A stretch of DNA of 64,000 bases from Eisenbergiella porci (GTDB taxonomy: Bacteria; Bacillota; Clostridia; Lachnospirales; Lachnospiraceae), in NCBI RefSeq assembly GCF_009696275.1, contig NZ_VUMI01000006.1, forward strand, positions 62,001 through 126,000, given 5' to 3'. Position 1 is the stretch's first letter. Each line of letters opens with the position of its first letter. Positions 1 to 64,000 of this stretch are shown here, piece by piece. The position numbers and the translations under genes are program-made. A model generated the notes under the pieces. That model had not been told where the DNA came from and searched no databases. It worked only from the letters and a program-made list of their open reading frames with translations.

Positions 1-258
1 GGCCTGGCCGGCGGCATGGCGGCGTCTGCGGGGGAGCCTTATTATGTGAGGCAGCAGGGCTATGGAAGCTTTGACGCTGTCACCTATGATGTGGACGGTG
101 TGACGGTTTATGTGCCTGCGGACGGCGGGCAGATTGGATATGATAAATTCCCTTCCTCCCCCAGGATCCAGAATATTGAGCTGCGGGGAGAAGGAGAGCA
201 TGCGGGAGATATCAGGTATGGCTTCCGCGAGAATAGAAAAGAGGAAGATGCACAATGA
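1..258 (+). CDS. C-terminal end of an unidentified protein (partial)
   Basis: The reading frame is open from the first base of the window and ends at 256-258, so only the last 85 codons of a gene starting upstream are visible. The tail is hydrophilic, with a VTVYVP segment, a GYDKFPSSP segment and a charged end; no membrane segment or catalytic motif is visible. Its stop overlaps the ATG of the next gene (ATGA), which suggests translational coupling in one operon. Similar short soluble tails end some large membrane proteins in clostridial glycan loci, but I do not recognise the family. No function is assigned. Confidence 0.6.
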
Positions 259-1205
259 GTACAATCGAAAAATCAGATAAAATATATGTGGCGGGTCACC
301 GGGGACTTGTGGGCAGCGCTATCGTGAGGAACCTGCAGGCAAAGGGCTATGAAAATGTGATCGGCAGGACACACAGGGAGCTTGATCTGACAAGCCAGGC
401 GCAGGTAAGGGATTTTTTTGAAAAGGAAAGGCCGGATGTGGTGGTACTGGCCGCTGCGAAGGTGGGCGGAATCAATGCCAATAATACCACGCCTGCGGAG
501 TTTGCCTATGAAAATATGCAGATTCAGTGCAATGTCATTAAATGCTGCCATGATTTTCATGTAAAAAAGCTGCTTTTTCTGGGAAGCACCTGTATTTATC
601 CGAAAATGGCGCCCCAGCCCATTCCGGAGGATGCGCTTCTCACCGGACCTTTGGAGGAAACGAATGAAGCCTATGCGATTGCCAAAATTGCGGGGCTGGA
701 AATGTGCAAATTTTATAAAAGGCAGTACGGCGATGATTTTATCAGCTGTATGCCCACGAATCTGTATGGCCCCCATGATAACTATGATCTGAAGGGAAGC
801 CATGTGCTGCCCGCCATGATCCGGAAGTTCCATGAGGCAAAGGTGAACGGCGCGTCCACGGTGGAGCTGTGGGGCACCGGGACTCCCCTGCGCGAGTTCC
901 TTTACGTGGATGATATGGCGGATGCCTGTGTGTTCCTTCTGGAAAATTATAGCGGTGAGCAGCATGTAAATATCGGCACCGGCAAAGAGATTACAATTAA
1001 GGAGCTGGCGGAGACCGTGCGCAGGACGGTGGGCTTTACCGGTGAAATCGTATGGAACAGCGCCATGCCTGACGGAACGCCCCGGAAGCTTACCGATGTG
1101 ACCAAGCTGCACGGGCTGGGCTGGACACATAAGGTTGAGCTGGAGGAAGGCGTAAGGCTGGCTTATGACTGGTTCAGGGAAAATGTGGAGGCGGCAAGGC
1201 TGTAA
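255..1205 (+). CDS. fcl: GDP-L-fucose synthase
   Basis: This 316-residue short-chain dehydrogenase would convert GDP-4-keto-6-deoxy-mannose to GDP-L-fucose by 3,5-epimerisation and NADPH-dependent reduction in the cytosol. The Rossmann motif GHRGLVGS lies at residues 14-21, followed by the catalytic STCIYP segment (S111) and Y140xxxK144. Length is normal for the family. The preceding step needs a GDP-mannose 4,6-dehydratase, which is not in the window and may lie just upstream. The GDP-mannose enzyme ManC follows, which fits the assignment. The start overlaps the upstream stop by four bases. Confidence 0.93.
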
Positions 1206-1270
1206 TTGACGGCAGCATGGAGCTGCGGGAATTTTAAAGAAATGGCGGCAGCCGTAAACGAACAGTTAAA

Positions 1271-1298
1271 GTAACGGTCCGGTTATCTGAGCCGTTAC
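1271..1298. repeat. Short GTAACGG...CCGTTAC palindrome
   Basis: A perfect 7-bp inverted repeat (GTAACGG / CCGTTAC) around a 14-base loop sits in the 115-base gap between fcl and manC. It belongs to a group of GTAAC...GTTAC hairpins repeated in many intergenic gaps of this window. Confidence 0.6.
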
Positions 1299-1320
1299 CG
1301 GTTAAGAATGGAGAATGGAC

Positions 1321-2388
1321 ATGAAAACATACGGAGTAGTAATGGCCGGGGGCGGAGGCACCAGATTGTGGCCGCTTTCCACGAAAAAGCTGCCCAAGCA
1401 GTTTCTGAACCTGTCCGGCAGGGAAACGCTGGTGAATGAGGCTGTGGACCGGCTTCTGGGCGTTGCGGACAAGGACGATATTTTTATTGTGACCAATGCC
1501 TCGCAGACGGAGGTGATGCTTTCGCAGACCGCAGGACGGGTGAAGGCGGATCATATCCTGGCGGAGCCGGCGGCGAGGAATACGGCGGCCTGTATCGGCT
1601 ATGCGGCCATAACCATTTTGAAAAAGTACGGCGACGGCATCATGTGCGTGGTGCCCTCCGATCCTTATATCAGGGATGAAAAAGGGTTCCAGGCAACGCT
1701 GCAGGAAGCGGTAAAGGCCGCTGAGGAAACGGACGCTCTTGTGACCATCGGCATCAGCCCCACCTTTGCCGCTACCGGCTACGGCTATATCCGGAGCACT
1801 GCGGTGGAAGGGAAAGCGTACCGCAAGGTAGAGGAGTTTGTGGAAAAACCGGATGAGGAAACGGCAAGGGGATACCTGGAGGCAGGCAGCTATGCCTGGA
1901 ACAGCGGCATGTTTATCTGGAAGGCTTCCACCATCCTTTCTTATTATAAGAAACTGCTCCCGGATATTTACGAATGCCTGATGAAGCTGGCGGAGGGCTT
2001 TTGCACTCCCGGAGAGGAAGCGCTTCTGTGGGAGGTTTATCCTGCAATCCCGAAGATTTCCGTGGATTATGGCATTATGGAAAGGGCGGATCATGTGCTC
2101 ATGTTGACAGGCGATTTCGGCTGGAGCGACGTGGGCGGCTGGGACGCTTTTGACGCGCTGAAAAGCAGGGATGAAAACGGAAATCTGACCGTGGGAAAAA
2201 CTTTGCTTCTTGACAGCAGGAACTGTACCGCGTATTCTGTAGACAAGCTGATCGCTGCCGTAGGCGTTGAGGATCTGATCATTGTGCAGGCCGGGGAAGC
2301 CGTTCTGGTATGCCCGCAGGCCGAGGCGCAGAGAGTGAAAGAGATCGTGGAGGCCCTGTCGGAAAAAGGAGAAAATTCGTATCTGTAG
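1321..2388 (+). CDS. manC: Mannose-1-phosphate guanylyltransferase
   Basis: This cytosolic nucleotidyltransferase forms GDP-mannose from mannose-1-phosphate and GTP. The pyrophosphorylase signature GGGGTRLWPLS followed by KLPKQF is at the N-terminus, and FVEKPD in the middle is the sugar-binding motif. At about 355 residues it is the monofunctional type, lacking the C-terminal cupin isomerase of bifunctional AlgA/ManC. An ATG at 1315 is in frame, but GGAG at 1310-1313 is correctly spaced only for the ATG at 1321, so I prefer that start. Together with Fcl it supplies GDP-mannose and GDP-fucose. Confidence 0.93.
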   Translation: MKTYGVVMAGGGGTRLWPLSTKKLPKQFLNLSGRETLVNEAVDRLLGVADKDDIFIVTNASQTEVMLSQTAGRVKADHILAEPAARNTAACIGYAAITILKKYGDGIMCVVPSDPYIRDEKGFQATLQEAVKAAEETDALVTIGISPTFAATGYGYIRSTAVEGKAYRKVEEFVEKPDEETARGYLEAGSYAWNSGMFIWKASTILSYYKKLLPDIYECLMKLAEGFCTPGEEALLWEVYPAIPKISVDYGIMERADHVLMLTGDFGWSDVGGWDAFDALKSRDENGNLTVGKTLLLDSRNCTAYSVDKLIAAVGVEDLIIVQAGEAVLVCPQAEAQRVKEIVEALSEKGENSYL

Positions 2389-2461
2389 CGCGAAATTTCT
2401 CGATCGCTAATCATTCTATTTCCGGTGATACCGTGATATCATTGTAGATGGACCTGGAAAA

Positions 2462-2592
2462 AACTACCTTTAAGCAGGTCTGCGCACCTGTTGCGCTGAC
2501 TGTAAGAAAGTGATTCAGGAGTGCCGAAATCCATCGCCAAAGGTGATACAGGCCGGATTTTGGCTGTAACTGTGAAGGTACTGAACAGTTAC
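2462..2592. repeat. MITE-like intergenic element, copy B
   Basis: This 131-bp segment matches, in opposite orientation, the element at 25779-25927. Shared blocks include AGCAGGTC, GCGCTGAC, a 19-base GTAAGAAAGTGATTCAGGA stretch, AAATCCATCGCCAAAGG and the right end CTGAACAGTTAC. The left terminal repeat is degenerate. It ends 30 bases before the Spo0A-like gene, so it lies in that gene's leader or promoter region. No coding frame is visible in it. Confidence 0.75.
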
Positions 2593-2621
2593 CGTCACGC
2601 ACGGACATCAGGAGGAGAAGA

Positions 2622-3008
2622 ATGGTTACGGAAAATTTAACGCAGGCACAGATAGAACGCTACGTATCGGAATTCATGCTGGAGCTGGGAGTGCCGGCTC
2701 ATCTGAGGGGATATTATTATCTGCGGGAGGCCATTGTTCTCACTGCTTTGGATATGGAACTGGTAGGAAGCGTAACCAAGCTTCTCTACCCCGGTATTGC
2801 AAAAAACAACCATACCAATATCCAGCGGGTGGAAAGGGCGATCCGTAATGCCATAGAGGTTTCCTGGGAGAGAGGAAACCCGGCCGTATTCGAGGATTTA
2901 TTCGGCTACAGCGCCGCTTCCGGGGCGGTAAGGCCGACAAACAGCGAATACATAGCCCGGATAGCGGACCGTATACGTATGGACGGGCCGCTGGAGCCGG
3001 AAGCTTAA
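2622..3008 (+). CDS. Stand-alone Spo0A C-terminal (DNA-binding) domain protein
   Basis: This 128-residue protein aligns by eye with the sigma-A-activating, 0A-box-binding domain of Spo0A. It has an LGVPAHLRGYYYLREAI segment, VTKLLYPGIAK, a recognition-helix region NIQRVERAIRNAIE, then FGY and PTNSEYIA near the C-terminus. The N-terminal phosphoacceptor receiver of normal Spo0A (about 260 residues in total) is absent, and a good RBS (AGGAGG, 2610-2615) shows that the short form is the real gene. It is probably a phosphorylation-independent DNA-binding regulator. No clear 0A box (TGTCGAA) was found in the intergenic DNA of the window, so its targets are unknown. Confidence 0.85.
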   Translation: MVTENLTQAQIERYVSEFMLELGVPAHLRGYYYLREAIVLTALDMELVGSVTKLLYPGIAKNNHTNIQRVERAIRNAIEVSWERGNPAVFEDLFGYSAASGAVRPTNSEYIARIADRIRMDGPLEPEA

Positions 3009-3072
3009 TAAGGCTGCCTGCCTTACTGCTGTGCAGAAGGACAAGCGGCCGGTTACGTCAGGAGGAATACCC

Positions 3073-4002
3073 ATGAGTTTACTGAGCGTCATTGTCCCAT
3101 GCTACAATGAAGAGGAAAACGTAGATTGTTTCTATGAGGAATTGATGAAAAATACCCCTTTTTTTGAAAAAGAAGGGCTGGAACTGGAAATCCTGTATGT
3201 GGATGACGGTTCCAAAGACAGGACTGTGGAGGAAGTTAAGGACTTAAGGAAGAGGGATGAGAGGGTGCATCTGATTTCCTTTTCCCGGAATTTCGGGAAG
3301 GAATCCGCTATTTATGCGGGGCTGCAGAAAGCGAAGGGCGATTATGTGGTTATGATGGATGCGGATCTGCAGGATCCGCCGTCCCTGCTTCCGGATATGT
3401 TTTCATATATAAAAGAAGGTTATGATTCCGTGGCAACCAGAAGGGTGACGAGAAAGGGAGAACCGCCAATCCGTTCCTTTTTTGCACGGATGTTTTACCG
3501 CCTTGTGAACCGGATTTCCAAAACGGAAATTGTGGATGGGGCCAGGGATTACCGACTGATGACCAGGCAGGTGGTTGACTCCATTCTTCAGATGACAGAG
3601 TATAACCGGTTTACCAAAGGGATTTTCGGCTGGGTGGGATATTCCACCAAATGGCTGGAGTTCGAAAATGTGGAGCGCGCCCATGGAGAAACAAAGTGGA
3701 ATTTCTGGAAGCTGTTCATTTATGCGCTTGACGGCATCACTGCTTTTTCCACGGTTCCGCTGGCATTGGCCTCCTTTATGGGGGTTCTGTTCTGTTTTGT
3801 GGCATTTCTGCTGATTCTTGTTATTGTGATTAAGACGCTGGCGATAGGAGATCCGGTGGGCGGCTGGCCTTCCATGGTATGTATTATCTGCATGGTCAGC
3901 GGCGTGCAGCTTTTCTGTCTGGGGATTGTGGGGCAGTACCTGTCCAAAACCTATATGGAAGTGAAGAAGCGGCCTATTTATCTGGTGAAGGAAGAGCTGT
4001 AA
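3073..4002 (+). CDS. GtrB/Dpm1-type family 2 glycosyltransferase
   Basis: This 309-residue enzyme has an N-terminal GT-A domain and two C-terminal membrane helices. VDDGSKDRT and MMDADLQDPP carry the nucleotide- and metal-binding aspartates. The layout is that of GtrB, ArnC and dolichol-phosphate mannose synthase enzymes, which load a sugar onto polyprenyl phosphate at the cytosolic face. Such lipid donors feed GT-C enzymes outside the membrane, several of which are in this window. Upstream in-frame codons exist from 3031, but GGAGG at 3061 points to the ATG at 3073. The sugar cannot be deduced. Confidence 0.88.
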   Translation: MSLLSVIVPCYNEEENVDCFYEELMKNTPFFEKEGLELEILYVDDGSKDRTVEEVKDLRKRDERVHLISFSRNFGKESAIYAGLQKAKGDYVVMMDADLQDPPSLLPDMFSYIKEGYDSVATRRVTRKGEPPIRSFFARMFYRLVNRISKTEIVDGARDYRLMTRQVVDSILQMTEYNRFTKGIFGWVGYSTKWLEFENVERAHGETKWNFWKLFIYALDGITAFSTVPLALASFMGVLFCFVAFLLILVIVIKTLAIGDPVGGWPSMVCIICMVSGVQLFCLGIVGQYLSKTYMEVKKRPIYLVKEEL

Positions 4003-4757
4003 TGAAGAATGATTTAATAAGTATTGTCATGCCTGTTTACAACGCTTCAGCGTATCTGGAAAAAACAGTGGAAACGGTACGGCAGCAGACCTGTACAAGC
4101 TGGGAGCTGATTGCGGTGGATGATTGTTCCACGGATGACAGCTTTCAGGTTCTCCAAAGGCTTGCCGGGGAGGATGCAAGAATCCGTCCGGTCAGGCAGG
4201 AGGGCAACCAGGGAGCGGCAGCGGCGAGAAACAGGGGTGTTGCGCTGGCTGAGGGCAGATATCTGGCCTATTTGGATGCAGACGATTTATGGATAAAAAC
4301 AAAACTGGAAAAAGAGCTTGCTTTTTTAAAGGAAAAGCAGGCTGCTTTTGCATTTACAGGATATGAATTCGGAGACAGTGAGGGCGTGGGGAACGGAAAG
4401 GTAGTCCATGTGCCGGAAACCCTCACCTATAAAAAAGCGCTGTCCAGAACTGTGATTTTTACAACCACAGTCCTCTTTGATTTGGAAAAAATCAGTAAGG
4501 ATCTGGTGAGCATGCCCCGGGTAAAGAGCGAGGATACCGCCACATGGTGGAGGATTCTGCGAAACGGTTATACTGCCTATGGCCTGGATGAAAACCTGGC
4601 GGTTTACAGAAGGCCCACAAGCTCCCTCTCCTCCAACAAGCTGGAAGCCATCCGGCGGATCTGGCATCTGTACCGGAAACAGGAGAAGCTTTCCCTGCCT
4701 GTGAGCGCATGGCACTTCTGCTTCTGGGCGTGGCGCGCGGTTGCAAGGAGAGTTTAG
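4002..4757 (+). CDS. Family 2 glycosyltransferase
   Basis: A 251-residue cytosolic GT-A enzyme that begins SIVMPVYNASAYLEKTVETV, with DDCSTDD and LDADDLW as the nucleotide- and metal-binding motifs. TCTSWELIAVDD is typical of O-chain and capsule GT2 enzymes. The ATG overlaps the previous stop (TAATGA), so the two genes are probably translated together. The protein is somewhat short and ends in a basic tail. Donor and acceptor are unknown. Confidence 0.87.
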   Translation: MKNDLISIVMPVYNASAYLEKTVETVRQQTCTSWELIAVDDCSTDDSFQVLQRLAGEDARIRPVRQEGNQGAAAARNRGVALAEGRYLAYLDADDLWIKTKLEKELAFLKEKQAAFAFTGYEFGDSEGVGNGKVVHVPETLTYKKALSRTVIFTTTVLFDLEKISKDLVSMPRVKSEDTATWWRILRNGYTAYGLDENLAVYRRPTSSLSSNKLEAIRRIWHLYRKQEKLSLPVSAWHFCFWAWRAVARRV

Positions 4758-4888
4758 GTATGGTAAACTATTAACGATTGCTGCCACGCTGCACAAAGCG
4801 TATGAAATAAGGGCATACTATACAAAAGAAAAGGAACTGCGGCTGTGAAGAAGCACAACAGCCCCAGGGAGCTGCTGAAGGAGAAACG

Positions 4889-6280
4889 ATGAATCAGAAG
4901 GAATCCAGAAAAAGACTGCTGATTTTGCTACTGTCATATATTGGTTTGCTGGCTATGCTGGGAGGATATGTCATAGCCTATTTCGGTTATTATTATCCGG
5001 TGATTATCAGGCATGATACGAAGCTTTATTTTAAGGGACATCTTCTGATTTTTGCTTTTTACCTGGTGGTTCTGTTCCTGTTTATGAAGACCTACGGCGG
5101 GCTGAGGATTGGATATCAGAAGCCCATGGAGGTTTTTGGTTCCCAGGTATTCGCACTTCTTTGCACCAATGTTTTTTCTTATCTGCAGATGGCGATGATC
5201 CACGGCTGGCTGATTCCTCCGGTTCCGCTGCTGCTGACGCTTATTGGGCAGATTGTGTTCGGCGCATTTTATACCTGGCTGTCCTACCGTATCTACAGGA
5301 AGCTTTTCCCGCCAAGGCAGCTGCTGCTGATTTACGGCGATCGTCCCACGGAGGATATCCAGCGTAAATTCGCCAGCCGCAAGGACAAGTATAATATTGT
5401 AAAATGTATGAACATTTCAGCCGGAGCCGACGCGATTCTTGACGAGGTGGAAAAGGGCTACGGCGGCGTGGTTCTGTGGGACATCCCCACGGCGGTGAGG
5501 AATAAGCTGATCAAGTACTGCTACAGCCGCTCCGTCCGTATTTATATGATGCCTAAAATTCCGGATGTTATCATCAAGGGATCCGAACAGCTGCATCTTT
5601 TTGACACGCCGATTTTTCTGACCCGGGAATTTGCGCTCACCGTGGAGCAGCAGATTTTCAAGCGCTGCATCGATGTTGTGTGCGCGCTGATTTTGCTGGT
5701 GCTCGCTTCGCCCTTCATGCTGATTACGGCCATTGTAATCAAGCTTTATGACGGCGGTCCGGTCCTGTATAAGCAGATACGTTGCACCAGGGATGCAAAG
5801 GAATTCAAAATCCTGAAATTCCGCAGCATGAGAGTGGATGCGGAGAAGGACGGCGTGGCTAGGCTTGCCGCCAAAAATGATTCCCGTATCACACCGGTGG
5901 GGAAATTCATCCGTGCGGTCCGGATTGACGAGCTTCCGCAGCTTATCAATATACTGAAAGGGGAAATGTCCTTTATCGGTCCCCGTCCGGAACGGCCGGA
6001 AATCATCGCCCAGTATATGGAGGAAATGCCGGAATTTGCGTTCCGCATGAAGGTGAAGGCAGGCCTGGCCGGTTACGCGCAGGTTTATGGAAAATACAAT
6101 ACGACTCCCTATGACAAGCTGAAGCTGGATCTGACCTATATCGAAAATTATACTGTATGGCTGGATATCAGGCTGATGCTGCTTACGCTGAAGATCCTTT
6201 TCAAGGCGGAAAGCACCGAGGGTGTGGAATCCACACAGATCACGGCGATAAAGTCGGAATCCGATGAGGACAATAAATAA
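4889..6280 (+). CDS. Undecaprenyl-phosphate sugar phosphotransferase (WbaP/CpsE type), initiating enzyme
   Basis: This 463-residue polyprenyl phosphoglycosyltransferase would transfer a sugar-1-phosphate from a nucleotide sugar to undecaprenyl phosphate, starting a repeat unit. It has four N-terminal membrane helices (about residues 10-135), a Rossmann-like linker domain, then the conserved bacterial sugar transferase domain from about residue 255. That domain shows ILKFRSMRVDAEKDG, RIDELPQL and FIGPRPERPE. It is the large multi-helix type, unlike the small PglC-like enzyme at 49481-50119. It is followed directly by a Wzz-like chain-length protein, a classic arrangement. RBS GGAG lies 8 bases before the ATG. 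Confidence 0.92.
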   Translation: MNQKESRKRLLILLLSYIGLLAMLGGYVIAYFGYYYPVIIRHDTKLYFKGHLLIFAFYLVVLFLFMKTYGGLRIGYQKPMEVFGSQVFALLCTNVFSYLQMAMIHGWLIPPVPLLLTLIGQIVFGAFYTWLSYRIYRKLFPPRQLLLIYGDRPTEDIQRKFASRKDKYNIVKCMNISAGADAILDEVEKGYGGVVLWDIPTAVRNKLIKYCYSRSVRIYMMPKIPDVIIKGSEQLHLFDTPIFLTREFALTVEQQIFKRCIDVVCALILLVLASPFMLITAIVIKLYDGGPVLYKQIRCTRDAKEFKILKFRSMRVDAEKDGVARLAAKNDSRITPVGKFIRAVRIDELPQLINILKGEMSFIGPRPERPEIIAQYMEEMPEFAFRMKVKAGLAGYAQVYGKYNTTPYDKLKLDLTYIENYTVWLDIRLMLLTLKILFKAESTEGVESTQITAIKSESDEDNK

Positions 6281-7521
6281 TGAGAGAAGAAAAATTCTGG
6301 CAGGAGGGCATGGACGGAAAGCGTTTTGCCCTCTGTCTTTTCAAAAAAGGATGGATTATCCTGGCGGCAGCGCTGGCGGGAGCCGCCGCGGCTGCGGGGA
6401 TTTATCTCTTTGCGGCGCTGGTGCTTGGCGGAAAGCCGGAGTATCAGGTGTTTTCCCAGTACCGGATCTATTTTGACAAGGAGAAATACGGGGAAATCGA
6501 AGACTATTACAATGCTTATACCTGGGGGGAAATCATGAAGACCGACCAGGTGGTGGATTTTGTCATGGAGGCGCTGCCGGAGGGAATCAGCAAGGCCCAG
6601 GTAAAGGCGTCCGTTTCCGTGGGGCAGATGAACGATGTGAAAATTATGCCCTTGTACATCACCACGCAGGATGCCGGGCTTTCTCAGGAAATTGCTAAGG
6701 CCTATGTGTATGGCCTGGATAAGTTTGCCAAATCCATCGAGGGGCTTAGCGGGATGCAGTGCTGGACGGTGGAGCCTGTAACGCAGGTACCCCGTGCAAC
6801 AAAAACCTTGAATGCCTTTATGTTCGGCAGTATTCTGGGTGCGGTGCTTTCTTTTCTGGTTCTCGTATTTTTTTATATTCTGGATGATTCCATTTATCTG
6901 GAGGAGGACTTTGCGAAGCGTTTCCGTATTCCGGTGCTGGGGATCCTGACCCGGGGGAAGGATGCGGATTATCTGGAGGAACTGAAAGGGAACGCGGCAT
7001 TCCTGTTAAAAGGAAGCAAACGGATCTGCCTGGTGGACGGGAGCTGCCTGAAACAGACGGGGCGGATGGAGAAATCAGGGCAGACGGAAAAGACAGGTCA
7101 GACGGAGAAATCAGGGCGGACAGGAAAAACGGGTCAGACGGAGATAACAGGTCAGATGGAAAAAACGGGTCACGAAACCGGACAGGGAGCGGCTGCCGGG
7201 GCCTCTGCCGTCCCGTCGTCCTGCCGGGAGGCCGGTGAACTGCTGTCAGCCGCGGCGGGGGAAAATGCGGAGACCTTTGTTACTGCCTGGCCCTTCGGGG
7301 AAAAGGAAGTGCGCATGCTGCACAGTGCGGACAGCGTGGTGCTTGCGGTTCCCTGTGGATTCGGAAACGGCAGGGCGCTTTTTCATCTGGCGGCGCAGCT
7401 GGAAAAGCTGGGAATCACAGCCGCGGGCGCTGTGCTCACGGATGCGGATGATAAATTCCTCAGGGCCTATTACGGGAAGAAAAAACGTAAAGCGTCCGGA
7501 AAGAGAAAACAATGGACATGA
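6280..7521 (+). CDS. Wzz/CapA-like chain-length protein fused to a degenerate BY-kinase region
   Basis: This 413-residue membrane protein has a first helix at about residues 25-50, an extracytoplasmic domain to about 175, a second helix at about 182-205, and a cytoplasmic part beginning FRIPVLGIL. That order matches CapA/YveK activators joined to a CapB/CpsD tyrosine kinase. The cytoplasmic part keeps KRICLVDGS and a late ADSVVLAVPCGFGNGRA...GAVLTDADD stretch resembling the BY-kinase core, but no Walker A (GxxxxGKS/T) is present. Where it should be there is an in-frame 18-bp tandem repeat coding for GQTEKT-like units. The C-terminus has YY and a basic tail. It is probably a regulator of polymer length without kinase activity. 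Confidence 0.8.
   Translation: MREEKFWQEGMDGKRFALCLFKKGWIILAAALAGAAAAAGIYLFAALVLGGKPEYQVFSQYRIYFDKEKYGEIEDYYNAYTWGEIMKTDQVVDFVMEALPEGISKAQVKASVSVGQMNDVKIMPLYITTQDAGLSQEIAKAYVYGLDKFAKSIEGLSGMQCWTVEPVTQVPRATKTLNAFMFGSILGAVLSFLVLVFFYILDDSIYLEEDFAKRFRIPVLGILTRGKDADYLEELKGNAAFLLKGSKRICLVDGSCLKQTGRMEKSGQTEKTGQTEKSGRTGKTGQTEITGQMEKTGHETGQGAAAGASAVPSSCREAGELLSAAAGENAETFVTAWPFGEKEVRMLHSADSVVLAVPCGFGNGRALFHLAAQLEKLGITAAGAVLTDADDKFLRAYYGKKKRKASGKRKQWT
7060..7167 (+). repeat. Six tandem 18-bp in-frame repeats
   Basis: Six consecutive 18-bp units close to GGTCAGACGGAGAAAACG encode GRMEKS, GQTEKT, GQTEKS, GRTGKT, GQTEIT and GQMEKT. A decayed seventh follows. Units are whole codons, so copy-number changes would lengthen or shorten the linker without a frameshift. 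Confidence 0.85.
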
Positions 7522-8306
7522 AAATGCAGTTTCTTGTTTCCGCCGTGAAGGAGGATGTGGAAACGCTTGCGGAGCGTATGAACCTTCAGGCGGATGCGAT
7601 TATTGTAAATCAGTGTGATGAAAATGCATACAGGGAGTATATGTATCAGGGACATACCATGAAATGCTACAGCTTTGCGGAGCGCGGCGTGGGGCTTTCC
7701 AGGAACAACTGTCTGATGCGTGCGGACGGGGATTTGTGTGTGTTCGCGGATGAGGATATCGTTTACCGGCCGGGAGCGGCGCGGGCGATTGCGCTGGAAT
7801 TTGAAAAAAATCCGAAGGCGGACATGATCCTTTTTGATATGGAGGTGCCCCAGGATCGGGCTACCTATCACATTGATACGTACGGAAGGGTACGCTGGTA
7901 CAACTGCGGCAGGTATCCGACCTACAGCTTTGCGGCGAGGACGGAAAAGCTTCATGAAGCCAATGTGACATTTTCCCTGCTTTTCGGGGGCGGGGCCAGG
8001 TACAGCAACGGCGAGGACAGCCTGTTTTTAGCGGAATGTATCCGGAAGGGGCTGAAGGTGTATAAGGCGCCGGTGACCATCGGAAAGGAAAACGGAAGGC
8101 CGTCCACCTGGTTTCATGGCTATAATGAAAAATTTTTCTATGACAGAGGGGTTCTGTATCATTTCCTGTATGGCAGGGCCGCTTTGCTTATGGCGCTGCG
8201 TTTTCTGTATAAGCACAAGGGCGTCATGTGTAAGGAGATGCCCTTTTCCAGAGCATTTTCGCTGATGTGCAGGGGAATACGCAGGAAAAACGGCCGGCAG
8301 GAGTAA
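7512..8306 (+). CDS. Family 2-like glycosyltransferase
   Basis: This 264-residue cytosolic protein keeps the GT-A pattern: GLSRNNCLMRADGD, then FADEDIVY as the DxD-like motif, and a late NGEDSLFLAECIRKG typical of GT2 enzymes that read an acceptor loop. The N-terminus (MQFLVSAVKEDVETLAERM) diverges from the usual SIVIPVYN opening, so it belongs to a side branch often found with EpsG-type loci. It overlaps the Wzz-like gene by 10 bases and precedes the polymerase gene. Alternative ATGs at 7518 and 7524 are possible. The substrate is unknown. Confidence 0.75.
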   Translation: MDMKMQFLVSAVKEDVETLAERMNLQADAIIVNQCDENAYREYMYQGHTMKCYSFAERGVGLSRNNCLMRADGDLCVFADEDIVYRPGAARAIALEFEKNPKADMILFDMEVPQDRATYHIDTYGRVRWYNCGRYPTYSFAARTEKLHEANVTFSLLFGGGARYSNGEDSLFLAECIRKGLKVYKAPVTIGKENGRPSTWFHGYNEKFFYDRGVLYHFLYGRAALLMALRFLYKHKGVMCKEMPFSRAFSLMCRGIRRKNGRQE

Positions 8307-8350
8307 TTGGGACCGCACAGTTACCCGCAGGAGACGGAAGGTGAAGGCGG

Positions 8351-9541
8351 ATGATATTTTATGGACTTCTTGGCGCGGTGACCATCGCGCTGGCATGTTT
8401 GGTAGAGAATAGAGCCTCCTGTTGTGCCAAAGCAGTGGGTAGAATGGGGATGACGAGGCGGCAGGCGCGCAGCTGCGCCGCGCTTTTCACTCTGTTTCTG
8501 GTGCTGGCAGGTACGGCGGCGCTGCGTATTGATGTGGGAAATGATTACGGAAATTATGTGAACATCTTCCATGAGATCTATGTGGGAGGCTATGTGGTGA
8601 CGGAGCCGGGCTTCAACTGGCTGGTACGTTTCCTGTTCCTGCTTTCCGGCGGGGAGAATTACCTGCTTGTTTTCGGCTTGTTTGCGGTGGTTACGGCGGT
8701 AATTTTCCTGAAGGCCATGTATGATCAGAGCGTGGATTTTACGTTATCCTTTGCTCTGTTTATGCTGCTTGGCCTGTATTTCCGTACCTTCAATACGGTG
8801 CGTTATTATTTTGTGCTGGCGGTTACGCTGTACAGCCTCCGCTATGTGCTGAAACGGGAATACAGTAAATTCGTGCTGCTTATACTACTGGCGGCGCTGT
8901 TCCATAAATCGGTGCTGGTAGTCATTCCCCTTTATCTAATCGCCGCGCTTCCCTGGAAAAAATGGCAGGTGGCTCTGGGAGCGGCATTCGCGGTCAGCCT
9001 CCCGCTGTTTCAGGGGTTCTGGATGAAGGTAGTGCTGTGGCTGTATCCTTCCTACCAGAACACGGTATATCTGCAGAAGGAAACCGGGCTGGAGGGAAGC
9101 CTGATGGGCATCATCCGCTGCGCTGCGGTGCTGCTGCTGGGACTTTCCGCCTATCGGGAGACGATAAAGGAGAACCGGGCCAATCTTTTTTATTTTAAGC
9201 TGAACCTGCTGGGGCTGGCGCTTTATACCTGTGCTTCCTTTCTGCCTCTTGTGTCCAGGTTTGGCTACTATCTGATTACGGCGCATGTGCTCCTGGTGCC
9301 GGGGATTTTAATGGGAATGCCAGATGAGGCGCCGGAGCCTGGGGGCGCGTCCGCTTTGCGGCTCCTGAAAAAAGGCGCCGGAAAGAAGAAAAAAGTGATG
9401 TTCTTCCTGACAGCGGCTTTTTGCCTGCTGTATTTTGCCTATTTCCTCCTTACGGCCCATCAGGAGGGAGTGCGCGTGCTGCCCTATCACAGCTGGATTT
9501 TTACGGAGAAGGAATGGTTGAATGGCTCATTTATTTTTTAG
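8351..9541 (+). CDS. EpsG-family polysaccharide polymerase
   Basis: A 396-residue polytopic membrane protein with about ten hydrophobic helices. Early in the chain is RIDVGNDYGNYVNIF, the EpsG/Wzy-type loop with conserved GxDYxxY character, followed by EPGFNWLV and TFNTVRYYFVLAVTLYSLRYV. These match EpsG-like polymerases that join repeat units at the outer face of the membrane. Position after the initiating transferase and chain-length protein supports a polymerase role. The RBS-like stretch AAGGTGAAGG precedes the ATG. The 3' end overlaps the next gene by 20 bases. Confidence 0.85.
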   Translation: MIFYGLLGAVTIALACLVENRASCCAKAVGRMGMTRRQARSCAALFTLFLVLAGTAALRIDVGNDYGNYVNIFHEIYVGGYVVTEPGFNWLVRFLFLLSGGENYLLVFGLFAVVTAVIFLKAMYDQSVDFTLSFALFMLLGLYFRTFNTVRYYFVLAVTLYSLRYVLKREYSKFVLLILLAALFHKSVLVVIPLYLIAALPWKKWQVALGAAFAVSLPLFQGFWMKVVLWLYPSYQNTVYLQKETGLEGSLMGIIRCAAVLLLGLSAYRETIKENRANLFYFKLNLLGLALYTCASFLPLVSRFGYYLITAHVLLVPGILMGMPDEAPEPGGASALRLLKKGAGKKKKVMFFLTAAFCLLYFAYFLLTAHQEGVRVLPYHSWIFTEKEWLNGSFIF

Positions 9542-10355
9542 TATTGTGGTCGTGTCGCTGAATCCGGGAGAAAAGCTTGTGCCCACGCTGAAGAGCGTGC
9601 TGGATCAGGACTATGGGAATTTTGAAATCATAATTAAGGATGGAGGCTCTACGGACGGCTCCGTTGAGAAGCTGGAAGAACTGCCGGCGGACAGCAGAAT
9701 CCGTTTTTTCCGGGAGCCGGATAAGGGCATTTATGACGGGATGAACCAGGCGCTTGCCCAGGCCCGGGGGCGTTTCCTGCTTTTTTTAAATTGCGGCGAC
9801 CGGCTTTACAGCAGAAGCGTGCTGTCGGAAACAGCCGAATTTATCGAAAAAACGGAGAAAGAAAGCCTGTGCCGCACGAGGCCGTATATTTTTTACGGGG
9901 ATCAGTATAATGAACTGCAGGACTGTCCGGTGCATTCCGCGCCGCGGATGAATGATTTCGCCTGTTACCGGAATGTGCCCTGCCATCAGGTCTGCTTCTA
10001 TGACGCCGGCCTGTTTGCGGAGCGGGGATATGATACGGATTTCCGGGTGCGGGCGGATTATGAGCATTTCCTGTACTGTATTTATGACAGGAAGGCGGAG
10101 GCTGTGTATATGCCGGTGACAGTGGCCTTCTACGAGGGAGGCGGTTTTTCGGAAACCAGGGAAAACCGGAAGCGTTCTGCGCTGGAGCACAGGGTGATTA
10201 CACGTTTTTATCAGGGCTTTTGGAAAAGAAGCTTCTATTCCTTCCTCATGCTGGCTACTTTGGCGCCGCTGCGCACGAAAATCGCGGAAAGCCCTTCATT
10301 GTCAAAGGGCTATAATGCGGTTAAATCTGCGGTCTACAGGAGGAAAAAAGGATGA
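9522..10355 (+). CDS. Family 2 glycosyltransferase (WcaE-like subgroup)
   Basis: A 277-residue GT-A enzyme. DGGSTDGS is the first nucleotide-binding motif. EPDKGIYDGMNQALAQARG followed by FLNCGDRL is the hallmark of the WcaE-like GT2 subgroup, where the usual DxD is replaced by NxGD. It starts inside the end of the epsG-like gene and its stop overlaps the next start, so these genes are probably co-translated. The sugar is not predictable. Confidence 0.85.
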   Translation: MAHLFFSIVVVSLNPGEKLVPTLKSVLDQDYGNFEIIIKDGGSTDGSVEKLEELPADSRIRFFREPDKGIYDGMNQALAQARGRFLLFLNCGDRLYSRSVLSETAEFIEKTEKESLCRTRPYIFYGDQYNELQDCPVHSAPRMNDFACYRNVPCHQVCFYDAGLFAERGYDTDFRVRADYEHFLYCIYDRKAEAVYMPVTVAFYEGGGFSETRENRKRSALEHRVITRFYQGFWKRSFYSFLMLATLAPLRTKIAESPSLSKGYNAVKSAVYRRKKG

Positions 10356-11704
10356 GGGAAGAAAGTAAGCGGTTGCGGGTGTTATGGCTGTGCAATATCT
10401 GTCCTCCTTCGGCGGCTGCCGCGCTGGGGCGCAGCTACAGCGTCAGGGAAGGGTGGCTGACCGGGGCGCTGAACCGTTATCTGGCGGATGAGGAGCAGGA
10501 TTTGGAGCTGGGCATCTGCTTTCCTTCTGAAGAAGAGGAGCTTTCGCAGTTTAGCGGCAGGATAAAGCTTAAGGAGCTGACGGATGCGCCGGAAGCGGGA
10601 GAAAAAGAAGTATTCGTGTATGGCTTCCGGGAAAATCTGAAGAGGCCTGAGCTATATGATTTGGCGATGGAAAAGCGGTTTGCAGGAATTCTTGCAGATT
10701 TCAAACCGGATCTGGTGCATATTTTCGGTACGGAGTTTCCCCATGCGCTGGCCATGGTGAGAAGCTTTCAGCGGCCGGAACGGACGCTGGTGGGGATCCA
10801 GGGGCTGATAGGCGCGTGCGCAGAAAGCTATATGGCGGATCTGCCGGAAACCGTACAGAAAAAGACGACCTTCCGGGATTTGCTGAGAAAGGACAGCCTG
10901 CGTATGCAGCAGGAAAAGTTCCGTATCCGGGGAGAACGGGAGCGGCAGGTGCTCCAGGGCAGCGGCCATGTGACCGGGCGGACCGTTTTTGACAGGGAGG
11001 GATCCCTTGCATGTAATCAGGGGCTTGTTTACCATAAAATGAACGAAACCATGCGTTCCTGTTTTTACCAGGGAAGCTGGCGGCGGGACAGCTGCAGGAG
11101 CTATGAAATCTTTGCCAGCCAGGGGGATTATCCGCTGAAGGGATTCCATTATCTGCTGCAGGCCATGCCGGAAATCCTGCAGAAATTTCCCGAAGCGCAT
11201 ATCAGCGTGGCGGGAATCGGTATTACGGCCTATGGCAGCCTGAAGGAAAAGTTGAAAATCTCCGGCTACGGCAAATATCTGCGGAAGCTGATGGAAGAAA
11301 ACGGGCTGGAGGATAAAATTACCGTGTTAGGCCAGCTTTCGGATGTGCAGATGAAGGAGACTTATTTGAACAGCCATGTATTCGTCTGTCCCTCCGCGCT
11401 GGAAAATTCCCCTAATTCCCTGGGGGAGGCCATGCTGCTGGGGGTTCCCTGCGTCGCCTCCTGGACGGGGGGCATCCCGGATATGGCGGAGGATCAAAGA
11501 AGCGCGCTGCTGTTTGGGAAAGGCAATGTGCATGAGCTGGCCCAATGCGTGATCCGGATATTTGAAAATGACGGGCTGGCGGACAGCCTTTCCCGGGAAG
11601 CGGCGAAGCAGGCCGGACGTAATCACGACGGGGATGAAAATTATGCCGTCCTGATGGGGATATACCGGGATATGATTAACCGGGGGAGCGTTCATGAAAA
11701 TTAA
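10352..11704 (+). CDS. Family 4 glycosyltransferase
   Basis: This 450-residue GT-B enzyme begins with VLWLCNICPP and has the C-terminal donor domain of GT4 (GDYPLKGFHYLLQAMP, then VFVCPSALENSPNSLGEAMLLGVPCV with the E-x7-E motif). The N-terminal acceptor half carries a charged segment around residues 170-210 (KTTFRDLLRKDSLRMQQEKF) also found in related GT4 proteins. AGGAGG stands 6 bases before the ATG. The stop lies inside the following gene. It is retaining and likely uses a nucleotide sugar; identity unknown. Confidence 0.86.
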   Translation: MREESKRLRVLWLCNICPPSAAAALGRSYSVREGWLTGALNRYLADEEQDLELGICFPSEEEELSQFSGRIKLKELTDAPEAGEKEVFVYGFRENLKRPELYDLAMEKRFAGILADFKPDLVHIFGTEFPHALAMVRSFQRPERTLVGIQGLIGACAESYMADLPETVQKKTTFRDLLRKDSLRMQQEKFRIRGERERQVLQGSGHVTGRTVFDREGSLACNQGLVYHKMNETMRSCFYQGSWRRDSCRSYEIFASQGDYPLKGFHYLLQAMPEILQKFPEAHISVAGIGITAYGSLKEKLKISGYGKYLRKLMEENGLEDKITVLGQLSDVQMKETYLNSHVFVCPSALENSPNSLGEAMLLGVPCVASWTGGIPDMAEDQRSALLFGKGNVHELAQCVIRIFENDGLADSLSREAAKQAGRNHDGDENYAVLMGIYRDMINRGSVHEN

Positions 11705-12857
11705 CTTTATTTCCAATTACATCAACCATCACCAGATTCCTTTCTGCGACTGCCTTTACCGGAAGCTGGGGGAGGATTTTACGTTTATACAGACGGAGCC
11801 TATGGAGGAGGAGCGGGTGAAAATGGGCTGGGCGGTGGACGCCCGGTCAATTCCCTATGTGCATCTGCTTTATGAAGAACCGGAGGTCTGCAGGGGGCTG
11901 ATAGGGGACTGTGATCTGCTGCTTGCCGGCTGGATGGAGCAGGAGGAGCTGATTGCCGGAAGGCTTGGCAGCGGAAAGCCGGCCATACGCATCAGCGAAC
12001 GGATTTACCGGGAGGGGCAGTGGAAGGCGGTTTCTCCCAGGGGGCTGGCGCATAAATACAAAGAACACATCCGGTACAGGAACAAGCCGGTCTATCTGCT
12101 TTGCGCGGGCGCATATGTGGCTTCGGATTTTTCACTGATTCATGCATATCCGGGGAAACGGTTCCGGTTCGGGTACTTTCCGGAAACCAGACATTACGAT
12201 GGGAAGGGACCGGAGGATCGAAAAGCTGAGGATGGGCCGGTGCAGATTGTCTGGGCGGGCCGGATGATGCCGTTAAAGCACCCGGAATTTGTGGTGAGGC
12301 TGGCGGAGGATCTGCGGGAAAAGGGGCTGGATTACCGCATTCATTTTATCGGCAGCGGGGAGCTGGAGGATCAGCTGAAGGGCGAAATCGAACAAAAAGG
12401 CCTCTCGGACCGGGTCGTTCTGTACGGCTTTCTTGAGCCGGGTGAGGTGCGAAAGAAGATGGAGGAGTGCCATATCCATCTTTTTACAAGCAATCATCTG
12501 GAGGGCTGGGGCGCCGTGGTGAATGAAGCCATGAACAGCGGCTGCGCTGTGGTGGCGAATTCGGAGCCGGGCGCGGTGCCGTATCTCATTGAAAACCGTG
12601 TGAACGGGATGATTTACCGGGAAGGAAGCTATGAGCAGTTCCGTGAGGCGGTGGTTTATCTGATGGAGCATGAGGAGGAACGGCGGCAGATGGGACGCAG
12701 GGCCTACGACACCATCTGTTCTCTGTGGAATGCGGAAAATGCGGCCGCGCAGTGTATGCGTTTTTATGAAAACTGGCAGAAGGGAAGGGTGGAGCCGCCC
12801 GCAGAGGGGCCTTTTTCCATCGCCCCTGTCATCTGGCCGGGAAGGAGATCGGTATGA
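11694..12857 (+). CDS. Family 4 glycosyltransferase
   Basis: A 387-residue GT-B retaining enzyme. The donor domain shows IVWAGRMMPLKHPEFVVRLAEDL, LYGFLEPGEV and LFTSNHLEGWGAVVNEAMNSG, with the E-x7-E pair. The N-terminus starts INFISNYINHHQIPFCDCLY, a form seen in GT4 enzymes that act on polyprenyl-linked oligosaccharides. It overlaps both neighbours by a few bases, so the run 7512-13855 is one tightly packed operon segment. Donor and acceptor are unknown. Confidence 0.86.
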   Translation: MKINFISNYINHHQIPFCDCLYRKLGEDFTFIQTEPMEEERVKMGWAVDARSIPYVHLLYEEPEVCRGLIGDCDLLLAGWMEQEELIAGRLGSGKPAIRISERIYREGQWKAVSPRGLAHKYKEHIRYRNKPVYLLCAGAYVASDFSLIHAYPGKRFRFGYFPETRHYDGKGPEDRKAEDGPVQIVWAGRMMPLKHPEFVVRLAEDLREKGLDYRIHFIGSGELEDQLKGEIEQKGLSDRVVLYGFLEPGEVRKKMEECHIHLFTSNHLEGWGAVVNEAMNSGCAVVANSEPGAVPYLIENRVNGMIYREGSYEQFREAVVYLMEHEEERRQMGRRAYDTICSLWNAENAAAQCMRFYENWQKGRVEPPAEGPFSIAPVIWPGRRSV

Positions 12858-13855
12858 AGAATGAGAATCCGCTTATCACTGTCATCATCCCGATTTATAA
12901 TATCATGGACTGTCTGGAGCGTTGTGTGAGCTCGGTGTGCGCCCAGACCTACCGGAACCTGGAAATCCTGCTGGTGGACGATGGATCCACCGACGGCACG
13001 GGGGCGCTGTGTGACCGGCTGGCGGAACGGGACGGGCGGATCCGGGTGTTCCATAAGGAAAACGGCGGCTCCTCCTCCGCCCGGAATTTAGGGCTGCAAA
13101 AGGCGCGTGGGGAATATCTGGGATTTGTGGACAGCGACGATTTTATTGAGCCGGATATGTATGAAAGGCTGATGGAACAGGTAAAGGCGGGCGGTTACAG
13201 CATCGTCCAGGCTTCCAGGGATGAGATTGATGAAAACGGGCAAAAGAGGGCGGATGTATGTACGCCGCCCGAAGAGGTAACGTTTTTGTCCGGGGAAGCC
13301 TTTCTGCGGGAGCTGCTGCTGCACAGGGGGGACTGTTCCTTCTGTACCAAGCTGACGGTACGAAGCCTTTTCGGGGAGAAACGGTTCCCGGAGGGGGAGC
13401 TGAACGAGGATTTTTACCTGCTGGTGGAGCTTTTGCAGGAGACGGAGGGCGTCTGTATCCTTCCTCAGCAGCTTTATCATGTATATTACCGCATGGGCAG
13501 CAATACCAGGCGGAAGGAGCGGAATGATTTTTCCAGGGTTTTTGTGGATATTGTGAAGAATGCAGACTTTGTCCAGGGGATAGTGGAGGAAAAATATCCG
13601 GCGCTGCAAAAGGAAGCGGTGCGCTTCGGCCTGTATCAGCGGCTGGATTATCTGCTGCATATCCCGGTGGGACTTATGGTGCGGGAGGATAGCTTTTATA
13701 CGGCGGTAAAAAAATACTGCCGCAGGCATGCCGCCGATACGGTGGTTTCCCCCTATCTGACGGCAAAGCAGAAGGTGTATCTGCTGCTTCTGTCCGCCGC
13801 GCCGAAAACGGTGCGGCGGCTCCATGGCCTGACAATGCGGGCGCGGGGCGTGTAG
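12854..13855 (+). CDS. Family 2 glycosyltransferase
   Basis: A 333-residue GT-A enzyme with VIIPIYNIMDCLERCV, DDGSTDGT and VDSDDFIEPDMYERLM, the standard pattern of capsule and teichoic-acid side-chain GT2 enzymes such as EpsJ and WaaV-like proteins. A purine-rich RBS (GAAGGAGAT) lies before the ATG, which overlaps the previous stop. This is the last gene of the first packed segment; an AlbA-type remnant and a non-coding stretch follow. Confidence 0.87.
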   Translation: MKNENPLITVIIPIYNIMDCLERCVSSVCAQTYRNLEILLVDDGSTDGTGALCDRLAERDGRIRVFHKENGGSSSARNLGLQKARGEYLGFVDSDDFIEPDMYERLMEQVKAGGYSIVQASRDEIDENGQKRADVCTPPEEVTFLSGEAFLRELLLHRGDCSFCTKLTVRSLFGEKRFPEGELNEDFYLLVELLQETEGVCILPQQLYHVYYRMGSNTRRKERNDFSRVFVDIVKNADFVQGIVEEKYPALQKEAVRFGLYQRLDYLLHIPVGLMVREDSFYTAVKKYCRRHAADTVVSPYLTAKQKVYLLLLSAAPKTVRRLHGLTMRARGV

Positions 13856-13884
13856 AAGGGGGTATTATAAAAAAGGAGGGGCGG

Positions 13885-14393
13885 ATGCTTCATTTCGAGG
13901 AAATAGATAAATACAGGGGAAATAACCGGATTGAAGCGAAACGGGCGCAGGGAGGCTTCCCGCGCAGCCTGTGGGAGACCTATTCCGCTTTTGCCAATAC
14001 CATCGGCGGCGTGATCCTCCTGGGGTTGGAGGAGCTGCCGGATAAATCCTTCCGTCCGGTTAAGCTTCCTTCGCCGGAATGGCTTGTTGAGGAGTTTTGG
14101 CGTCTTGTAAATGACAGGCAGATCGTAAGCGCCAATATCCTGGAGGAAAGCCAGGTGCAGATTGTGGAGGCGGGAATCGGCGGACAGGGCGCTGGGGAGG
14201 TTCCCTTACAGGCGCAGGGCAGCAAAACTTCCCCTTTTCCGGCGGAAAACAGCGGTAGGGGAAGGATTGTGGTAATCGAGGTTCCCAGGGCGGACCGCAG
14301 AAGGGGATCTTGTGCCTGGCCTTATTGGAGAAGGAAAGTATGATTGTCCATGAGGAGGGCAAAGAAGAGGTGCGGTACCGCCTGCGAGATTGA
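13885..14393 (+). pseudogene. Remnant of an AlbA_2/Schlafen-domain ATP-binding protein
   Basis: A good RBS (AAAGGAGGGG) leads into a frame whose N-terminus matches the AlbA_2 (Schlafen-like) domain: E-x-K-R in IEAKRAQGGFPRSLWETYSAFANT and GGVILLGLEE. After VVIEVPRADRR the frame changes to an unrelated tail and stops at 14343. In the frame shifted by two bases, an open stretch continues to a TGA at 14391-14393 and reads LALLEKESMIVHEEG...YRLRD, which resembles the wing at the C-terminus of such proteins. The simplest reading is loss of the central part with a frame change, leaving N- and C-terminal scraps. A full protein would be 400 residues or more. Confidence 0.65.
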
Positions 14394-14720
14394 GGGACTG
14401 TTTTTCGGGGAAAACAGTTCGGACACAGAGCGTTTCAGTTCAGCCAGGTCTGCGCATTTACCGCGCTGACGGATTCAGGTGCATTGCATTAGCCGGTAGG
14501 CTATGTTATAATGCCGATAGAAACCGGCTTTTCCTTGAAGGGTCCTGAACTCTCGGCAGTACCGGCCGAAAAGCAGAAAGGGAGCAGCTGTGATGATGCG
14601 GGGCGGCAGGCTGTTTTGTCTGCGGCTTCAGCTACACGAGTGCTTTTGTGCGCAGATGAGAGTAAAGATGTATAGACCATCAGAAGAAAAGGGAAACTAT
14701 ACACAAATGGAGGAAAGTTC
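14394..14720. other. Gene-free leader region holding a degenerate repeat and a promoter
   Basis: No credible gene lies here. From about 14435 to 14556 the sequence keeps scraps of the MITE-like element (TTCAG near 14435, AGGTCTGCGCATTTA, GCGCTGAC, GATTCAGG, CTGAAC), with a strong promoter inside it. The rest is a roughly 200-base leader before pseB ending in a good RBS (GGAGGAAAG). The leader has short inverted repeats but no riboswitch that I recognise. Confidence 0.55.
14484..14512 (+). promoter_or_regulatory. Sigma-A-type promoter for the pseB-pseC segment
   Basis: TTGCAT (14484-14489) and TATAAT (14507-14512) are separated by exactly 17 bases. The -10 box is a perfect match and the -35 matches four of six. 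It lies about 210 bases upstream of the pseB start, inside a degraded repeat element, so pseB has a long 5' leader. Confidence 0.7.
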
Positions 14721-15716
14721 ATGTTAGATAATAAAACGATACTGATAACCGGCGGGACCGGCTCTTTTGGCAAATGTTTTACCAAGTATGCGCTGACCCA
14801 CTACAATCCAAAGAAAATCATTATTTATTCCAGGGATGAATTCAAACAGTACCTGATGCAGAATGAATTCAAGGAATATGAATCAAAAATGCGTTACTTT
14901 ATCGGTGACGTAAGAGACAAGGACAGGCTGAAAAGGGCTTTTGAAGGTGTGGATTATGTCATCCATGCGGCGGCCCTGAAGCAGGTTCCTGCCTGTGAAT
15001 ATAATCCCAACGAAGCCATTAAGACCAATATAAACGGTGCGCAGAACGTGATTGATGCGGCGCTGGATTCCAATGTAAAAAAGGTGGTGGCCCTGTCCAC
15101 AGATAAGGCGGTCAATCCCGTAAATCTTTACGGCGGAACCAAGCTGGTGAGTGATAAGCTTTTTGTAGCGGCTAATGCCTATGCGGGCAATAAGGACATC
15201 AGCTTTTCCATCGTGCGTTACGGGAATGTGGCGGGAAGCCGCGGCTCCATCATCCCTCTTTTTAACAATATCATTAAAAACGGGGGCACGGAGCTGCCTA
15301 TTACGGATTTCCGCATGACACGTTTCTGGATCAGCCTGACAGAGGGCGTGGAGCTTGTTATCAAAGCGCTGAAGGAGGCGAAGGGCGGCGAAACCTTCAT
15401 CAGCAAGATCCCTTCCTTTAAAGTGACCGATCTGGCTGAGGCTATGCTTCCCGGCTGTACGAAGAAGGAAATCGGCATCCGTCCCGGTGAAAAGCTCCAT
15501 GAAATCATGGTGACACCGGAGGATTCCTTCAATACCTACGAATATGACAAGCATTTCATCGTATATCCTCAGGTGGTATGGAATGACAGGCAGGTTCCGG
15601 ATCTGAGCGGCGTAAAGGTGGAGGAGGGATTCTCCTACAGCTCAGGGAACAATAAGGAATGGCTTACCGTGGAGGATATCCGCGAGCTTCTTAAGAACGT
15701 GGAACTGGAGAAATAA
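14721..15716 (+). CDS. pseB: UDP-GlcNAc 4,6-dehydratase (inverting), pseudaminic acid pathway step 1
   Basis: A 331-residue soluble short-chain dehydrogenase that makes UDP-2-acetamido-2,6-dideoxy-L-arabino-hexos-4-ulose from UDP-GlcNAc. The cofactor motif TGGTGSFGKC is at residues 10-19. STDKAVNPVNLYGGTK carries the catalytic Asp-Lys pair and the YxxxK motif typical of short, inverting PseB/FlaA1 enzymes. AALKQVPACEYNPNEAIKTN is a family signature. Length is normal. The aminotransferase PseC follows, matching the usual pair. Distinct from the membrane-bound retaining homologue at 45828-47732. Confidence 0.93.
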   Translation: MLDNKTILITGGTGSFGKCFTKYALTHYNPKKIIIYSRDEFKQYLMQNEFKEYESKMRYFIGDVRDKDRLKRAFEGVDYVIHAAALKQVPACEYNPNEAIKTNINGAQNVIDAALDSNVKKVVALSTDKAVNPVNLYGGTKLVSDKLFVAANAYAGNKDISFSIVRYGNVAGSRGSIIPLFNNIIKNGGTELPITDFRMTRFWISLTEGVELVIKALKEAKGGETFISKIPSFKVTDLAEAMLPGCTKKEIGIRPGEKLHEIMVTPEDSFNTYEYDKHFIVYPQVVWNDRQVPDLSGVKVEEGFSYSSGNNKEWLTVEDIRELLKNVELEK

Positions 15717-15723
15717 AAATCAG

Positions 15724-15797
15724 AGGGGGCCTTTACGCGGCTGCTCCGGGTATCGCTTCCGGGAGACAGGAGCTGCATAAGGCGCCCTTCTTTTTGC
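15724..15797 (+). terminator. Terminator or attenuator hairpin between pseB and pseC
   Basis: AGGGGGCCTT...GCTGCTCC pairs with GGAGCTGC...AAGGCGCCCT and is followed by a CTTTTT run, the form of an intrinsic terminator. Both flanking genes point the same way and belong to one pathway, so partial termination is more likely than a true operon end. Confidence 0.6.
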
Positions 15798-15834
15798 AGC
15801 TTAAACAGGCCAGGCTCTGGGAAAGGACAATTTT

Positions 15835-17043
15835 ATGGAAGAAAAAATATGGGGGCTTCCGGCGGCGGCAGGCGGATCGCCGGTCAGGGAGACAAAAATA
15901 TATTACGGACATCAGTATTTGGACGAGGCAGATTATCAGGCGGTTTTGGACGTGCTCAAAAGCGACGCCCTCACCTGCGGTCCCAAAATCGGAGAGCTGG
16001 AGGAACGGCTTTGCAGTATTACGGGGGCGAAGCATGCCGTATCGGTATCTAACGGCACAGCGGCTCTACATATCGCCTGTCTTGCTGCGGGAGTGGGCCC
16101 GGGGGATGAGGTGATAACCACGCCTATCACCTTTGCGGCTTCCGCAAACTGCGCCCTGTACTGCGGCGCAAGACCTGTATTTGCCGATATCGATGACAAA
16201 ACCTACAATATAGATCCGAAAAGCGTGGAGCAATGCGTGACGGAAAAAACGAAAGCGGTGGTTGCCGTGGATTATACCGGCCAGTCAACGGATTTGAAGG
16301 CTCTGCGGAAAATCTGCGACAAATATGGACTGATTTTAATTACGGACGGCGCCCATTCCATTGGCACCTGTTATGACGGGAAGGCTACCGGCTCGATTGC
16401 GGATATGACCACCTTCAGTTTCCATCCGGTGAAAACCGTAACTGCAGGAGAGGGCGGCGCCGTAATGACAAACAGCGACGAACTGTATAAAAAGCTGGTA
16501 CTGTTCGGAAGACACGGCATTACCAGAAATCCGGACTGGATGGAAAACACACCGGAAGGGCCATGGTATTATGAGCAGATCGAGCTTGGCTATAATTACC
16601 GTATGACGGATATCCAGGCGGCTTTGCTGCTCAGCCAGCTGGACAAGCTGGAGATGTTCAAGGCCCGCAGGAAGGAAATCGTGAAGTGCTATAACGAAGC
16701 CTTTTCACAGATGCCACAGATTACGGTGCAGGAGGAAATCCCGGAATCCGATACTACAAGGCATCTGTATATCCTGAGAATCAGGCCGGAAGCGCTGACC
16801 ATAGACAGAAAGGGATTTTTCGAGGCGCTGGCGGCGGAAAATATCTGCTGCAATGTGCACTATATCCCCACCTATTATTTTCCATATTATCAGAAACTTG
16901 GATATCAAAAGGGGCTGTGCCCGAAGGCGGAAAAGCTGTATGAGGAAATCATCAGCCTGCCTCTTTACTATGGAATGAGCGATGCGGACGTGGAGGATGT
17001 GATTAAGGCGGTTGGAAAAATAGCTTCCTATTATGCAAAATAG
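15835..17043 (+). CDS. pseC: UDP-4-amino-4,6-dideoxy-N-acetyl-beta-L-altrosamine transaminase
   Basis: This 402-residue PLP enzyme of the DegT/DnrJ/EryC1/StrS fold would aminate the PseB product at C4. FSFHPVKTVTAGEGG carries the PLP-binding lysine and SNGTAALHIACLAAGVGPGDEVITTPITFAASANC is the family cofactor region. Compared with most PseC proteins there is an N-terminal extension of about 20 residues (MEEKIWGLPAAAGG) before YYGHQYLDEADY. AAAGGA at 15819-15824 supports the ATG at 15835. Gene order pseB-pseC makes this assignment more secure than for the two other DegT-fold enzymes in the window. Confidence 0.9.
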   Translation: MEEKIWGLPAAAGGSPVRETKIYYGHQYLDEADYQAVLDVLKSDALTCGPKIGELEERLCSITGAKHAVSVSNGTAALHIACLAAGVGPGDEVITTPITFAASANCALYCGARPVFADIDDKTYNIDPKSVEQCVTEKTKAVVAVDYTGQSTDLKALRKICDKYGLILITDGAHSIGTCYDGKATGSIADMTTFSFHPVKTVTAGEGGAVMTNSDELYKKLVLFGRHGITRNPDWMENTPEGPWYYEQIELGYNYRMTDIQAALLLSQLDKLEMFKARRKEIVKCYNEAFSQMPQITVQEEIPESDTTRHLYILRIRPEALTIDRKGFFEALAAENICCNVHYIPTYYFPYYQKLGYQKGLCPKAEKLYEEIISLPLYYGMSDADVEDVIKAVGKIASYYAK

Positions 17044-17109
17044 AGAGAAAAAGCCAGCCGCTGCATCCTGATGATAACAGGATGAGTCTGACAGGCCGGA
17101 GGAGAGTAT

Positions 17110-18567
17110 ATGCAGACAGAGGTGAAAAAAAAGAGTTGGCATCTGCCGAATGGAAAGCAGAAAGGAATATTAATCTGGGGCAGCGTAATATTTTTTACAC
17201 TGCTGTATTTGTCCCTGATTTTTAATAACAATGTATGGACGGATGAAATTTTCAGTATGAATCTGTTCAAGGCGGGCTTCGGAGAAATCGTATTGGAAAC
17301 GGCAAAGGATGTGCATCCGCCGCTGTATTATTTCCTGGGACGTTTGTTCCGGCTTCTGTTCGGGGAAAGCCTGCAGGTACAGAAGGTACTGACGCTGATT
17401 CCCATGAGCCTGACGCTTGTTCTGGGAGCGACGAAGGTGAGAAAATATTTCGGAGACAGAACCTCTTTTCTGTTTATCATCCTGCTTGGCTGCATTCCCT
17501 GCTCCATGGTTTATGCGGTCCAGGTGCGTATGTATTCCTGGGCTCTTTTCTGTGTTACGGCCTGCGGGCTGGCAGCCTGGGAAATCTACGTGAATGACAG
17601 ATGGAGCTGTTGGATCTGGCTTACCGTAACGGCTGTGGCGGCGGCCTATCTGCATTATTTTGCATTTGCATCCGTTATCATTATTAACGGACTGCTGTTC
17701 CTGGCGCTGCTTTTTTCCAGGGAAAAAAGAAAGAAGCTTGGGAAATGGGTGCTGTTTTCGCTGCTTATGACGGTGCTTTACCTGCCCTGGATGCCTTATT
17801 TTTACGAACAGGTAACCAGGGTGGAGGCCGGTTACTGGATACCGCCCATCACCGGGGAAACGGTGTGGAGCTACTTTTTATGGGCGTTCGGACTGGCTCC
17901 GGTGCCGCAGACTACCTATGTCTTTCTTTTGATTTCCCTGCTGGCGGGAATCAGCTGCCTGGTTTCTGTGAAAAAGGGCGGAGAGGATGGAAAAGCCGGT
18001 GTATTCGCCCTGCTTTGTATGGCCGTGCCCACGCTGACGGCGGGCGGCGGCATTTTGCTTTCCCTGCTGAAGCAGCCGATTTACAGAGATCAGTACGTGT
18101 TCCCGGCCATGGGCCTGTTCTGCCTGTTTACAGCCATTGGCTGCCGGCGGTTCCGTAAGGAAATCGCTGCTTTGTTTCTTGTATTTTTCTTGGCTGTGGG
18201 GGCGATTTCCTACAGAGATAATTACCGGGCGGAATATAAGGCCACGCTGACCGCCCAGACAGAGGAGTTTTTCTCGGAAAACCTGGGCGAACGGGACCTG
18301 GTGGTATATAATTACCAGGCGTATTATTTTAACTATAAATACTATTTCCCTGAGGAACGCCTTTTCTATGTCAGGGATGTGGATTTGTCCCGGGATTTTG
18401 ACCGGATCTGGTTTTTGGATACGGAAATGGAGTGGGACTTTGTGCCGGATCAAATCATTCCCTATCAACTGCAGATAGAATATGTGGGACACTATGGGAT
18501 AGAGGATAACGAGTTTGATTTATATCAGGTGACCAAAGGGGCGGCGCCGGAGGCCGGGGAACCGTAA
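17110..18567 (+). CDS. GT39-like (PMT/ArnT-type) membrane glycosyltransferase
   Basis: A 485-residue polytopic GT-C protein with about ten membrane helices and a C-terminal soluble part. The first extracytoplasmic loop has NVWTDEIFSMNLF, with the Asp-Glu pair expected of PMT/ArnT enzymes, and DVHPPLYYFLGRLF is a recurrent motif of the family. These enzymes transfer a sugar from a polyprenyl-phosphate carrier to an acceptor outside the membrane, so it may use lipid donors made by the GtrB-like enzymes at 3073 or 40114. RBS GGAGGAGAG is strong. Confidence 0.85.
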   Translation: MQTEVKKKSWHLPNGKQKGILIWGSVIFFTLLYLSLIFNNNVWTDEIFSMNLFKAGFGEIVLETAKDVHPPLYYFLGRLFRLLFGESLQVQKVLTLIPMSLTLVLGATKVRKYFGDRTSFLFIILLGCIPCSMVYAVQVRMYSWALFCVTACGLAAWEIYVNDRWSCWIWLTVTAVAAAYLHYFAFASVIIINGLLFLALLFSREKRKKLGKWVLFSLLMTVLYLPWMPYFYEQVTRVEAGYWIPPITGETVWSYFLWAFGLAPVPQTTYVFLLISLLAGISCLVSVKKGGEDGKAGVFALLCMAVPTLTAGGGILLSLLKQPIYRDQYVFPAMGLFCLFTAIGCRRFRKEIAALFLVFFLAVGAISYRDNYRAEYKATLTAQTEEFFSENLGERDLVVYNYQAYYFNYKYYFPEERLFYVRDVDLSRDFDRIWFLDTEMEWDFVPDQIIPYQLQIEYVGHYGIEDNEFDLYQVTKGAAPEAGEP

Positions 18568-18584
18568 AGAGAGGAAAACTGAGA

Positions 18585-19613
18585 ATGAAGCTGAGTGTTA
18601 TCGTGCCTGTTTATAATACGGCGGCAGACGGAAAACTGGAATACTGCCTGAATTCCCTGGTGGGACAGACGCTGCAGGACATGGAAATCATCGCAGTGGA
18701 TGACTGCTCCACGGATCAGTCCTGGGACATCCTTCAGCAGTTTGAAAAAAAATACCCCGGCCGCTTCCGGGCGGTCCATTCCGAGGTAAACCGAAAACAG
18801 GGGGGCGCCAAAAACATAGGCCTTACCCTGGCATCGGGGGAATGGATCGGCTTTATCGACAGCGACGACTGGATTACACCGGATATGTACGAAAAAATGC
18901 TGGCCCGCGCAGAAGAAACAGGCGCGGACATGGTGGGCTGCGACTACTGCCTGACACAGGAACACAGCATGAAAACAGGACAGGTGGTCCATAACAACAG
19001 CCCGGAGCAGGCCGGAAGCCTGGATCATGACAAATATGCCTCCCTGATACTGGACAGCGGCAGCCTTGTCGTGAAAATATACAGACGTGATATTATCCTC
19101 GGCTGTGAAAGCCGCTTCCCGGAAGGAATTTTCTACGAGGATAACGCGCTGGGAAACACCTGGATGCTACGGGCAAAGCACTTTGCATACATGCCGGAGC
19201 CCATGTACTACTATTACCAGCACGAGGCCTCCACCGTTCATACCATCACCCGCAAAAGATGCGAGGACAGGATGGAAGCCGGCAGAATCATGATAGCGGA
19301 GGCAAAGCGGTACGGCTACCTTGAGGAATACTACAAGGAACTGGAATGCAGCTTTTCTGTCCTTTTCTACGTGAATACCCTGTTCACCTATATGTTCGGC
19401 GTAAAAAAGAAGGAGCTTTCCTTCGTAAAAGCGTTGGGCGATGAAATGCGCAGCACCTTCCCGGATTTCCAGGAAAATCCCTATTATCAAAAACGTTTTA
19501 ATGAGGAGGAGAAAAAACTGGTGCGCATGCAGCAAAAATCCTCCCTGTTCTTCATGATATATTTCAGCCTGCTCTGGACCTACAGAAATTTCAGAAAAAG
19601 ATTAAAGCCATAA
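18585..19613 (+). CDS. Family 2 glycosyltransferase
   Basis: A 342-residue GT-A enzyme: VIVPVYNTAADGKLEYCLNS, DDCSTDQS, and IDSDDWITPDMYEKML. NRKQGGAKNIGL is the usual acceptor-side loop. From roughly one third of the gene onward the coding strand becomes C-rich and G-poor, unlike other + strand genes here, a trend that peaks in the next gene. Function in the pathway is unknown; it could act on the pseudaminic-acid-containing unit, since pseB and pseC lie just upstream. Confidence 0.86.
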   Translation: MKLSVIVPVYNTAADGKLEYCLNSLVGQTLQDMEIIAVDDCSTDQSWDILQQFEKKYPGRFRAVHSEVNRKQGGAKNIGLTLASGEWIGFIDSDDWITPDMYEKMLARAEETGADMVGCDYCLTQEHSMKTGQVVHNNSPEQAGSLDHDKYASLILDSGSLVVKIYRRDIILGCESRFPEGIFYEDNALGNTWMLRAKHFAYMPEPMYYYYQHEASTVHTITRKRCEDRMEAGRIMIAEAKRYGYLEEYYKELECSFSVLFYVNTLFTYMFGVKKKELSFVKALGDEMRSTFPDFQENPYYQKRFNEEEKKLVRMQQKSSLFFMIYFSLLWTYRNFRKRLKP

Positions 19614-19676
19614 AGAACCGAGAAATTACGAAACATATAAAACATGCAATACGGGAAACCGGCGGAGGAGAAGCAG

Positions 19677-20933
19677 ATGAAAGCAGCATTGATAGGCGCA
19701 GGAGAGGAATCCCTGCATACCATCCAAAAAGCACAGGAGCTGGGCGTCTACGTAACAGCCCTTGACGGCAATCCGGAGGCGGAAGGACTGAAAGCGGCAG
19801 ATGAAGGACTTGCCATAGACATTTCGGATGAAAAGGCCGTACTGGACGCCCTGCAAGACAGAAAGCCGGATTTCCTGATCACCGGCCCTATCGGCAGATA
19901 CCTGACCACGGCAGGCGCGGTAAATGACGCCCTGGGACTTGCCGGCATCAGCAGGCAGGCCGCCGAATACTGCACAGACAAATACCTGTTTCACAAAAAA
20001 CTCCAGGAAAAGAAACTGAGGAACTGCCGCTGCTTTCTCATATCCGCAGAAGCAGCCCCGGCGCAAACAGGGGATCTTGCCAGAGATTTCAGTACCCTCC
20101 AATACCCCGCAATCCTCAAGCCAAGATACGGCTCAGGAAGCAGGGGCATCTTCTTCCTGAATAATCCCCGGGAACTGGAACACGCCCTTACCTGCATCTT
20201 CCCCGAAAACCAGGACACAGCAGCCCCTGCAGAAGACTACGTCCTGGAGGAAGCCGCGCCGGGCGTGGAATACGGCGTGGACGCCTGCATGGACAAGGAC
20301 CGCTTCCGCATGATATTGCTGCGCAAAAAACTCATCACCCCACCCCCCGCCAGACAAGCCGTAGGCTACCTGAGCATATCCCCCCAGGAAGATGAAACAC
20401 AACGCCTCCTCTGGGAAAGAGCAACCGCCTACCTGACGGAAACCACGGCCCTGCTGGGCCTAAAAGACTGCCTCCTCCACGCAGACCTCATGATCACCGA
20501 AAACAGTATTTTCGCCATCGAACTGTCAGCCAGGCCCTCCGGCCACAACCTCCACAACCTCTTCACCCCCCTGGCCACAGGCATCGACATGGCGGAACAA
20601 TACATCAGAAGCCAATGCAACATGGACTACGCCTACAAGCCCGCAAAAACAGAAAAACTCCTGATTCACTACTTCAACCTGGAACAATGCCGCATCAAAA
20701 CAATCCCCCAGGCCTCCCAACTCCGCCTCCCGCAAGGAATCACCCTCAAAGCCTGGAACTGCCGCATAACTCCCGGAGACTACATGCAGAAAGTAACCAC
20801 CGGCCACTCCCTCATGGGAAGAGGCTACTTCATCCTCCAGTCCGCCCCGCTCCGCCCCTCTGCTTCCGAAACCACAGAAACCAACCTCATAAACGCCGCC
20901 GACCACATCCTCACCCAATTCGAAACAGAGTAA
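19677..20933 (+). CDS. ATP-grasp ligase
   Basis: This 418-residue enzyme has the ATP-grasp layout: an N-terminal Rossmann-like domain (AALIGAGEESLHTIQKAQELG), ILKPRYGSGSRGIFF as the ATP-binding loop, VLEEAAPGVEYGVDAC, and FAIELSARPSGH with the metal-binding Glu. Family members ligate a carboxylate to an amine, often an amino acid. In this context it may acylate an amino sugar, but the substrate is inferred only from neighbours. GGCGGAGGAG at 19661-19670 supports the ATG at 19677 over an earlier in-frame codon at 19644. The coding strand is strikingly C-rich, opposite to its neighbours. Confidence 0.8.
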   Translation: MKAALIGAGEESLHTIQKAQELGVYVTALDGNPEAEGLKAADEGLAIDISDEKAVLDALQDRKPDFLITGPIGRYLTTAGAVNDALGLAGISRQAAEYCTDKYLFHKKLQEKKLRNCRCFLISAEAAPAQTGDLARDFSTLQYPAILKPRYGSGSRGIFFLNNPRELEHALTCIFPENQDTAAPAEDYVLEEAAPGVEYGVDACMDKDRFRMILLRKKLITPPPARQAVGYLSISPQEDETQRLLWERATAYLTETTALLGLKDCLLHADLMITENSIFAIELSARPSGHNLHNLFTPLATGIDMAEQYIRSQCNMDYAYKPAKTEKLLIHYFNLEQCRIKTIPQASQLRLPQGITLKAWNCRITPGDYMQKVTTGHSLMGRGYFILQSAPLRPSASETTETNLINAADHILTQFETE

Positions 20934-20951
20934 CCCACCCGGGAAAACATA

Positions 20952-21140
20952 AGGGGGTGTCACGGATGCTTATGAAGTTTTGGAGCAGTTTCTTAAAGTA
21001 TCCCAGGAAAGCTTTCCCCCTAAGATACGGCAGCTGTCTGAGGAGCCTGCGACGAGTTCCTGCCGTATCAGGGACGCCAAAGCTATCCTGGGATACTTTT
21101 AGAAACCGCCCAAAACTGAGTAGCATCCGTGACACCCCCT
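20952..21140. repeat. 189-bp imperfect palindrome, possible MITE
   Basis: The two arms are near-perfect inverted copies. Each starts AGGGGGTGTCACGGATGCT and continues through AGTTTTGG, a GTTTCT block, AAAGTATCCCAGGA and a TAGCTTT/AAGCTTT block to a GATACGGCAG centre. The first 19 bases of each arm are identical. Such a structure could be a non-autonomous transposable element or a very stable hairpin. It lies 240 bases before a transposase-like gene and next to the boundary of the minus-strand pse operon. Confidence 0.8.
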
Positions 21141-21257
21141 CACAGCCGCCCCCCCGCCCTCCAAAGCCCTCTCCCCAACGCCCCCACCGGATACCAGGAC
21201 AGCAGGCCCCCTTCGGGACCGCCCCCGCCGGAAGGATGTGGATTTATTTACTTTATC

Positions 21258-21286
21258 TTGCTATGTTCCATACTTTCTTTTATAAT
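21258..21286 (+). promoter_or_regulatory. Sigma-A-type promoter for the Rpn-family gene
   Basis: TTGCTA (21258-21263) and a perfect TATAAT (21281-21286) are spaced by 17 bases, about 95 bases before the ATG of the Rpn-family gene. The region is A+T-rich, unlike the C-rich tract just upstream. Confidence 0.65.
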
Positions 21287-21380
21287 ATTCTTATAGAAAT
21301 CCCTTTTGATATTTATTATGATTTGGTTTGCAGAAGCGATTTTTTCTTGAAAAATACAATATTCAAGGAGAGCAATTGCC

Positions 21381-22322
21381 ATGCAGACAAAAGAAGCAGC
21401 ACTGACCCCAAAACCCCAGAAACAGTATAAGGACCGCCTGTTCCGATTGTTATTTTCGGAGCGCAGTGACCTGCTGGAGCTGTATAACGCATTATGCCAA
21501 AAATGCTATACTGATCCGGACGCCCTGGAGATCACCACCTTCGATGATGTGATTTATATGGGGATGAAGAACGATATTTCCTTCCTTCTGGACGGAAGAA
21601 TGGGGTTATTTGAACATCAGAGTACCTTAAATCCCAATATGCCGCTGCGGGGACTGTTTTACTTTTCCGATTTGTATAAACGTTTTTTCCATGACAGAAT
21701 GATTTATTCCACAAGGCTGCTGCGGATTCCCACGCCGGTATATGTTATTTTTTACAATGGGGAGAGCAGGATGCCGGATACATCGGTTTTGAAGCTGTCG
21801 GATGCATTTATGCAGGGAGAGGATATGGCCTGTCTGGAAGTGCGTGTCCGTATGCTGAATATCAATGCGGGGCACAATACGGAATTGATGGGACGGTGCA
21901 GGAGGCTGGAGGAATACGCTGTTTTCATTGAACGCGTCAGGGAGAAACTGAGGGCTATGGAGCCTGCCGCGGCGATCCGGGCGGCAATGGAACAGTGTAT
22001 TGAGGAAGGGATCCTTGCCGAATTTTTAAGCCGGAGGAGGGCTGAGGTTATGAATGCACTTTTAACGGAATATGACGAAGAAAAGGTTATGAAGAGCCTG
22101 AGCGGGGAATTTTACGAGGATGGATATGAAGCCGGTAAGGAAGACGGCAGAAAAGCCGGTTTGACGGAGGGTATCCGTATTTTTGTGGTGGATAATCTGG
22201 AGGAGGGAGTCGGCAAGGACAGGATTATCAGTAAGATAGAAAAAAGGTTCTCTCTGTCAAAGAAGCAGGCGGAAGAGTATTTCGCAGAGTTCTCGGAGAA
22301 CTTTGTGAAAAATTACCTTTGA
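21381..22322 (+). CDS. Rpn-family recombination-promoting nuclease / PD-(D/E)XK transposase
   Basis: A 313-residue protein of the Rpn/PDDEXK_2 family, which in E. coli promotes RecA-independent recombination. It shows the clostridial signature: KDRLFRLLFSERSDLLELYNAL, LEITTFDDVIYMGMKNDISFLLDGRMGLFEHQST (nuclease Asp and Glu with EHQ in place of ExK) and NPNMPLRGLFYFSDLYKRF. The C-terminal third has the usual tail GYEAGKEDGRKAGLTEG. RBS AAGGAGAG precedes the ATG. Its own promoter and terminator make it an independent unit rather than part of the glycan operon. Confidence 0.88.
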   Translation: MQTKEAALTPKPQKQYKDRLFRLLFSERSDLLELYNALCQKCYTDPDALEITTFDDVIYMGMKNDISFLLDGRMGLFEHQSTLNPNMPLRGLFYFSDLYKRFFHDRMIYSTRLLRIPTPVYVIFYNGESRMPDTSVLKLSDAFMQGEDMACLEVRVRMLNINAGHNTELMGRCRRLEEYAVFIERVREKLRAMEPAAAIRAAMEQCIEEGILAEFLSRRRAEVMNALLTEYDEEKVMKSLSGEFYEDGYEAGKEDGRKAGLTEGIRIFVVDNLEEGVGKDRIISKIEKRFSLSKKQAEEYFAEFSENFVKNYL

Positions 22323-22355
22323 ATGGAACGGGAAGAATAAATATAAAATAATTAC

Positions 22356-22404
22356 AGCGTGTGGCAGGACTGCGTAAATCCAGTTGAAGGCCGCACGCTT
22401 TTTT
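22356..22404 (+). terminator. Intrinsic terminator after the Rpn-family gene
   Basis: AGCGTGTGGC (22356-22365) pairs with GCCGCACGCT (22390-22399) with one mismatch and is followed by six T residues. Confidence 0.75.
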
Positions 22405-22493
22405 GTGTCCGGAAACGGACCGAAATCCCCGGAAGTGTGGAGGATTAGGCAGTTTTCTGCCACAGATTTTTCTTGCGGTATAATAACTGCCAA

Positions 22494-22536
22494 AAATCAG
22501 ACAGGGCCTCCGTTTTCTGCGTAAGACCCTGTTGGC
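22494..22536 (-). terminator. Probable terminator of the minus-strand pse operon
   Basis: Read on the minus strand, ACAGGG and CCCTGT form a 6-bp stem with a 20-base loop, followed within three bases by TTTTT. It is about 60 bases past the pseI stop. The stem is short, so the call is moderate. A separate small hairpin (CGCCC-GCA-GGGCG) lies at 22543-22555. Confidence 0.4.
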
Positions 22537-22593
22537 ATAATGCGCCCGCAGGGCGTTTTAGGGAAATTTGGATTATAAAATTTCGTTTCGGCT

Positions 22594-23649
22594 TTAATCC
22601 GTAATCAGGTTCCAGGCAAGGGGAGTACCCCTGCTGATATCGCGCGCTGCGTGCTGCCCGAGAATCTGTTCATAATACATGGTATGCAGGCCGTTTCCGG
22701 GACGGATGGAACGGACATTTTCCGGAGTCAGGGCCTCGCCTTTTGCAATATTCTTAACGGCAAAAAGAGAACGGGAGCCTTCATGCTCAATTTCCTGTTT
22801 TTCCGTTAAATGGAAATCAGAGCTGCCCAGGGCTTTTTCCATGATGCGGATATTTTTCACCATTTCGGCAAATTCTTCCGGTTCCATGGAGAATGCGCCG
22901 TCGGGGCCGCCGTCGCTGCGGCGCAGCGTCAGATGCTTTTCCACCATTTTTATGCCGAGAGCAATGGAGCCGGATGCCACCGCGGTTCCCATGCTGTGAT
23001 CAGACAGGCCCATAACGCAGTCAAACATATTGCCCAGCGTTGGAATCATGTTCAGGTTAATATCTTCATAGGGCGTGGGATAGGAAGAAACACATTTCAT
23101 CAGAACCACATTTTCGTTTCCTTCTTCCCTGCAGACGCGGAGCGCGCGTTCAATATCCTCCAGATGAGCGATGCCCGTGGCAAAAATCACAGGCTTATGC
23201 AGGCGGGCGATTTTGCGTATCAGGGGAATGTCGTTGATTTCGTAGGAAGCCAGCTTATAGGCGGGCATATTCATGGATTCCATAAAATCAACAGCCGTAA
23301 AATCAAAGGGAGAGGAGAAGCATTCCATTCCCAGGCGGTTCGCCTCTTCCATCAGCTTCGGCTGCCAATCCCAGGGAGTGTAAGCCTCTTCGTAAAGTTT
23401 ATAAAGGGTGGTGCCGTCCCAGATAGTTCCCTGTGTTATCTGAAAACAGGATGACTCGCTGTCCAGGGTGATGGTTTCAGGCCTGTAGGTTTGAAGCTTC
23501 ACGGCATCGGCGCCGGCCTCTTTGGCGGCATGGATGATTTCCACCGCCCGGCCGTAATCCTGCAGGTGATTGGCGGACATCTCCGCCACGATAAAAACGG
23601 GAGCGTTATTTCCCACGGAGTGGGAACCTATGGTAAACTCTTTATTCAT
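22594..23649 (-). CDS. pseI: Pseudaminic acid synthase
   Basis: This 351-residue NeuB-family enzyme would condense 2,4-diacetamido-2,4,6-trideoxy-L-altrose with phosphoenolpyruvate to give pseudaminic acid. PVFIVAEMSANHLQDYGRA and AGADAVKLQTYRPETITLD are family signatures of the barrel domain, and the C-terminal antifreeze-like SAF domain begins around SLFAVKNIAKGEAL. Upstream codons are open to 23745, but MNKEFTIG at 23649 with AAAGGGA before it is the true start. It overlaps the end of the decarboxylase gene by 8 bases. PseI is preferred over NeuB/LegI because PseB, PseC, PseG and PseF are present. Confidence 0.9.
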   Translation of the reverse strand: MNKEFTIGSHSVGNNAPVFIVAEMSANHLQDYGRAVEIIHAAKEAGADAVKLQTYRPETITLDSESSCFQITQGTIWDGTTLYKLYEEAYTPWDWQPKLMEEANRLGMECFSSPFDFTAVDFMESMNMPAYKLASYEINDIPLIRKIARLHKPVIFATGIAHLEDIERALRVCREEGNENVVLMKCVSSYPTPYEDINLNMIPTLGNMFDCVMGLSDHSMGTAVASGSIALGIKMVEKHLTLRRSDGGPDGAFSMEPEEFAEMVKNIRIMEKALGSSDFHLTEKQEIEHEGSRSLFAVKNIAKGEALTPENVRSIRPGNGLHTMYYEQILGQHAARDISRGTPLAWNLITD

Positions 23650-24868
23650 GGAAATCCCTTTCTTCGGTATAATTTTTCTGCATAAATTCATCCACGTCCC
23701 ACTGGTCACGGGCTTTAAAAAGCGTGCCGTCACGGTGTTCCACATAAACGGGAGGGAAATAATTGATGAAGAGCGGATTCAAACACATGGTATAGCCGCC
23801 GGCGGTGTCGTATACCACCTTATCCCCGGGCTTCATGGCCGGACCGTTCTTGATTTCAAAAAGACGGTCATACTCCATACAGGTAAAGCCGGTGACCCAT
23901 TGGCTTTTTATTACGGGCCTTTTTTCAGGCTCATCCACATAAACCATATGGTGGGGATAAACATGTCTGGTGACAAGCGGGTTCAGGTTTGTACGGCTGC
24001 CGTCAGTGATGAGGAAGGAATGGTTACGGATTTCCTTCACATCTTTTACGGAGGTGACGAATGTCGTAGCCCTGGAGATCAGGGATACGCCGGGTTCAGC
24101 GATCAGCGTGGTACATGCGGGATCGAATTTTCTGCGCAGCTCCTTACAGATGGCGTAAAAATAATCCCGGTAATCCGGCTTGTCCTCCCGCCCCCCGAAA
24201 TAACCGCCTCCCATATCCACATAGGAAAGCTCCAGATTATATTCCTCCGCTATCCTTACGGCCATACTGGCCAGCGCGGCATAGACGGAAACGGTGCGGG
24301 ACTGGGTGGAGGAATGCAGGTGCAGACCGGCGACTTTGACATTGGGGAGCCTGTTTATGCGGGAAATAACTTCCTCCAGCCTTCCGTTTTCATAACAGTA
24401 GCCAAAGCGGCCGCCTTCTTCCTCCACCAGTACCTCCTCCGGACAAAGGGCGGCGATATCACAGTTTACACGTACGCCAACAGAAAAATTACGCTGAGGG
24501 TAAGCTGCGCTTAATTCCTCCAGCCATATGGGTTCTTCAGTGGAATCTATGTTGATATATCCGCCGTCAAGAAGAATGGAGTTAAAAATTTCTTTTTCTT
24601 TAATCGGCCCGTTATAAATCATATGGGCATTGTCAAAGCCAAGCTTTTTGACCAGGCGGTATTCCGTGTCGGACACGATTTCTGCAAAAAAGCCCTGTCC
24701 CTTCATATATTGAAGCAGCCAGGGGAGGGAATTGGTTTTTACGGAATAGCCCACGAGATGGTTCGGCCCCCAGTTTTTGGAGAGGGCTTCCTTCAGGATG
24801 GCTGCATCCGTATCCAGGCCGGTTTCCCGGATGTAAAAATAGGGGGTCTGCAGTGTATCAGAATTCAT
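23642..24868 (-). CDS. Fold-III PLP-dependent decarboxylase (DAPDC/ODC-like) in the pse operon
   Basis: A 408-residue protein of the alanine-racemase-fold decarboxylases. GYSVKTN carries the PLP lysine; HLHSSTQSR, DMGGGYFGG (phosphate loop) and LIAEPGVSLIS follow, then TGFTCMEYDRLFE with a Cys in the catalytic position and DTAGGYTM near the end. It starts downstream of pseF and its stop overlaps pseI, so it is co-expressed with them. No step of the known pseudaminic acid pathway uses such an enzyme. It may decarboxylate an amino acid or a carboxylated precursor for a side group; this is inference. True lysA is a less likely alternative in this position. Confidence 0.82.
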   Translation of the reverse strand: MNSDTLQTPYFYIRETGLDTDAAILKEALSKNWGPNHLVGYSVKTNSLPWLLQYMKGQGFFAEIVSDTEYRLVKKLGFDNAHMIYNGPIKEKEIFNSILLDGGYINIDSTEEPIWLEELSAAYPQRNFSVGVRVNCDIAALCPEEVLVEEEGGRFGYCYENGRLEEVISRINRLPNVKVAGLHLHSSTQSRTVSVYAALASMAVRIAEEYNLELSYVDMGGGYFGGREDKPDYRDYFYAICKELRRKFDPACTTLIAEPGVSLISRATTFVTSVKDVKEIRNHSFLITDGSRTNLNPLVTRHVYPHHMVYVDEPEKRPVIKSQWVTGFTCMEYDRLFEIKNGPAMKPGDKVVYDTAGGYTMCLNPLFINYFPPVYVEHRDGTLFKARDQWDVDEFMQKNYTEERDFHE

Positions 24869-24929
24869 TGGTTTTCCTTTCTTTCTGTCGCAGAGGTCAG
24901 CGGTGTCGATCCGTGTATCACTGATGGAT

Positions 24930-25643
24930 TTACTTCAGGTTCTGCATTTTGCGGTATTTTAATTCGGCAATGGCCCAGTCTTCTTCGGTATCGATATCCT
25001 GTACTTCCATTTCCGGCATGATCATGGGGACGAGGTCGTCCACGTCCGTTGTGCTGTCACGGAAGAAGGCATCCGTACGGCAGGCGTAGAACTGTCCGCA
25101 GTCATGATACAATTTTTCCAGATCCTGAGAGCGGGCGGTGAGAAATTCCGGGTATTTGCGGCGGATTCGGCCATTCTCCAGAATAATGCCCCGCTGTGGC
25201 GGATAGGAAAACGCAACTACCGGCATGACGGATTCGGCCTGGTCAAGAAGTGCCATGGCATTTTTCAGTTTCTCCGCCGTCACAAAGGGGGCGGTGGGAT
25301 AGATGCAGCAGAACCGGTCAAAGCGGGTGCCGCCGGCTTCATAGGTCCTCAGGACTTCGGCGATTACATCATCCGTGGAGGCATAATCATTTGCGGACTC
25401 TGCAGAACGCATGAAGGGGACTGCGGCCCCAAAGCTCCTGGAAATGGAAGCAATTGCCTCATCATCCGTGGAAACCATGACCTCATCAAAGACGCCTGAC
25501 GAAAGCGCGGCTTCGATAGAATAGCTGATAATCGGTTTTCCGCAGAAGTCACGGATATTTTTATGGGGAATCCGCTTGCTGCCGCCTCTGGCGGTGATGA
25601 TGGCAACGGATTTTTTTTGAGGTTGTATGGTGGCTTGATTCAT
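24930..25643 (-). CDS. pseF: Pseudaminic acid cytidylyltransferase
   Basis: A 237-residue cytosolic enzyme that activates pseudaminic acid with CTP to give CMP-Pse. The signature AIITARGGSKRIPHKNIRDFCGKPI at the N-terminus is the CTP loop, followed by VMVSTDDEAIA and RFCCIYPTAPFV. This set separates PseF/NeuA enzymes from KdsB. RBS AAAAGGAG lies before the start. The product would be the donor for the GT52-like enzyme at 30750-31823. Confidence 0.92.
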   Translation of the reverse strand: MNQATIQPQKKSVAIITARGGSKRIPHKNIRDFCGKPIISYSIEAALSSGVFDEVMVSTDDEAIASISRSFGAAVPFMRSAESANDYASTDDVIAEVLRTYEAGGTRFDRFCCIYPTAPFVTAEKLKNAMALLDQAESVMPVVAFSYPPQRGIILENGRIRRKYPEFLTARSQDLEKLYHDCGQFYACRTDAFFRDSTTDVDDLVPMIMPEMEVQDIDTEEDWAIAELKYRKMQNLK

Positions 25644-25943
25644 GATGTTTATTTTACTCCTTTTTGAAGTATTTTAATCGATGAGGGTGTTTAAGCCTTG
25701 ACCGATATAAGTCTGCAGGCAAACTAATGTGCACTGTACATTCGCACTAATATAACCAATATAAATCGAAAATGAATCGTAACTGTTCAGTACCCCTCAC
25801 AGTTACTGCTAAAATCCATCCTAAATCGCCTTTGGCGATGGATTTTAGCACTCCTGAATCACTTTCTTACGGTCAGCGCAAAGCGCTGGCCTGCGCAGCT
25901 AAATGCGCTGACCTGCTGAACAGTTACAATGAATCTACATATA
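25644..25943. other. 300-base gap between pseG and pseF filled mainly by repeat element A
   Basis: The gap lies inside a minus-strand pathway cluster. It contains the complete MITE-like element at 25779-25927 and about 130 A+T-rich bases before pseF, where a promoter is possible but no convincing -35/-10 pair was found. Confidence 0.5.
25779..25927. repeat. MITE-like intergenic element, copy A (complete)
   Basis: This 149-bp element has perfect 12-bp terminal inverted repeats, GTAACTGTTCAG and CTGAACAGTTAC. Inside are a perfect 14-bp hairpin (TGCTAAAATCCATC / GATGGATTTTAGCA) with TCGCC-TTT-GGCGA at its tip, and a second stem GTCAGCGCA / TGCGCTGAC. The linker between the two stems is nearly identical to that of copy B at 2462-2592. 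It has no coding capacity. Confidence 0.85.
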
Positions 25944-27008
25944 TTATACATGCGAAGCCTCAGAACACAATAGCTTTTCCAACCCTTCCGCAATTCTTAC
26001 GCTTCCATTTCCGTCAACCATTTTATGCATGGAATGTGCCAGGAAATATCTGTTATCATAACTGCTGCTCAGAGAAATAATGGCTTCCGCCAGCTTTTCT
26101 ATAAAATCAGTCGCAGTCCTCACATCGCCAACATAAGGGATTCCGGCAAAACGTTCCATATCCCTGGCTCCGGTCAGCTGATTATCCGCCATAGTAAAGC
26201 TGACGGCCGGGACTCCTGCGGCACACAGTTCATATAATGTGGTTCCGGCCGCGGAAACGGCAAGATCACACCGGCATATCAATGCCGCCATATCTGAAAC
26301 CTTTTCATAGAGCCTGATAGCTGGATTCCCATCTGCCAAAAGGTTCAGGGCGGCGCGGCCGGAATGCATGGGACCGGCCAATATATGATAGCATATTTCC
26401 TGTTCCCCGGGGAGGCAAAGAAGCCTGTTTATGAGACGTTCCGCCACGCCACAGGGGTCGGTGCCCCCGGTAGAAATAAGAATGTCCTTCGCTTGCGGCC
26501 TTACTTCCGGATGAAGGCCGCGGAACTGTTTCCTGAGGGGAGTATAAGACAGCCCCAACAGTTTGTAAGGGCAGTTTCTGTAAAAATCCGCCGGAGGGGC
26601 GGCATCATAGTTTATAATCAGATCCACCGGATAATCAAAGGAATAGATATCGTCAATATAAGCAGTTTTCGCCGCCTTATGAAGCCCCTCCAGATATGGC
26701 GGGGTAACAAAATAGGAATCTATCAGCACACAGCCGATATTATTTTCAAATACGGCAGTGAAAAGCCTGTCCAGTTCAGCGGCAGGATTGCGGTAGTCCG
26801 TATCCAGACATATCACGGGAAAATTTTCTCCCCCAGCCATAAAAGAACGGAGCAGCTGTCCGCTGTTGTGATCAGCGACCGCAAAAAGAACAGGAAGATT
26901 CCGTTCCTTCAATGCTTGCGCAACAGACAGGCAGCGCATCAGATGCCCCGTTGCAATTTCCTGATTACCGTCTGCCCGGATAAGAATTCCCTTTTTCCCA
27001 GTCTCCAT
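25944..27008 (-). CDS. pseG: UDP-2,4-diacetamido-2,4,6-trideoxy-beta-L-altropyranose hydrolase
   Basis: This 354-residue GT-B-fold hydrolase removes UDP from the diacetylated altrose intermediate before PseI. GILIRADGNQEIATGHLMRCLSVAQAL contains the catalytic His of the GHxxR motif, and DILISTGGTDPCG plus VSAAGTTLYELCAAGVPAVSF form the UDP-binding region. Length is normal and no fused acetyltransferase domain is present, so PseH must be separate. It is the first gene of the minus-strand operon, with a good promoter 55 bases upstream. Confidence 0.91.
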   Translation of the reverse strand: METGKKGILIRADGNQEIATGHLMRCLSVAQALKERNLPVLFAVADHNSGQLLRSFMAGGENFPVICLDTDYRNPAAELDRLFTAVFENNIGCVLIDSYFVTPPYLEGLHKAAKTAYIDDIYSFDYPVDLIINYDAAPPADFYRNCPYKLLGLSYTPLRKQFRGLHPEVRPQAKDILISTGGTDPCGVAERLINRLLCLPGEQEICYHILAGPMHSGRAALNLLADGNPAIRLYEKVSDMAALICRCDLAVSAAGTTLYELCAAGVPAVSFTMADNQLTGARDMERFAGIPYVGDVRTATDFIEKLAEAIISLSSSYDNRYFLAHSMHKMVDGNGSVRIAEGLEKLLCSEASHV

Positions 27009-27062
27009 TTAACAGTCTCCCAAAAACGGATATTAAATTATCCTCTTTTATTTTCTTTTATT

Positions 27063-27091
27063 ATTATACCTGCTGGAATAAATCCGGTAAA
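27063..27091 (-). promoter_or_regulatory. Sigma-A-type promoter for the minus-strand pse operon
   Basis: On the minus strand, TTTACC (27091-27086) and a perfect TATAAT (27068-27063) are spaced by 17 bases, about 55 bases upstream of the pseG start. It diverges from the promoter at 27158-27186, with a palindrome between them. Confidence 0.65.
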
Positions 27092-27098
27092 GGAAAAA

Positions 27099-27129
27099 GT
27101 AACAGTTCGGCCGAAGACTGAACTGTTAC
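27099..27129. repeat. 31-bp GTAACAGTTC palindrome between divergent promoters
   Basis: GTAACAGTTCGGCCGAAG runs into ACTGAACTGTTAC, a near-perfect inverted repeat. It is almost identical to the last 31 bases of element C (30653-30683), differing at two positions by eye. It lies between the pseG promoter and the + strand promoter, where it could act as an operator or a two-way terminator. Confidence 0.75.
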
Positions 27130-27157
27130 AGGAAAAAAGAGAAGACTTGTTTTTTAT

Positions 27158-27186
27158 TTGCCTGCAATCCCGAAAAGTGCTATACT
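27158..27186 (+). promoter_or_regulatory. Sigma-A-type promoter for the 27.2-30.5 kb segment
   Basis: TTGCCT (27158-27163) and TATACT (27181-27186) are spaced by 17 bases, about 45 bases before the first candidate start codon of the DUF6311-like gene. Confidence 0.65.
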
Positions 27187-27229
27187 TGCATCAGTTAACG
27201 GCACATGATACTTTACCACGTTGAAGTGC

Positions 27230-28927
27230 ATGGAAAGCCGGAAACAGGGAGGTATAAAGGATACTGTGCAGGCCGGTTTAAATTATTGGAAAAAGAACAA
27301 TGTGTTGATACTTGGCACATTGGTTGGAATTGTTACGTTTATCTGTATATTTGGGGTTCATGTACTGAATGTCACCTACACGGACTGGCTCCTGGGTGGC
27401 GGGGATCTGACTCAAAATTATCTGGGCTGGTGCCTTTTCAGGAACAGTGACTGGTTTTTCCCTTTTGGGCTGATGGATAATGCATCTTATCCTAATGCGG
27501 TATCCGTTATCTTTACGGATTCCGTGCCTCTGTTTGCCGTATTTTTTAAAATATTCAAGGCGGTTCTGCCGGATAGATTCCAGTATTTTGGTATCTGGGT
27601 CATGCTTTGTATGGGCGCCCAAGGCGCTTTTGGGGCGCTTCTGATTTATCATTATGTAAAAAAGAAAGCGGAAGCAGTTGTGGGCAGCCTTCTTTTTGTA
27701 ATTACGCCTGCGATGCTGGGGCAGATGTCCCTGAACCTGGCGCTGGGCGCTCAGTGGCTGGTGTTGTGTTCTCTGTATCTGGGAATCCGCAGAATGGAAA
27801 TGAGCGAAAAAAGGTTTGAGCTTGCCTGGGGAATTGCCGGGTTTTTGACGGGAAGTATACAGATGTATTTTATTCCCATGTGCGGTTTTGTCCTTCTCAG
27901 CTTTCTGCTTTCCGATCTGCTGCGGAGAAAAAAAATCAGGCAGGATGTCCTTGCACTGCTGGCATACCTGGGAGCTGCGGTTGGAGTTGTAGCATTGCTG
28001 GGAGGTTTTTCACACAATCATATGCCGGATACGTCTCAGTTCGGACAGTCCAGCTTTAATCTGAATGGCCTGTGGAATCCGCAGGGGTGGTCTCAGTATC
28101 TGTCGGATCTTCCGGTTTACGGCGCAAATCCCTCAGAAGGGCTGGCCTTCCCTGGTACCGGAATTGTACTTACACTGATTGCGGCGGCCGCAGCCTGTCT
28201 GATACATACCATTTATAAGGTATTTATAAAAAAAGAAAAAAAGCTGACTCATCTTCGTTTTGACTGGGGCGAAAACGGTGTTGCATTTCTGATACTGGCA
28301 ATGATTTCTCTTTCTGTGGCTCTTTCCCCTCAGGCCGCCTGTGGAAGCAGTCTGATCTGGAACTATGAGCTTCCGGCCTGGCTATCCTCTCTGTGGCAGA
28401 GAATCAGCTGCTGCGGCAGGTTTATCTGGCCGGTGCTGTACCTGATAATTCTTGGCAGCGTTGTATGGATGGAGAAGGAAATGCCATGGGAAACCATGGC
28501 GGCAGTTCTTCTGGTGATTTTTGCCGTCCTGCAGATTGCCGACGGAAAATGGCAGCTGATGCAGCGGCAGGTGCAGTTTGGAACCGAGTTTGCTTACGAC
28601 AGCCGCCTGGAGGATGAAAAGTGGGATATGTGGGCCCGGGAGGGTGATAATAAGCATATGGTTTTTGTGGGCCTGGATGACGAGGATTTATTGAATGACC
28701 TGAGCGCATATGCGGCTGAAAATGGTATGACGATTAATTATTTTAATGCCGCCTGCCAGACGATAAGGACAAAGGCAGTGGAGGATTTGGTGGAGTCGCT
28801 GATTAATCCGCGGGAGGATACGATGTATATTTATAAGGCGGCTGATGAGGGGAACTGTATTGATACACGCATGGAGTATGATGCGGTGGATGGGGTAATT
28901 GTGGGGATGGTGAAGAAACAGGGTTAG
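27230..28927 (+). CDS. DUF6311-like polytopic membrane protein, probable GT-C glycosyltransferase
   Basis: About 565 residues with roughly eleven membrane helices and a soluble C-terminal domain of about 110 residues. The first outer loop reads TDWLLGGGDLTQNYLGW, then WFFPFGLMDNASYPNAVSVIFTDS and RFQYFGIWVM, the pattern I associate with DUF6311. An acidic residue in the first loop and the large helical body match the GT-C plan, but catalysis is not proven. The start is uncertain: the ATG at 27230 has no RBS, whereas a GTG at 27266 has GGGAGG and AAAGG before it. Confidence 0.75.
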   Translation: MESRKQGGIKDTVQAGLNYWKKNNVLILGTLVGIVTFICIFGVHVLNVTYTDWLLGGGDLTQNYLGWCLFRNSDWFFPFGLMDNASYPNAVSVIFTDSVPLFAVFFKIFKAVLPDRFQYFGIWVMLCMGAQGAFGALLIYHYVKKKAEAVVGSLLFVITPAMLGQMSLNLALGAQWLVLCSLYLGIRRMEMSEKRFELAWGIAGFLTGSIQMYFIPMCGFVLLSFLLSDLLRRKKIRQDVLALLAYLGAAVGVVALLGGFSHNHMPDTSQFGQSSFNLNGLWNPQGWSQYLSDLPVYGANPSEGLAFPGTGIVLTLIAAAAACLIHTIYKVFIKKEKKLTHLRFDWGENGVAFLILAMISLSVALSPQAACGSSLIWNYELPAWLSSLWQRISCCGRFIWPVLYLIILGSVVWMEKEMPWETMAAVLLVIFAVLQIADGKWQLMQRQVQFGTEFAYDSRLEDEKWDMWAREGDNKHMVFVGLDDEDLLNDLSAYAAENGMTINYFNAACQTIRTKAVEDLVESLINPREDTMYIYKAADEGNCIDTRMEYDAVDGVIVGMVKKQG

Positions 28928-28954
28928 TTTTGACGGGAAAGGATAAAAACAGCT

Positions 28955-30541
28955 ATGAATGAAAATAGAGATACCTTTAAAGAAATATTATTAAAAATCC
29001 CCTTCCATATCAGGTGCTGCCTGGTTTCCGGAATCCTGTGGGGAATTATAACTCATGCCTATATGCTGACCAATAAGCTGCCGAACTGGGATGACATCAA
29101 TAATGTGGGCGGGTATGCAGTCGGCTCGGAATTCGGCAGATGGTTTTTGAAATATGTCAATCCGCTGGATGGGATTTGGAGCGTACCCTGGCTGAGTGGG
29201 ATTTTCTCCATCGTCCTGATTTCCGCTGCCGCCTGCTTTGTCCTTTCCACGCTGCATCTTAGAAGTACAACCTCCGCGGTCCTGATTCCGCTGATGATGC
29301 TGTCCTTCCCCAGCATGTGCAGCCTGTTTACCTTCATGTTTACCGCGGACTGCTATGCCGTAGGCATATTGCTGGCCTGTGCGGGTGCGTGGCTGATTAG
29401 GAAATACCGCTTCGGTTTCCTGCCAGGGATAGTCTGCCTGGTTCTGAGCATGGGAATCTATCAGGCATATCTGTGCCTGGCGCTGGGCATTCTGGTAATG
29501 GGGCTTTTTCTGGATATGCTTGAGGAAAACAGCCGGACCGCCGATGTTTTCCGAAGGGGAGTGAAGGCCTTTGTCGTGGCCTGCATTTCCGTCGTTATCT
29601 ATACGATTGTTTCCAGAATCGTATATCCCCAGCTGGATGCCTATAACGGCCTGGATCAGATGGGGAAAATTGATTTAATCCGTCTTCCCAGGCTGATACT
29701 TCGTTCCTACAAATGGGTGGTGCAGTATTTTATTCTGAAGCCCTTTTCCTTTGTGACTGCGGCCGCCTGGGCGCTGAATGTGGCTTCCTGCCTTCTTACG
29801 GCTGGCCTGGTTATCGCCTTTTTTATAAGAAAAAAAATATATAAAGATTCAGGCAGCGCCATCCTGTACATTTTTCTTGCCATGATGGTGCCCCTGGCTA
29901 TGGGTTCTATCATTATTATGGCGCCGGATGCCAGCATAAGCATGCTGATGCTTTACCAATACCATATCCTGTATACCTTTCTTGCCGCCCTTCTGGAAAA
30001 AAGCCAGGATACCCAGTCCGGCCTGTTCCTGGCGGATGCGGGAAAGGTGAGGGCAGGCAGGATACTGGGCTATGTGGTTGCGGCAGTTCTTCTGCTGGTG
30101 GGCTACCAGAATTTTGTTGTGACAAACCAGGCCTATTTCCGGATGGGAATTGCCTATGAAAGATCCTATGCATATTACAACCGTATCATGGAAAGGATTG
30201 AAGCCACAGCAGGCTATCAGCCGGGCGACCCCTTTGCGCTGATAGGGGAATATGGCCTGAGCGAGACGCCTGATCTGCTGGGCAGCTATTCCATGGATGG
30301 TGACAGGTTTACGGATTTATCCGGCGTGGCGAAGGAAACCGGGCTCCTTACCAGCGGCGTACGTTATAATTTTATGAAGACCTATATTGGCGTGGAAATG
30401 CCGGAGGTAAGCGAGGAAGCTGTCGAGGCCATTAAGGAGACAAAGGAATATCAGGAAATGCCTGCTTATCCGGCGGACGGCTGCGTGAAACAGATAGAGG
30501 GTGTATGGGTTGTTAAAACCTGTGAGGAAACAAAAGGGTAA
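28955..30541 (+). CDS. GtrII-like glucosyltransferase family membrane protein
   Basis: A 528-residue protein with about eleven membrane helices. NWDDINNVGGYAVGSEFGRWFLKY in the first outer loop carries the Asp pair and GRW motif of the GtrII family (PF14264), which in phages and enteric bacteria adds glucosyl side groups to O-antigen from undecaprenyl-phosphate glucose. TADCYAVGILLACAGAW and SMGIYQAYLCLALG are further family features. Its lipid donor would need a GtrB-like enzyme such as those at 3073 or 40114. RBS AAAGGA precedes the ATG. Confidence 0.82.
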   Translation: MNENRDTFKEILLKIPFHIRCCLVSGILWGIITHAYMLTNKLPNWDDINNVGGYAVGSEFGRWFLKYVNPLDGIWSVPWLSGIFSIVLISAAACFVLSTLHLRSTTSAVLIPLMMLSFPSMCSLFTFMFTADCYAVGILLACAGAWLIRKYRFGFLPGIVCLVLSMGIYQAYLCLALGILVMGLFLDMLEENSRTADVFRRGVKAFVVACISVVIYTIVSRIVYPQLDAYNGLDQMGKIDLIRLPRLILRSYKWVVQYFILKPFSFVTAAAWALNVASCLLTAGLVIAFFIRKKIYKDSGSAILYIFLAMMVPLAMGSIIIMAPDASISMLMLYQYHILYTFLAALLEKSQDTQSGLFLADAGKVRAGRILGYVVAAVLLLVGYQNFVVTNQAYFRMGIAYERSYAYYNRIMERIEATAGYQPGDPFALIGEYGLSETPDLLGSYSMDGDRFTDLSGVAKETGLLTSGVRYNFMKTYIGVEMPEVSEEAVEAIKETKEYQEMPAYPADGCVKQIEGVWVVKTCEETKG

Positions 30542-30546
30542 ATTTG

Positions 30547-30683
30547 GTAACAGTTCAGGAAGGTTTGTGCATTCACTGCACAAACCGTGAGAAAACGTGG
30601 TGGCAGCAGGCATCCGCCCCTCGCCGAAGGCGAGTTATAATGGGCGGATGCGGTAATAGTTCGGCCGAAGGCTGAACTGTTAC
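30547..30683. repeat. MITE-like intergenic element, copy C
   Basis: This 137-bp element has perfect 12-bp ends, GTAACAGTTCAG and CTGAACTGTTAC. Inside are a 9-bp hairpin GGTTTGTGC / GCACAAACC and a second hairpin CATCCGCCC / GGGCGGATG with TCGCC-GAA-GGCGA at its tip. The layout of ends, two hairpins and linker equals copy A although the inner sequence differs. It starts just after the GtrII-like gene and ends 6 bases before a promoter -35 box. Confidence 0.8.
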
Positions 30684-30688
30684 TAAAT

Positions 30689-30723
30689 TTGCTTTTTGAA
30701 GGTAATGTATGGTAAAATATAAT
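30689..30723 (+). promoter_or_regulatory. Promoter for the GT52-like gene
   Basis: Two overlapping solutions exist: TTGAAG (30696-30701) with TATAAT (30718-30723) at 16 bases, or TTGCTT (30689-30694) with TAAAAT (30713-30718) at 18. Either would start transcription a few bases before the RBS TAAGGAG of the gene at 30750. Confidence 0.55.
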
Positions 30724-30749
30724 GATATTTTTTTATAAGGAGCAGCGGC

Positions 30750-31823
30750 ATGAATGAGAGAATCTATGTCTGCCACACTTTTTATCATGTATATATTGCC
30801 TGTCTGAAGGAATTAAACCTGCCCGGAGACAGAAGGGGACAGGCCTGCCTGGTGCTGAGTACGATGTCCAATGATTTTGGGAATCTGAAGGCCAGGGCGG
30901 AGCGTTCCGGTCTTTTCCGGCAGGTTTTTGTTTTTGAGGAAAAGGAGGAGGGCTTTTTTCCTGTTTTGAAAAAGTACCATACGGATCGAGGGAACCTGGT
31001 ACTGAACATGCTGGCAAGAATCCGTTTCTGCAAGCTTTTGGGGAAACTTCAGGAGCCTTTTGTGCCGGTGGATTTCAGGGCTTATAAGGACATTTATGTA
31101 TTCTGTGATTCTGATCCGATAGGATATTATTTAAGCTGGAAGAAAATCAGGTATCATGCCATGGAGGACGGGCTGGACTGTATCCGCTATTATGATACGG
31201 CCAGATATGATAACAGAGGACATTTCAGGCTGAAGGCCTTTCTCGCCTCCCTGAACCTGATTTTCATACAGAACGGCTGGGGAAAATACTGTATCGATAT
31301 GGAAGTGAATGATATTTCCGTTTTGGAGTATCCCTGCCCCAAATATGTGGAATGCTCCAGGGAAAAGCTGACACAGCGGCTGACGGCAGAGGATAAGAGC
31401 TGCCTGCTGGGAATTTTCCTGGAGGACAGGGAACGGCTGGTAAAACAGCTGACGGAAGGGAAGAATCATGAAAATAAAATTCTGATACTGACCGAGCCGC
31501 TTTGTGATTTGGAAACGAGAGAACGGATCTTCCGTGATATTATAGAGCTTTACGGAAAAGGAATGCAGATCATTTTAAAGCCCCATCCCAGAGACCTGCT
31601 GGATTATGAAAAATGTTTTCCGGGCTGCGTGGTGTTATCTGGGAAGTTTCCTATGGAAATGATGAATTTTCTTCCGGATATCCATGTGAAAAAGGTGATC
31701 TCCGTATTCACCGTGCCCGCCTCCATCGGTTTTGCAGAGGAAACCGTCTTTCTGGGGGAGGATTTCATGGACAAATACGAAGCGCCGGAAATTCACCGGC
31801 AGAATGAGCAGATAAAGGATTAA
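30750..31823 (+). CDS. GT52-like glycosyltransferase, candidate pseudaminyl/sialyl-type transferase
   Basis: A 357-residue cytosolic protein. The opening YVCHTFYHVYIACLKEL resembles GT52 and polysialyltransferase N-termini. HAMEDGLDCIRYY gives the (D/E)(D/E)G motif and ILKPHPRD the HP motif; this pair is shared by bacterial sialyltransferase families GT38, GT52 and GT80, where Asp/Glu and His act in catalysis and CMP binding. CMP-pseudaminic acid appears to be the only CMP-sugar made in the window, so that is its likely donor. It has its own promoter and precedes the ABC flippase gene. Confidence 0.75.
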   Translation: MNERIYVCHTFYHVYIACLKELNLPGDRRGQACLVLSTMSNDFGNLKARAERSGLFRQVFVFEEKEEGFFPVLKKYHTDRGNLVLNMLARIRFCKLLGKLQEPFVPVDFRAYKDIYVFCDSDPIGYYLSWKKIRYHAMEDGLDCIRYYDTARYDNRGHFRLKAFLASLNLIFIQNGWGKYCIDMEVNDISVLEYPCPKYVECSREKLTQRLTAEDKSCLLGIFLEDRERLVKQLTEGKNHENKILILTEPLCDLETRERIFRDIIELYGKGMQIILKPHPRDLLDYEKCFPGCVVLSGKFPMEMMNFLPDIHVKKVISVFTVPASIGFAEETVFLGEDFMDKYEAPEIHRQNEQIKD

Positions 31824-31832
31824 GGTATTGCG

Positions 31833-33584
31833 ATGAGAAAAATCATAAAGAAAATGAACATCCTTCTGGATGGAAAACAGAAGGCCAAGATGGGGGGGAT
31901 TGTGGTGCTGATGATTATCGGCGCCCTTCTTGAGGCCTGCAGCATCGGCCTGGTCATCCCTGTGATCACCACGCTCCTGGATCCGGCGGCTGTGACCGGG
32001 GATGGGTATCTGGGAGATATCTACCGTTTCCTCGGCATGGAGAGCACCGGGCAGTTTACCATAATCATGCTGCTGGCCATTATCGCAGCATTTGTGTTAA
32101 AAAATATTTTTCTTTATTTTCAGAATGTAATTCAGCTGCGCTTTGTATACACGAATCAGTTTGCCACCTCCCGTAAGATGATGATTAATTTTATGGAGCG
32201 TCCCTATGAATATTATCTGAACGCGGACACTTCCGTGATCCAGCGAAGCATCACCTCGGATGTGAACAATATGTATGGTCTGATCCTTTCCTCGCTGCAG
32301 CTGACCAGTGAAATTATCATGTTTGTTGTCCTTATCGTGGTGCTGATGACTCAGGACCCGGTGATGATTCTTACCATTGCCGCGCTGCTTGTGGTGGTGC
32401 TTCTTATCATTAAGGGGATTCTCAAGCCCATTATGATCAGGGCGGGAGAGGAAAACCAGGAATATTACAGCGGCCTGTATAAATGGATTGACCAGTCCGT
32501 TATGGGAATCAAGGAAATCAAAATTGCCAATAAGGAAAATTATTTTATCAACGAATATTCCAAGTGCGGCTCGGGCTACGTGGGGGCGGTGCAGAAATAT
32601 AATATCTATAACGCAACCCCCCGCCTGCTGATAGAAACGGTATGTATTGCAGGGCTGGTGTTGTATTTGATCCTGCAGATTGCGGCGGGAAAGGATGTTA
32701 CCCAGATGCTGAGCCAGATCGGCGTTTTTGCAGTGGCGGCCATGCGTCTTCTGCCAAGCGCCAACCGCATTAATAACTATCTCACCTCAATTTCCTACTT
32801 TGAGCCCTTTTTCATGGGGGTAAGCGACAACCTGCAGCAGGATATCAATGACGGGAACGTGAATTATGACGAGCAGAATTACCGCAGGAAAAAGGAGGTT
32901 CCCAAGCTTCCTGTCCTGTCGAAAATAGAACTGCAGGATATTGTTTATAAATATCCCAACTCGGAGGCTCTGATTTTTGATCACGCACAGATGGAAATTC
33001 CCGTGGGCTGCTCCGTGGGCGTGGTAGGCACCTCGGGCGCCGGAAAGACGACGATCATTGACATCCTTCTGGGTCTTTTGGATATCCAGGAGGGCAGGAT
33101 CCTGGCTGACGGCGTGGAAGTGAGGGAACACTATGAGGAGTGGCTGAAAAATATCGGCTATATTCCTCAAACCATTTTCATGATTGATGCATCTATCAGA
33201 AAGAATGTTGCTTTCGGCGTGCCGGATGAGGATATTGATGATGCCAAGGTATGGCAGGCGCTGAAGGAAGCGCAGCTGGATGAATTTGTGAGAGGGCTTC
33301 CGGAGGGGCTGGATACGGGAATCGGGGAGCGGGGAATCCGTCTTTCCGGCGGTCAGAGGCAGCGTATCGGTATTGCCAGGGCATTGTTTGAGGATCCTGA
33401 GGTACTGGTGCTGGATGAAGCCACCTCTGCGCTGGATAATGAGACGGAAGCGGCGATTATGGACTCCATCAACCGCCTCCATGGCAGGAAAACCCTCATT
33501 ATTATAGCGCATCGTCTGCAGACGATTGAAAAATGCGATATGGTTTACCGGGTGGAAAACGGACAGATTGGCAGGGAGAGATAA
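31833..33584 (+). CDS. ABC transporter (PglK/MsbA-like lipid-linked oligosaccharide flippase)
   Basis: A 583-residue half-transporter with a six-helix permease (about residues 15-320) fused to an ATPase. VVGTSGAGKTTIIDILLGL is Walker A, LSGGQRQRIGIARALF the signature, and VLVLDEATSALD Walker B; the D-loop and switch His (IIAHRLQTI) are present. PglK-type proteins of this size flip lipid-linked oligosaccharides across the membrane. No Wzx-like flippase gene is visible in the window, so this is the best candidate to export the repeat units. It ends inside the open frame of the next gene but before its preferred start. Confidence 0.87.
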   Translation: MRKIIKKMNILLDGKQKAKMGGIVVLMIIGALLEACSIGLVIPVITTLLDPAAVTGDGYLGDIYRFLGMESTGQFTIIMLLAIIAAFVLKNIFLYFQNVIQLRFVYTNQFATSRKMMINFMERPYEYYLNADTSVIQRSITSDVNNMYGLILSSLQLTSEIIMFVVLIVVLMTQDPVMILTIAALLVVVLLIIKGILKPIMIRAGEENQEYYSGLYKWIDQSVMGIKEIKIANKENYFINEYSKCGSGYVGAVQKYNIYNATPRLLIETVCIAGLVLYLILQIAAGKDVTQMLSQIGVFAVAAMRLLPSANRINNYLTSISYFEPFFMGVSDNLQQDINDGNVNYDEQNYRRKKEVPKLPVLSKIELQDIVYKYPNSEALIFDHAQMEIPVGCSVGVVGTSGAGKTTIIDILLGLLDIQEGRILADGVEVREHYEEWLKNIGYIPQTIFMIDASIRKNVAFGVPDEDIDDAKVWQALKEAQLDEFVRGLPEGLDTGIGERGIRLSGGQRQRIGIARALFEDPEVLVLDEATSALDNETEAAIMDSINRLHGRKTLIIIAHRLQTIEKCDMVYRVENGQIGRER

Positions 33585-33615
33585 AGTTATCGATCAGGGC
33601 GGAAAGGAGAAAGCG

Positions 33616-34749
33616 GTGGCAGCAGGGAAAAAGAGACAGGCTAATTTTGAATTACTGCGTATGACAGCCATGCTCATGGTGGTTGCCATGCATTTCCTTT
33701 CCCATACGGGCGGGCTTCCCGAAGCGGGGCAGATGCCGGGGGCAAGAGGTACGGCGGCGGTTCTTGCGGAGTCCTTCTGTATTGTTGCGGTCAATGTTTA
33801 TGTCCTTATCAGCGGCTACTTTTTATCGGAAAGCGGCTTTTCTCTGAAGCGGCTTCTCAGGCTGCTGTTCCAGGTGCTCTTTTATACACTGCTGATTCCT
33901 CCCGTGCTGGTGCTCGCCGGGGTACTGCCTGCCGGGGAGGCTTTTCAGATATACCATATCTGGCAGTGCCTGTTTCCGGTGCAGGCGGGGCATTACTGGT
34001 TTGTGACTGCTTATGTGGTCATGTATCTGTTTTCCCCGGTGCTGAATGCGGCGGCGGGGGCCATGACGCAGAAGCAGCTGCGGATTACGCTCATGGGACT
34101 GCTGGTTTATTTCAGCCTTGGGAAAAGCGTGAGCATCCTTTTATTTTCATCAGACCGGTACGGCTACGATTTCGGCTGGTTCATTTTCCTTTATCTGACG
34201 GCGGCCTATATACGGAGGTACGGAATCCGTTTTTTTCAGGAAAAAAAGAGAGGTGCGCTTGTCTATTTCGGCTCCTGCGCGGCCGTGGCGGGAATTACCC
34301 TGGCTGCGCTTGTGGTATGTGCAAGGACCGGGGCGCTGGAATATTATGTAACGGTGCCCTTTCACTATAATTTCATTTTCTGCCTTACCGGGGCGTTGGG
34401 GCTGTTCATGGCCTTTGGCAGTCTGCGCATCCGTTCGGAAAAACTGGAACGCTGTATTTGCCGTCTGTCGCCGGGAATGTTCGGCGTATACCTGATCCAT
34501 GAGCACATGGATATCAGCGCAAGGTGGACCGGCTGGATTATCGGAACGCCGTCGGAGCATCTGGGCGGTTATCTGATGCAGATGACGGAGAGCGTACTGC
34601 TTGTGTTCCTTCTTGCAGCGGCAATTGACCTGCTTCGGGGCAAATGCTTTTTGCTTGCGGAGCACCTGCTTGCAAAGACCTCCTTCGGGAAAAAATGCGG
34701 GGAAGCCATCCGCCGCATTGATGACAGCATGGGAAGGCAGAAAGGGTGA
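33616..34749 (+). CDS. Acyltransferase 3 family membrane protein
   Basis: About 377 residues with ten membrane helices. NFELLRMTAMLMVVAMHF is the typical first helix with Arg and the catalytic His, and FCIVAVNVYVLISGYFLS is the second hallmark. Members O-acylate polysaccharides, usually with acetyl or succinyl groups. An open frame runs back to 33526 inside the ABC gene, but the GTG at 33616 is preceded by AAAGGAG with a 6-base gap, giving MAAGKKRQANFELLR as the start. It would be an outer-face decorating enzyme. Confidence 0.87.
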   Translation: MAAGKKRQANFELLRMTAMLMVVAMHFLSHTGGLPEAGQMPGARGTAAVLAESFCIVAVNVYVLISGYFLSESGFSLKRLLRLLFQVLFYTLLIPPVLVLAGVLPAGEAFQIYHIWQCLFPVQAGHYWFVTAYVVMYLFSPVLNAAAGAMTQKQLRITLMGLLVYFSLGKSVSILLFSSDRYGYDFGWFIFLYLTAAYIRRYGIRFFQEKKRGALVYFGSCAAVAGITLAALVVCARTGALEYYVTVPFHYNFIFCLTGALGLFMAFGSLRIRSEKLERCICRLSPGMFGVYLIHEHMDISARWTGWIIGTPSEHLGGYLMQMTESVLLVFLLAAAIDLLRGKCFLLAEHLLAKTSFGKKCGEAIRRIDDSMGRQKG

Positions 34750-34787
34750 TTCACAGTAACAGGATTGATATGGGGATAGAAATACCA

Positions 34788-36494
34788 ATGGATAAAAGAA
34801 AAAAACTGACAAAAATTCTGGAAAAATTCATATTTCCCTGTCTGCTGCTGATCTACCCGCTGCTGTGGGTAAATCAGGGGATTGATGTGTCGGATCCGAT
34901 GTACAGCCTCACCAACTTCCGGTTTTTCCCGGAGCTTAAGGGCAGTTGGGCGATTGCCACCTATCTTGCCAATGTGGCTGGCTGGCTGTTGATGAAGCTT
35001 CCTTTCGGCGGCACCCTTTTGGGCATCAGCTTTTATACAAGGTTGGTTATCAGTGCCATGGCGCTGCTTTCCTATTATTTCCTGAAGGGGAAAATGCCGG
35101 CCTGGGTGGTTTTTGCAGGGGAAATCATTGCCATCAGCTTCTGCTGGTGCCCGACGACGATTTTATATAATTATCTTACCTATTTCCTGTTCCTGGCGGT
35201 ATGTATTTTATTATACAGGGGGCTTATCTGGAACAGGCCGGGCCTGCTCATCTGGGCGGGCGTTTGTCTGGGGCTGAATGTGATGGTGCGCACTCCGAAT
35301 ATTGCGGAAGCGCTTCTGATTATTGCCGTATTTTTCTATGGAAAGCTTTGCGGTAAAAGCGCGCAGGAGATGTGGAAACAGGCAGGCTTTTGTGTCGCAG
35401 GCTTTTTGGCAGGCTTCCTTGGTGTTTTCCTTGTCATATGCATCCAATATGGCCCGGGGGCCTATTTCGGAATGTTCGGCAGCCTGGCCGGGTATACGGC
35501 GACGGATGAGAGCTATTCGCCGTTTTCCATGATTACCTCTATTTTCACGGCCTATGGCAAAACCATGGTGTGGCTGATGGTAATTGCCGTGTGTGTGCTG
35601 GCGGGCTGGATTTTTTTCCATATTCTTCCCAAACGTTTTCACACAGCGGGAAAGATTATATACTGCCTGTGTATTCCGGTGCTGATCCGGTTGTTTTGGG
35701 GCAGAGGGATGTTTACCTTTACCTATTATAATTACCGCAGCATCTATGAATGGGGAATGCTTTTTCTGTACCTTGTGCTTATCAGCTGTGTTGTATGTAT
35801 CGGAAACAGCCGTTTTTTCCGGAGGGACAGGCTGCTGGCGCTGATTATCCTGCTGTCGGTGGCGGTGCTCCCCATAGGAAGCAACAACGATACCATGCCG
35901 AACCTGAACTGCCTGTTTCTGGCAGCCCCTTTTACACTCTGGATGCTGGGAAAATATATCAGGCGGATGAGAAGAAAGCCTGAGGCTTTTCCTGTGACGG
36001 CCATGTCCGTTATGGTGGCGGGAATGGTTCTGATCCAGGGAATGGGCTTTCACAGCCATTTTGCCTTCGGCGACGGCATTTATGGTGAAAAAAGGGATGC
36101 AAAAATTGAAAATTCCTATATACTGAAGGGGATGAAGACGCGCAGCCTCAATGCGGACCAGCTGACAGGCCTGTTAGGATATGCAGGACAGAACGGTCTT
36201 TCCGGCCGGCAGCTTATTACCTTTGGCAATGCGCCGGGACTACATTTCCTTCTGGATATGCCGCCGGGACTCACCCATGCGTGGCCGGATCTGGACACCT
36301 ATCCGGCAGTACAGATGAAAGAGGAGCTGGAGCAGCTTGGCGAAGGGACTGTGGTCATCTTCTATAAGGAAAATGGAGAGCTTCCCGGGGACAGTGAAAA
36401 AATGCAGGCGCTTATGGGCTGGCTTGATAAAGAAAATTATATTCCGGTTTTTGAAAATGAAGGCTATCTGATTTATAATATTGGTTCAGAATAA
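34788..36494 (+). CDS. Unidentified polytopic membrane protein, GT-C-like
   Basis: About 568 residues with some eleven helices, then a soluble C-terminal domain of about 140 residues (from about HSHFAFGDGIYG). The first outer loop has NQGIDVSDPMYSLTNFRFF, with acidic residues where GT-C enzymes keep their catalytic Asp, and MVRTPNIAEALLI later. I do not recognise a named family. Context suggests an extracytoplasmic glycosyltransferase. Earlier in-frame starts at 34746 (GTG, overlapping the previous stop) and 34770 are possible; the choice is uncertain. Confidence 0.7.
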   Translation: MDKRKKLTKILEKFIFPCLLLIYPLLWVNQGIDVSDPMYSLTNFRFFPELKGSWAIATYLANVAGWLLMKLPFGGTLLGISFYTRLVISAMALLSYYFLKGKMPAWVVFAGEIIAISFCWCPTTILYNYLTYFLFLAVCILLYRGLIWNRPGLLIWAGVCLGLNVMVRTPNIAEALLIIAVFFYGKLCGKSAQEMWKQAGFCVAGFLAGFLGVFLVICIQYGPGAYFGMFGSLAGYTATDESYSPFSMITSIFTAYGKTMVWLMVIAVCVLAGWIFFHILPKRFHTAGKIIYCLCIPVLIRLFWGRGMFTFTYYNYRSIYEWGMLFLYLVLISCVVCIGNSRFFRRDRLLALIILLSVAVLPIGSNNDTMPNLNCLFLAAPFTLWMLGKYIRRMRRKPEAFPVTAMSVMVAGMVLIQGMGFHSHFAFGDGIYGEKRDAKIENSYILKGMKTRSLNADQLTGLLGYAGQNGLSGRQLITFGNAPGLHFLLDMPPGLTHAWPDLDTYPAVQMKEELEQLGEGTVVIFYKENGELPGDSEKMQALMGWLDKENYIPVFENEGYLIYNIGSE

Positions 36495-36513
36495 AAAAAG
36501 AAAGGCGACAGCT

Positions 36514-37644
36514 ATGATTCGGTTCAACGTACCGCCCTTTACGGGAAAAGAAATGGACTATATCCGGCAGGCCGTGGAAAACCAGAAAATCTGCGGCGAC
36601 GGGGAATTTACCAGAAAATGCAGTGAATGGATTGAGGAAAGGACGGGCACACGCAAGTGCCTGCTTACCACCTCCTGCACCCATGCCACGGAGCTTGCGG
36701 CGCTGCTTGCCCACATTCAGCCGGGAGACGAGGTTATCATGCCCTCCTATACCTTTGTTTCCACGGCGGACGCCTTTGTGCTCAGGGGAGCCGTGCCCGT
36801 ATTTGTGGATATCCGTCCCGATACCATGAATATTGATGAAACGCTGATCGAAGCGGCTGTAACCGAAAAAACGAAGGCTGTCGTTCCCGTGCATTATGCG
36901 GGCGTGGGCTGTGAAATGGACACCATAATGGACATCGCGGCGCGTCATCACCTGTATGTGATTGAGGACGCGGCCCAGGGAATCATGGCTTCCTATAAGG
37001 GAAAGCCGCTGGGAGCCATCGGTGATTTCGGCTGCTTCAGCTTCCATGAAACTAAGAATTACAGCATGGGAGAGGGCGGCGCGCTTCTGATCCGGAATGA
37101 AAAGGACATTGAGGATGCTGAAATTTTCCGGGAAAAGGGAACGGACAGGAGCAAGTATTACAGAGGACAGGTGGACAAATACCGTTGGCAGAATTACGGC
37201 TCCAGCTATCTTCCCAGCGAACTGAATGCGGCTTATCTGTATGCACAGCTGGAAATGGCCGATGCTATCAATGAGGAACGTCTGAACCTATGGAACCAAT
37301 ATTGGCGGGAGCTGGAACCTCTGGCAGAGGCGGGCAGAATTGAGCTGCCCTTCATCCCCGATTATTGTGTGCAGAACGGCCATATGTTCTATATCAAAAA
37401 TGCGGATCTGGAAGAACGTGCCGCACTTATTGATTTCCTGAAGGAAAATGACATTCTTGCGGTGTTCCATTATATTCCCCTTCATTCCGCGCCTGCGGGA
37501 CTGAAATACGGCCGTTTCCACGGGGAAGACCGTTACACCACCAGGGAAAGCGAAAGGCTTCTCCGCCTGCCCATGTACTATGGGCTGAAGGAGGATCAGG
37601 TGAGCTTTATTGCCGGAAAAGTAAAGGAATTCTATGGTTTCTGA
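36514..37644 (+). CDS. WecE/RffA-type 4-amino-4,6-dideoxyhexose aminotransferase
   Basis: A 376-residue DegT/DnrJ-fold PLP enzyme closest by eye to dTDP-4-amino-4,6-dideoxygalactose transaminase: RFNVPPFTGKEMDYI, LLTTSCTHATELAALL, IEDAAQGIMASYKGKPLG and FHETKNYSMGEGGA with the PLP lysine. These features distinguish it from PseC and PglE in this window. The dTDP-4-keto-6-deoxyglucose substrate would come from RmlA/RmlB encoded elsewhere. The product could be formylated by the enzyme at 54830 or acetylated by the GNAT at 39498. The ATG at 36514 is preferred over a TTG at 36481. Confidence 0.85.
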   Translation: MIRFNVPPFTGKEMDYIRQAVENQKICGDGEFTRKCSEWIEERTGTRKCLLTTSCTHATELAALLAHIQPGDEVIMPSYTFVSTADAFVLRGAVPVFVDIRPDTMNIDETLIEAAVTEKTKAVVPVHYAGVGCEMDTIMDIAARHHLYVIEDAAQGIMASYKGKPLGAIGDFGCFSFHETKNYSMGEGGALLIRNEKDIEDAEIFREKGTDRSKYYRGQVDKYRWQNYGSSYLPSELNAAYLYAQLEMADAINEERLNLWNQYWRELEPLAEAGRIELPFIPDYCVQNGHMFYIKNADLEERAALIDFLKENDILAVFHYIPLHSAPAGLKYGRFHGEDRYTTRESERLLRLPMYYGLKEDQVSFIAGKVKEFYGF

Positions 37645-39505
37645 AAAACAGGTAAAATTTTACCGTAAATGGGAAAACTGGATATTGCCGCTGCTGTTTA
37701 CCCTGGCGCTTCTTCTTTTTACCAGCCTTCGGTTTGATTACTATTATTCGCTGAATGACGATGTGCTGATGAAGGATATCCTTGCGGGTGTGTACACAGG
37801 CGTCCCGGAAAGCCGCAACGTGCAGATGCTCTATCCGCTCAGTCTGCTTTTGAGCCTGCTTGTGAAGGTGTTTCATACCTCCTATGTATATGGCATCTTT
37901 TTATGCCTCTGTCAGTTTGGCAGTCTGTATCTGATTTTGTACCGGAGCATGAGGTATGGGAAGAAAACAGTGGGAAAGGTCCTTCTGTGCCTTTTGGAGA
38001 GCCTGCTTTTTGCCGGCCTTCTGCTTCCTCATCTGGTTTTTGTGCAGTATACGGTGACCAGCGGCCTGCTGGGAGCCGCGGGAATTTTCTGGTTCCTGAC
38101 CGGGGAAGCGGCGGCGTGTCCGGGCATGCAGACTCGCTCCGGGAAAGAGAACGGCTGGGTCTGTTTTGCAAAAAGAAATCTGCAGGCGGTCCTGTTGTGT
38201 GTGCTGGCGTTTTTGCTGCGCCCGGAAATGATGCTGCTGCTTCTGCCGCTGGCCTGTGTGGCCGGGGTATGGAAATGGGGGATGGAACGTCCTGTTTTTA
38301 CAAGATATAATGCGTTTTGTTATGTGGGTGTTTTTTCCCTGATCCTTATCGGGCTGCTTCTGGGCGAGGTGAGCAATACGGCTGCCTATGGCAGCGGGGA
38401 ATGGAAGGAATTTTTCCGGCTGTTTGATGCCAGGACGGAGGTTTATGACTTCAAAACAGAAACAATCCTGAAGTTTGAAGAAAATCAGGAATTTTATACC
38501 TCTCTGGGACTGGATGAAACGCAGGGCGCGCTGCTGGAAAATTATAATTACGGGATAGATGACAGCATTGATGCGGCTCTTATGGAGAAAATTAGCGGGT
38601 ATTCCCGGGAAAAGGAAGGCTATTTCGGGAAGACGCTAAAGGAAGGAATCTGGCTGTATAAGGCCAGGCTCCAGAATATGCCGGGTCTGGATTTCGACGC
38701 GGCTGTGGAAATGCCATTCCTTCTTACGGAGGCGGCGCTTGCAGTGCTTTTGCTGCTCACGGCTTTCCTGAAAAGGCGCGCTGGCGTTATCTGGCAGCTG
38801 CTTGCGTTCGGCGGTGTGCGCAGTATTCTGTGGATGTACCTGATACTCCGCAACCGGGTGCCTGAGCGGATCAGCCACCCTCTGTATACTGTGGAAATCG
38901 TAATGCTGGCGGCGCTGCTTTTTATGTATCTTACCAAAAATGGGGCGGCGGATGAAGCTGCGCAGGGGGGGATGGAAAAAGTGCGTAATCCGTACCGCTG
39001 GCTGAATCCGGTCTTTGTAACGGCGGCGCTTCTGCTTGTCACCGCGCTCTCCATCCTGCCCCGCACTTTTGCCCGCACAGTACAGGAATATGCGGCGCGG
39101 GAGGAAATTAACCGTACGGATATCGCTGCCAGGGCGTATTATCAGAGCCATCCGGAGAACCTGTATCTTGCAGATGTGTACTCCACCGTAAAATTCTCAG
39201 AGAAAATGTTCCGGGATGGTGAGTGCGTCCTGGGAAATTATGATCTGCTGGGCGGCTGGCTTAGCAAGAGCCCGCTGGCGGAGAAAAAGCTGAAGGCCTT
39301 TGGATATGCCTCCCTGGGACAGGCGCTACTGGAAGGGGAAAATGTATATCTGGTGGCGGAAACGGGGCAGAGCCTTGACTGGCTGACGGATTATTTCGGC
39401 AGGAGAGGGACCGTGCTGCGGGCTGAGGCCAAGGAGGTCATCGGGGCGGCGGATTCCGGTCTGGTGATATACAGTCTGCACAGGGAGGAAGAGATAAATG
39501 ACTGA
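37634..39505 (+). CDS. Unidentified polytopic membrane protein, GT-C-like
   Basis: A 623-residue protein with about ten helices and a soluble tail. The first outer loop contains YYYSLNDDVLMKDILAGVYTG followed by ESRNVQMLYPLS; the DD pair sits where GT-C catalytic acids usually lie. A long soluble insertion at about residues 255-345 separates two helix groups. It overlaps the aminotransferase by 11 bases and the following acetyltransferase by 8, so it is translationally linked to amino-sugar genes. I cannot name the family; an extracytoplasmic sugar transferase is plausible. Confidence 0.7.
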   Translation: MVSEKQVKFYRKWENWILPLLFTLALLLFTSLRFDYYYSLNDDVLMKDILAGVYTGVPESRNVQMLYPLSLLLSLLVKVFHTSYVYGIFLCLCQFGSLYLILYRSMRYGKKTVGKVLLCLLESLLFAGLLLPHLVFVQYTVTSGLLGAAGIFWFLTGEAAACPGMQTRSGKENGWVCFAKRNLQAVLLCVLAFLLRPEMMLLLLPLACVAGVWKWGMERPVFTRYNAFCYVGVFSLILIGLLLGEVSNTAAYGSGEWKEFFRLFDARTEVYDFKTETILKFEENQEFYTSLGLDETQGALLENYNYGIDDSIDAALMEKISGYSREKEGYFGKTLKEGIWLYKARLQNMPGLDFDAAVEMPFLLTEAALAVLLLLTAFLKRRAGVIWQLLAFGGVRSILWMYLILRNRVPERISHPLYTVEIVMLAALLFMYLTKNGAADEAAQGGMEKVRNPYRWLNPVFVTAALLLVTALSILPRTFARTVQEYAAREEINRTDIAARAYYQSHPENLYLADVYSTVKFSEKMFRDGECVLGNYDLLGGWLSKSPLAEKKLKAFGYASLGQALLEGENVYLVAETGQSLDWLTDYFGRRGTVLRAEAKEVIGAADSGLVIYSLHREEEIND

Positions 39506-40034
39506 ACAGTTCAGAATCGATTTGGGACCGGTATATCTGCGGCCGATCACGCTGGAGGATACGGAAAACATTGTAAAGTGGCGTAATACGAACCGGGTGA
39601 GAAAAAATTTTATTTATCAGAAGCCTTTTACCAAAGAGGGACACCTGGCCTGGATGCGTGATAAGGTGGCCGCCGGAGAGGTGGTACAGTTCATCCTGTG
39701 TGAGACGGCAGGGGACAGGCCTGTGGGCAGCGTCTACTTCCGGGATATCGATACCGAAAATAAAAAGGCGGAGTACGGTATTTTTATCGGGGAGGAGGAT
39801 GCGGCGGGGAAGGGCTATGGAACACTTGCGGCCCGGGCCGCGATTCAATATGCCGGCAGCGGCCTGAAGCTCCACAAGCTGATGCTGCGGGTATTTGCGG
39901 ACAATACGGCCGCGGTGAGAAGCTATGAAAAGGCGGGCTTCGAAAAGGAGGCGCTGCTCAGGGATGAGATAAAAACCGGGGACGGTTATCGTGATTTGAT
40001 ACTGATGGCCCGTCTGTATCCCGAAAACAGATAA
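39498..40034 (+). CDS. GNAT N-acetyltransferase, candidate PseH
   Basis: A 178-residue RimJ/RimL-like acetyltransferase. LRPITLEDTENIVKWRNTNRVRKNFIY is the opening shared with PseH and WecD-like sugar acetyltransferases, GYGTLAARAAIQYA is the acetyl-CoA loop, and ADNTAAVRSYEKAGFEKE is motif B. The pseudaminic acid pathway needs an N-acetyltransferase on the 4-amino-altrose, and no other GNAT is visible in the window. However, it overlaps a cluster with a WecE-type aminotransferase and may instead act on that product. Assignment as PseH is therefore probable, not certain. Confidence 0.78.
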   Translation: MTEQFRIDLGPVYLRPITLEDTENIVKWRNTNRVRKNFIYQKPFTKEGHLAWMRDKVAAGEVVQFILCETAGDRPVGSVYFRDIDTENKKAEYGIFIGEEDAAGKGYGTLAARAAIQYAGSGLKLHKLMLRVFADNTAAVRSYEKAGFEKEALLRDEIKTGDGYRDLILMARLYPENR

Positions 40035-40036
40035 GA

Positions 40037-40064
40037 GTAACAGTGCGGACCGCTTGACTGTTAC
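40037..40064. repeat. 28-bp GTAACAGT...ACTGTTAC palindrome
   Basis: GTAACAGT and ACTGTTAC form a perfect 8-bp stem, with GCGG/CCGC pairing inside. It starts 2 bases after the GNAT stop and is followed by an A-rich run, so it could work as a terminator of either direction. Confidence 0.65.
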
Positions 40065-40113
40065 AGATAAAAACAAAAAAGTCCGCCGTATGGCGGGCGG
40101 ATGGGAAGATTTC

Positions 40114-41151
40114 ATGAATAAACTGGTAAGCATAGTAATTCCCTGCTATCGTTCGGCCGAAATGCTGGAGGGTGTTGTGGCGGATATCGGCAGGGAGATG
40201 GAGAATTTGAAGGACAAATACCGCTGGGAGCTTATTCTTGTCAACGATTGTTCTCCGGATAATACTTTTGAGGTAATCAGAAGGCTTTGCGAGAAGCATA
40301 AAAATATATGCGGCGTAAACCTGGCGAGGAATTTCGGCCAGCATGCTGCGCTGATGGCCGGTTTCCATCAGGTAAAGGGAGACTATCTGGTGTGCATGGA
40401 CGATGACGGCCAGACGCCCGCCGATGCCATCGGGGATTTACTGCAGGGGCTGGAGGAGGGCAGCGATGTGGTGTATGCCAGATATGAGCATAAGCACCAT
40501 AATGCGTTCCGCAATTTCGGCAGCAGGGTCAATGATCTGATGTTGAAATTCATGCTGGGAAAGCCATCGGATTTGTATGTCTCCAGCTTTTTTGCCGCAA
40601 GAAGGTTTATTGTGGACGAGATGCTTCGTTACCAGAATGCGTATCCTTATGTGATCGGCCTTGTCCTGCGCGCTACACGCAATATAAAAAATGTTACGGT
40701 GGAGCACCGTGACAGAAAAGCAGGAGAATCCGGCTATACCCTGGGAAAGCTTCTGGGGCTGTGGTTTAACGGTTTTACCGCCTTCAGTGAAAAACCGCTG
40801 CGGATCGCCACCATGATCGGCACCGGCTGCGCATTCCTCGGCTTTTTGTACGGCTTGTATACCATTATCAAAAAGCTGGTGAATCCGCTGGTGCCCATCG
40901 GCTTCAGTTCACTGATGTCCGCGATCATGTTTATCGGCGGTATGCTGATGCTGATGGTGGGGCTTGTGGGCGAGTACATCGGCAGGATGTATATCTGTAT
41001 GAACAATGCGCCGCAGTATGTGGTGCGGGAAATTGTAGGCGAGGAGATGCACAAGCCCGAGGACGGCCTGTGCAACGGGTCGGGACAGGGGCCAGGACAG
41101 AAGGAACAGGAACAGAACGGGCAGGAGCGGACCAGGCCGGGAAACAATTAA
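40114..41151 (+). CDS. GtrB/ArnC-type family 2 glycosyltransferase
   Basis: About 345 residues. The GT-A domain has SIVIPCYRSAEMLEG, NDCSPDNTFEV, and MDDDGQTPADAIGDLL, which are close to ArnC and other undecaprenyl-phosphate glycosyltransferases. Two C-terminal helices (about residues 225-300) anchor it. A 40-residue Gln/Gly/Glu-rich tail follows (GSGQGPGQKEQEQNG), which is unusual. It may charge undecaprenyl phosphate with the 4-amino sugar or its derivative for nearby GT-C enzymes. The ATG at 40114 is preferred; 40054 and 40090 are in frame. Confidence 0.86.
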   Translation: MNKLVSIVIPCYRSAEMLEGVVADIGREMENLKDKYRWELILVNDCSPDNTFEVIRRLCEKHKNICGVNLARNFGQHAALMAGFHQVKGDYLVCMDDDGQTPADAIGDLLQGLEEGSDVVYARYEHKHHNAFRNFGSRVNDLMLKFMLGKPSDLYVSSFFAARRFIVDEMLRYQNAYPYVIGLVLRATRNIKNVTVEHRDRKAGESGYTLGKLLGLWFNGFTAFSEKPLRIATMIGTGCAFLGFLYGLYTIIKKLVNPLVPIGFSSLMSAIMFIGGMLMLMVGLVGEYIGRMYICMNNAPQYVVREIVGEEMHKPEDGLCNGSGQGPGQKEQEQNGQERTRPGNN

Positions 41152-41204
41152 CCGGGGCAGGAACCCCGCGGCGGGGACAGGCAGCAGCATCCGGCAGCCG
41201 CGCA

Positions 41205-41336
41205 AATCAAAGACCCCGCTGCAAGCAACTGGGTATCAAACTTGCAGCGCTGCAGAGCAGCGGGGTATTTGACCCTCGCGGCAGTCGCCAAATATCCATG
41301 CAAGCATGGCTACTTGGCTCGTTGCTCGCGGGAATA
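41205..41336. repeat. Multi-hairpin intergenic repeat
   Basis: The gap between the ArnC-like gene and the DUF6020 gene holds two stacked structures. ACCCCGCTGC (41213-41222) pairs perfectly with GCAGCGGGGT (41257-41266). Then CTCGCGG and CTCGCGG-like sequences enclose CGCCAA/TTGGC and a CCATG-CAAG-CATGG tip at 41296-41309. It is non-coding and looks like a bacterial interspersed repeat, differing from the GTAAC family. Confidence 0.65.
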
Positions 41337-41364
41337 AAAGCGGCTGCCTCACAGACTGAGGAAA

Positions 41365-43155
41365 ATGAAAATGAGTATGAGTGAAGGAAAGAAAAAATTC
41401 ATATCTGCCGTAGTTACTCTAGCGGGAGTGATCTGTCTTCCGCAGATGCTGATTTCTTCGGGAAAAGGGCTGGATTTTTCCAACAGCTTTCTTTCTGTGC
41501 TTGTTTTCCTGCTCTGCTTTCCGGTAGTCCACAGGTCGCTTTGGAACGGAGCGAGGAGCATCTGGTCCTTTCTCATGTCACTTGTGCTGGTGACAGCATG
41601 CTGTCTGGGCAGCCGGCTGGAAGCTTTGGGCTATGTCTGGCTGACGGATTGGCATATGTGGGCGGCCATGCCATTTCTGCTTTTATTTTTTATGCTGCTC
41701 ACGGACGGGCTGTGGGGAATCCTGGAAGATGCCGGAAGATACGAAAAACAGGAACAAGAAGCAGCAAGGATAAAAAGGGAAACGCTTTATATATTCCTGT
41801 TTTTCCTGCTGGTATGGGGAATTGTGCTGCTGGCCGTTTATCCCGGCTTTTTCGTATATGACGCCCAGGATGAGTTTAATCAGGTGGCCATGCGCCGGTT
41901 CACCACCCATCATCCGTTGCTGCATGTAGTGCTTCTGGGAGGGATTGTCAGCCTGGGAAATAAAATATTTGCATCCTATAATGCGGGAATTGCGCTTTAC
42001 ATGGTTTTTCAGATGCTGCTGATGGCAGGCTGTTTTACGTATATCCTGTCTTATTTCAGACAGTACAGGGCGCCTGTGTGGCTTCGCAGGGCAGGCGTAC
42101 TGTATTTCGCTTTTTTCCCTGTCATTCAGATGTATGTGCTCTGCTCCGCAAAGGATACCCTGTATTCTGCGGGGATGCTTTTAACCATAGTCCTGCTCCT
42201 TAGGCTTTTCAGGGAGAAAGCAGAGTTTTTTGGGGATCGGAAAAAAGCGGCGCTGCTTTTGCTGGCCCTGTTTTCCATGGCAGCCATGCGTCACAACGGT
42301 TTTTATATCCTGCTGTTAATGATTCCTGTAATTATCCTCTGTGCCGGAAAAAACTGCCGGGCAAAAGCGGCGGCGACTGCCTGTACAGCGCTGCTTCTTT
42401 ATCTGCTTGTATCAAACGGACTTGCGTTTGCACTGCATGCGCAGGTGCAGGAAAACCAGGAAATGCTCACCGTGCCGATTCAGCAGCTGGCCCGTGTATA
42501 TACCACCAGCCCGGAGGTGATGACAGAGGAAGAAAAGTCCGTGCTTCTGGAGGTACTGCCCCGGGAAGCGCTGGAACGATATACGCCGAAGCTGTCTGAC
42601 AGTGTGAAGATTGATTTTAACAATGCAGCGTACAGGGCGGAGCCGTCCCGATACTGGAAGCTGTGGTGGTCCGTGGGCAAAAAAGCGCCTGCCGTCTATC
42701 TGAACGCCTGGCTGCTGACCTCCTACGGCTTCTGGTACCCGGATGCGGTGATCGATGTATACCGGGGAAATACTGTGTTTACCTATACCTATGAGGACAG
42801 CTCGTATTTTGGCTTTGAAACGGAACTGCCAGGCACCCGTGACAGCAAAATCCCTCTGCTGAACGAATGGTTCCGCAAGCTGAGCCTGGAATTGTTCCAG
42901 CAGAAGGTCCCGGTCGTTTCCATGCTGTTCTCCCCGGGATTTCTATTCCTTGTATACCTGTCCGGTCTGCTTTTCCTCATGCGCCGGAAACAATATAAAA
43001 CCGTGCTGGCCTTCCTCCCGGCGATATTAAACTGGCTGACCGTAATACTTGGGCCGACCTATCTGGTACGCTACGTCCTCATATTCTGGCTGGCCCTCCC
43101 GGTACTGGCATATGTTGTAAGTACGGGGAAATTATGCTATACTAACAGGAATTAA
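41365..43155 (+). CDS. DUF6020-family polytopic membrane protein
   Basis: A 596-residue protein with about thirteen helices. LAVYPGFFVYDAQDEFNQVAMRRFTTHHPLLHVVLLGG is the recognisable DUF6020 core, with Asp and Glu in an outer loop and a conserved HP. The family is common in Firmicutes glycan loci and is probably GT-C-like, though the activity is not established. The C-terminal soluble loop (about residues 355-510) lies outside. AGGAAA before the ATG is a weak RBS; starts at 41371 and 41377 are also possible. A promoter for the next gene lies in its last 15 codons. Confidence 0.78.
   Translation: MKMSMSEGKKKFISAVVTLAGVICLPQMLISSGKGLDFSNSFLSVLVFLLCFPVVHRSLWNGARSIWSFLMSLVLVTACCLGSRLEALGYVWLTDWHMWAAMPFLLLFFMLLTDGLWGILEDAGRYEKQEQEAARIKRETLYIFLFFLLVWGIVLLAVYPGFFVYDAQDEFNQVAMRRFTTHHPLLHVVLLGGIVSLGNKIFASYNAGIALYMVFQMLLMAGCFTYILSYFRQYRAPVWLRRAGVLYFAFFPVIQMYVLCSAKDTLYSAGMLLTIVLLLRLFREKAEFFGDRKKAALLLLALFSMAAMRHNGFYILLLMIPVIILCAGKNCRAKAAATACTALLLYLLVSNGLAFALHAQVQENQEMLTVPIQQLARVYTTSPEVMTEEEKSVLLEVLPREALERYTPKLSDSVKIDFNNAAYRAEPSRYWKLWWSVGKKAPAVYLNAWLLTSYGFWYPDAVIDVYRGNTVFTYTYEDSSYFGFETELPGTRDSKIPLLNEWFRKLSLELFQQKVPVVSMLFSPGFLFLVYLSGLLFLMRRKQYKTVLAFLPAILNWLTVILGPTYLVRYVLIFWLALPVLAYVVSTGKLCYTNRN
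43115..43143 (+). promoter_or_regulatory. Promoter inside the end of the DUF6020 gene
   Basis: TTGTAA (43115-43120) and TATACT (43138-43143) are spaced by 17 bases. Transcription would start just before the DUF6020 stop and give a leader of about 70 bases carrying the palindrome at 43162-43188, ahead of the ligase-like gene. Confidence 0.6.
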
Positions 43156-43161
43156 TAAATC

Positions 43162-43188
43162 GTAACTGTGAAGTTACTGGACAGTTAC
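43162..43188. repeat. 27-bp GTAACTGT...ACAGTTAC palindrome
   Basis: A perfect 8-bp inverted repeat with an 11-base loop lies in the leader of the O-antigen-ligase-like gene, between its predicted promoter and start codon. Confidence 0.65.
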
Positions 43189-43219
43189 CAATTAACCTAA
43201 AAACCATCAGGTATAATAA

Positions 43220-45775
43220 ATGAACAGAAAGTTAAAGAAATCCCGTGCAATCGAATACATTGTACTATGCTATGCCGCAGTTCTGATACTGCTCGCAGGC
43301 CCTCTGGGAATATTTGACGGTACCCGCCAAATTACAGGGAACGAGACTCCGGCAGGAACCTCTCAGATCATTGATCAGGATTCCAGAATTCAGCAGGTAT
43401 TCATAGCGGACGGCGGCTATCTGGAGAAAATCAGTATATATGCCATGGAAGACCTCTCCCGGAAGGTAATAAATCTCACAATATCGGATGAACTGGGAGA
43501 AACGGTCTTTTCCAGGAATGTAGCGCTGGATGCTTATGAAGCACCCGGCTTCTTTACCGTTCCCGTAGAATTCCAGACAGTCCGGGGCAGGGCCTATGTA
43601 TGGCAGATCAGCCATCCGGAGAAGCCCATAAGCTTTGGCTGTCAGAATACGGCCGAGTCCGGACTGGGCATTTACGGAAATTATTATTATGTAGGAAGCG
43701 ATCAGTCTAATCAGGAGCAGGTGGGAAACAATATTATTATGCGTTTCCAGTACGAAGATAAATGGAGCCCTGGGAAAAAAGCCGCTGCTGCGGCAGTGAT
43801 TGCACTCCTTGCCGGTTTCCTGATACTTCTTGTGGAGAATTCCGCCAGAAAAAAGAAAAAGGGAAAAGAAGTACGTGTACAATGGGTTTTCCGCAGGATT
43901 TTCAACCCTCTGCTCATAATCGGCGCAGCGGCCGGACTGGCTGCTGTTTATCCTATGGATTACTATGGAGGCGTCAGGGCTGACAAAATGGTTTATGCGG
44001 CCGGCATCCTTGTGTTGACGGCGCTGCTTCTCTACGTGGTCAATGCCAAGAGAGACAGTATAGCGCCTCTCCTTCCGCCCATCAGGGAAACGCTCCTGGA
44101 CAGGGGAATGGACTGGCTGCAGTGCCTTTTCTGGGCCGGAGCGCTGTGGGGCTGTATTGATTATGTAAATGCGATGTATAATATCTATCAGGACTATGCC
44201 TACAGAAAGGTTCTGATTTATTTCTGCCTTGTCCTGCTTACCATGTGCAGTAAAAAATATGTGTTTCATTGGGGGAATCTGATATGGATTGCGCTTTCCT
44301 CCATTGCAGGCTGGCTGTACTACCGTCCGTATGCCGGCGTAGAGGAGCTGGACAGGCTCGCCCGGTTAAATGCCATTCTGTTTGTGACTGTGGGGCTGGT
44401 GGTCATTCAGCTCATCCTGCTTTTATGGAAAAAGAAGCCGGCCTGGAAGCAGCTGTTCCTTCCTTACGCGGGGCTTGTTGCAGTATTTTTCGCCTTGCTG
44501 GTGATTTTCCGCAATACAAGAGGCTGGCCGATTTATCTGGCGGCGGCTTTCGGCCTTTTTTATGTTTTTTATCTGTCCTGGGAGAAAAGAGAGCGGTTTC
44601 TGGGGATTTTCTGTAATGGTATCATCCTGAATTTTTTCTGCGCCCTGGTATTCGCCGTGCTGCGCAGGCCAATCCGTGCCTGGGGCTTTTACCGCTACAA
44701 TTTTGTATTCCATACGGTTACTGTTACAGCGGCTTATCTGACGCTGATAATTTGTGCGCTGTTTGTGAAGCTGCTGATGCAGTACCATAAATCACGCAGG
44801 CTTTATACCTGCTGGACAACGGCTCTTTTATTCGGCATGGCGGTTTCGCTGCTTTTGATGACGCTTTCCCGTACCGGATATCTGGCGGCGGTGGTAATGG
44901 GCATTGTGGTTCTCCTTTTTGTATCCCTCGTCTGCTATCGGGAACGGTTACCCGTATTCCTGGCAAAAACGGGGCTTGCGATCGTCCTCGTGCTTGCCTG
45001 CTTCCCGGTTACCTATTCGGCGGTGCGCCTGATACCGCCGCTGTATGACGATCCCTATATTTTTGAACTGGAGGCAAATGAAGAAGAGTGGGCGGTGCAT
45101 AAGGGCGATCCGGCTGACTCTGAAAATTATATCACATTCCCCCGTTTTGCCTACTGCATGGATGTGAAGCTTTTCGGGGAAGAGCACAGTATTGTCAGGA
45201 AATTCGTGGATACCTTTATGGCATCCGCTGAAGAAGAGAGCAAATCCATACCTGGCGGACACCTGGAGGTCAGCCGGATATCAACGATGCTGGCATCGGC
45301 AGACGGCGCCGTCGGGGCGGAAGCATCCGATGATGCCTCTTCGGGAAACGGCCCGGAGGAAACGGAGGAGGATTACTCCAACGGCCGCTTCGAGATTTTT
45401 AAACGTTACATTTCCCATTGGAACCTGACCGGCCATGATGGAATGGGCGTGGAGCTTGCGGACGGATCCCTCAGTGTCCATGCGCATAATACTTATCTGC
45501 AGGTAATCTACGATCACGGCCTGATTACCGGTGCGGTCTATCTGATATTGGGGGCTGTCAGCCTGATGCAGATGTTCCGTTACGCTTATTGGGCAGGCAG
45601 GAAAAAAAGGGAAGACAGCGCCGACCCTTACGCGGCCCTGCCCCTTGCCATATTCCTGGCATTTGCCGTGGCGGGGCTGGTGGAATGGCTGTTCCATCCC
45701 TGCAATCCGTTGGGCTTTTCCACCATGGCAGTACTGGCGCCGCTGCTTATATTCCGCAGAGAAAAGAAAGTGTAG
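43220..45775 (+). CDS. O-antigen ligase/polymerase family protein with an N-terminal ectodomain
   Basis: An 851-residue membrane protein. After the first helix (about 12-30) comes a soluble beta-rich outer domain to about residue 190, then roughly twelve helices. A large outer loop (about 610-740) precedes SVHAHNTYLQVIYDHGLI, the HxHN motif of WaaL/PglL/Wzy-like enzymes that use undecaprenyl-PP glycans. It could polymerise units or ligate the finished glycan to a wall or protein acceptor. The extra N-terminal domain may recognise that acceptor. The final helices end WLFHPCNPLGFSTMAVLAPLLIF. Confidence 0.82.
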   Translation: MNRKLKKSRAIEYIVLCYAAVLILLAGPLGIFDGTRQITGNETPAGTSQIIDQDSRIQQVFIADGGYLEKISIYAMEDLSRKVINLTISDELGETVFSRNVALDAYEAPGFFTVPVEFQTVRGRAYVWQISHPEKPISFGCQNTAESGLGIYGNYYYVGSDQSNQEQVGNNIIMRFQYEDKWSPGKKAAAAAVIALLAGFLILLVENSARKKKKGKEVRVQWVFRRIFNPLLIIGAAAGLAAVYPMDYYGGVRADKMVYAAGILVLTALLLYVVNAKRDSIAPLLPPIRETLLDRGMDWLQCLFWAGALWGCIDYVNAMYNIYQDYAYRKVLIYFCLVLLTMCSKKYVFHWGNLIWIALSSIAGWLYYRPYAGVEELDRLARLNAILFVTVGLVVIQLILLLWKKKPAWKQLFLPYAGLVAVFFALLVIFRNTRGWPIYLAAAFGLFYVFYLSWEKRERFLGIFCNGIILNFFCALVFAVLRRPIRAWGFYRYNFVFHTVTVTAAYLTLIICALFVKLLMQYHKSRRLYTCWTTALLFGMAVSLLLMTLSRTGYLAAVVMGIVVLLFVSLVCYRERLPVFLAKTGLAIVLVLACFPVTYSAVRLIPPLYDDPYIFELEANEEEWAVHKGDPADSENYITFPRFAYCMDVKLFGEEHSIVRKFVDTFMASAEEESKSIPGGHLEVSRISTMLASADGAVGAEASDDASSGNGPEETEEDYSNGRFEIFKRYISHWNLTGHDGMGVELADGSLSVHAHNTYLQVIYDHGLITGAVYLILGAVSLMQMFRYAYWAGRKKREDSADPYAALPLAIFLAFAVAGLVEWLFHPCNPLGFSTMAVLAPLLIFRREKKV

Positions 45776-45827
45776 AGTAACTTAAAAGGCTGCCTGACAG
45801 TTAAGAAAAAGAAAAGAGTAAACGATA

Positions 45828-47732
45828 ATGAAGGATAAAGAGAACAAGACAAAACAGCATTTTAATTATCAGTTGTTTTACCGCAGGACCGCGCTCATCA
45901 TATATGATATCCTGAGCGTGACAGCTTCCAGCTTTCTGGCGATCCTGCTGCGGTATGATATGCATCTGGATGAGATTCCGGATCAGTTCCTGATGCCCAT
46001 CAGGAATTTCCTTCCGCTGAATATCCTGCTGACCATGGGGATTTTCTATCTCTTTCGCCTGTATCACAGCCTGTGGGCCTTTGCCGGGGAAAATGAAATG
46101 CAGAGCCTGGTCATGGCCTGCTTCCTTTCCGCCGTGGTTTCCGGAGTGGGGCTGAATCTTTTCAAGGTGTCGGGCAAGCCGGTGCCGGACAGCTACTATT
46201 TTATGTATCTGTTCATGCTCATCAGCTTTACCTTTGTCAGCCGTTTTTCCTATCGGTTTTTAAGAAGCCATAAGCACAGGCTGCAGAACAAGAAAAATAA
46301 CATTTCCGTCATGATCATAGGCGCCGGGGAAGCCGGAAACGCGCTGATCAAGGAAATCGTCACAAGCAATTACAGCACCATGGTCATCCGCTGCATCATC
46401 GATGATGATAAACAGAAAATGGGCCAGTTCATTCAGGGAATCAAGGTGGTTGGCGGCCGTGATAAAATCATCGAATCCGCCGATTTGTATGATATTGATG
46501 AAATTTTTATCGCCATGCCTTCGGCGCCCCGTACGGAAATCAGGGATATCCTGGACATCTGCAAGGAAACAAGCTGTAAGCTGCGTTCCCTGCCTGGCAT
46601 GTACCAGCTGGTCAACGGTGAAGTGAGCGTGAGCAAGCTGCGTGACGTGGAGGTGGAGGATCTTCTGGGAAGAGAGCCTATCCGCGTGGATTTGGATTCC
46701 ATTCTGAGCTATGTGCAGAATAAAGTGGTTATGGTAACCGGCGGAGGCGGTTCCATCGGCAGCGAGCTTTGCCGTCAGGTGGCATCCCATAAACCGGCGC
46801 ATCTGGTAATTGTGGATATTTATGAAAATAATGCCTATGATATTCAACAGGAGCTGCTGCAGAATTTTCCTGAGCTGAAGCTGACCGTCCTCATTGCTTC
46901 GGTCCGTAATACGAAGCGCATCAATTCCATTTTTGAGACGTACCGGCCGGATATTATCTACCATGCGGCAGCGCATAAGCATGTGCCGCTCATGGAGGTC
47001 AGTCCCAATGAGGCGATTAAGAACAACGTATTCGGAACCTGGAAAACAGCGCAGGCCGCCGCTCTGAACGGCGCGGAAAAATTTGTCATGATTTCCACGG
47101 ACAAAGCGGTGAACCCCACCAATATCATGGGGGCCAGCAAGCGGATCTGCGAAATGATCATACAGACCTTTAACAAGCACTATGACACTGAGTTCGTGGC
47201 CGTCCGCTTCGGTAATGTGCTGGGCAGCAACGGCAGCGTGATTCCCCTGTTTAAGAAGCAGATAGCGGCCGGAGGGCCGGTAACGGTGACCCACCCTGAT
47301 ATCATCCGCTATTTTATGACCATACCGGAGGCGGTTTCCCTGGTGCTGCAGGCGGGCGCCTATGCCAAGGGCGGGGAAATATTCATCCTGGATATGGGTG
47401 AGCCTGTAAAAATCCTGGATCTGGCGAAAAACCTGATCCGGCTCTCCGGCTATAAGCTGGGGGAAGACATTCAAATCGAGTTTACCGGCCTGCGCCCGGG
47501 AGAAAAGCTCTATGAAGAGCTTCTTATGGATGAGGAAGGAATGCAGGATACGGACAACCGGCTGATTCATATCGGCCGCCCGATACAGTTGGATGAAAGG
47601 GAATTTTTTATTCAGCTCAAGCAGCTGGAGGATGCCTCCAAAGATGAAATCGCGGATATCAGGCCGCTTGTGGCGCAGATTGTGCCTACCTATGTGTATG
47701 GCCAGAATGCGGCATACGGAAAGGAAGAATAA
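45828..47732 (+). CDS. Membrane-bound UDP-GlcNAc 4,6-dehydratase (PglF/WbpM/CapD family)
   Basis: A 634-residue enzyme with four N-terminal helices (to about residue 140), a Rossmann-like middle domain and a C-terminal SDR domain. VTGGGGSIGSELCRQV binds NAD, and STDKAVNPTNIMGASK carries the Asp-Lys pair with Met in place of Tyr, which is typical of the long retaining enzymes. It makes UDP-2-acetamido-2,6-dideoxy-4-keto-glucose, the precursor of bacillosamine and QuiNAc. The PglE-like aminotransferase, PglC-like transferase and PglA-like GT4 follow, so the pgl assignment is strong. Confidence 0.91.
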   Translation: MKDKENKTKQHFNYQLFYRRTALIIYDILSVTASSFLAILLRYDMHLDEIPDQFLMPIRNFLPLNILLTMGIFYLFRLYHSLWAFAGENEMQSLVMACFLSAVVSGVGLNLFKVSGKPVPDSYYFMYLFMLISFTFVSRFSYRFLRSHKHRLQNKKNNISVMIIGAGEAGNALIKEIVTSNYSTMVIRCIIDDDKQKMGQFIQGIKVVGGRDKIIESADLYDIDEIFIAMPSAPRTEIRDILDICKETSCKLRSLPGMYQLVNGEVSVSKLRDVEVEDLLGREPIRVDLDSILSYVQNKVVMVTGGGGSIGSELCRQVASHKPAHLVIVDIYENNAYDIQQELLQNFPELKLTVLIASVRNTKRINSIFETYRPDIIYHAAAHKHVPLMEVSPNEAIKNNVFGTWKTAQAAALNGAEKFVMISTDKAVNPTNIMGASKRICEMIIQTFNKHYDTEFVAVRFGNVLGSNGSVIPLFKKQIAAGGPVTVTHPDIIRYFMTIPEAVSLVLQAGAYAKGGEIFILDMGEPVKILDLAKNLIRLSGYKLGEDIQIEFTGLRPGEKLYEELLMDEEGMQDTDNRLIHIGRPIQLDEREFFIQLKQLEDASKDEIADIRPLVAQIVPTYVYGQNAAYGKEE

Positions 47733-48125
47733 ATGAAGGTTCACCATATTGGATATCTTGTAAAAAAGCTGGAAAAGGCAGCGGAGGAATTTGAAAAGCT
47801 GGGCTATGTCAGGTTGGGGGAAATCACCCCGGATCCACATCGCAAAATCGATATCCTGTTCCTGGAAAAGGACGGGTATGTGGTGGAGCTGGTAAGCCCC
47901 AATGCTCCTGACAGCGTGGTTTCCGGGCTGATGAAGACCTATAAGAACGCGCCTTACCATATTTGCTATGAATGTACCGATTTTCAGGAGGATCTGGAGC
48001 GGCTCGCGGCGAACGGCTATGTGCAGATTGACCAGCCCACGCCGGCGCCGGCCATTGGAAACCGCAGGGTTGTATTCCTTATGAACAGCCGGCTGGGAAT
48101 GATAGAGCTGCTGGAAGGCTGCTGA
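47733..48125 (+). CDS. VOC-superfamily (glyoxalase-fold) protein
   Basis: A 130-residue protein starting one base after the dehydratase stop, so tightly coupled. KVHHIGYLVKKLEKA, YVVELVS, APYHICYEC and GMIELLE are the four VOC beta strands with likely metal ligands His, Glu, His and Glu. The family includes methylmalonyl-CoA epimerases, lyases and antibiotic-binding proteins. No step of known bacillosamine synthesis needs such an enzyme; an epimerase or lyase role in a side-group pathway is possible but unproven. Confidence 0.8.
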   Translation: MKVHHIGYLVKKLEKAAEEFEKLGYVRLGEITPDPHRKIDILFLEKDGYVVELVSPNAPDSVVSGLMKTYKNAPYHICYECTDFQEDLERLAANGYVQIDQPTPAPAIGNRRVVFLMNSRLGMIELLEGC

Positions 48126-48227
48126 ATAATAAAGCTTCCCGAGGCAGACCTGTGATAGTCAGGAGGAAAATCCTCCGCTCGCAGAGAGCTCGCATTTTGC
48201 TTCCCAAAACTACTAGGAGGAATAAAT

Positions 48228-49370
<1,143 letters not shown>

Positions 49371-49480
49371 AGGGATGCGAAGCTTGCAGGACGCATTTTA
49401 CGGACCGCGGCAGTGGCTGTGGTGTTCTGAAAAAAGGCGGCAGCTATGCGGCATCCGGGCAGCAGAGAAATGAGGAAACA

Positions 49481-50119
49481 ATGTTTTACAGGAAATTCGG
49501 CAAAAGATTTCTGGATTTTTTTCTTTCTTCCATAGCGATCATACTTCTGAGCCCCATCCTTCTTGTGGTGGCGGTCCTTGTGCGCATCAAGCTGGGAAGC
49601 CCCATTCTTTTTCACCAGGAAAGGCCGGGAAAGGATGAAAAAATATTTACCCTTTGTAAGTTCCGCACCATGACGGATAAGAGGGACGCACAGGGAAAGC
49701 TTCTACCTGACGCGCAGCGTCTTACGAAATTCGGTAAAATGCTGCGGGCCACCAGCCTGGATGAGCTGCCGGAGCTTTTCAATATCTGGAAGGGCGACAT
49801 GAGCATCATCGGTCCCCGGCCGCTTCTGGTTTCCTACCTTCCCTGGTATACACAGGAGGAGAAGCTGCGCCATACGGTGAGGCCCGGCCTGACAGGCCTG
49901 GCCCAGGTATCGGGCCGGAATTTCCTGGACTGGGATAAGCGTCTGGCCAAGGATGTGGAATACGTGAAGAAGCTTTCTCTGGCCATGGATTTAAAGGTCC
50001 TGTGGAAAACGGTAATGGTGGTATTTGATCACAGCGAGGTGGCGGAGGATACCTCCGCAGCGGAAGGAAATCTGGCTGAAATCCGCAGCAAAAGGCAGGA
50101 AAGGGAAAAGCAGGCATGA
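49481..50119 (+). CDS. PglC-like initiating phosphoglycosyltransferase
   Basis: A 212-residue monotopic sugar transferase with one N-terminal re-entrant helix (residues 9-34). CKFRTMTDKRDAQGKLLPD, SLDELPELFNIWKGDMSIIGPRP and RPGLTGLAQVSGRN are family signatures; the DE pair in LDELPEL is catalytic. PglC transfers phospho-diacetylbacillosamine to undecaprenyl phosphate. It is the second initiating enzyme of the window and would use the 4-amino sugar made by the two preceding genes. Its stop overlaps the next start. A basic and Glu-rich C-terminal tail follows. Confidence 0.91.
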   Translation: MFYRKFGKRFLDFFLSSIAIILLSPILLVVAVLVRIKLGSPILFHQERPGKDEKIFTLCKFRTMTDKRDAQGKLLPDAQRLTKFGKMLRATSLDELPELFNIWKGDMSIIGPRPLLVSYLPWYTQEEKLRHTVRPGLTGLAQVSGRNFLDWDKRLAKDVEYVKKLSLAMDLKVLWKTVMVVFDHSEVAEDTSAAEGNLAEIRSKRQEREKQA

Positions 50120-51081
50120 TTAATATATTAATTTTAAGCGCAGGAACCAGAAATAAGGTGGTGCAGTATTTCCGGAAGGAGCTGGAAGGAAAGGGTAGAG
50201 TATACGCCACGGATTGCAGCGAGCTGGCCCCGGCGATTTATGAGGCTGACGAAGCAATCCTCGTACCCCGGATTACAGAGCCGGGATATCTGGAAAAAAT
50301 CCTGGATATCTGCCGGGAGAAGGAAATTACCGGCGTCTTCTCCCTGATAGATCCGGAGCTGACAATGCTGGCGGAACACAGGGAGGAATTTTTAGCCATT
50401 GGAACAACGCCCATTATATCCCCGGCGGAGGCGGTTGCCATATCCTTTGATAAATACCGGATGTTTGAAAAGCTGATGGAGCTTGGAATCCCCACAGGAC
50501 GCTGCTTTATGGATGTGCAGGAGTTTGAGAGGGCGGTGGAGAAGGGGGAGATTGCATATCCTGTTTTCGTGAAGCCAGCCAAAGGAAGCGCCAGCATCAA
50601 TATCAATAAAGTGACCTGCCGGGAAGAAGTGGAGCTGCTTTGCAGGCATAATGAGGACATGATGATCCAGGAATACATGGACGGCACGGAATATGGCGCG
50701 GATGTGTATGTTGATATGCTTACGGGAAAGGTAACTTCAATTTTTGTCAAGGAAAAAGTAAAAATGCGCGCAGGAGAAACGGATAAATCCGTTTCGGTGA
50801 AAGACGCGAAACTGTTTGGCCTTATAAAAAAATTCGTTGAATCCGTCGGATTTTGTGGTATTATTGACATAGATATTTTTAAGGTGGACGGAACGTACTA
50901 TATTTCCGAGGTCAATCCCCGCTTCGGCGGCGGCTATCCCCATGCGTATGCCTGCGGCGTCAATGTGCCCGCGCAGATTATCCGTAATCTGGAGGGAGCG
51001 GCCAATGAGGAGAATATCGGCGATTACGAAGAAAATATCTGCATGATGAAATATAATGAAATCATGATTCGGAAGTTGTAA
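50116..51081 (+). CDS. ATP-grasp enzyme, candidate amino-sugar acylating ligase
   Basis: A 321-residue carbamoyl-phosphate-synthase-like ATP-grasp protein. NILILSAGTRNKVVQYFRKEL is the N-terminal domain, YPVFVKPAKGSASI the ATP loop, MIQEYMDGTEYGADVYV the hinge, and ISEVNPRFGGGYPHA the metal-binding end. It sits immediately after the PglC-like gene, in the place where Campylobacter has the acetyltransferase PglD. A plausible role is joining an amino acid or other acid to the C4 amine of the 4-amino sugar; this is inferred from context only. The start ATG overlaps the previous stop. Confidence 0.82.
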   Translation: MINILILSAGTRNKVVQYFRKELEGKGRVYATDCSELAPAIYEADEAILVPRITEPGYLEKILDICREKEITGVFSLIDPELTMLAEHREEFLAIGTTPIISPAEAVAISFDKYRMFEKLMELGIPTGRCFMDVQEFERAVEKGEIAYPVFVKPAKGSASININKVTCREEVELLCRHNEDMMIQEYMDGTEYGADVYVDMLTGKVTSIFVKEKVKMRAGETDKSVSVKDAKLFGLIKKFVESVGFCGIIDIDIFKVDGTYYISEVNPRFGGGYPHAYACGVNVPAQIIRNLEGAANEENIGDYEENICMMKYNEIMIRKL

Positions 51082-51174
51082 TTGTCCGGCAGGCCGGCGC
51101 ATTTGCCGTAAGGGTGAAGCTTGGTGTCCGGATAACCGAACGGAGACAAAAAATAGGAAAATAAGGAGAAAGCC

Positions 51175-52308
51175 ATGGCTTCTTCCATACTGATACTGTC
51201 CAACAGCGATTCGGGGCTTTATGATTTCCGCAAGGAAGTCCTGAAGGCGCTCATGGAGAAAGGGTTCCATGTCCTTGTATCCGTCCCGGATACCGGATAT
51301 GTGGAGCGGATTAAGGCCCTGGGCTGTGAATACATCCCCACCGCGTTTGAGCGGCGCGGCATGAATCCGTTTAAGGACATGAAGCTGCTGCTGTTTTACC
51401 GGAGGCTGATAAAGACGCACAGCCCCGCGGCGGTGCTGACTTATACGATAAAACCGAATATTTACGGAGGGCTTGCGGCAAGGCTCACAGGAATACCCTA
51501 CCTGGTCAATGTGACGGGGCTTGGCACTACGCTGGAGCATGGAGGCGTGCTGCAGAAAATGATTGTCCTCATGTACAGGACAGCCCTGAAAAAGGCTTTC
51601 TGTGTTTTTTTCCAGAATCAGGGCAACCGGGATTTCCTGGTTCAGAGGGGCTGCGTCACCGGAAAGACGCGGGTGATTCCGGGATCCGGCGTAAACCTGA
51701 AGGAACATCTGCCGCAGGAATATCCGGCGGATACGCCTGTGCGGTTTGTTTCTATTATGCGGCTTATGAAGGATAAAGGAATTGAAGAATTACTGACAGC
51801 GGCGCAAAGGATACATGAAAGGCATCCGGACACCCTGTTTCAGATACTGGGGGCCTACGAAGAGGAAACCAGGCAGCTTTATGAGCCGTGTGTGAAGGCG
51901 CTGGAGGAGAAAGGCGCCATCCGCTACTACGGCTATCGGGACGATGTCCCTGAATTTTTAAAGGAATGCCAGGCAGTGGTGCATCCCTCCTATCACGAGG
52001 GAATGTCCAATGTGCTTCTGGAAGCGGCGGCAACCGCCAGACCGGTGCTTGCCAGCGCGGTGGAGGGATGCCTGGATACCTTTGAGGAAGGCCGCAGCGG
52101 GCTGGCTTTTGCACCGCAGGATGCGGACAGCCTGGAAGAGGCGCTGGAGCGCTTCCTGCGACTTCCTTATGAAAAGCGCAGGGAAATGGGGCTGTGCGGC
52201 CGCAGGTTCGTGGAGGAGAGGTTCGACAGGAATTTTGTGGTGGCTGCTTATCTGGAAGAGCTGGCCGCGGGAATAAATTTTATCCATAAAACAGACAGAT
52301 ACGAATGA
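51175..52308 (+). CDS. PglA-like family 4 glycosyltransferase
   Basis: A 377-residue GT-B retaining enzyme. LILSNSDSGLYDFRKEVLKAL and TYTIKPNIYGGLAARLTGIPYLVNVTGLGTTLE are characteristic of the PglA/CapM subgroup, which adds GalNAc (or a related HexNAc) to undecaprenyl-PP-bacillosamine. SYHEGMSNVLLEAAATARPV carries the E-x7-E motif. It is the second glycosyltransferase of the bacillosamine module. AAGGAGAAAG precedes the ATG. Confidence 0.89.
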   Translation: MASSILILSNSDSGLYDFRKEVLKALMEKGFHVLVSVPDTGYVERIKALGCEYIPTAFERRGMNPFKDMKLLLFYRRLIKTHSPAAVLTYTIKPNIYGGLAARLTGIPYLVNVTGLGTTLEHGGVLQKMIVLMYRTALKKAFCVFFQNQGNRDFLVQRGCVTGKTRVIPGSGVNLKEHLPQEYPADTPVRFVSIMRLMKDKGIEELLTAAQRIHERHPDTLFQILGAYEEETRQLYEPCVKALEEKGAIRYYGYRDDVPEFLKECQAVVHPSYHEGMSNVLLEAAATARPVLASAVEGCLDTFEEGRSGLAFAPQDADSLEEALERFLRLPYEKRREMGLCGRRFVEERFDRNFVVAAYLEELAAGINFIHKTDRYE

Positions 52309-52334
52309 AACAGATTCGGGAAATGAGGTCACAG

Positions 52335-53651
52335 ATGGAATTATATGAAAAACTTGTAAACGGAGAAGAAAAGCTCTCTCTTGTGGGGCTTGGCTATGTG
52401 GGGATGCCCATTGCCGTTGCCTTTGGCAGAAAAATCAAAGTTATCGGTTATGATTTGAATGCAAAGAAGGTGGAGCAGTACAGGGCCGGCTTTGATCCTA
52501 CCAGAGAGGTGGGGGATGATGTGATTAAGCAGGCGAACGTGGAATTTACTTCCGATGAAACAAAGCTGAAGGAAGCAAAATTCCATATTGTAGCGGTTCC
52601 TACGCCGGTAAATGACGATCATACGCCGGATCTCCGTCCCGTTGAGGGCGCCAGCCGTACGGTAGGCCGTAACCTGACAAAAGGAAGCATTGTCGTATTT
52701 GAATCCACCGTTTATCCGGGAGTTACGGAGGATATTTGTGTACCGATTATGGAGAAGGAATCCGGCCTGAAGTGCGGCGTTGATTTTAAGGTGGGCTATT
52801 CTCCCGAGCGTATTAACCCCGGCGATAAGGTGCACCGTCTGGAAACCATTGTAAAAATCGTTTCCGGTATGGATGAAGAGACGCTTGATCAGATTGCAAA
52901 GGTATATGAGCTTGTGGTAGAGGCGGGAGTTTACCGTGCAGATTCCATAAAGGTTGCGGAGGCTGCCAAGGTAATTGAGAACAGCCAGCGGGATATTAAT
53001 ATCGCTTTCATGAACGAGCTTTCCATAATTTTCAATAAGATGGGCATAGATACCAAATCCGTACTGGAGGCGGCGGGAACCAAATGGAATTTCCTGAAGT
53101 TCTTCCCCGGCCTGGTGGGCGGACACTGCATCGGCGTGGATCCTTATTATCTTACCTATAAGGCGGAGGAAATGGGATACCACTCCCAGATCATTCTGTC
53201 CGGCCGCCGGATCAATGACGATATGGGGAGATATGTGGCGGAGAACGTGGTGAAGAACCTGATCAGGGCGGATATTGCGGTAAAAACTGCCAGAGTAGCC
53301 ATTCTCGGCTTTACCTTCAAGGAAAACTGCCCGGATACGAGAAATACCAAGGTCATTGATATTGTTAAGGAACTTCGGGAATACGGAATTGAGCCTGTGA
53401 TTGTGGATGAAACAGCGGATGCGGAGGAAGCGCAGAGACTGTACGGCGTGAAGCTGGCAGACAGAAGTGAAGTGAAGGATTTGGATGCGCTTGTCATCGC
53501 TGTGGCCCATGAAGAATTCAGCCACATGACCAGGGAGGATATCGCTGGATATTTCAAACCTGAGCATGAGAAGAAGGTGCTTGTTGATATCAAGGGTATC
53601 CTGGACCGTAAGGATTATCTTACACAGGATTATATCTACTGGAGACTTTAA
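52335..53651 (+). CDS. UDP-N-acetylhexosamine 6-dehydrogenase (TviB/WbpA type)
   Basis: A 438-residue member of the UDP-glucose/GDP-mannose dehydrogenase family. SLVGLGYVGMPIAVAFG binds NAD, FESTVYPGVTEDICVPIMEKESGLK is typical of UDP-GlcNAc/GalNAc dehydrogenases, and FFPGLVGGHCIGVDPYYLTYKAEEMG holds the catalytic Cys. GFTFKENCPDTRNTKV is the C-terminal UDP-binding part. It oxidises UDP-GlcNAc to UDP-GlcNAcA, and with the next gene gives UDP-GalNAcA. A start at 52305 overlaps the previous stop, but GAGGTC fits the ATG at 52335 better. Confidence 0.91.
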   Translation: MELYEKLVNGEEKLSLVGLGYVGMPIAVAFGRKIKVIGYDLNAKKVEQYRAGFDPTREVGDDVIKQANVEFTSDETKLKEAKFHIVAVPTPVNDDHTPDLRPVEGASRTVGRNLTKGSIVVFESTVYPGVTEDICVPIMEKESGLKCGVDFKVGYSPERINPGDKVHRLETIVKIVSGMDEETLDQIAKVYELVVEAGVYRADSIKVAEAAKVIENSQRDINIAFMNELSIIFNKMGIDTKSVLEAAGTKWNFLKFFPGLVGGHCIGVDPYYLTYKAEEMGYHSQIILSGRRINDDMGRYVAENVVKNLIRADIAVKTARVAILGFTFKENCPDTRNTKVIDIVKELREYGIEPVIVDETADAEEAQRLYGVKLADRSEVKDLDALVIAVAHEEFSHMTREDIAGYFKPEHEKKVLVDIKGILDRKDYLTQDYIYWRL

Positions 53652-53778
53652 GAAGGCGCCGGTTTATGGAATATAGTGCAGCCGCGGCGGCAGGAAAGCC
53701 GGAACGGCCGCAGGAATACTGAGGCAAAAGGTAACTGTAGGATACCGAACAGCTGCCGGAAAAGGAAAGGATAGGAAA

Positions 53779-54756
53779 ATGGGTTATAAACATTTGCAGT
53801 TTGACAAAGACAGTGTATTTCTTGTAACTGGAGGCGCGGGCTTTATCGGTTCCAACCTCTGTGAAGCGATTCTGGATATGGGGTATCAGGTAAGATGCCT
53901 GGATGATTTATCCACCGGAAAGCAGGAAAACGTGGAGATGTTCCTTGACCGTCCGGGCTATACTTTCATTAAGGGTGACATCAAGGATCTGGAGATCTGC
54001 CGCAGAGCCTGCGACGGCGTGGATTACGTGCTGAATCAGGCAGCCTGGGGAAGTGTTCCCAGGAGCATTGAAATGCCCATTTTCTATGAGCAGAACAACA
54101 TCGGCGGAACGCTGAACATGATGGAGGCGGCAAGGGAAAGCGGCGTAAAGAAATTCGTATATGCTTCCAGCTCTTCCGTATACGGCGACCACCCCGCGCT
54201 TCCCAAAAAGGAAGGCATTGAGGGCGAGGTGCTTTCTCCCTATGCGCTCACTAAACGCACCAATGAGGAGTATGGGAAGCTTTATAAGAAGCTGTACGGG
54301 TTGGATACCTACGGCATGCGTTATTTCAACGTGTTCGGACGCAGACAGAACCCGGACGGCATGTATGCGGCCGTTATCCCCAAGTTCTTAAAGCAGCTGC
54401 TGCATGATGAAGTGCCTACGATTAACGGGGACGGCAGGCAGTCTCGTGACTTTACCTACATTGATAATGTTATCGAAGCCAACCTGAAGGCCTGCCTGGC
54501 TTCCAGTGAAGCTGCCGGGGAAGCTTACAATATCGGATCCGGCGGAAGAGAATTCCTGATAGACATTTATTATTATCTGTGCAAGGCGCTGGGCAAGGAC
54601 ATTGAACCGAAATTCGGGCCGGCCAGAAAAGGGGATGTGCGGGATTCCAATGCGGATATCACCAAGGCAAGAACCAATCTGGGATATGACCCTGACTATG
54701 ATTTTGAAGCGGGAATCAAGCTTGCCATTGACTGGTATAAAGAGAATCTGAAATAA
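53779..54756 (+). CDS. UDP-N-acetylhexosamine 4-epimerase (TviC/WbpP type)
   Basis: A 325-residue extended SDR. VTGGAGFIGSNLCEAI binds NAD, SSSSVYGDHPALPK is the catalytic Ser region, and SPYALTKRTNE holds YxxxK. NQAAWGSVPRSIEMP is a hallmark of WbpP/TviC enzymes that accept UDP-GlcNAc and UDP-GlcNAcA. Paired with the TviB-type dehydrogenase, it implies UDP-GalNAcA (or UDP-GalNAc) supply for the PglA-like GT4. RBS GGAAAGGA precedes the ATG. The gap before it contains a poor copy of the GTAACTGT repeat near 53732. Confidence 0.91.
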   Translation: MGYKHLQFDKDSVFLVTGGAGFIGSNLCEAILDMGYQVRCLDDLSTGKQENVEMFLDRPGYTFIKGDIKDLEICRRACDGVDYVLNQAAWGSVPRSIEMPIFYEQNNIGGTLNMMEAARESGVKKFVYASSSSVYGDHPALPKKEGIEGEVLSPYALTKRTNEEYGKLYKKLYGLDTYGMRYFNVFGRRQNPDGMYAAVIPKFLKQLLHDEVPTINGDGRQSRDFTYIDNVIEANLKACLASSEAAGEAYNIGSGGREFLIDIYYYLCKALGKDIEPKFGPARKGDVRDSNADITKARTNLGYDPDYDFEAGIKLAIDWYKENLK

Positions 54757-54763
54757 ATACAGC

Positions 54764-54809
54764 CGGGGCCACTGGCTGCCTGGAAAGGCAGTCTGGTCCC
54801 GTTTGTTTT
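54764..54809 (+). terminator. Terminator or attenuator after the epimerase gene
   Basis: CGGGGCCACTGGCTGCC pairs with GGCAGTCTGGTCCCG and is followed by TTTGTTTT. It separates the nucleotide-sugar genes from the formyltransferase gene, which lacks an obvious own promoter, so some readthrough is likely. Confidence 0.65.
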
Positions 54810-54829
54810 GGAAAGGTGAGGACGGATAA

Positions 54830-55750
54830 GTGAAATATAAAGTGGTAATATTCGGCGTAAAGGATACCACGGCGGAAATCGTGACCTTTATCCAGGAAAA
54901 AATATGTCCTGTGGATCTGGTGGTGACCATCCATCCCGACGTGCTTTCCGGAAACCAGGTTTCCGGCTACCAGGGACTGGGTTTTTTGACGGAAAAGTAT
55001 GGAATCCCTGTATTCGAAACCCATTCCTATGGACTGAAGGATGAAGAAACGGCCCGGTTCTTTGATGGGAATGAATTTGAAATCGGTATTTCCATGGGCT
55101 GGCAGCGGCTGATTCCCCAGTCCGTGCTGGATCGGTTTGCACACGGTATTTTCGGCTTCCACGGAAGCTGCGGTTATCTGCCCTACGGCCGGGGGCGTTC
55201 TCCGCTGAACTGGTCGGTTATCAACGGGGACACCCGGTTTATTCTGAATCTATTTCAGTATGATGCGGATCCCGACAGCCCGAATGTATTTGCCAATGAA
55301 ATGTTTTCCATCAATCCTCATGATACCATCCGTACGCTGCAGTACAAAAACATCCTGGCCTCCAGGCGGCTGATTCAGAAGCTTCTGGAAGCGTACAGGA
55401 AGGATGGGATCACCATAAACAGACAGTCCAGGGATTTCAGCGGCTGGTACAACAAACGGACTGCCGCGGACGGGAAAATCGATTTTCATGGGAAAACAAG
55501 GGATATCTATAACCTGGTCAGAGGAGTGACCCGCCCCTTCCCCGGAGCCTTCTGCCTGTGCGGGGAGGACAGGGTTACGGTATGGAGTGTCCACCCCTTT
55601 GACGAAATCATGGATTTCTCCGCTTATGCGCCGGGAGAAATCATAGACAGCATTGACGGAAAGCTGATAGTCCGCACAGTGGACGGTTCTCTTTTGATCG
55701 AGGAATATGAATGCGGCCGCAGGCTGCTTCCGGGAGACAGGCTGGAGTAA
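54830..55750 (+). CDS. Sugar N-formyltransferase family protein
   Basis: A 306-residue protein with the formyltransferase fold: a Rossmann N-terminal half (VVIFGVKDTTAEIVTFIQ, then ISMGWQRLIPQSVLDRF) and IFGFHGSCGYLPYGRGRSPLNWSVINGD at the active site, followed by a C-terminal OB-like domain (FPGAFCLCGEDRVTVWSV). Relatives (VioF, FdtF, ArnA N-terminal domain) formylate the 4-amine of dideoxy sugars using N10-formyl-THF. The catalytic His is present, but the preceding Asn of the usual N-x-H triad is Gly by eye. It would suit the product of the WecE-type enzyme. Start is GTG with GAGGA upstream. Confidence 0.82.
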   Translation: MKYKVVIFGVKDTTAEIVTFIQEKICPVDLVVTIHPDVLSGNQVSGYQGLGFLTEKYGIPVFETHSYGLKDEETARFFDGNEFEIGISMGWQRLIPQSVLDRFAHGIFGFHGSCGYLPYGRGRSPLNWSVINGDTRFILNLFQYDADPDSPNVFANEMFSINPHDTIRTLQYKNILASRRLIQKLLEAYRKDGITINRQSRDFSGWYNKRTAADGKIDFHGKTRDIYNLVRGVTRPFPGAFCLCGEDRVTVWSVHPFDEIMDFSAYAPGEIIDSIDGKLIVRTVDGSLLIEEYECGRRLLPGDRLE

Positions 55751-55780
55751 GGCGGTCATATAAGGGCGTGGCTGTTTCAG

Positions 55781-55810
55781 GTAACGGTCTAGCCCCGTCT
55801 GAACGGTTAC
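55781..55810. repeat. 30-bp GTAACGGT...ACGGTTAC palindrome
   Basis: GTAACGGT and ACGGTTAC form an inverted repeat with one mismatch in the gap between the formyltransferase and DUF2334 genes, another member of the dispersed GTAAC family. Confidence 0.55.
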
Positions 55811-55863
55811 TGTTTCTGGCCTCTTAAGGCCGGCCCGACTGATCAGTTAGGAAAGGGTTACGT

Positions 55864-56601
55864 ATGAAGATTGCGATTCGAATGGATGATATTACGGCAG
55901 ATATGAACTGGAAAAATTTCCTGGCGCTGAAGGAGCTGTTCGACAGGCACGGTATCTGCCCTCTGATCGGCGTGGTGCCGGATAACCGGGATGAAAATCT
56001 GCGTATGGATCCTCCCAGGGAAGACTTCTGGGAGTATCTTGGTAAGCTGCGCGGGCAGGGCTGGGTAATTGCGCAGCATGGGCAGTATCACCGGTATACC
56101 ACTCAAAAAGGAGGATGCTTTCCCCTGAACCGCTTTTCCGAGTATGCAGGCGTACCTTATGAAAAACAGAAAAGCATGATTGAGGAAGGGAAAAAAATAC
56201 TGGAGGATAAGGGGATCAGGACGGATATTTTTATGGCGCCGGGGCATACCTTTGACAGGAATACGTTGAAGGCGCTGAGAGAATGCGGTTTCAGATACCT
56301 TACCGATGGTTTCGGAAAATCACCCTATTCCCGGGAGGGGCTGACCTTCCTCCCCATATCCAGCCGTAAAAAAGATTGTTTTAAGGACAGGGAAGGCTAT
56401 ACTACCCTGGTAATCCACGCCAACGGAATGAGCGAGGCGGAAATCGGCTGGTATGAAAGAATGCTTGCAGAGTATCCGGATCGGTTTATTTCCTATGGTC
56501 AGCTGCTGACGCTTCCTGTCACAAAACGCGGTTTTGCAGGAAATCTTGCTGAATATATACAGGCTTCCTGCAAACGGATCCTGGTGAAGCTGCTTTCCTG
56601 A
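55864..56601 (+). CDS. DUF2334 polysaccharide deacetylase-like protein
   Basis: A 245-residue protein with the carbohydrate esterase 4-like barrel. IAIRMDDITADM gives the Asp pair, VIAQHGQYHRYTT the metal-binding His residues, and FMAPGHTFDRNTL the conserved Pro-Gly-His segment. No signal peptide is visible, so it would act in the cytosol, perhaps on a nucleotide- or lipid-linked N-acetyl sugar before export. That is unusual for this fold and parallels cytosolic deacetylases of lipid-linked intermediates; the substrate is unknown. RBS GAAAGGG precedes the ATG. Confidence 0.84.
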   Translation: MKIAIRMDDITADMNWKNFLALKELFDRHGICPLIGVVPDNRDENLRMDPPREDFWEYLGKLRGQGWVIAQHGQYHRYTTQKGGCFPLNRFSEYAGVPYEKQKSMIEEGKKILEDKGIRTDIFMAPGHTFDRNTLKALRECGFRYLTDGFGKSPYSREGLTFLPISSRKKDCFKDREGYTTLVIHANGMSEAEIGWYERMLAEYPDRFISYGQLLTLPVTKRGFAGNLAEYIQASCKRILVKLLS

Positions 56602-56604
56602 ACG

Positions 56605-56725
56605 GAGTGAGGCTGTGAAGAGGGGGCTGTGAAGGGTGGTACTGTAAAGAGGGACACTGTGAAGAGGGGCACAGCAAAGTGATGCTGTAAAGGGTGCTGC
56701 TGTAAAAAGTGTACAGTGCAGGGGT
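56605..56725 (+). repeat. Degenerate short tandem repeats
   Basis: About eight imperfect units of CTGTGAAGAGGG-like sequence (CTGTGAAG, CTGTAAAG, CTGTAAAA with G-rich spacers, about 14-18 bases each) fill the gap before the next GT4 gene. The next start codon GTG is in the same CGTGAAGG context, so repeat changes could alter its RBS region. Confidence 0.6.
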
Positions 56726-56731
56726 GTCATC

Positions 56732-57895
56732 GTGAAGGAACACGTACCAGAGACATATAAATTAGGAAAGGCGCAGAAAACGGGAATGAAAACAGTGAGA
56801 GTGCTTCAGGTTCTGGGAGGAACCAGCCTGGGCGGCGCGGAAAGCCGGGTAATGGACAGCTACCGCCACATCGACAGAAACAGAATACAGTTTGATTTTG
56901 CCGTCCACACCGGGGAAAAAGGTTTTTTTGACGAGGAAATCGAGCGTCTGGGAGGGCATATTTACCGTTTCCCCAGGTTCCGGGTTATAAACTGGCCGGC
57001 CTACCGCAGGGCCTGGAAGGATTTTTTCAGGGAACATCCCGGCTACAGGGCAGTGCACGGACATATGACAAGCACGGCGTCCATTTATCTGCCGATCGCA
57101 AAGAAATCCGGCGTGTCGCTGACGATTGCCCATGCAAGGAGCGCCGGAGTGGATCCGGGGCTTAAGGGGAAGCTGACCCGCTTCCTGAGAAGAAATCTGG
57201 GGAAAAAGGCAGATATGTGCCTGACCTGCTCCCAACTGGCGGGAGAAGCGGTGTTTGGAAAAAAAATGTGGGATGAGGGACGGGTGAAGACGGTTCCCAA
57301 TGCCATCGACGCGCCGGCCTTTGCCTATGATGAGAAGATCAGGGAGCGGATGCGGCGCAGCCTGAGCATCCCTGAGGATGCTTTCGTGATAGGCCATGTG
57401 GGACGGTTTGGCCATATGAAAAATCACCTGTTTCTTCTGGATGTTTTTGCAGCGGTGAATAAAAAACTGCCGGGGGCAAGGCTTTTGCTGGTGGGCGAGG
57501 GCGGCCTGATGGAACAGGTGAAGGAAAAGGCGGCGGCGCTGGGCGTTTTGGAGCAGGTGATTTTCACAGGAAACCAGGGGAAGGTGAGCGATTATTATCA
57601 GGCGATGGATTTCTTTGTGTTTCCCTCCCTGTTTGAAGGCCTTCCCGGGTCGGTAATTGAGGCCCAGGCCTGCGGGCTGCGGTGCCTGATATCCGACAGC
57701 GTAACGCCGGAGGTGCTCATTACAGATCTGGCCGAGGCGAAGCCACTTTCCCTGGGAGCCGGAGACTGGGCTGAAGATGTTCTTTTGAGGAAGGATTACA
57801 GGCGGGAGCAAATGGAGCAGGCAGTCAGGGAGGCTGGCTTTGATGTGTCGGATCAGGTAAAGCTGCTGGAAGAGATATATTTGCAGGAAAAATAA
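56732..57895 (+). CDS. Family 4 glycosyltransferase (EpsF-like)
   Basis: A 387-residue GT-B enzyme with RVLQVLGGTSLGGAESRVMDSYRHID, the GGAE motif of EpsF/CapM-like GT4 proteins, HGHMTSTASIYLPIAK, and IGHVGRFGHMKNHLFLLDVF plus FVFPSLFEGLPGSVIEAQACG in the donor domain. The GTG start at 56732 has AGGGG upstream, but about 25 residues precede the conserved core, so the later ATG (MKTVRVLQ, 56786) is a possible alternative. Donor unknown. Confidence 0.86.
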   Translation: MKEHVPETYKLGKAQKTGMKTVRVLQVLGGTSLGGAESRVMDSYRHIDRNRIQFDFAVHTGEKGFFDEEIERLGGHIYRFPRFRVINWPAYRRAWKDFFREHPGYRAVHGHMTSTASIYLPIAKKSGVSLTIAHARSAGVDPGLKGKLTRFLRRNLGKKADMCLTCSQLAGEAVFGKKMWDEGRVKTVPNAIDAPAFAYDEKIRERMRRSLSIPEDAFVIGHVGRFGHMKNHLFLLDVFAAVNKKLPGARLLLVGEGGLMEQVKEKAAALGVLEQVIFTGNQGKVSDYYQAMDFFVFPSLFEGLPGSVIEAQACGLRCLISDSVTPEVLITDLAEAKPLSLGAGDWAEDVLLRKDYRREQMEQAVREAGFDVSDQVKLLEEIYLQEK

Positions 57896-57982
57896 ACGTC
57901 AAGGAAAAGGCGGCCGGGATTGCGGCGGTCAGGCCAGGATTTTGCCGCAGCCGGATTTTTACATCTGCCAGGAGAAATATTA

Positions 57983-59140
57983 ATGAAGAAAAAAGTTATG
58001 CTTATTGTACCTATGCTGCATCAGGGAGGCTTTGAACGGGTCTGCGTAGCTACTGCGCGCCTGCTGGAGCCGTTTTATGAAGTTTATATTGTGATTTTCA
58101 GCGCTAGGGATATTGCTTATGATATCAGGGGGCTCCATGTGATCGACCTGCATATGGGGGCGTCTGAGGGAAAGCTGCTTAAGATTCGCAATGTATTCCG
58201 CAGGAGCCGGAGGGTAAGCGCACTGAAAAAGGATTTGGGAATCGATATTGCATACAGCTTCGGCCCCACAGCCAATCTGGTAAATGTGTTTTCCAGATCC
58301 CGTGGAAAGACCTGGTGCGGTGTCCGCAGCTATATGGATATGGGAAATCCCAGGCTTCTGAAGCTTTTCTGTAGCAGAGCGGATCGGATAATCAGCTGTT
58401 CCCGTACGATTGAGAAAGAAATACGGGAAAAATTCGACTGTCAGACTACCTCTACGCTTTATAATCCTTTTGATATCAAAGAGGAAGAGGAACGGGCGCA
58501 GGAGGAGGAAAGCCGACTTCCTTTTCAGGACTGCGGGCCGGTGGTGGTGTCCATGGGGCGCGAGGACGATGTAAAGGGCTTCTGGCATCTGGTAAAAAGC
58601 TTTTCCCTGGTTCATCGCAGGCTGCCGGATTCCCGGCTGGTGATTGTGGGAGAGGGCGATTTCCTGGAGTACTGGAAGCTGTCTGAGGCGCTGGGGATTT
58701 CGGATGCGGTAAGCTTCCCGGGGGTAAAGAAGAATCCCTTCCCGTGGCTGAAGCTGGGAAGTATTTATGTGATGACTTCCTTAAACGAAGGCTTTCCCAA
58801 TGTGCTTGTGGAGGCCATGGCCCTTGGCAAGCCGGTGATTTCCACCAACTGCATGACCGGGCCGGCGGAGATCCTCATGGATGATTTTGAGGCTTATGTG
58901 GGAAAAGAAGAGTATGTGGACGGAGACTACGGTATTCTGATTCCCAACCTGGAAACGCAGAAAAATCTGGATGCCAGGGTGATTACGCGGGAAGAGGAGC
59001 TTCTGGCGGAACAGATGCTGCGCCTGCTGACGGATCAGAAGCTGCATAAAAAATATGCCGATGCGGCGCTTAAGAGGGCGGCCTGCTTTTCCAATGAAGC
59101 TTATGTGGAACAGCTCCGCGGGATGGCGGAGGATGTGTGA
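57983..59140 (+). CDS. Family 4 glycosyltransferase (PglJ/PglH-like)
   Basis: A 385-residue GT-B enzyme. VMLIVPMLHQGGFERVCVATARLL opens it, and SLNEGFPNVLVEAMALGKPVISTNCMTGPAEIL is the E-x7-E region in the form seen in PglH/PglJ and teichuronic-acid GT4 enzymes. It would extend the bacillosamine-type chain after the PglA-like enzyme. The start at 57983 is fixed by CAGGAGAAA. It is the last gene of the glycan locus, followed by a terminator. Confidence 0.87.
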   Translation: MKKKVMLIVPMLHQGGFERVCVATARLLEPFYEVYIVIFSARDIAYDIRGLHVIDLHMGASEGKLLKIRNVFRRSRRVSALKKDLGIDIAYSFGPTANLVNVFSRSRGKTWCGVRSYMDMGNPRLLKLFCSRADRIISCSRTIEKEIREKFDCQTTSTLYNPFDIKEEEERAQEEESRLPFQDCGPVVVSMGREDDVKGFWHLVKSFSLVHRRLPDSRLVIVGEGDFLEYWKLSEALGISDAVSFPGVKKNPFPWLKLGSIYVMTSLNEGFPNVLVEAMALGKPVISTNCMTGPAEILMDDFEAYVGKEEYVDGDYGILIPNLETQKNLDARVITREEELLAEQMLRLLTDQKLHKKYADAALKRAACFSNEAYVEQLRGMAEDV

Positions 59141-59192
59141 AAGGTAAAATTCAATTGTAATGGCTTGTAAATTCCCGCTGTTTGCGGTTGAA

Positions 59193-59240
59193 AAAACTGC
59201 GGTATCCACCTGAAAAAGATGGATGCCGCAGTTTTCTTAT
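59193..59240. terminator. Bidirectional terminator at the end of the glycan locus
   Basis: AAAACTGCGGTATCCA (59193-59208) pairs with TGGATGCCGCAGTTTT (59220-59235) over 16 bp with one G-T style mismatch. A-tracts and T-tracts flank both sides, so it can stop transcription from the GT4 gene and from the converging ATPase gene. Confidence 0.85.
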
Positions 59241-59269
59241 TATTTGCCTGAATGCATTTTTATAAAAAA

Positions 59270-61000
59270 TTATAATTTCAATCCCCGGTATCTGTTAAAG
59301 CATGCAAAGATTTCCTGCCGTCTGGGAACCGCCAGATCCGTGGGCAGATAGCCGGAGCCGGCCAGTGCGGACAGGCCTTTTTTTTCAATCAGTGAAAGAA
59401 AGGAATCCACAAGCATACGCAGGCTGGTCTGACCGTTAAACATACTTTTTTCCGCCAGGGCAAGCATATAGGAAAGGGCGGCGGTCTGTTCCGAATCGGC
59501 AAGCTGTTCCAGGTAGCGCAGGTCGATGTCCTCATGTCCAATCTGAATGTTTTCCCGGCCGTGGACCTTGGTTTTCAGCCGTTCATCCCTGCGAAGCTCT
59601 GGACGATAGCCGGGAGTGCGGCGGAAGGATGGCAGTTCGGGATCAGGGAGCGGCTGGGGCATTCCCGCTTCCGGTGTTTCCTGATTGCGGGAGGCGTAGA
59701 GGGCGGCTTCTTTTTTGGCAAAAGCGGTTATGTCTTTGGGAACATAGCGATCCATCTGGATTACCGCATCTGCGATGTAAAAATAGGAACCGGAGCTTCC
59801 GGCAACAATTACGGAAGAAATGCCGCATTTTTCATAGAGGAAACGGGCGCGTTCAATGAAGGGAGTGATAGGCTCCTCTTCCCGGCAGACCACGCGCTGC
59901 ATCAGCTCGTCGCGTATCATGAAATTAGTGGCGCAGGTGTCCTCGTCTATCAGGAAAAGTGAGGTTCCGCTTTCCATGCCTTCTATGACATTGGCGGCCT
60001 GTGAGGTGCTTCCGCTGGCATCCTCCGTATAGAAGGCTTTGGTATCCTTTCCGTTGGGAAGGTTATTGATGAACATGGATATGTCCGTTTTTTTGATGCT
60101 GCGGCCATCCTCTGCGCGTATTTTCAGGGCGCTGTCATCAGTGATGACATATTCCCTGCCGTCGCCTGCGATATGGTTGTATACGCCAAGCTCCAGAGCC
60201 TCAAGGAGCGTGGATTTCCCATGATATCCGCCGCCTACGATCAGGGTGATTCCTTTCCTGATGCCCATGCCGGTAATCGGCCCATGATGGGGCAGATTCA
60301 GTGTGATTTCCATGGAAGAGGGGGAGGTGAAGGGAATGCCTTCTTTCATGGGGAGGTCCGATACCCCGGACTGCCTGGGAAGGATGGAACCATTGGCTAC
60401 AAACGCACACAAATCCAGGGCAGGCAGCTGGGTGCGGATATAATGCTGGTCCTCAGCCAGATGGATGACGCTTTGTACCTTGGCGGGGGAGAGCTTTTTG
60501 TAAAAGCAGACCGTCTGTACGCAGGCCGGCAGGAAATCAAAGAGAATGCGTTCCAGCTGTGACGCGTTGATAGTCCTTCCATTGGCCGGAAAACCAGCGG
60601 CAAAACGGAATAACAGGCCGCCGTTTTCCGGGTTGATGGTTACGGCGGAACGCTCCAGAATTTCCTGGCCGCAGCGGCTGACACTGATCAGCCCGCTTTT
60701 GCCGGAGCCTTTGGCCTTGAAGGTATACTTTTCGATCTCCTGGTAAAAAAGCCGGTTCAGGTAGTCCTGTAGCGCAACCTTTTTATAGCGGGTATCATAA
60801 AGCCCGGCAGGAAATCCGGCGGTTTTTCCGTCAACAAGGATGCTCAGGCGGGACGGAGAGGCAAAGGGATCCCCTTGGACATGGTCAATGGATAAGACAT
60901 AATTGCGGAAGGAATAGCTTCCTTTTAAATCCTTGTAGGCAGGATAGCTTTTATGGTCGATGGCACGAAGCGCACGACGCAGGTCTTCTGAATTTTTCAT
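59270..61000 (-). CDS. ABC-class ATPase (PF09818-type)
   Basis: A 576-residue soluble protein of the predicted ABC-class ATPase family. VGGGYHGKSTLLEALELGVYNHIAGDGRE is the Walker A region with its conserved continuation, FLIDEDTCATNFMIRDELMQ the Walker B region, and SSVIVAGSSGSYFYIADAVIQMD follows. The N-terminal half (RALRAIDHKSYPAYKDLKGSY) and C-terminal HEDIDLRYLEQLAD also fit the family. Its function is not established. AAAGGACC precedes the start. It converges on the glycan locus and is likely a housekeeping neighbour, not part of the pathway. Confidence 0.88.
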   Translation of the reverse strand: MKNSEDLRRALRAIDHKSYPAYKDLKGSYSFRNYVLSIDHVQGDPFASPSRLSILVDGKTAGFPAGLYDTRYKKVALQDYLNRLFYQEIEKYTFKAKGSGKSGLISVSRCGQEILERSAVTINPENGGLLFRFAAGFPANGRTINASQLERILFDFLPACVQTVCFYKKLSPAKVQSVIHLAEDQHYIRTQLPALDLCAFVANGSILPRQSGVSDLPMKEGIPFTSPSSMEITLNLPHHGPITGMGIRKGITLIVGGGYHGKSTLLEALELGVYNHIAGDGREYVITDDSALKIRAEDGRSIKKTDISMFINNLPNGKDTKAFYTEDASGSTSQAANVIEGMESGTSLFLIDEDTCATNFMIRDELMQRVVCREEEPITPFIERARFLYEKCGISSVIVAGSSGSYFYIADAVIQMDRYVPKDITAFAKKEAALYASRNQETPEAGMPQPLPDPELPSFRRTPGYRPELRRDERLKTKVHGRENIQIGHEDIDLRYLEQLADSEQTAALSYMLALAEKSMFNGQTSLRMLVDSFLSLIEKKGLSALAGSGYLPTDLAVPRRQEIFACFNRYRGLKL

Positions 61001-61641
61001 GGGGTTTTTTGGTCCTTTCTGTAAAGCTTTTTTGTGATATCGGGCAGCTGTTTTGTGTTTTCCTACATATTCCCCAAAAATCAGTTAAAATAGTTTACAG
61101 GAATATTTTTTTAATCCGGCAGCACTTTTTTGCGGTATTTGGTCAATGCATGGTCTTCATTTACAACTGCGTTATCTGTACTTTATCACAGGATTGCGGG
61201 GAGTGCAAAGAGTAATGACGGCAAAGGAAAAAGGATTTGTATTTTGGGGTCAGGTCTGTTATTTCTTCATTGACTGTATATAAGAATACTGGCGAGGGTG
61301 ATGTTGGAAGAGGTGATTGCTATTAGCAAAAGACCTTTTAATGGTGCATTATACAGACTGGGTATTGCCATAGGCGTTTTAGTTGCCTCTGCCTTTATAT
61401 TACCAAGATCATTCAAAGGCGGTTACCTTTCTGGCCTCATATTCCACCTCAGCTTCAACTCCATGTGGCAGGAATCCGTAGTATTTCCATAATATCGGAA
61501 TCCTGGAAAGCCGTTCATCATTGGAGTGCATGAGGAAAAAGCTGAAGCGGGAACGGCTCCTGTAAACGCCGGATCTTTTATGTCATACAGCAGAAAAAAT
61601 AGGAACTGCTGCAGCGATATACAGTTTATCAGGGACGCGAA
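61001..61641. other. 640-base region without a convincing gene
   Basis: Only short open stretches are seen. A + strand frame at 61298-61492 would code 64 mostly hydrophobic residues; a minus-strand frame at 61409-61531 would code 40 residues (SNDERLSRIPILWKYYGFLPH). They overlap, neither has a good RBS, and both may be gene debris. The ATPase promoter lies at the left. Confidence 0.5.
61180..61208 (-). promoter_or_regulatory. Possible promoter for the ABC-class ATPase gene
   Basis: On the minus strand TTGCAC (61208-61203) and TAAAGT (61185-61180) are spaced by 17 bases, about 180 bases upstream of the start. The -10 match is imperfect. Confidence 0.4.
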
Positions 61642-62748
61642 TTAATGTGTTTCAAGATAAGCTTTCAATTCAGGAATCTCATTCGTCAGCATTTCTGTAA
61701 AGTAAACCGCCCCTTTTTCATTCAGATGGTCGGCATCTCCAAAATATTGAAGGTTCGTCTGATAACGTTCATCATGGGAATAATCGTAATACGTAATATT
61801 GTATTCAACAGCGATATCCTGTATTTTACTGTAGAATTCATATAAAAAATCTGCAGAGACATATTGATTATAGTATTGTGTATAGGGGGTTGTGATCAAT
61901 ATGGGAGTAATATTTCTTTCTTTGCATAATTCAATTATATTTCGCAGATCCTGTTCTTTATCCTCTTCAAAATAATCTGTTTTCCCTTCAAAATGCCTTT
62001 GATATCGGGCATATCCCTTGGCCTCAAATTCCTGTACCTTTTCAGCACCGTAAATTTGTTCCGGATTTTCAGGAGCAGGTGCCTGCGGTGTATCAGAAGA
62101 TTCCCCCTCTCCCTGCAGCTCACCTTCGGCAGCAGGCGCTTCTGTTCCCGGAGCAGCATCCGGTGAGGCTTCCGCGGCATATACAATATTCTGGCGGTTA
62201 TCCGACAATGAGGGGAAGGAAATCGGCGGTTTAAACAGGTCGAAGATTCCATCACCTGCTGAAAGAATAGGAAATCTTACAGCAACAAGATCCTTATACA
62301 AGCTGTAGTCGGGATTGTACTGGGGAGACAGCAGGCGGTAATACCTGATACTGATGGCTTCTATATCATTGGGGTCAGTTGCCTCACGGTTAAAGGAAAA
62401 GTAGGAAACCGGAATAAAGGCGATGCTTCCCTCTGTAAAAGCGTCCTTATGCATATTTAACAGCGCATAATCGTATTCAAAGGACTGGCTGGTCAGTGCG
62501 AAATTAAAACATTTCAGCCCGCGATCCTTAAGGGCTGACCAGTCGAAAGCACATTGACCGTGCGAACTTCCGAAATTAGCGATTTGAATTGTCTCCGGGA
62601 CAAAATTAAAGGCATTGATTTCCGCTATGGGATTATCTGATTTTTGTTCATACATAATATCCAGATAGAATAAACAAAACAGGGTGATACAAACAGCCAG
62701 GACACTTTTTACCAGAAATGATTTCATAGGCTTTTTATCAGAATCCAT
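61642..62748 (-). CDS. SGNH/GDSL-like surface protein (putative esterase or acyltransferase)
   Basis: About 368 residues: an N-terminal membrane anchor (FLVKSVLAVCITLFCLFYLDI), then an outer domain. IANFGSSHGQCAFDW has the catalytic Ser block, and YFGDADHLNEKGAVYF the Asp-x-x-His block of SGNH enzymes such as DltD-like or AlgX-like proteins. Around residues 195-235 an Ala/Pro/Glu/Gly-rich linker interrupts the fold. It may O-acylate or de-acylate surface glycans. The start is uncertain: an upstream frame extends to 62826, and RBS evidence is weak for all. It is A+T-richer than the glycan locus. Confidence 0.72.
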   Translation of the reverse strand: MDSDKKPMKSFLVKSVLAVCITLFCLFYLDIMYEQKSDNPIAEINAFNFVPETIQIANFGSSHGQCAFDWSALKDRGLKCFNFALTSQSFEYDYALLNMHKDAFTEGSIAFIPVSYFSFNREATDPNDIEAISIRYYRLLSPQYNPDYSLYKDLVAVRFPILSAGDGIFDLFKPPISFPSLSDNRQNIVYAAEASPDAAPGTEAPAAEGELQGEGESSDTPQAPAPENPEQIYGAEKVQEFEAKGYARYQRHFEGKTDYFEEDKEQDLRNIIELCKERNITPILITTPYTQYYNQYVSADFLYEFYSKIQDIAVEYNITYYDYSHDERYQTNLQYFGDADHLNEKGAVYFTEMLTNEIPELKAYLETH

Positions 62749-62826
62749 AAGTATGGCTTCTGAAATCAACTCCTTTCCAGGGAAGATTGAAAAATATACG
62801 GAAACATATGATACTATTTGAGACAT

Positions 62827-63147
62827 TCGTTCTGTATTATCATAGTCAGTACTATATTCTACTACGTTAATGGAAAAATATACAAGTTAAAATAAAGGAT
62901 TACGGTAAAATTAAAAAAAATTTAAGGTTTTGCATAAAAGATTATTCAGCACTATCCAGGAAAAATATTCCACCTAATAATATGTTCCAACTGCTTTTGC
63001 ACTTTTATTTGACAATTACTGTCAAAAAATTATTAAATTTTTAGAAACTTCTAATAAAAAGTTGAAAATGGCGGAATGCAGAAGTATAATGTATAGAATT
63101 TGGTGAAAGGAAACACTAAACACTTTATAAAGTTAATGTCTGTATAA
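62827..63147. other. A+T-rich intergenic DNA upstream of the SGNH gene
   Basis: No gene seen. The stretch is strongly A+T-rich and should hold the promoter of the minus-strand SGNH gene, but several TATAAT-like boxes compete and none has a clear -35 partner. It ends at the left end of the IS200/IS605-type element. Confidence 0.5.
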
Positions 63148-63576
63148 GGGGGTTAAATCCCTCGCCTTAAGGCGAAGCCTTTAGGTCAACCCCATAGCTT
63201 CAAGTGAGAAATACTAGGCTTGAGGTGATAGAATGGAAAATTACAGGAAGTCAGCACATGCAACATATGATATCAAGTATCATATAGTATGGATTACGAA
63301 ATACAGGAAGCCGGTAATTGTAGGAAAAATAGCGGAACGAACAAGAGATCTGATAAGGCAGGTATGCCAGACAAAGGAAGTGGAAATATTGTCAGGTCAC
63401 GTAGAAAAGGATCACATACATCTGTTGGTATCAGTATCACCGCATGAGGTGATAGCCGAATATATAAAAAATCAGAATCTCGAAGAAAGAAGGAAGAACG
63501 ATAACTTTGAGATAGGTCAACTTTAGGCGGCTTTAGCCGCTAGTCCGAACCTGCCGGCTTTAGCCGGCAATGGTTC
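63148..63576 (+). mobile_element. Defective IS200/IS605-family element
   Basis: The left end has GGGGGTT and AACCCC enclosing the perfect palindrome TCGCCTTAAGGCGA (63162-63175), the form of subterminal hairpins recognised by Y1 transposases. The right end has two hairpins, GCGGC-TTTA-GCCGC (63527-63540) and TGCCGGC-TTTA-GCCGGCA inside GAACC/GGTTC (63547-63576). Between them is a shortened tnpA. No tnpB is present. Exact ends are not defined. Confidence 0.75.
63233..63526 (+). pseudogene. tnpA: Internally deleted IS200/IS605 TnpA (Y1 transposase)
   Basis: The 97-residue frame starts like normal TnpA (AHATYDIKYHIVWITKYRKPV) and keeps the HUH metal motif HIHLLVSV. It then jumps directly to VIAEYIKNQNLEERR, the end of the family with the catalytic Tyr and the Gln four residues later. 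About 40-50 residues between these blocks (the usual region with WGRHLWARGYF) are missing without a frameshift. Normal TnpA is about 130-155 residues. The protein is probably inactive, though a full-length copy elsewhere could act on the ends. Confidence 0.8.
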
Positions 63577-63591
63577 AGTTAAGGAGAAAAT

Positions 63592-64000
63592 GTGCGAAAA
63601 AAAGGTATTATTTTCTGTACAAGTATACTTTTATTTTGGGGTTTTCTGCTGTTTGGAATAAATGAGGAAGCCAGGGAAAACGAAAAAATATTATCCACAG
63701 CTATTAAAACAGAAGATGAGCTCAACCTTATGAAGGAAGGCAGAGAAGCTTCAGAAGAACTTCCGGGAGCTTTTGTACGATTTTGTGAAAAGGAACTGCC
63801 ATATGATGGGAATTATGGATTCTATTATATTTCACAGTCAATGAATACGGAACAATTTGAAGGTCAGTTAAAAACCCTGGATCATCAGACAGAAGTTTAT
63901 TTTTATGAAGACAGTTATTGGAAGGATAAAAAGAGCGCTGTCAGGGAAGGGCATCCCTTCCGGTTTATAGTATTTGGAGACGGATGGTATACCGAGGATG
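63592..64000 (+). CDS. Unidentified anchored or secreted protein (partial, runs off the window)
   Basis: AAGGAG at 63581-63586 leads to a GTG at 63592 whose frame stays open for 136 codons to the window end. The ATG at 63590 in another frame closes after 23 codons, so GTG is preferred. The product starts MRKKGIIFCTSILLFWGFLLFG, a signal peptide or anchor, and continues with a hydrophilic outer domain rich in Glu and Tyr (KTEDELNLMKEG, GNYGFYYISQSM). I do not recognise the family. It lies directly downstream of the defective IS element. Confidence 0.6.
   Translation, partial: MRKKGIIFCTSILLFWGFLLFGINEEARENEKILSTAIKTEDELNLMKEGREASEELPGAFVRFCEKELPYDGNYGFYYISQSMNTEQFEGQLKTLDHQTEVYFYEDSYWKDKKSAVREGHPFRFIVFGDGWYTED

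Follow-up and report, generated by a model that had tools for sequence, protein, structure and literature searches.

Short non-coding MITEs with a three-hairpin interior in Eisenbergiella porci and other Lachnospiraceae, and their probable affiliation to the ISBst12 group of IS66

Several families of short dispersed bacterial repeats offer points of comparison with the elements described here. Correia/NEMIS, RUP and ERIC are bacterial MITEs which, like our elements, are shorter than 200 bp, have inverted ends and duplications, and yield structured transcripts; RUP was assigned to an IS through its like ends, and the effect of ERIC depends on orientation (PMC2229807, in extract). In Bacillus cereus, bcr1-3 resemble MITEs and are located in UTRs and in the gaps of operons, and bcr10 and bcr18 display conserved structures (PMC3446304, in extract). 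GTAG REPs are also short dispersed hairpins with a GTA tag at one end (PMC3733652, in extract). Among autonomous elements, ISDge4, a member of the ISBst12 group of IS66, carries the ends GTGACTACTCAGCA / GTAACTGCTCAGCA with an 8-bp repeat and has transposed (PMC12898284, in extract).

The window analysed here is a stretch of 64,000 nucleotides of E. porci contig NZ_VUMI01000006.1. It harbors the following features, where bit scores refer to R1, a covariance model of the element family.

25779..25927, minus strand (strand of P1): copy A, full element, 149 bp, perfect 12-bp inverted ends, 119.9 bits
25771..25778, no strand: left 8-bp target-site duplication of copy A, AATGAATC; right copy at 25928-25935
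25871..25913, minus strand: hairpin P1 of copy A, minus-strand fold, coordinates set by hand
25807..25850, minus strand: hairpin P2 of copy A, minus-strand fold, coordinates set by hand
25779..25806, minus strand: terminal hairpin P3 of copy A, made of the inner end copy and the right end, from sequence and model alignment
30547..30683, plus strand: copy C, full element, 137 bp, perfect 12-bp inverted ends, 138.9 bits
30539..30546, no strand: left 8-bp target-site duplication of copy C, TAAATTTG; right copy at 30684-30691
30562..30586, plus strand: hairpin P1 of copy C, from fold and model alignment
30610..30651, plus strand: hairpin P2 of copy C, from fold and model alignment
30653..30683, plus strand: terminal hairpin P3 of copy C, from fold and model alignment
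2463..2592, plus strand: copy B, older, left end degenerate, without duplication, 84 bits
14432..14514, plus strand: decayed fragment, 26.4 bits, E 8.6e-5 in the window
27099..27129, no strand: solo P3-type hairpin, 31 bp, duplication AGGAAAAA 8/8
55781..55810, no strand: solo P3-type hairpin, 30 bp, duplication 7/8
1271..1298, no strand: probable old solo hairpin (L019), flanks alike at 6/8 positions

An earlier note, made from this DNA alone, had described perfect 12-bp inverted ends on copies A and C, and their 12 terminal bases are indeed perfectly inverted. Target-site duplications, for which that note proposed a search and had none to report, are identical at 8/8 positions by flank comparison on both copies (AATGAATC/AATGAATC for A, TAAATTTG/TAAATTTG for C). 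Its count of two inner hairpins has to be corrected to three, the third containing the right end. The layout thus comprises the left end, hairpin P1 with a YTTRC loop, a purine-rich linker, a two-part hairpin P2, and hairpin P3, which holds the right end and has an end copy at both its sides. In copy A, P1 is longer than in most copies. Copy B is degenerate at its left end, as had been said, and is still a family member by R1; its duplication is gone, 6 of the 8 flank bases being different. The decayed copy proposed at about 14435-14556 does match R1, but only as a weak fragment ending at 14514.

These repeats are a superfamily of short non-coding MITEs with about 100 copies in the host, present in many of its relatives. 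The host genome contains at least 114 R1 matches at E<=0.001 (150 of 2058 candidates scored); BLAST finds 41 places with copy A and 39 with copy C, and the 12-bp end at no more than one mismatch is counted 215 times, a reversed control pattern 16 times. By these three counts the repeats exceed chance occurrence, and the idea that the genome might hold no further copies, on which the earlier note would have given way, is contradicted in the host and in other Lachnospiraceae. R1 matches 50 of 250 sampled Lachnospiraceae genomes, host included, and the same architecture, with variable stems and either of two end types, occurs in 49 of 249 sampled genera. The second end type is seen in L059, L264, L269, L270 and L279. 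Delimited host copies measure 130-137 bp, apart from one composite of 173 bp and copy A. Plasmid records gave no match to the element of locus L186, and five unannotated gut phage records match.

Besides being short, multi-copy, dispersed and devoid of transposase, the elements combine inverted ends with a duplication, and relatives display element-free sites. Among 29 delimited host elements, 19 have perfect duplications and seven have one mismatch; for other Lachnospiraceae, from which 72 core matches lacking one or both ends within reach had been set aside, 29 of 42 are perfect, five have one mismatch and one flank is cut. By the same flank comparison, all 35 control rows, made of hairpins that lie within full host elements, show at least three mismatches. 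The site of copy C is empty in E. tayi and CE91-St56, where the right flank is continuous. At the site of copy A, the flanks of relatives are too diverged for alignment. In genome G257, four copies differ by 3-5 positions per 133 bases, and their duplications match at 8/8 in three of them and at 7/8 in the fourth; these copies are therefore recent. The MITE reading of the earlier note is thus borne out by duplications, by empty sites, found for copy C and for the solo hairpin at 27099, and by the IS66 elements with the same ends discussed below.

The solo hairpin 27099..27129 is missing at the matching place in two relatives. Of 34 solo-class rows in the host, 11, representing nine distinct places, have at most two duplication mismatches, and many of the remaining rows are P3 hairpins of full copies missed by the filter. 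Such an insert of about 26-31 bp could arise by transposition of P3 on its own, or by deletion between two direct end copies. How small such a transposon can be is a question that these solo hairpins and their 8-bp duplications open to testing.

The earlier note knew of no named family with such ends. The ends are typical of the ISBst12 group of IS66, in which ISDge4 has nearly the same ends and whose members share with our elements the ends GTRACTRCTCAGCA and an 8-bp direct repeat (PMC12898284, in extract). Ends and 8-bp duplications both match, and the repeats probably belong with this single-ORF group, with ends common to an IS66 element and the same duplication length. Taken as a whole, they are best explained, and we think probably, as an ISBst12-group IS66-type MITE with a structured module kept paired between its ends and with P3 also occurring solo. 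In genome G012, an IS66 element with one 507-aa ORF has the ends GCAACAGTTCAGACGG / GTAACAGTTCAGACAG and TAATTGGA outside; in G140, another with a 558-aa ORF is bordered by GTTACTGTTCACACCC / GTTACTGTTCAGACGC with GCCGGAAT at 8/8, and resembles the second MITE end type. The G026 element has one end, GTAACTGTTCAGAACCCCC, identical at 12/12 positions, and no matching flanks; despite this perfect IS66 end, genome G026 gave no R1 match. On host contig C140, one IS66 end reads GTAACTGTTTAG. PF03050 is present in all three IS66 ORFs scanned. Both MITE end variants therefore recur in IS66 elements, and judging from these sequences, such transposases would move the MITE.

G012 contains, alongside the MITE, a partner IS66 whose ends match; the host offers only cut or broken IS66 copies. 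Another, non-IS66 transposase might move the element, its likeness to IS66 ends being convergent or inherited. Only four of 13 element-bearing genomes have a PF03050 match, mostly without such ends, and G257, with its recent copies, is among the nine lacking one; 400 kb scanned in G257 gave four end pairs with a duplication within 4 kb, none of them long. In the 11 IS66 loci of those four genomes, a MITE-like end (at most one mismatch) occurs in two (L373, L377) and no end pair has a duplication. In a further set, IS66 is present in G012, G001, G015 and G025 and absent from G031, with such ends in G012 alone, and an IS66 closely related to that of the host was found in 19 of 299 family genomes, compared with 50 of 250 for the MITE. 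On the other hand, IS66 elements carry either end type, in G012 and G140 together with 8-bp repeats, and multi-copy insertion sequences can be missed in draft assemblies. We consider a different transposase doubtful.

The shape of the three-hairpin core is preserved through changes of its sequence, which sets the elements apart from ordinary transposon debris. The compensatory stem changes that the earlier note proposed to look for do occur, with double changes at 32 of 34 pairs in 51 matches aligned so as to fit the structure. Most of this structure also emerges when folding is unguided. Alignment A1 is restricted to elements of 128-145 bp, with one rearranged copy removed and copies at least 95% alike left out. 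The pattern behind the suggestion of selection on structure is present and extends across many genera, but copy correction between inverted arms would likewise preserve their pairing. Inverted repeats are indeed corrected by template switching, and it is quite possible, if short of probable, that the interior is palindromic filler under no selection, with arms paired by such quasipalindrome correction and likeness due to spread between genera. This would agree with nearly equal loose GU and AC mismatch counts in two alignments (29 vs 25 and 66 vs 77), the outcome to expect without preference for a strand. It is at odds with the unpaired linker and P1 loop, which lie beyond pairing-based correction and yet stay alike across genera (in the GTDB set the search pattern imposed part of this likeness, which does not apply to the sets from BLAST and the model), with the same interior plan under two end types, and with an excess of GU over AC in intact helices of 210 elements (91 vs 50 cells, which are not independent).

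A stringent count in 51 elements gives a GU:AC ratio of 16:5. Overall, a constraint specific to one strand (RNA) has modest support that varies with the count used. The sense strand has the more stable fold in 37 of 50 elements, and unpaired YC dimers average 0.82 on the sense and 5.56 on the antisense strand over 50 elements. These asymmetries, together with the GU excess, the covariation and a co-directional bias of copies in tandem gene pairs, would fit a functional RNA, such as a riboregulator, a processing site or an operon insulator, that travels with the mobile element. We find this somewhat unlikely: Rfam gives no match at gathering score in the window and, at E<=5 in seven other element-bearing loci, all seven rows are below gathering scores and none is convincing; moreover, the bias is unseen in a diverse set. 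One Thr_leader row (L223:3230-3299, 26.2 bits vs a gathering score of 55) overlaps an element end.

The bias itself amounts to 96 co-directional against 40 opposite copies in tandem gene pairs (p 1.7e-6). The diverse family set of 24 loci has none (8 to 10) and departs from the remaining sets (Fisher p 0.013), and in 20 lower-scoring host copies it is weak (6 to 5). These counts cover 75 host copies of the 114 matches, 50 of 98 in G012 and 73 of 126 GTDB rows, with low-scoring or truncated matches and some close to contig ends removed by hand; two loci are shared between the GTDB and G012 sets. Gene calling followed a simple ORF rule (minimum 100 aa in one round of counting and 90 aa in the other), and copies at an edge or more than 800 bases from a gene were left out (host 7/55 and 1/20, GTDB 11/73, G012 5/50, family 3/24). 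The replication fork is not supported as a cause: mixed contexts in G012 comprise 11 leading and 12 lagging copies, the record start being taken as origin.

From the orientation bias and the strand asymmetry, we hypothesize that survival in operons is a reason for keeping the module. In the sense direction, a compact transcript with few exposed pyrimidine-C sites would do least harm to an operon; the least harmful copies would survive between co-directional genes, and the module would be kept. More speculatively, and at somewhat longer odds than a functional RNA, selection may keep the transposon-borne P1-linker-P2-P3 module across Lachnospiraceae whatever the end variant, as a built-in insulator whose sense transcript, compact and poor in Rho-type sites, lets the element settle in operons, with P3 as an unusually small transposable unit (~26-31 bp). 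If true, this would explain how the elements settle in operons without stopping them.

No published description of these repeats came up in the literature searched; the 12-mer is present in seven papers, none of which, judged by title, concerns them. They tie a large repeat set of gut-type bacteria to one little-studied transposase group and, with many copies, many hosts and two end types, constitute a natural data set for asking why a non-coding transposon keeps a structure.

Compared with the REP palindromes, our GTAA-starting solo hairpins resemble GTAG-tagged REPs, whose tag is unpaired and attributed to RAYT transposases (PMC3733652, in extract), whereas the ends here are paired GTAAC with 8-bp duplications. 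Single-strand movement of REP-type palindromes by a RAYT-type Y1 transposase is thereby made very improbable. Y1 single-strand transposition is not known to produce 8-bp duplications or inverted ends. By their descriptions, Correia/NEMIS, RUP and ERIC end in 5'-TA-3' (PMC2229807, in extract), whereas ours end in GTAAC/GTTAC with 8-bp duplications and keep a single architecture across two end types while their stems vary. The bcr1-bcr18 repeats belong to another host group and, as described, MITE-like and structured families are named apart (PMC3446304, in extract), whereas here one family is both. Finally, the ISBst12 group carries a single transposase ORF (PMC12898284, in extract) and the MITE none; the MITE possesses instead a conserved three-hairpin interior, whose P1-P2 module gave no R1 match in 33 IS66 loci.

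The repeats of this window belong to a large MITE superfamily with ends of the ISBst12-IS66 type; their structured interior is conserved unusually well. Direct reading of the sequence confirmed the perfectly inverted 12-bp termini that the earlier note had described for copies A and C. The left end of copy B is degenerate, as the note said. The decayed copy placed near 14.4 kb does exist, as a fragment shorter than claimed.

Full elements, fragments and solo hairpins (hairpins like the element's third hairpin, P3, outside any full element) in the window
25779-25927, copy A, terminal 12 bases perfectly inverted, perfect 8-bp direct repeats AATGAATC outside
30547-30683, copy C, terminal 12 bases perfectly inverted, perfect 8-bp direct repeats TAAATTTG outside
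2463-2592, copy B, left end ruined, right end and body good
14432-14514, fragment matched (+) by R1, the covariance model of the family
27099-27129, solo hairpin, AGGAAAAA on either side
55781-55810, solo hairpin, flanks 7/8 alike
1271-1298, probably an old solo hairpin

The window also carries tandem 18-base units at 7052-7170, within ORF 6280-7521.

Further copies, for which the earlier note proposed a search, are abundant in the host genome (6.10 Mb in 149 contigs), with 41 BLAST places for copy A and 39 for copy C; BLAST of copy A against 61 relatives found it in 8, the host among them. The end pattern, allowing one mismatch, occurs 106 + 109 times in the host versus 6 + 10 for the reversed control. 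In the host, R1 (134 positions, 34 pairs) matches at least 114 times, with 150 of 2058 candidates scored; in the congeneric genome G012, probably Lachnospiraceae bacterium CE91-St56, it matches at least 98 times, with 150 of 2311 scored. Of 250 family genomes including the host, 50 hold one match or more, in 49 of 249 genera, counts per genome being capped at 13. Five unannotated human-gut phage records (MT837311.1, MT836459.1, MT839789.1, MT836432.1, MT839453.1) match the element with 76-82% identity to the copy of locus L186: it may travel on phages, or these records may contain host DNA. Among loci L147-L246, many contigs of one MAG (CAMWHJ records) break off within the element, which would fit an assembly disrupted by numerous almost identical copies.

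We delimited 29 distinct elements in host loci, whose target-site duplications are perfect in 19 and carry one mismatch in 7, and 42 in loci of GTDB genomes, where, among the core-pattern matches listed, 29 duplications are perfect, 5 have one mismatch and one flank is cut. The same flank comparison applied to hairpins inside full host elements, as a control, gave three or more mismatches in 35 of 35 rows. The segment 13001-33000 is syntenic within the genus, and an empty site, as sought in the earlier note, was found for copy C: its right flank TAATTTGCTTTTTGA runs on without the element in G001, probably Eisenbergiella tayi DSM 26961, and in G012, which carry other palindromic inserts slightly upstream. 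Loci L359 and L360 hold these inserts in the gap matching window 30540-30750; this gap between genes may be a preferred insertion site that follows a stop codon. It is short and without element in G004, G006, G007, G009 and G010, longer and filled with other sequence in G008, and about 1.1 kb long in G003 and G005, sequence comparison having covered the other relatives. Neither G001 nor G012 has the solo hairpin of 27099 at the corresponding site. For the copy A site no alignment with relatives was obtained, the flanks being too diverged. Some neighbours adjoin or lie 8-9 bp apart (L257:1371-1502(+) with 1503-1637(-); L258:1501-1632(-) with 1641-1772(+); L145:2797-4682, the IS66 of G012, with 4692-4796), as if one had inserted at the other's duplicated target.

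An alignment of 33 elements less than 95% alike shows this plan: end, P1, linker, P2, P3; the core pattern used on GTDB genomes itself imposes part of P1 and part of the linker. P1 is about 25 nt long with a YTTRC loop, the linker starts with GTRAGAAA in most elements, P2 comprises an outer stem of ~11 pairs and an inner hairpin offset by a one-sided loop, and P3 is formed by the right end pairing with a copy of the end that lies further inside. Alternatively the left end pairs with the right end, and both folds occur among minimum-energy predictions, which for 8 strands of 6 elements gave z from -5.0 to -11.5. Without supplied structure, RNAalifold recovered P1, inner P2 and P3, with double changes in 15 of 25 pairs; it missed outer P2, a stem that MAFFT had put out of register between subfamilies. 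Compensatory changes, for which the earlier note proposed a test, are seen in 51 R1-fitted matches (one cut off): 32 of 34 pairs show double changes, 90.4% of 1684 cells pair, and covariation reaches 0.433 versus 0.126 after shuffling and no more than 0.084 after sliding, in an alignment that leans toward structure and whose cells are not independent. Variants include a 211-bp form with extra sequence nested in the P2 loop (L222:4957-5167, L219:4344-4554, L236:968-1178), an 80-bp form without P2 (L155:7315-7394) and a 61-bp form with perfect duplication AGGGATTC (G257, contig C1 336391-336451, in L394).

GTAA ends together with 8-bp duplications point to IS66. The host has 7 IS66 matches, all cut or in pieces, of which the one on contig C140 starts at GTAACTGTTTAGGACCCC. 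G012 holds a whole IS66 with one 507-aa ORF (L145:2797-4682) and ends GCAACAGTTCAGACGG / GTAACAGTTCAGACAG, flanked by TAATTGGA directly at left and one base off at right; next to it sits a 105-bp MITE whose ends are similar and which is flanked by separate TAATTGGA repeats. A blind search of 31 IS66 loci for 8-bp repeats outside inverted ends returned a pair in 4.

IS66 loci with paired ends and 8-bp repeats
G140: 2358 bp, GTTACTGTTCACACCC, GCCGGAAT, 558-aa ORF
G330: GTTACAGTTCACACCC, GTATTAGA, ORF interrupted
G012: left IS end paired with the neighbouring MITE's right end
G027: classic GTAAGCG IS66

GTAACTGTTCAG and GTTACTGTTCAC are the two main MITE end types too. Two papers describe IS66 ends GTAAGCG with 8-bp repeats (PMC11946415) and ISDge4, of the ISBst12 group, caught transposing in Deinococcus with ends GTGACTACTCAGCA, GTAACTGCTCAGCA and an 8-bp repeat (PMC12898284). 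The G026 IS66 ends with GTAACTGTTCAGAACCCCC and GTATCTGTTCAGAACCCCC, its flanks do not match, and the family-genome scan gave no R1 match there. Against this mover, the IS66 profile PF03050 matched in only 4 of 13 element-bearing genomes, whose 11 IS66 loci have one MITE-like end (at most one mismatch) in 2 cases and an end pair in none. IS66 is present in G001, G015 and G025, where no such ends were found, and none was found in G031. Four copies in G257 show 3-5 differences over 133 bases, three of them with perfect duplications, and this genome has no PF03050 match. R1 detected no P1-P2 module in 33 IS66 loci. The ISBst12 group of IS66 is thus a candidate, chosen for the similarity of the ends, the length of the duplications and a small number of good cases; the partner transposase may have been lost, may be missing from the assembly or may be a different enzyme.

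Lone P3-like hairpins, 26-46 bp long, occupy nine different sites in the host and four sites of G012, counts that are no census, the host loci coming partly from the end-pattern search. Their flanks are 6 to 8 of 8 alike, two being perfect. P3, having an end at either side, could move by itself. In a full copy, though, the left and inner ends are direct repeats of each other, so that a deletion between the two would leave the same remnant, and the data fit both origins alike.

The orientation of copies with respect to genes was counted in five sets.

P1 strand relative to the genes of tandem pairs, and other contexts (two loci common to the GTDB and G012 sets)
Host, 55 examined: tandem 30 same, 8 opposed; divergent 6; convergent 4
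Host, 20 further copies, mostly lower-scoring: tandem 6 same, 5 opposed; divergent 6; convergent 2
GTDB, 73: tandem 35 same, 12 opposed; divergent 11; convergent 4
G012, 50: tandem 17 same, 5 opposed; divergent 16; convergent 7
Diverse family loci, 24: tandem 8 same, 10 opposed; divergent 2; convergent 1

Pooled, 96 are same versus 40 opposed (p 1.7e-6), the family set being unlike the remaining sets (p 0.013). A good share of sense copies start only a few bases away from a stop codon; no leading-strand excess appeared in mixed contexts of G012 (11 to 12). The excess of unpaired YC dimers in antisense over sense strands (5.56 vs 0.82, mean of 50), together with the 70% purine linker, suggests that antisense copies may expose putative Rho-type sites.

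No printed description of these repeats was found in the literature searched. As a MITE superfamily they are ordinary in kind; what is unusual is an interior whose layout stays the same in different genera and with different end types.
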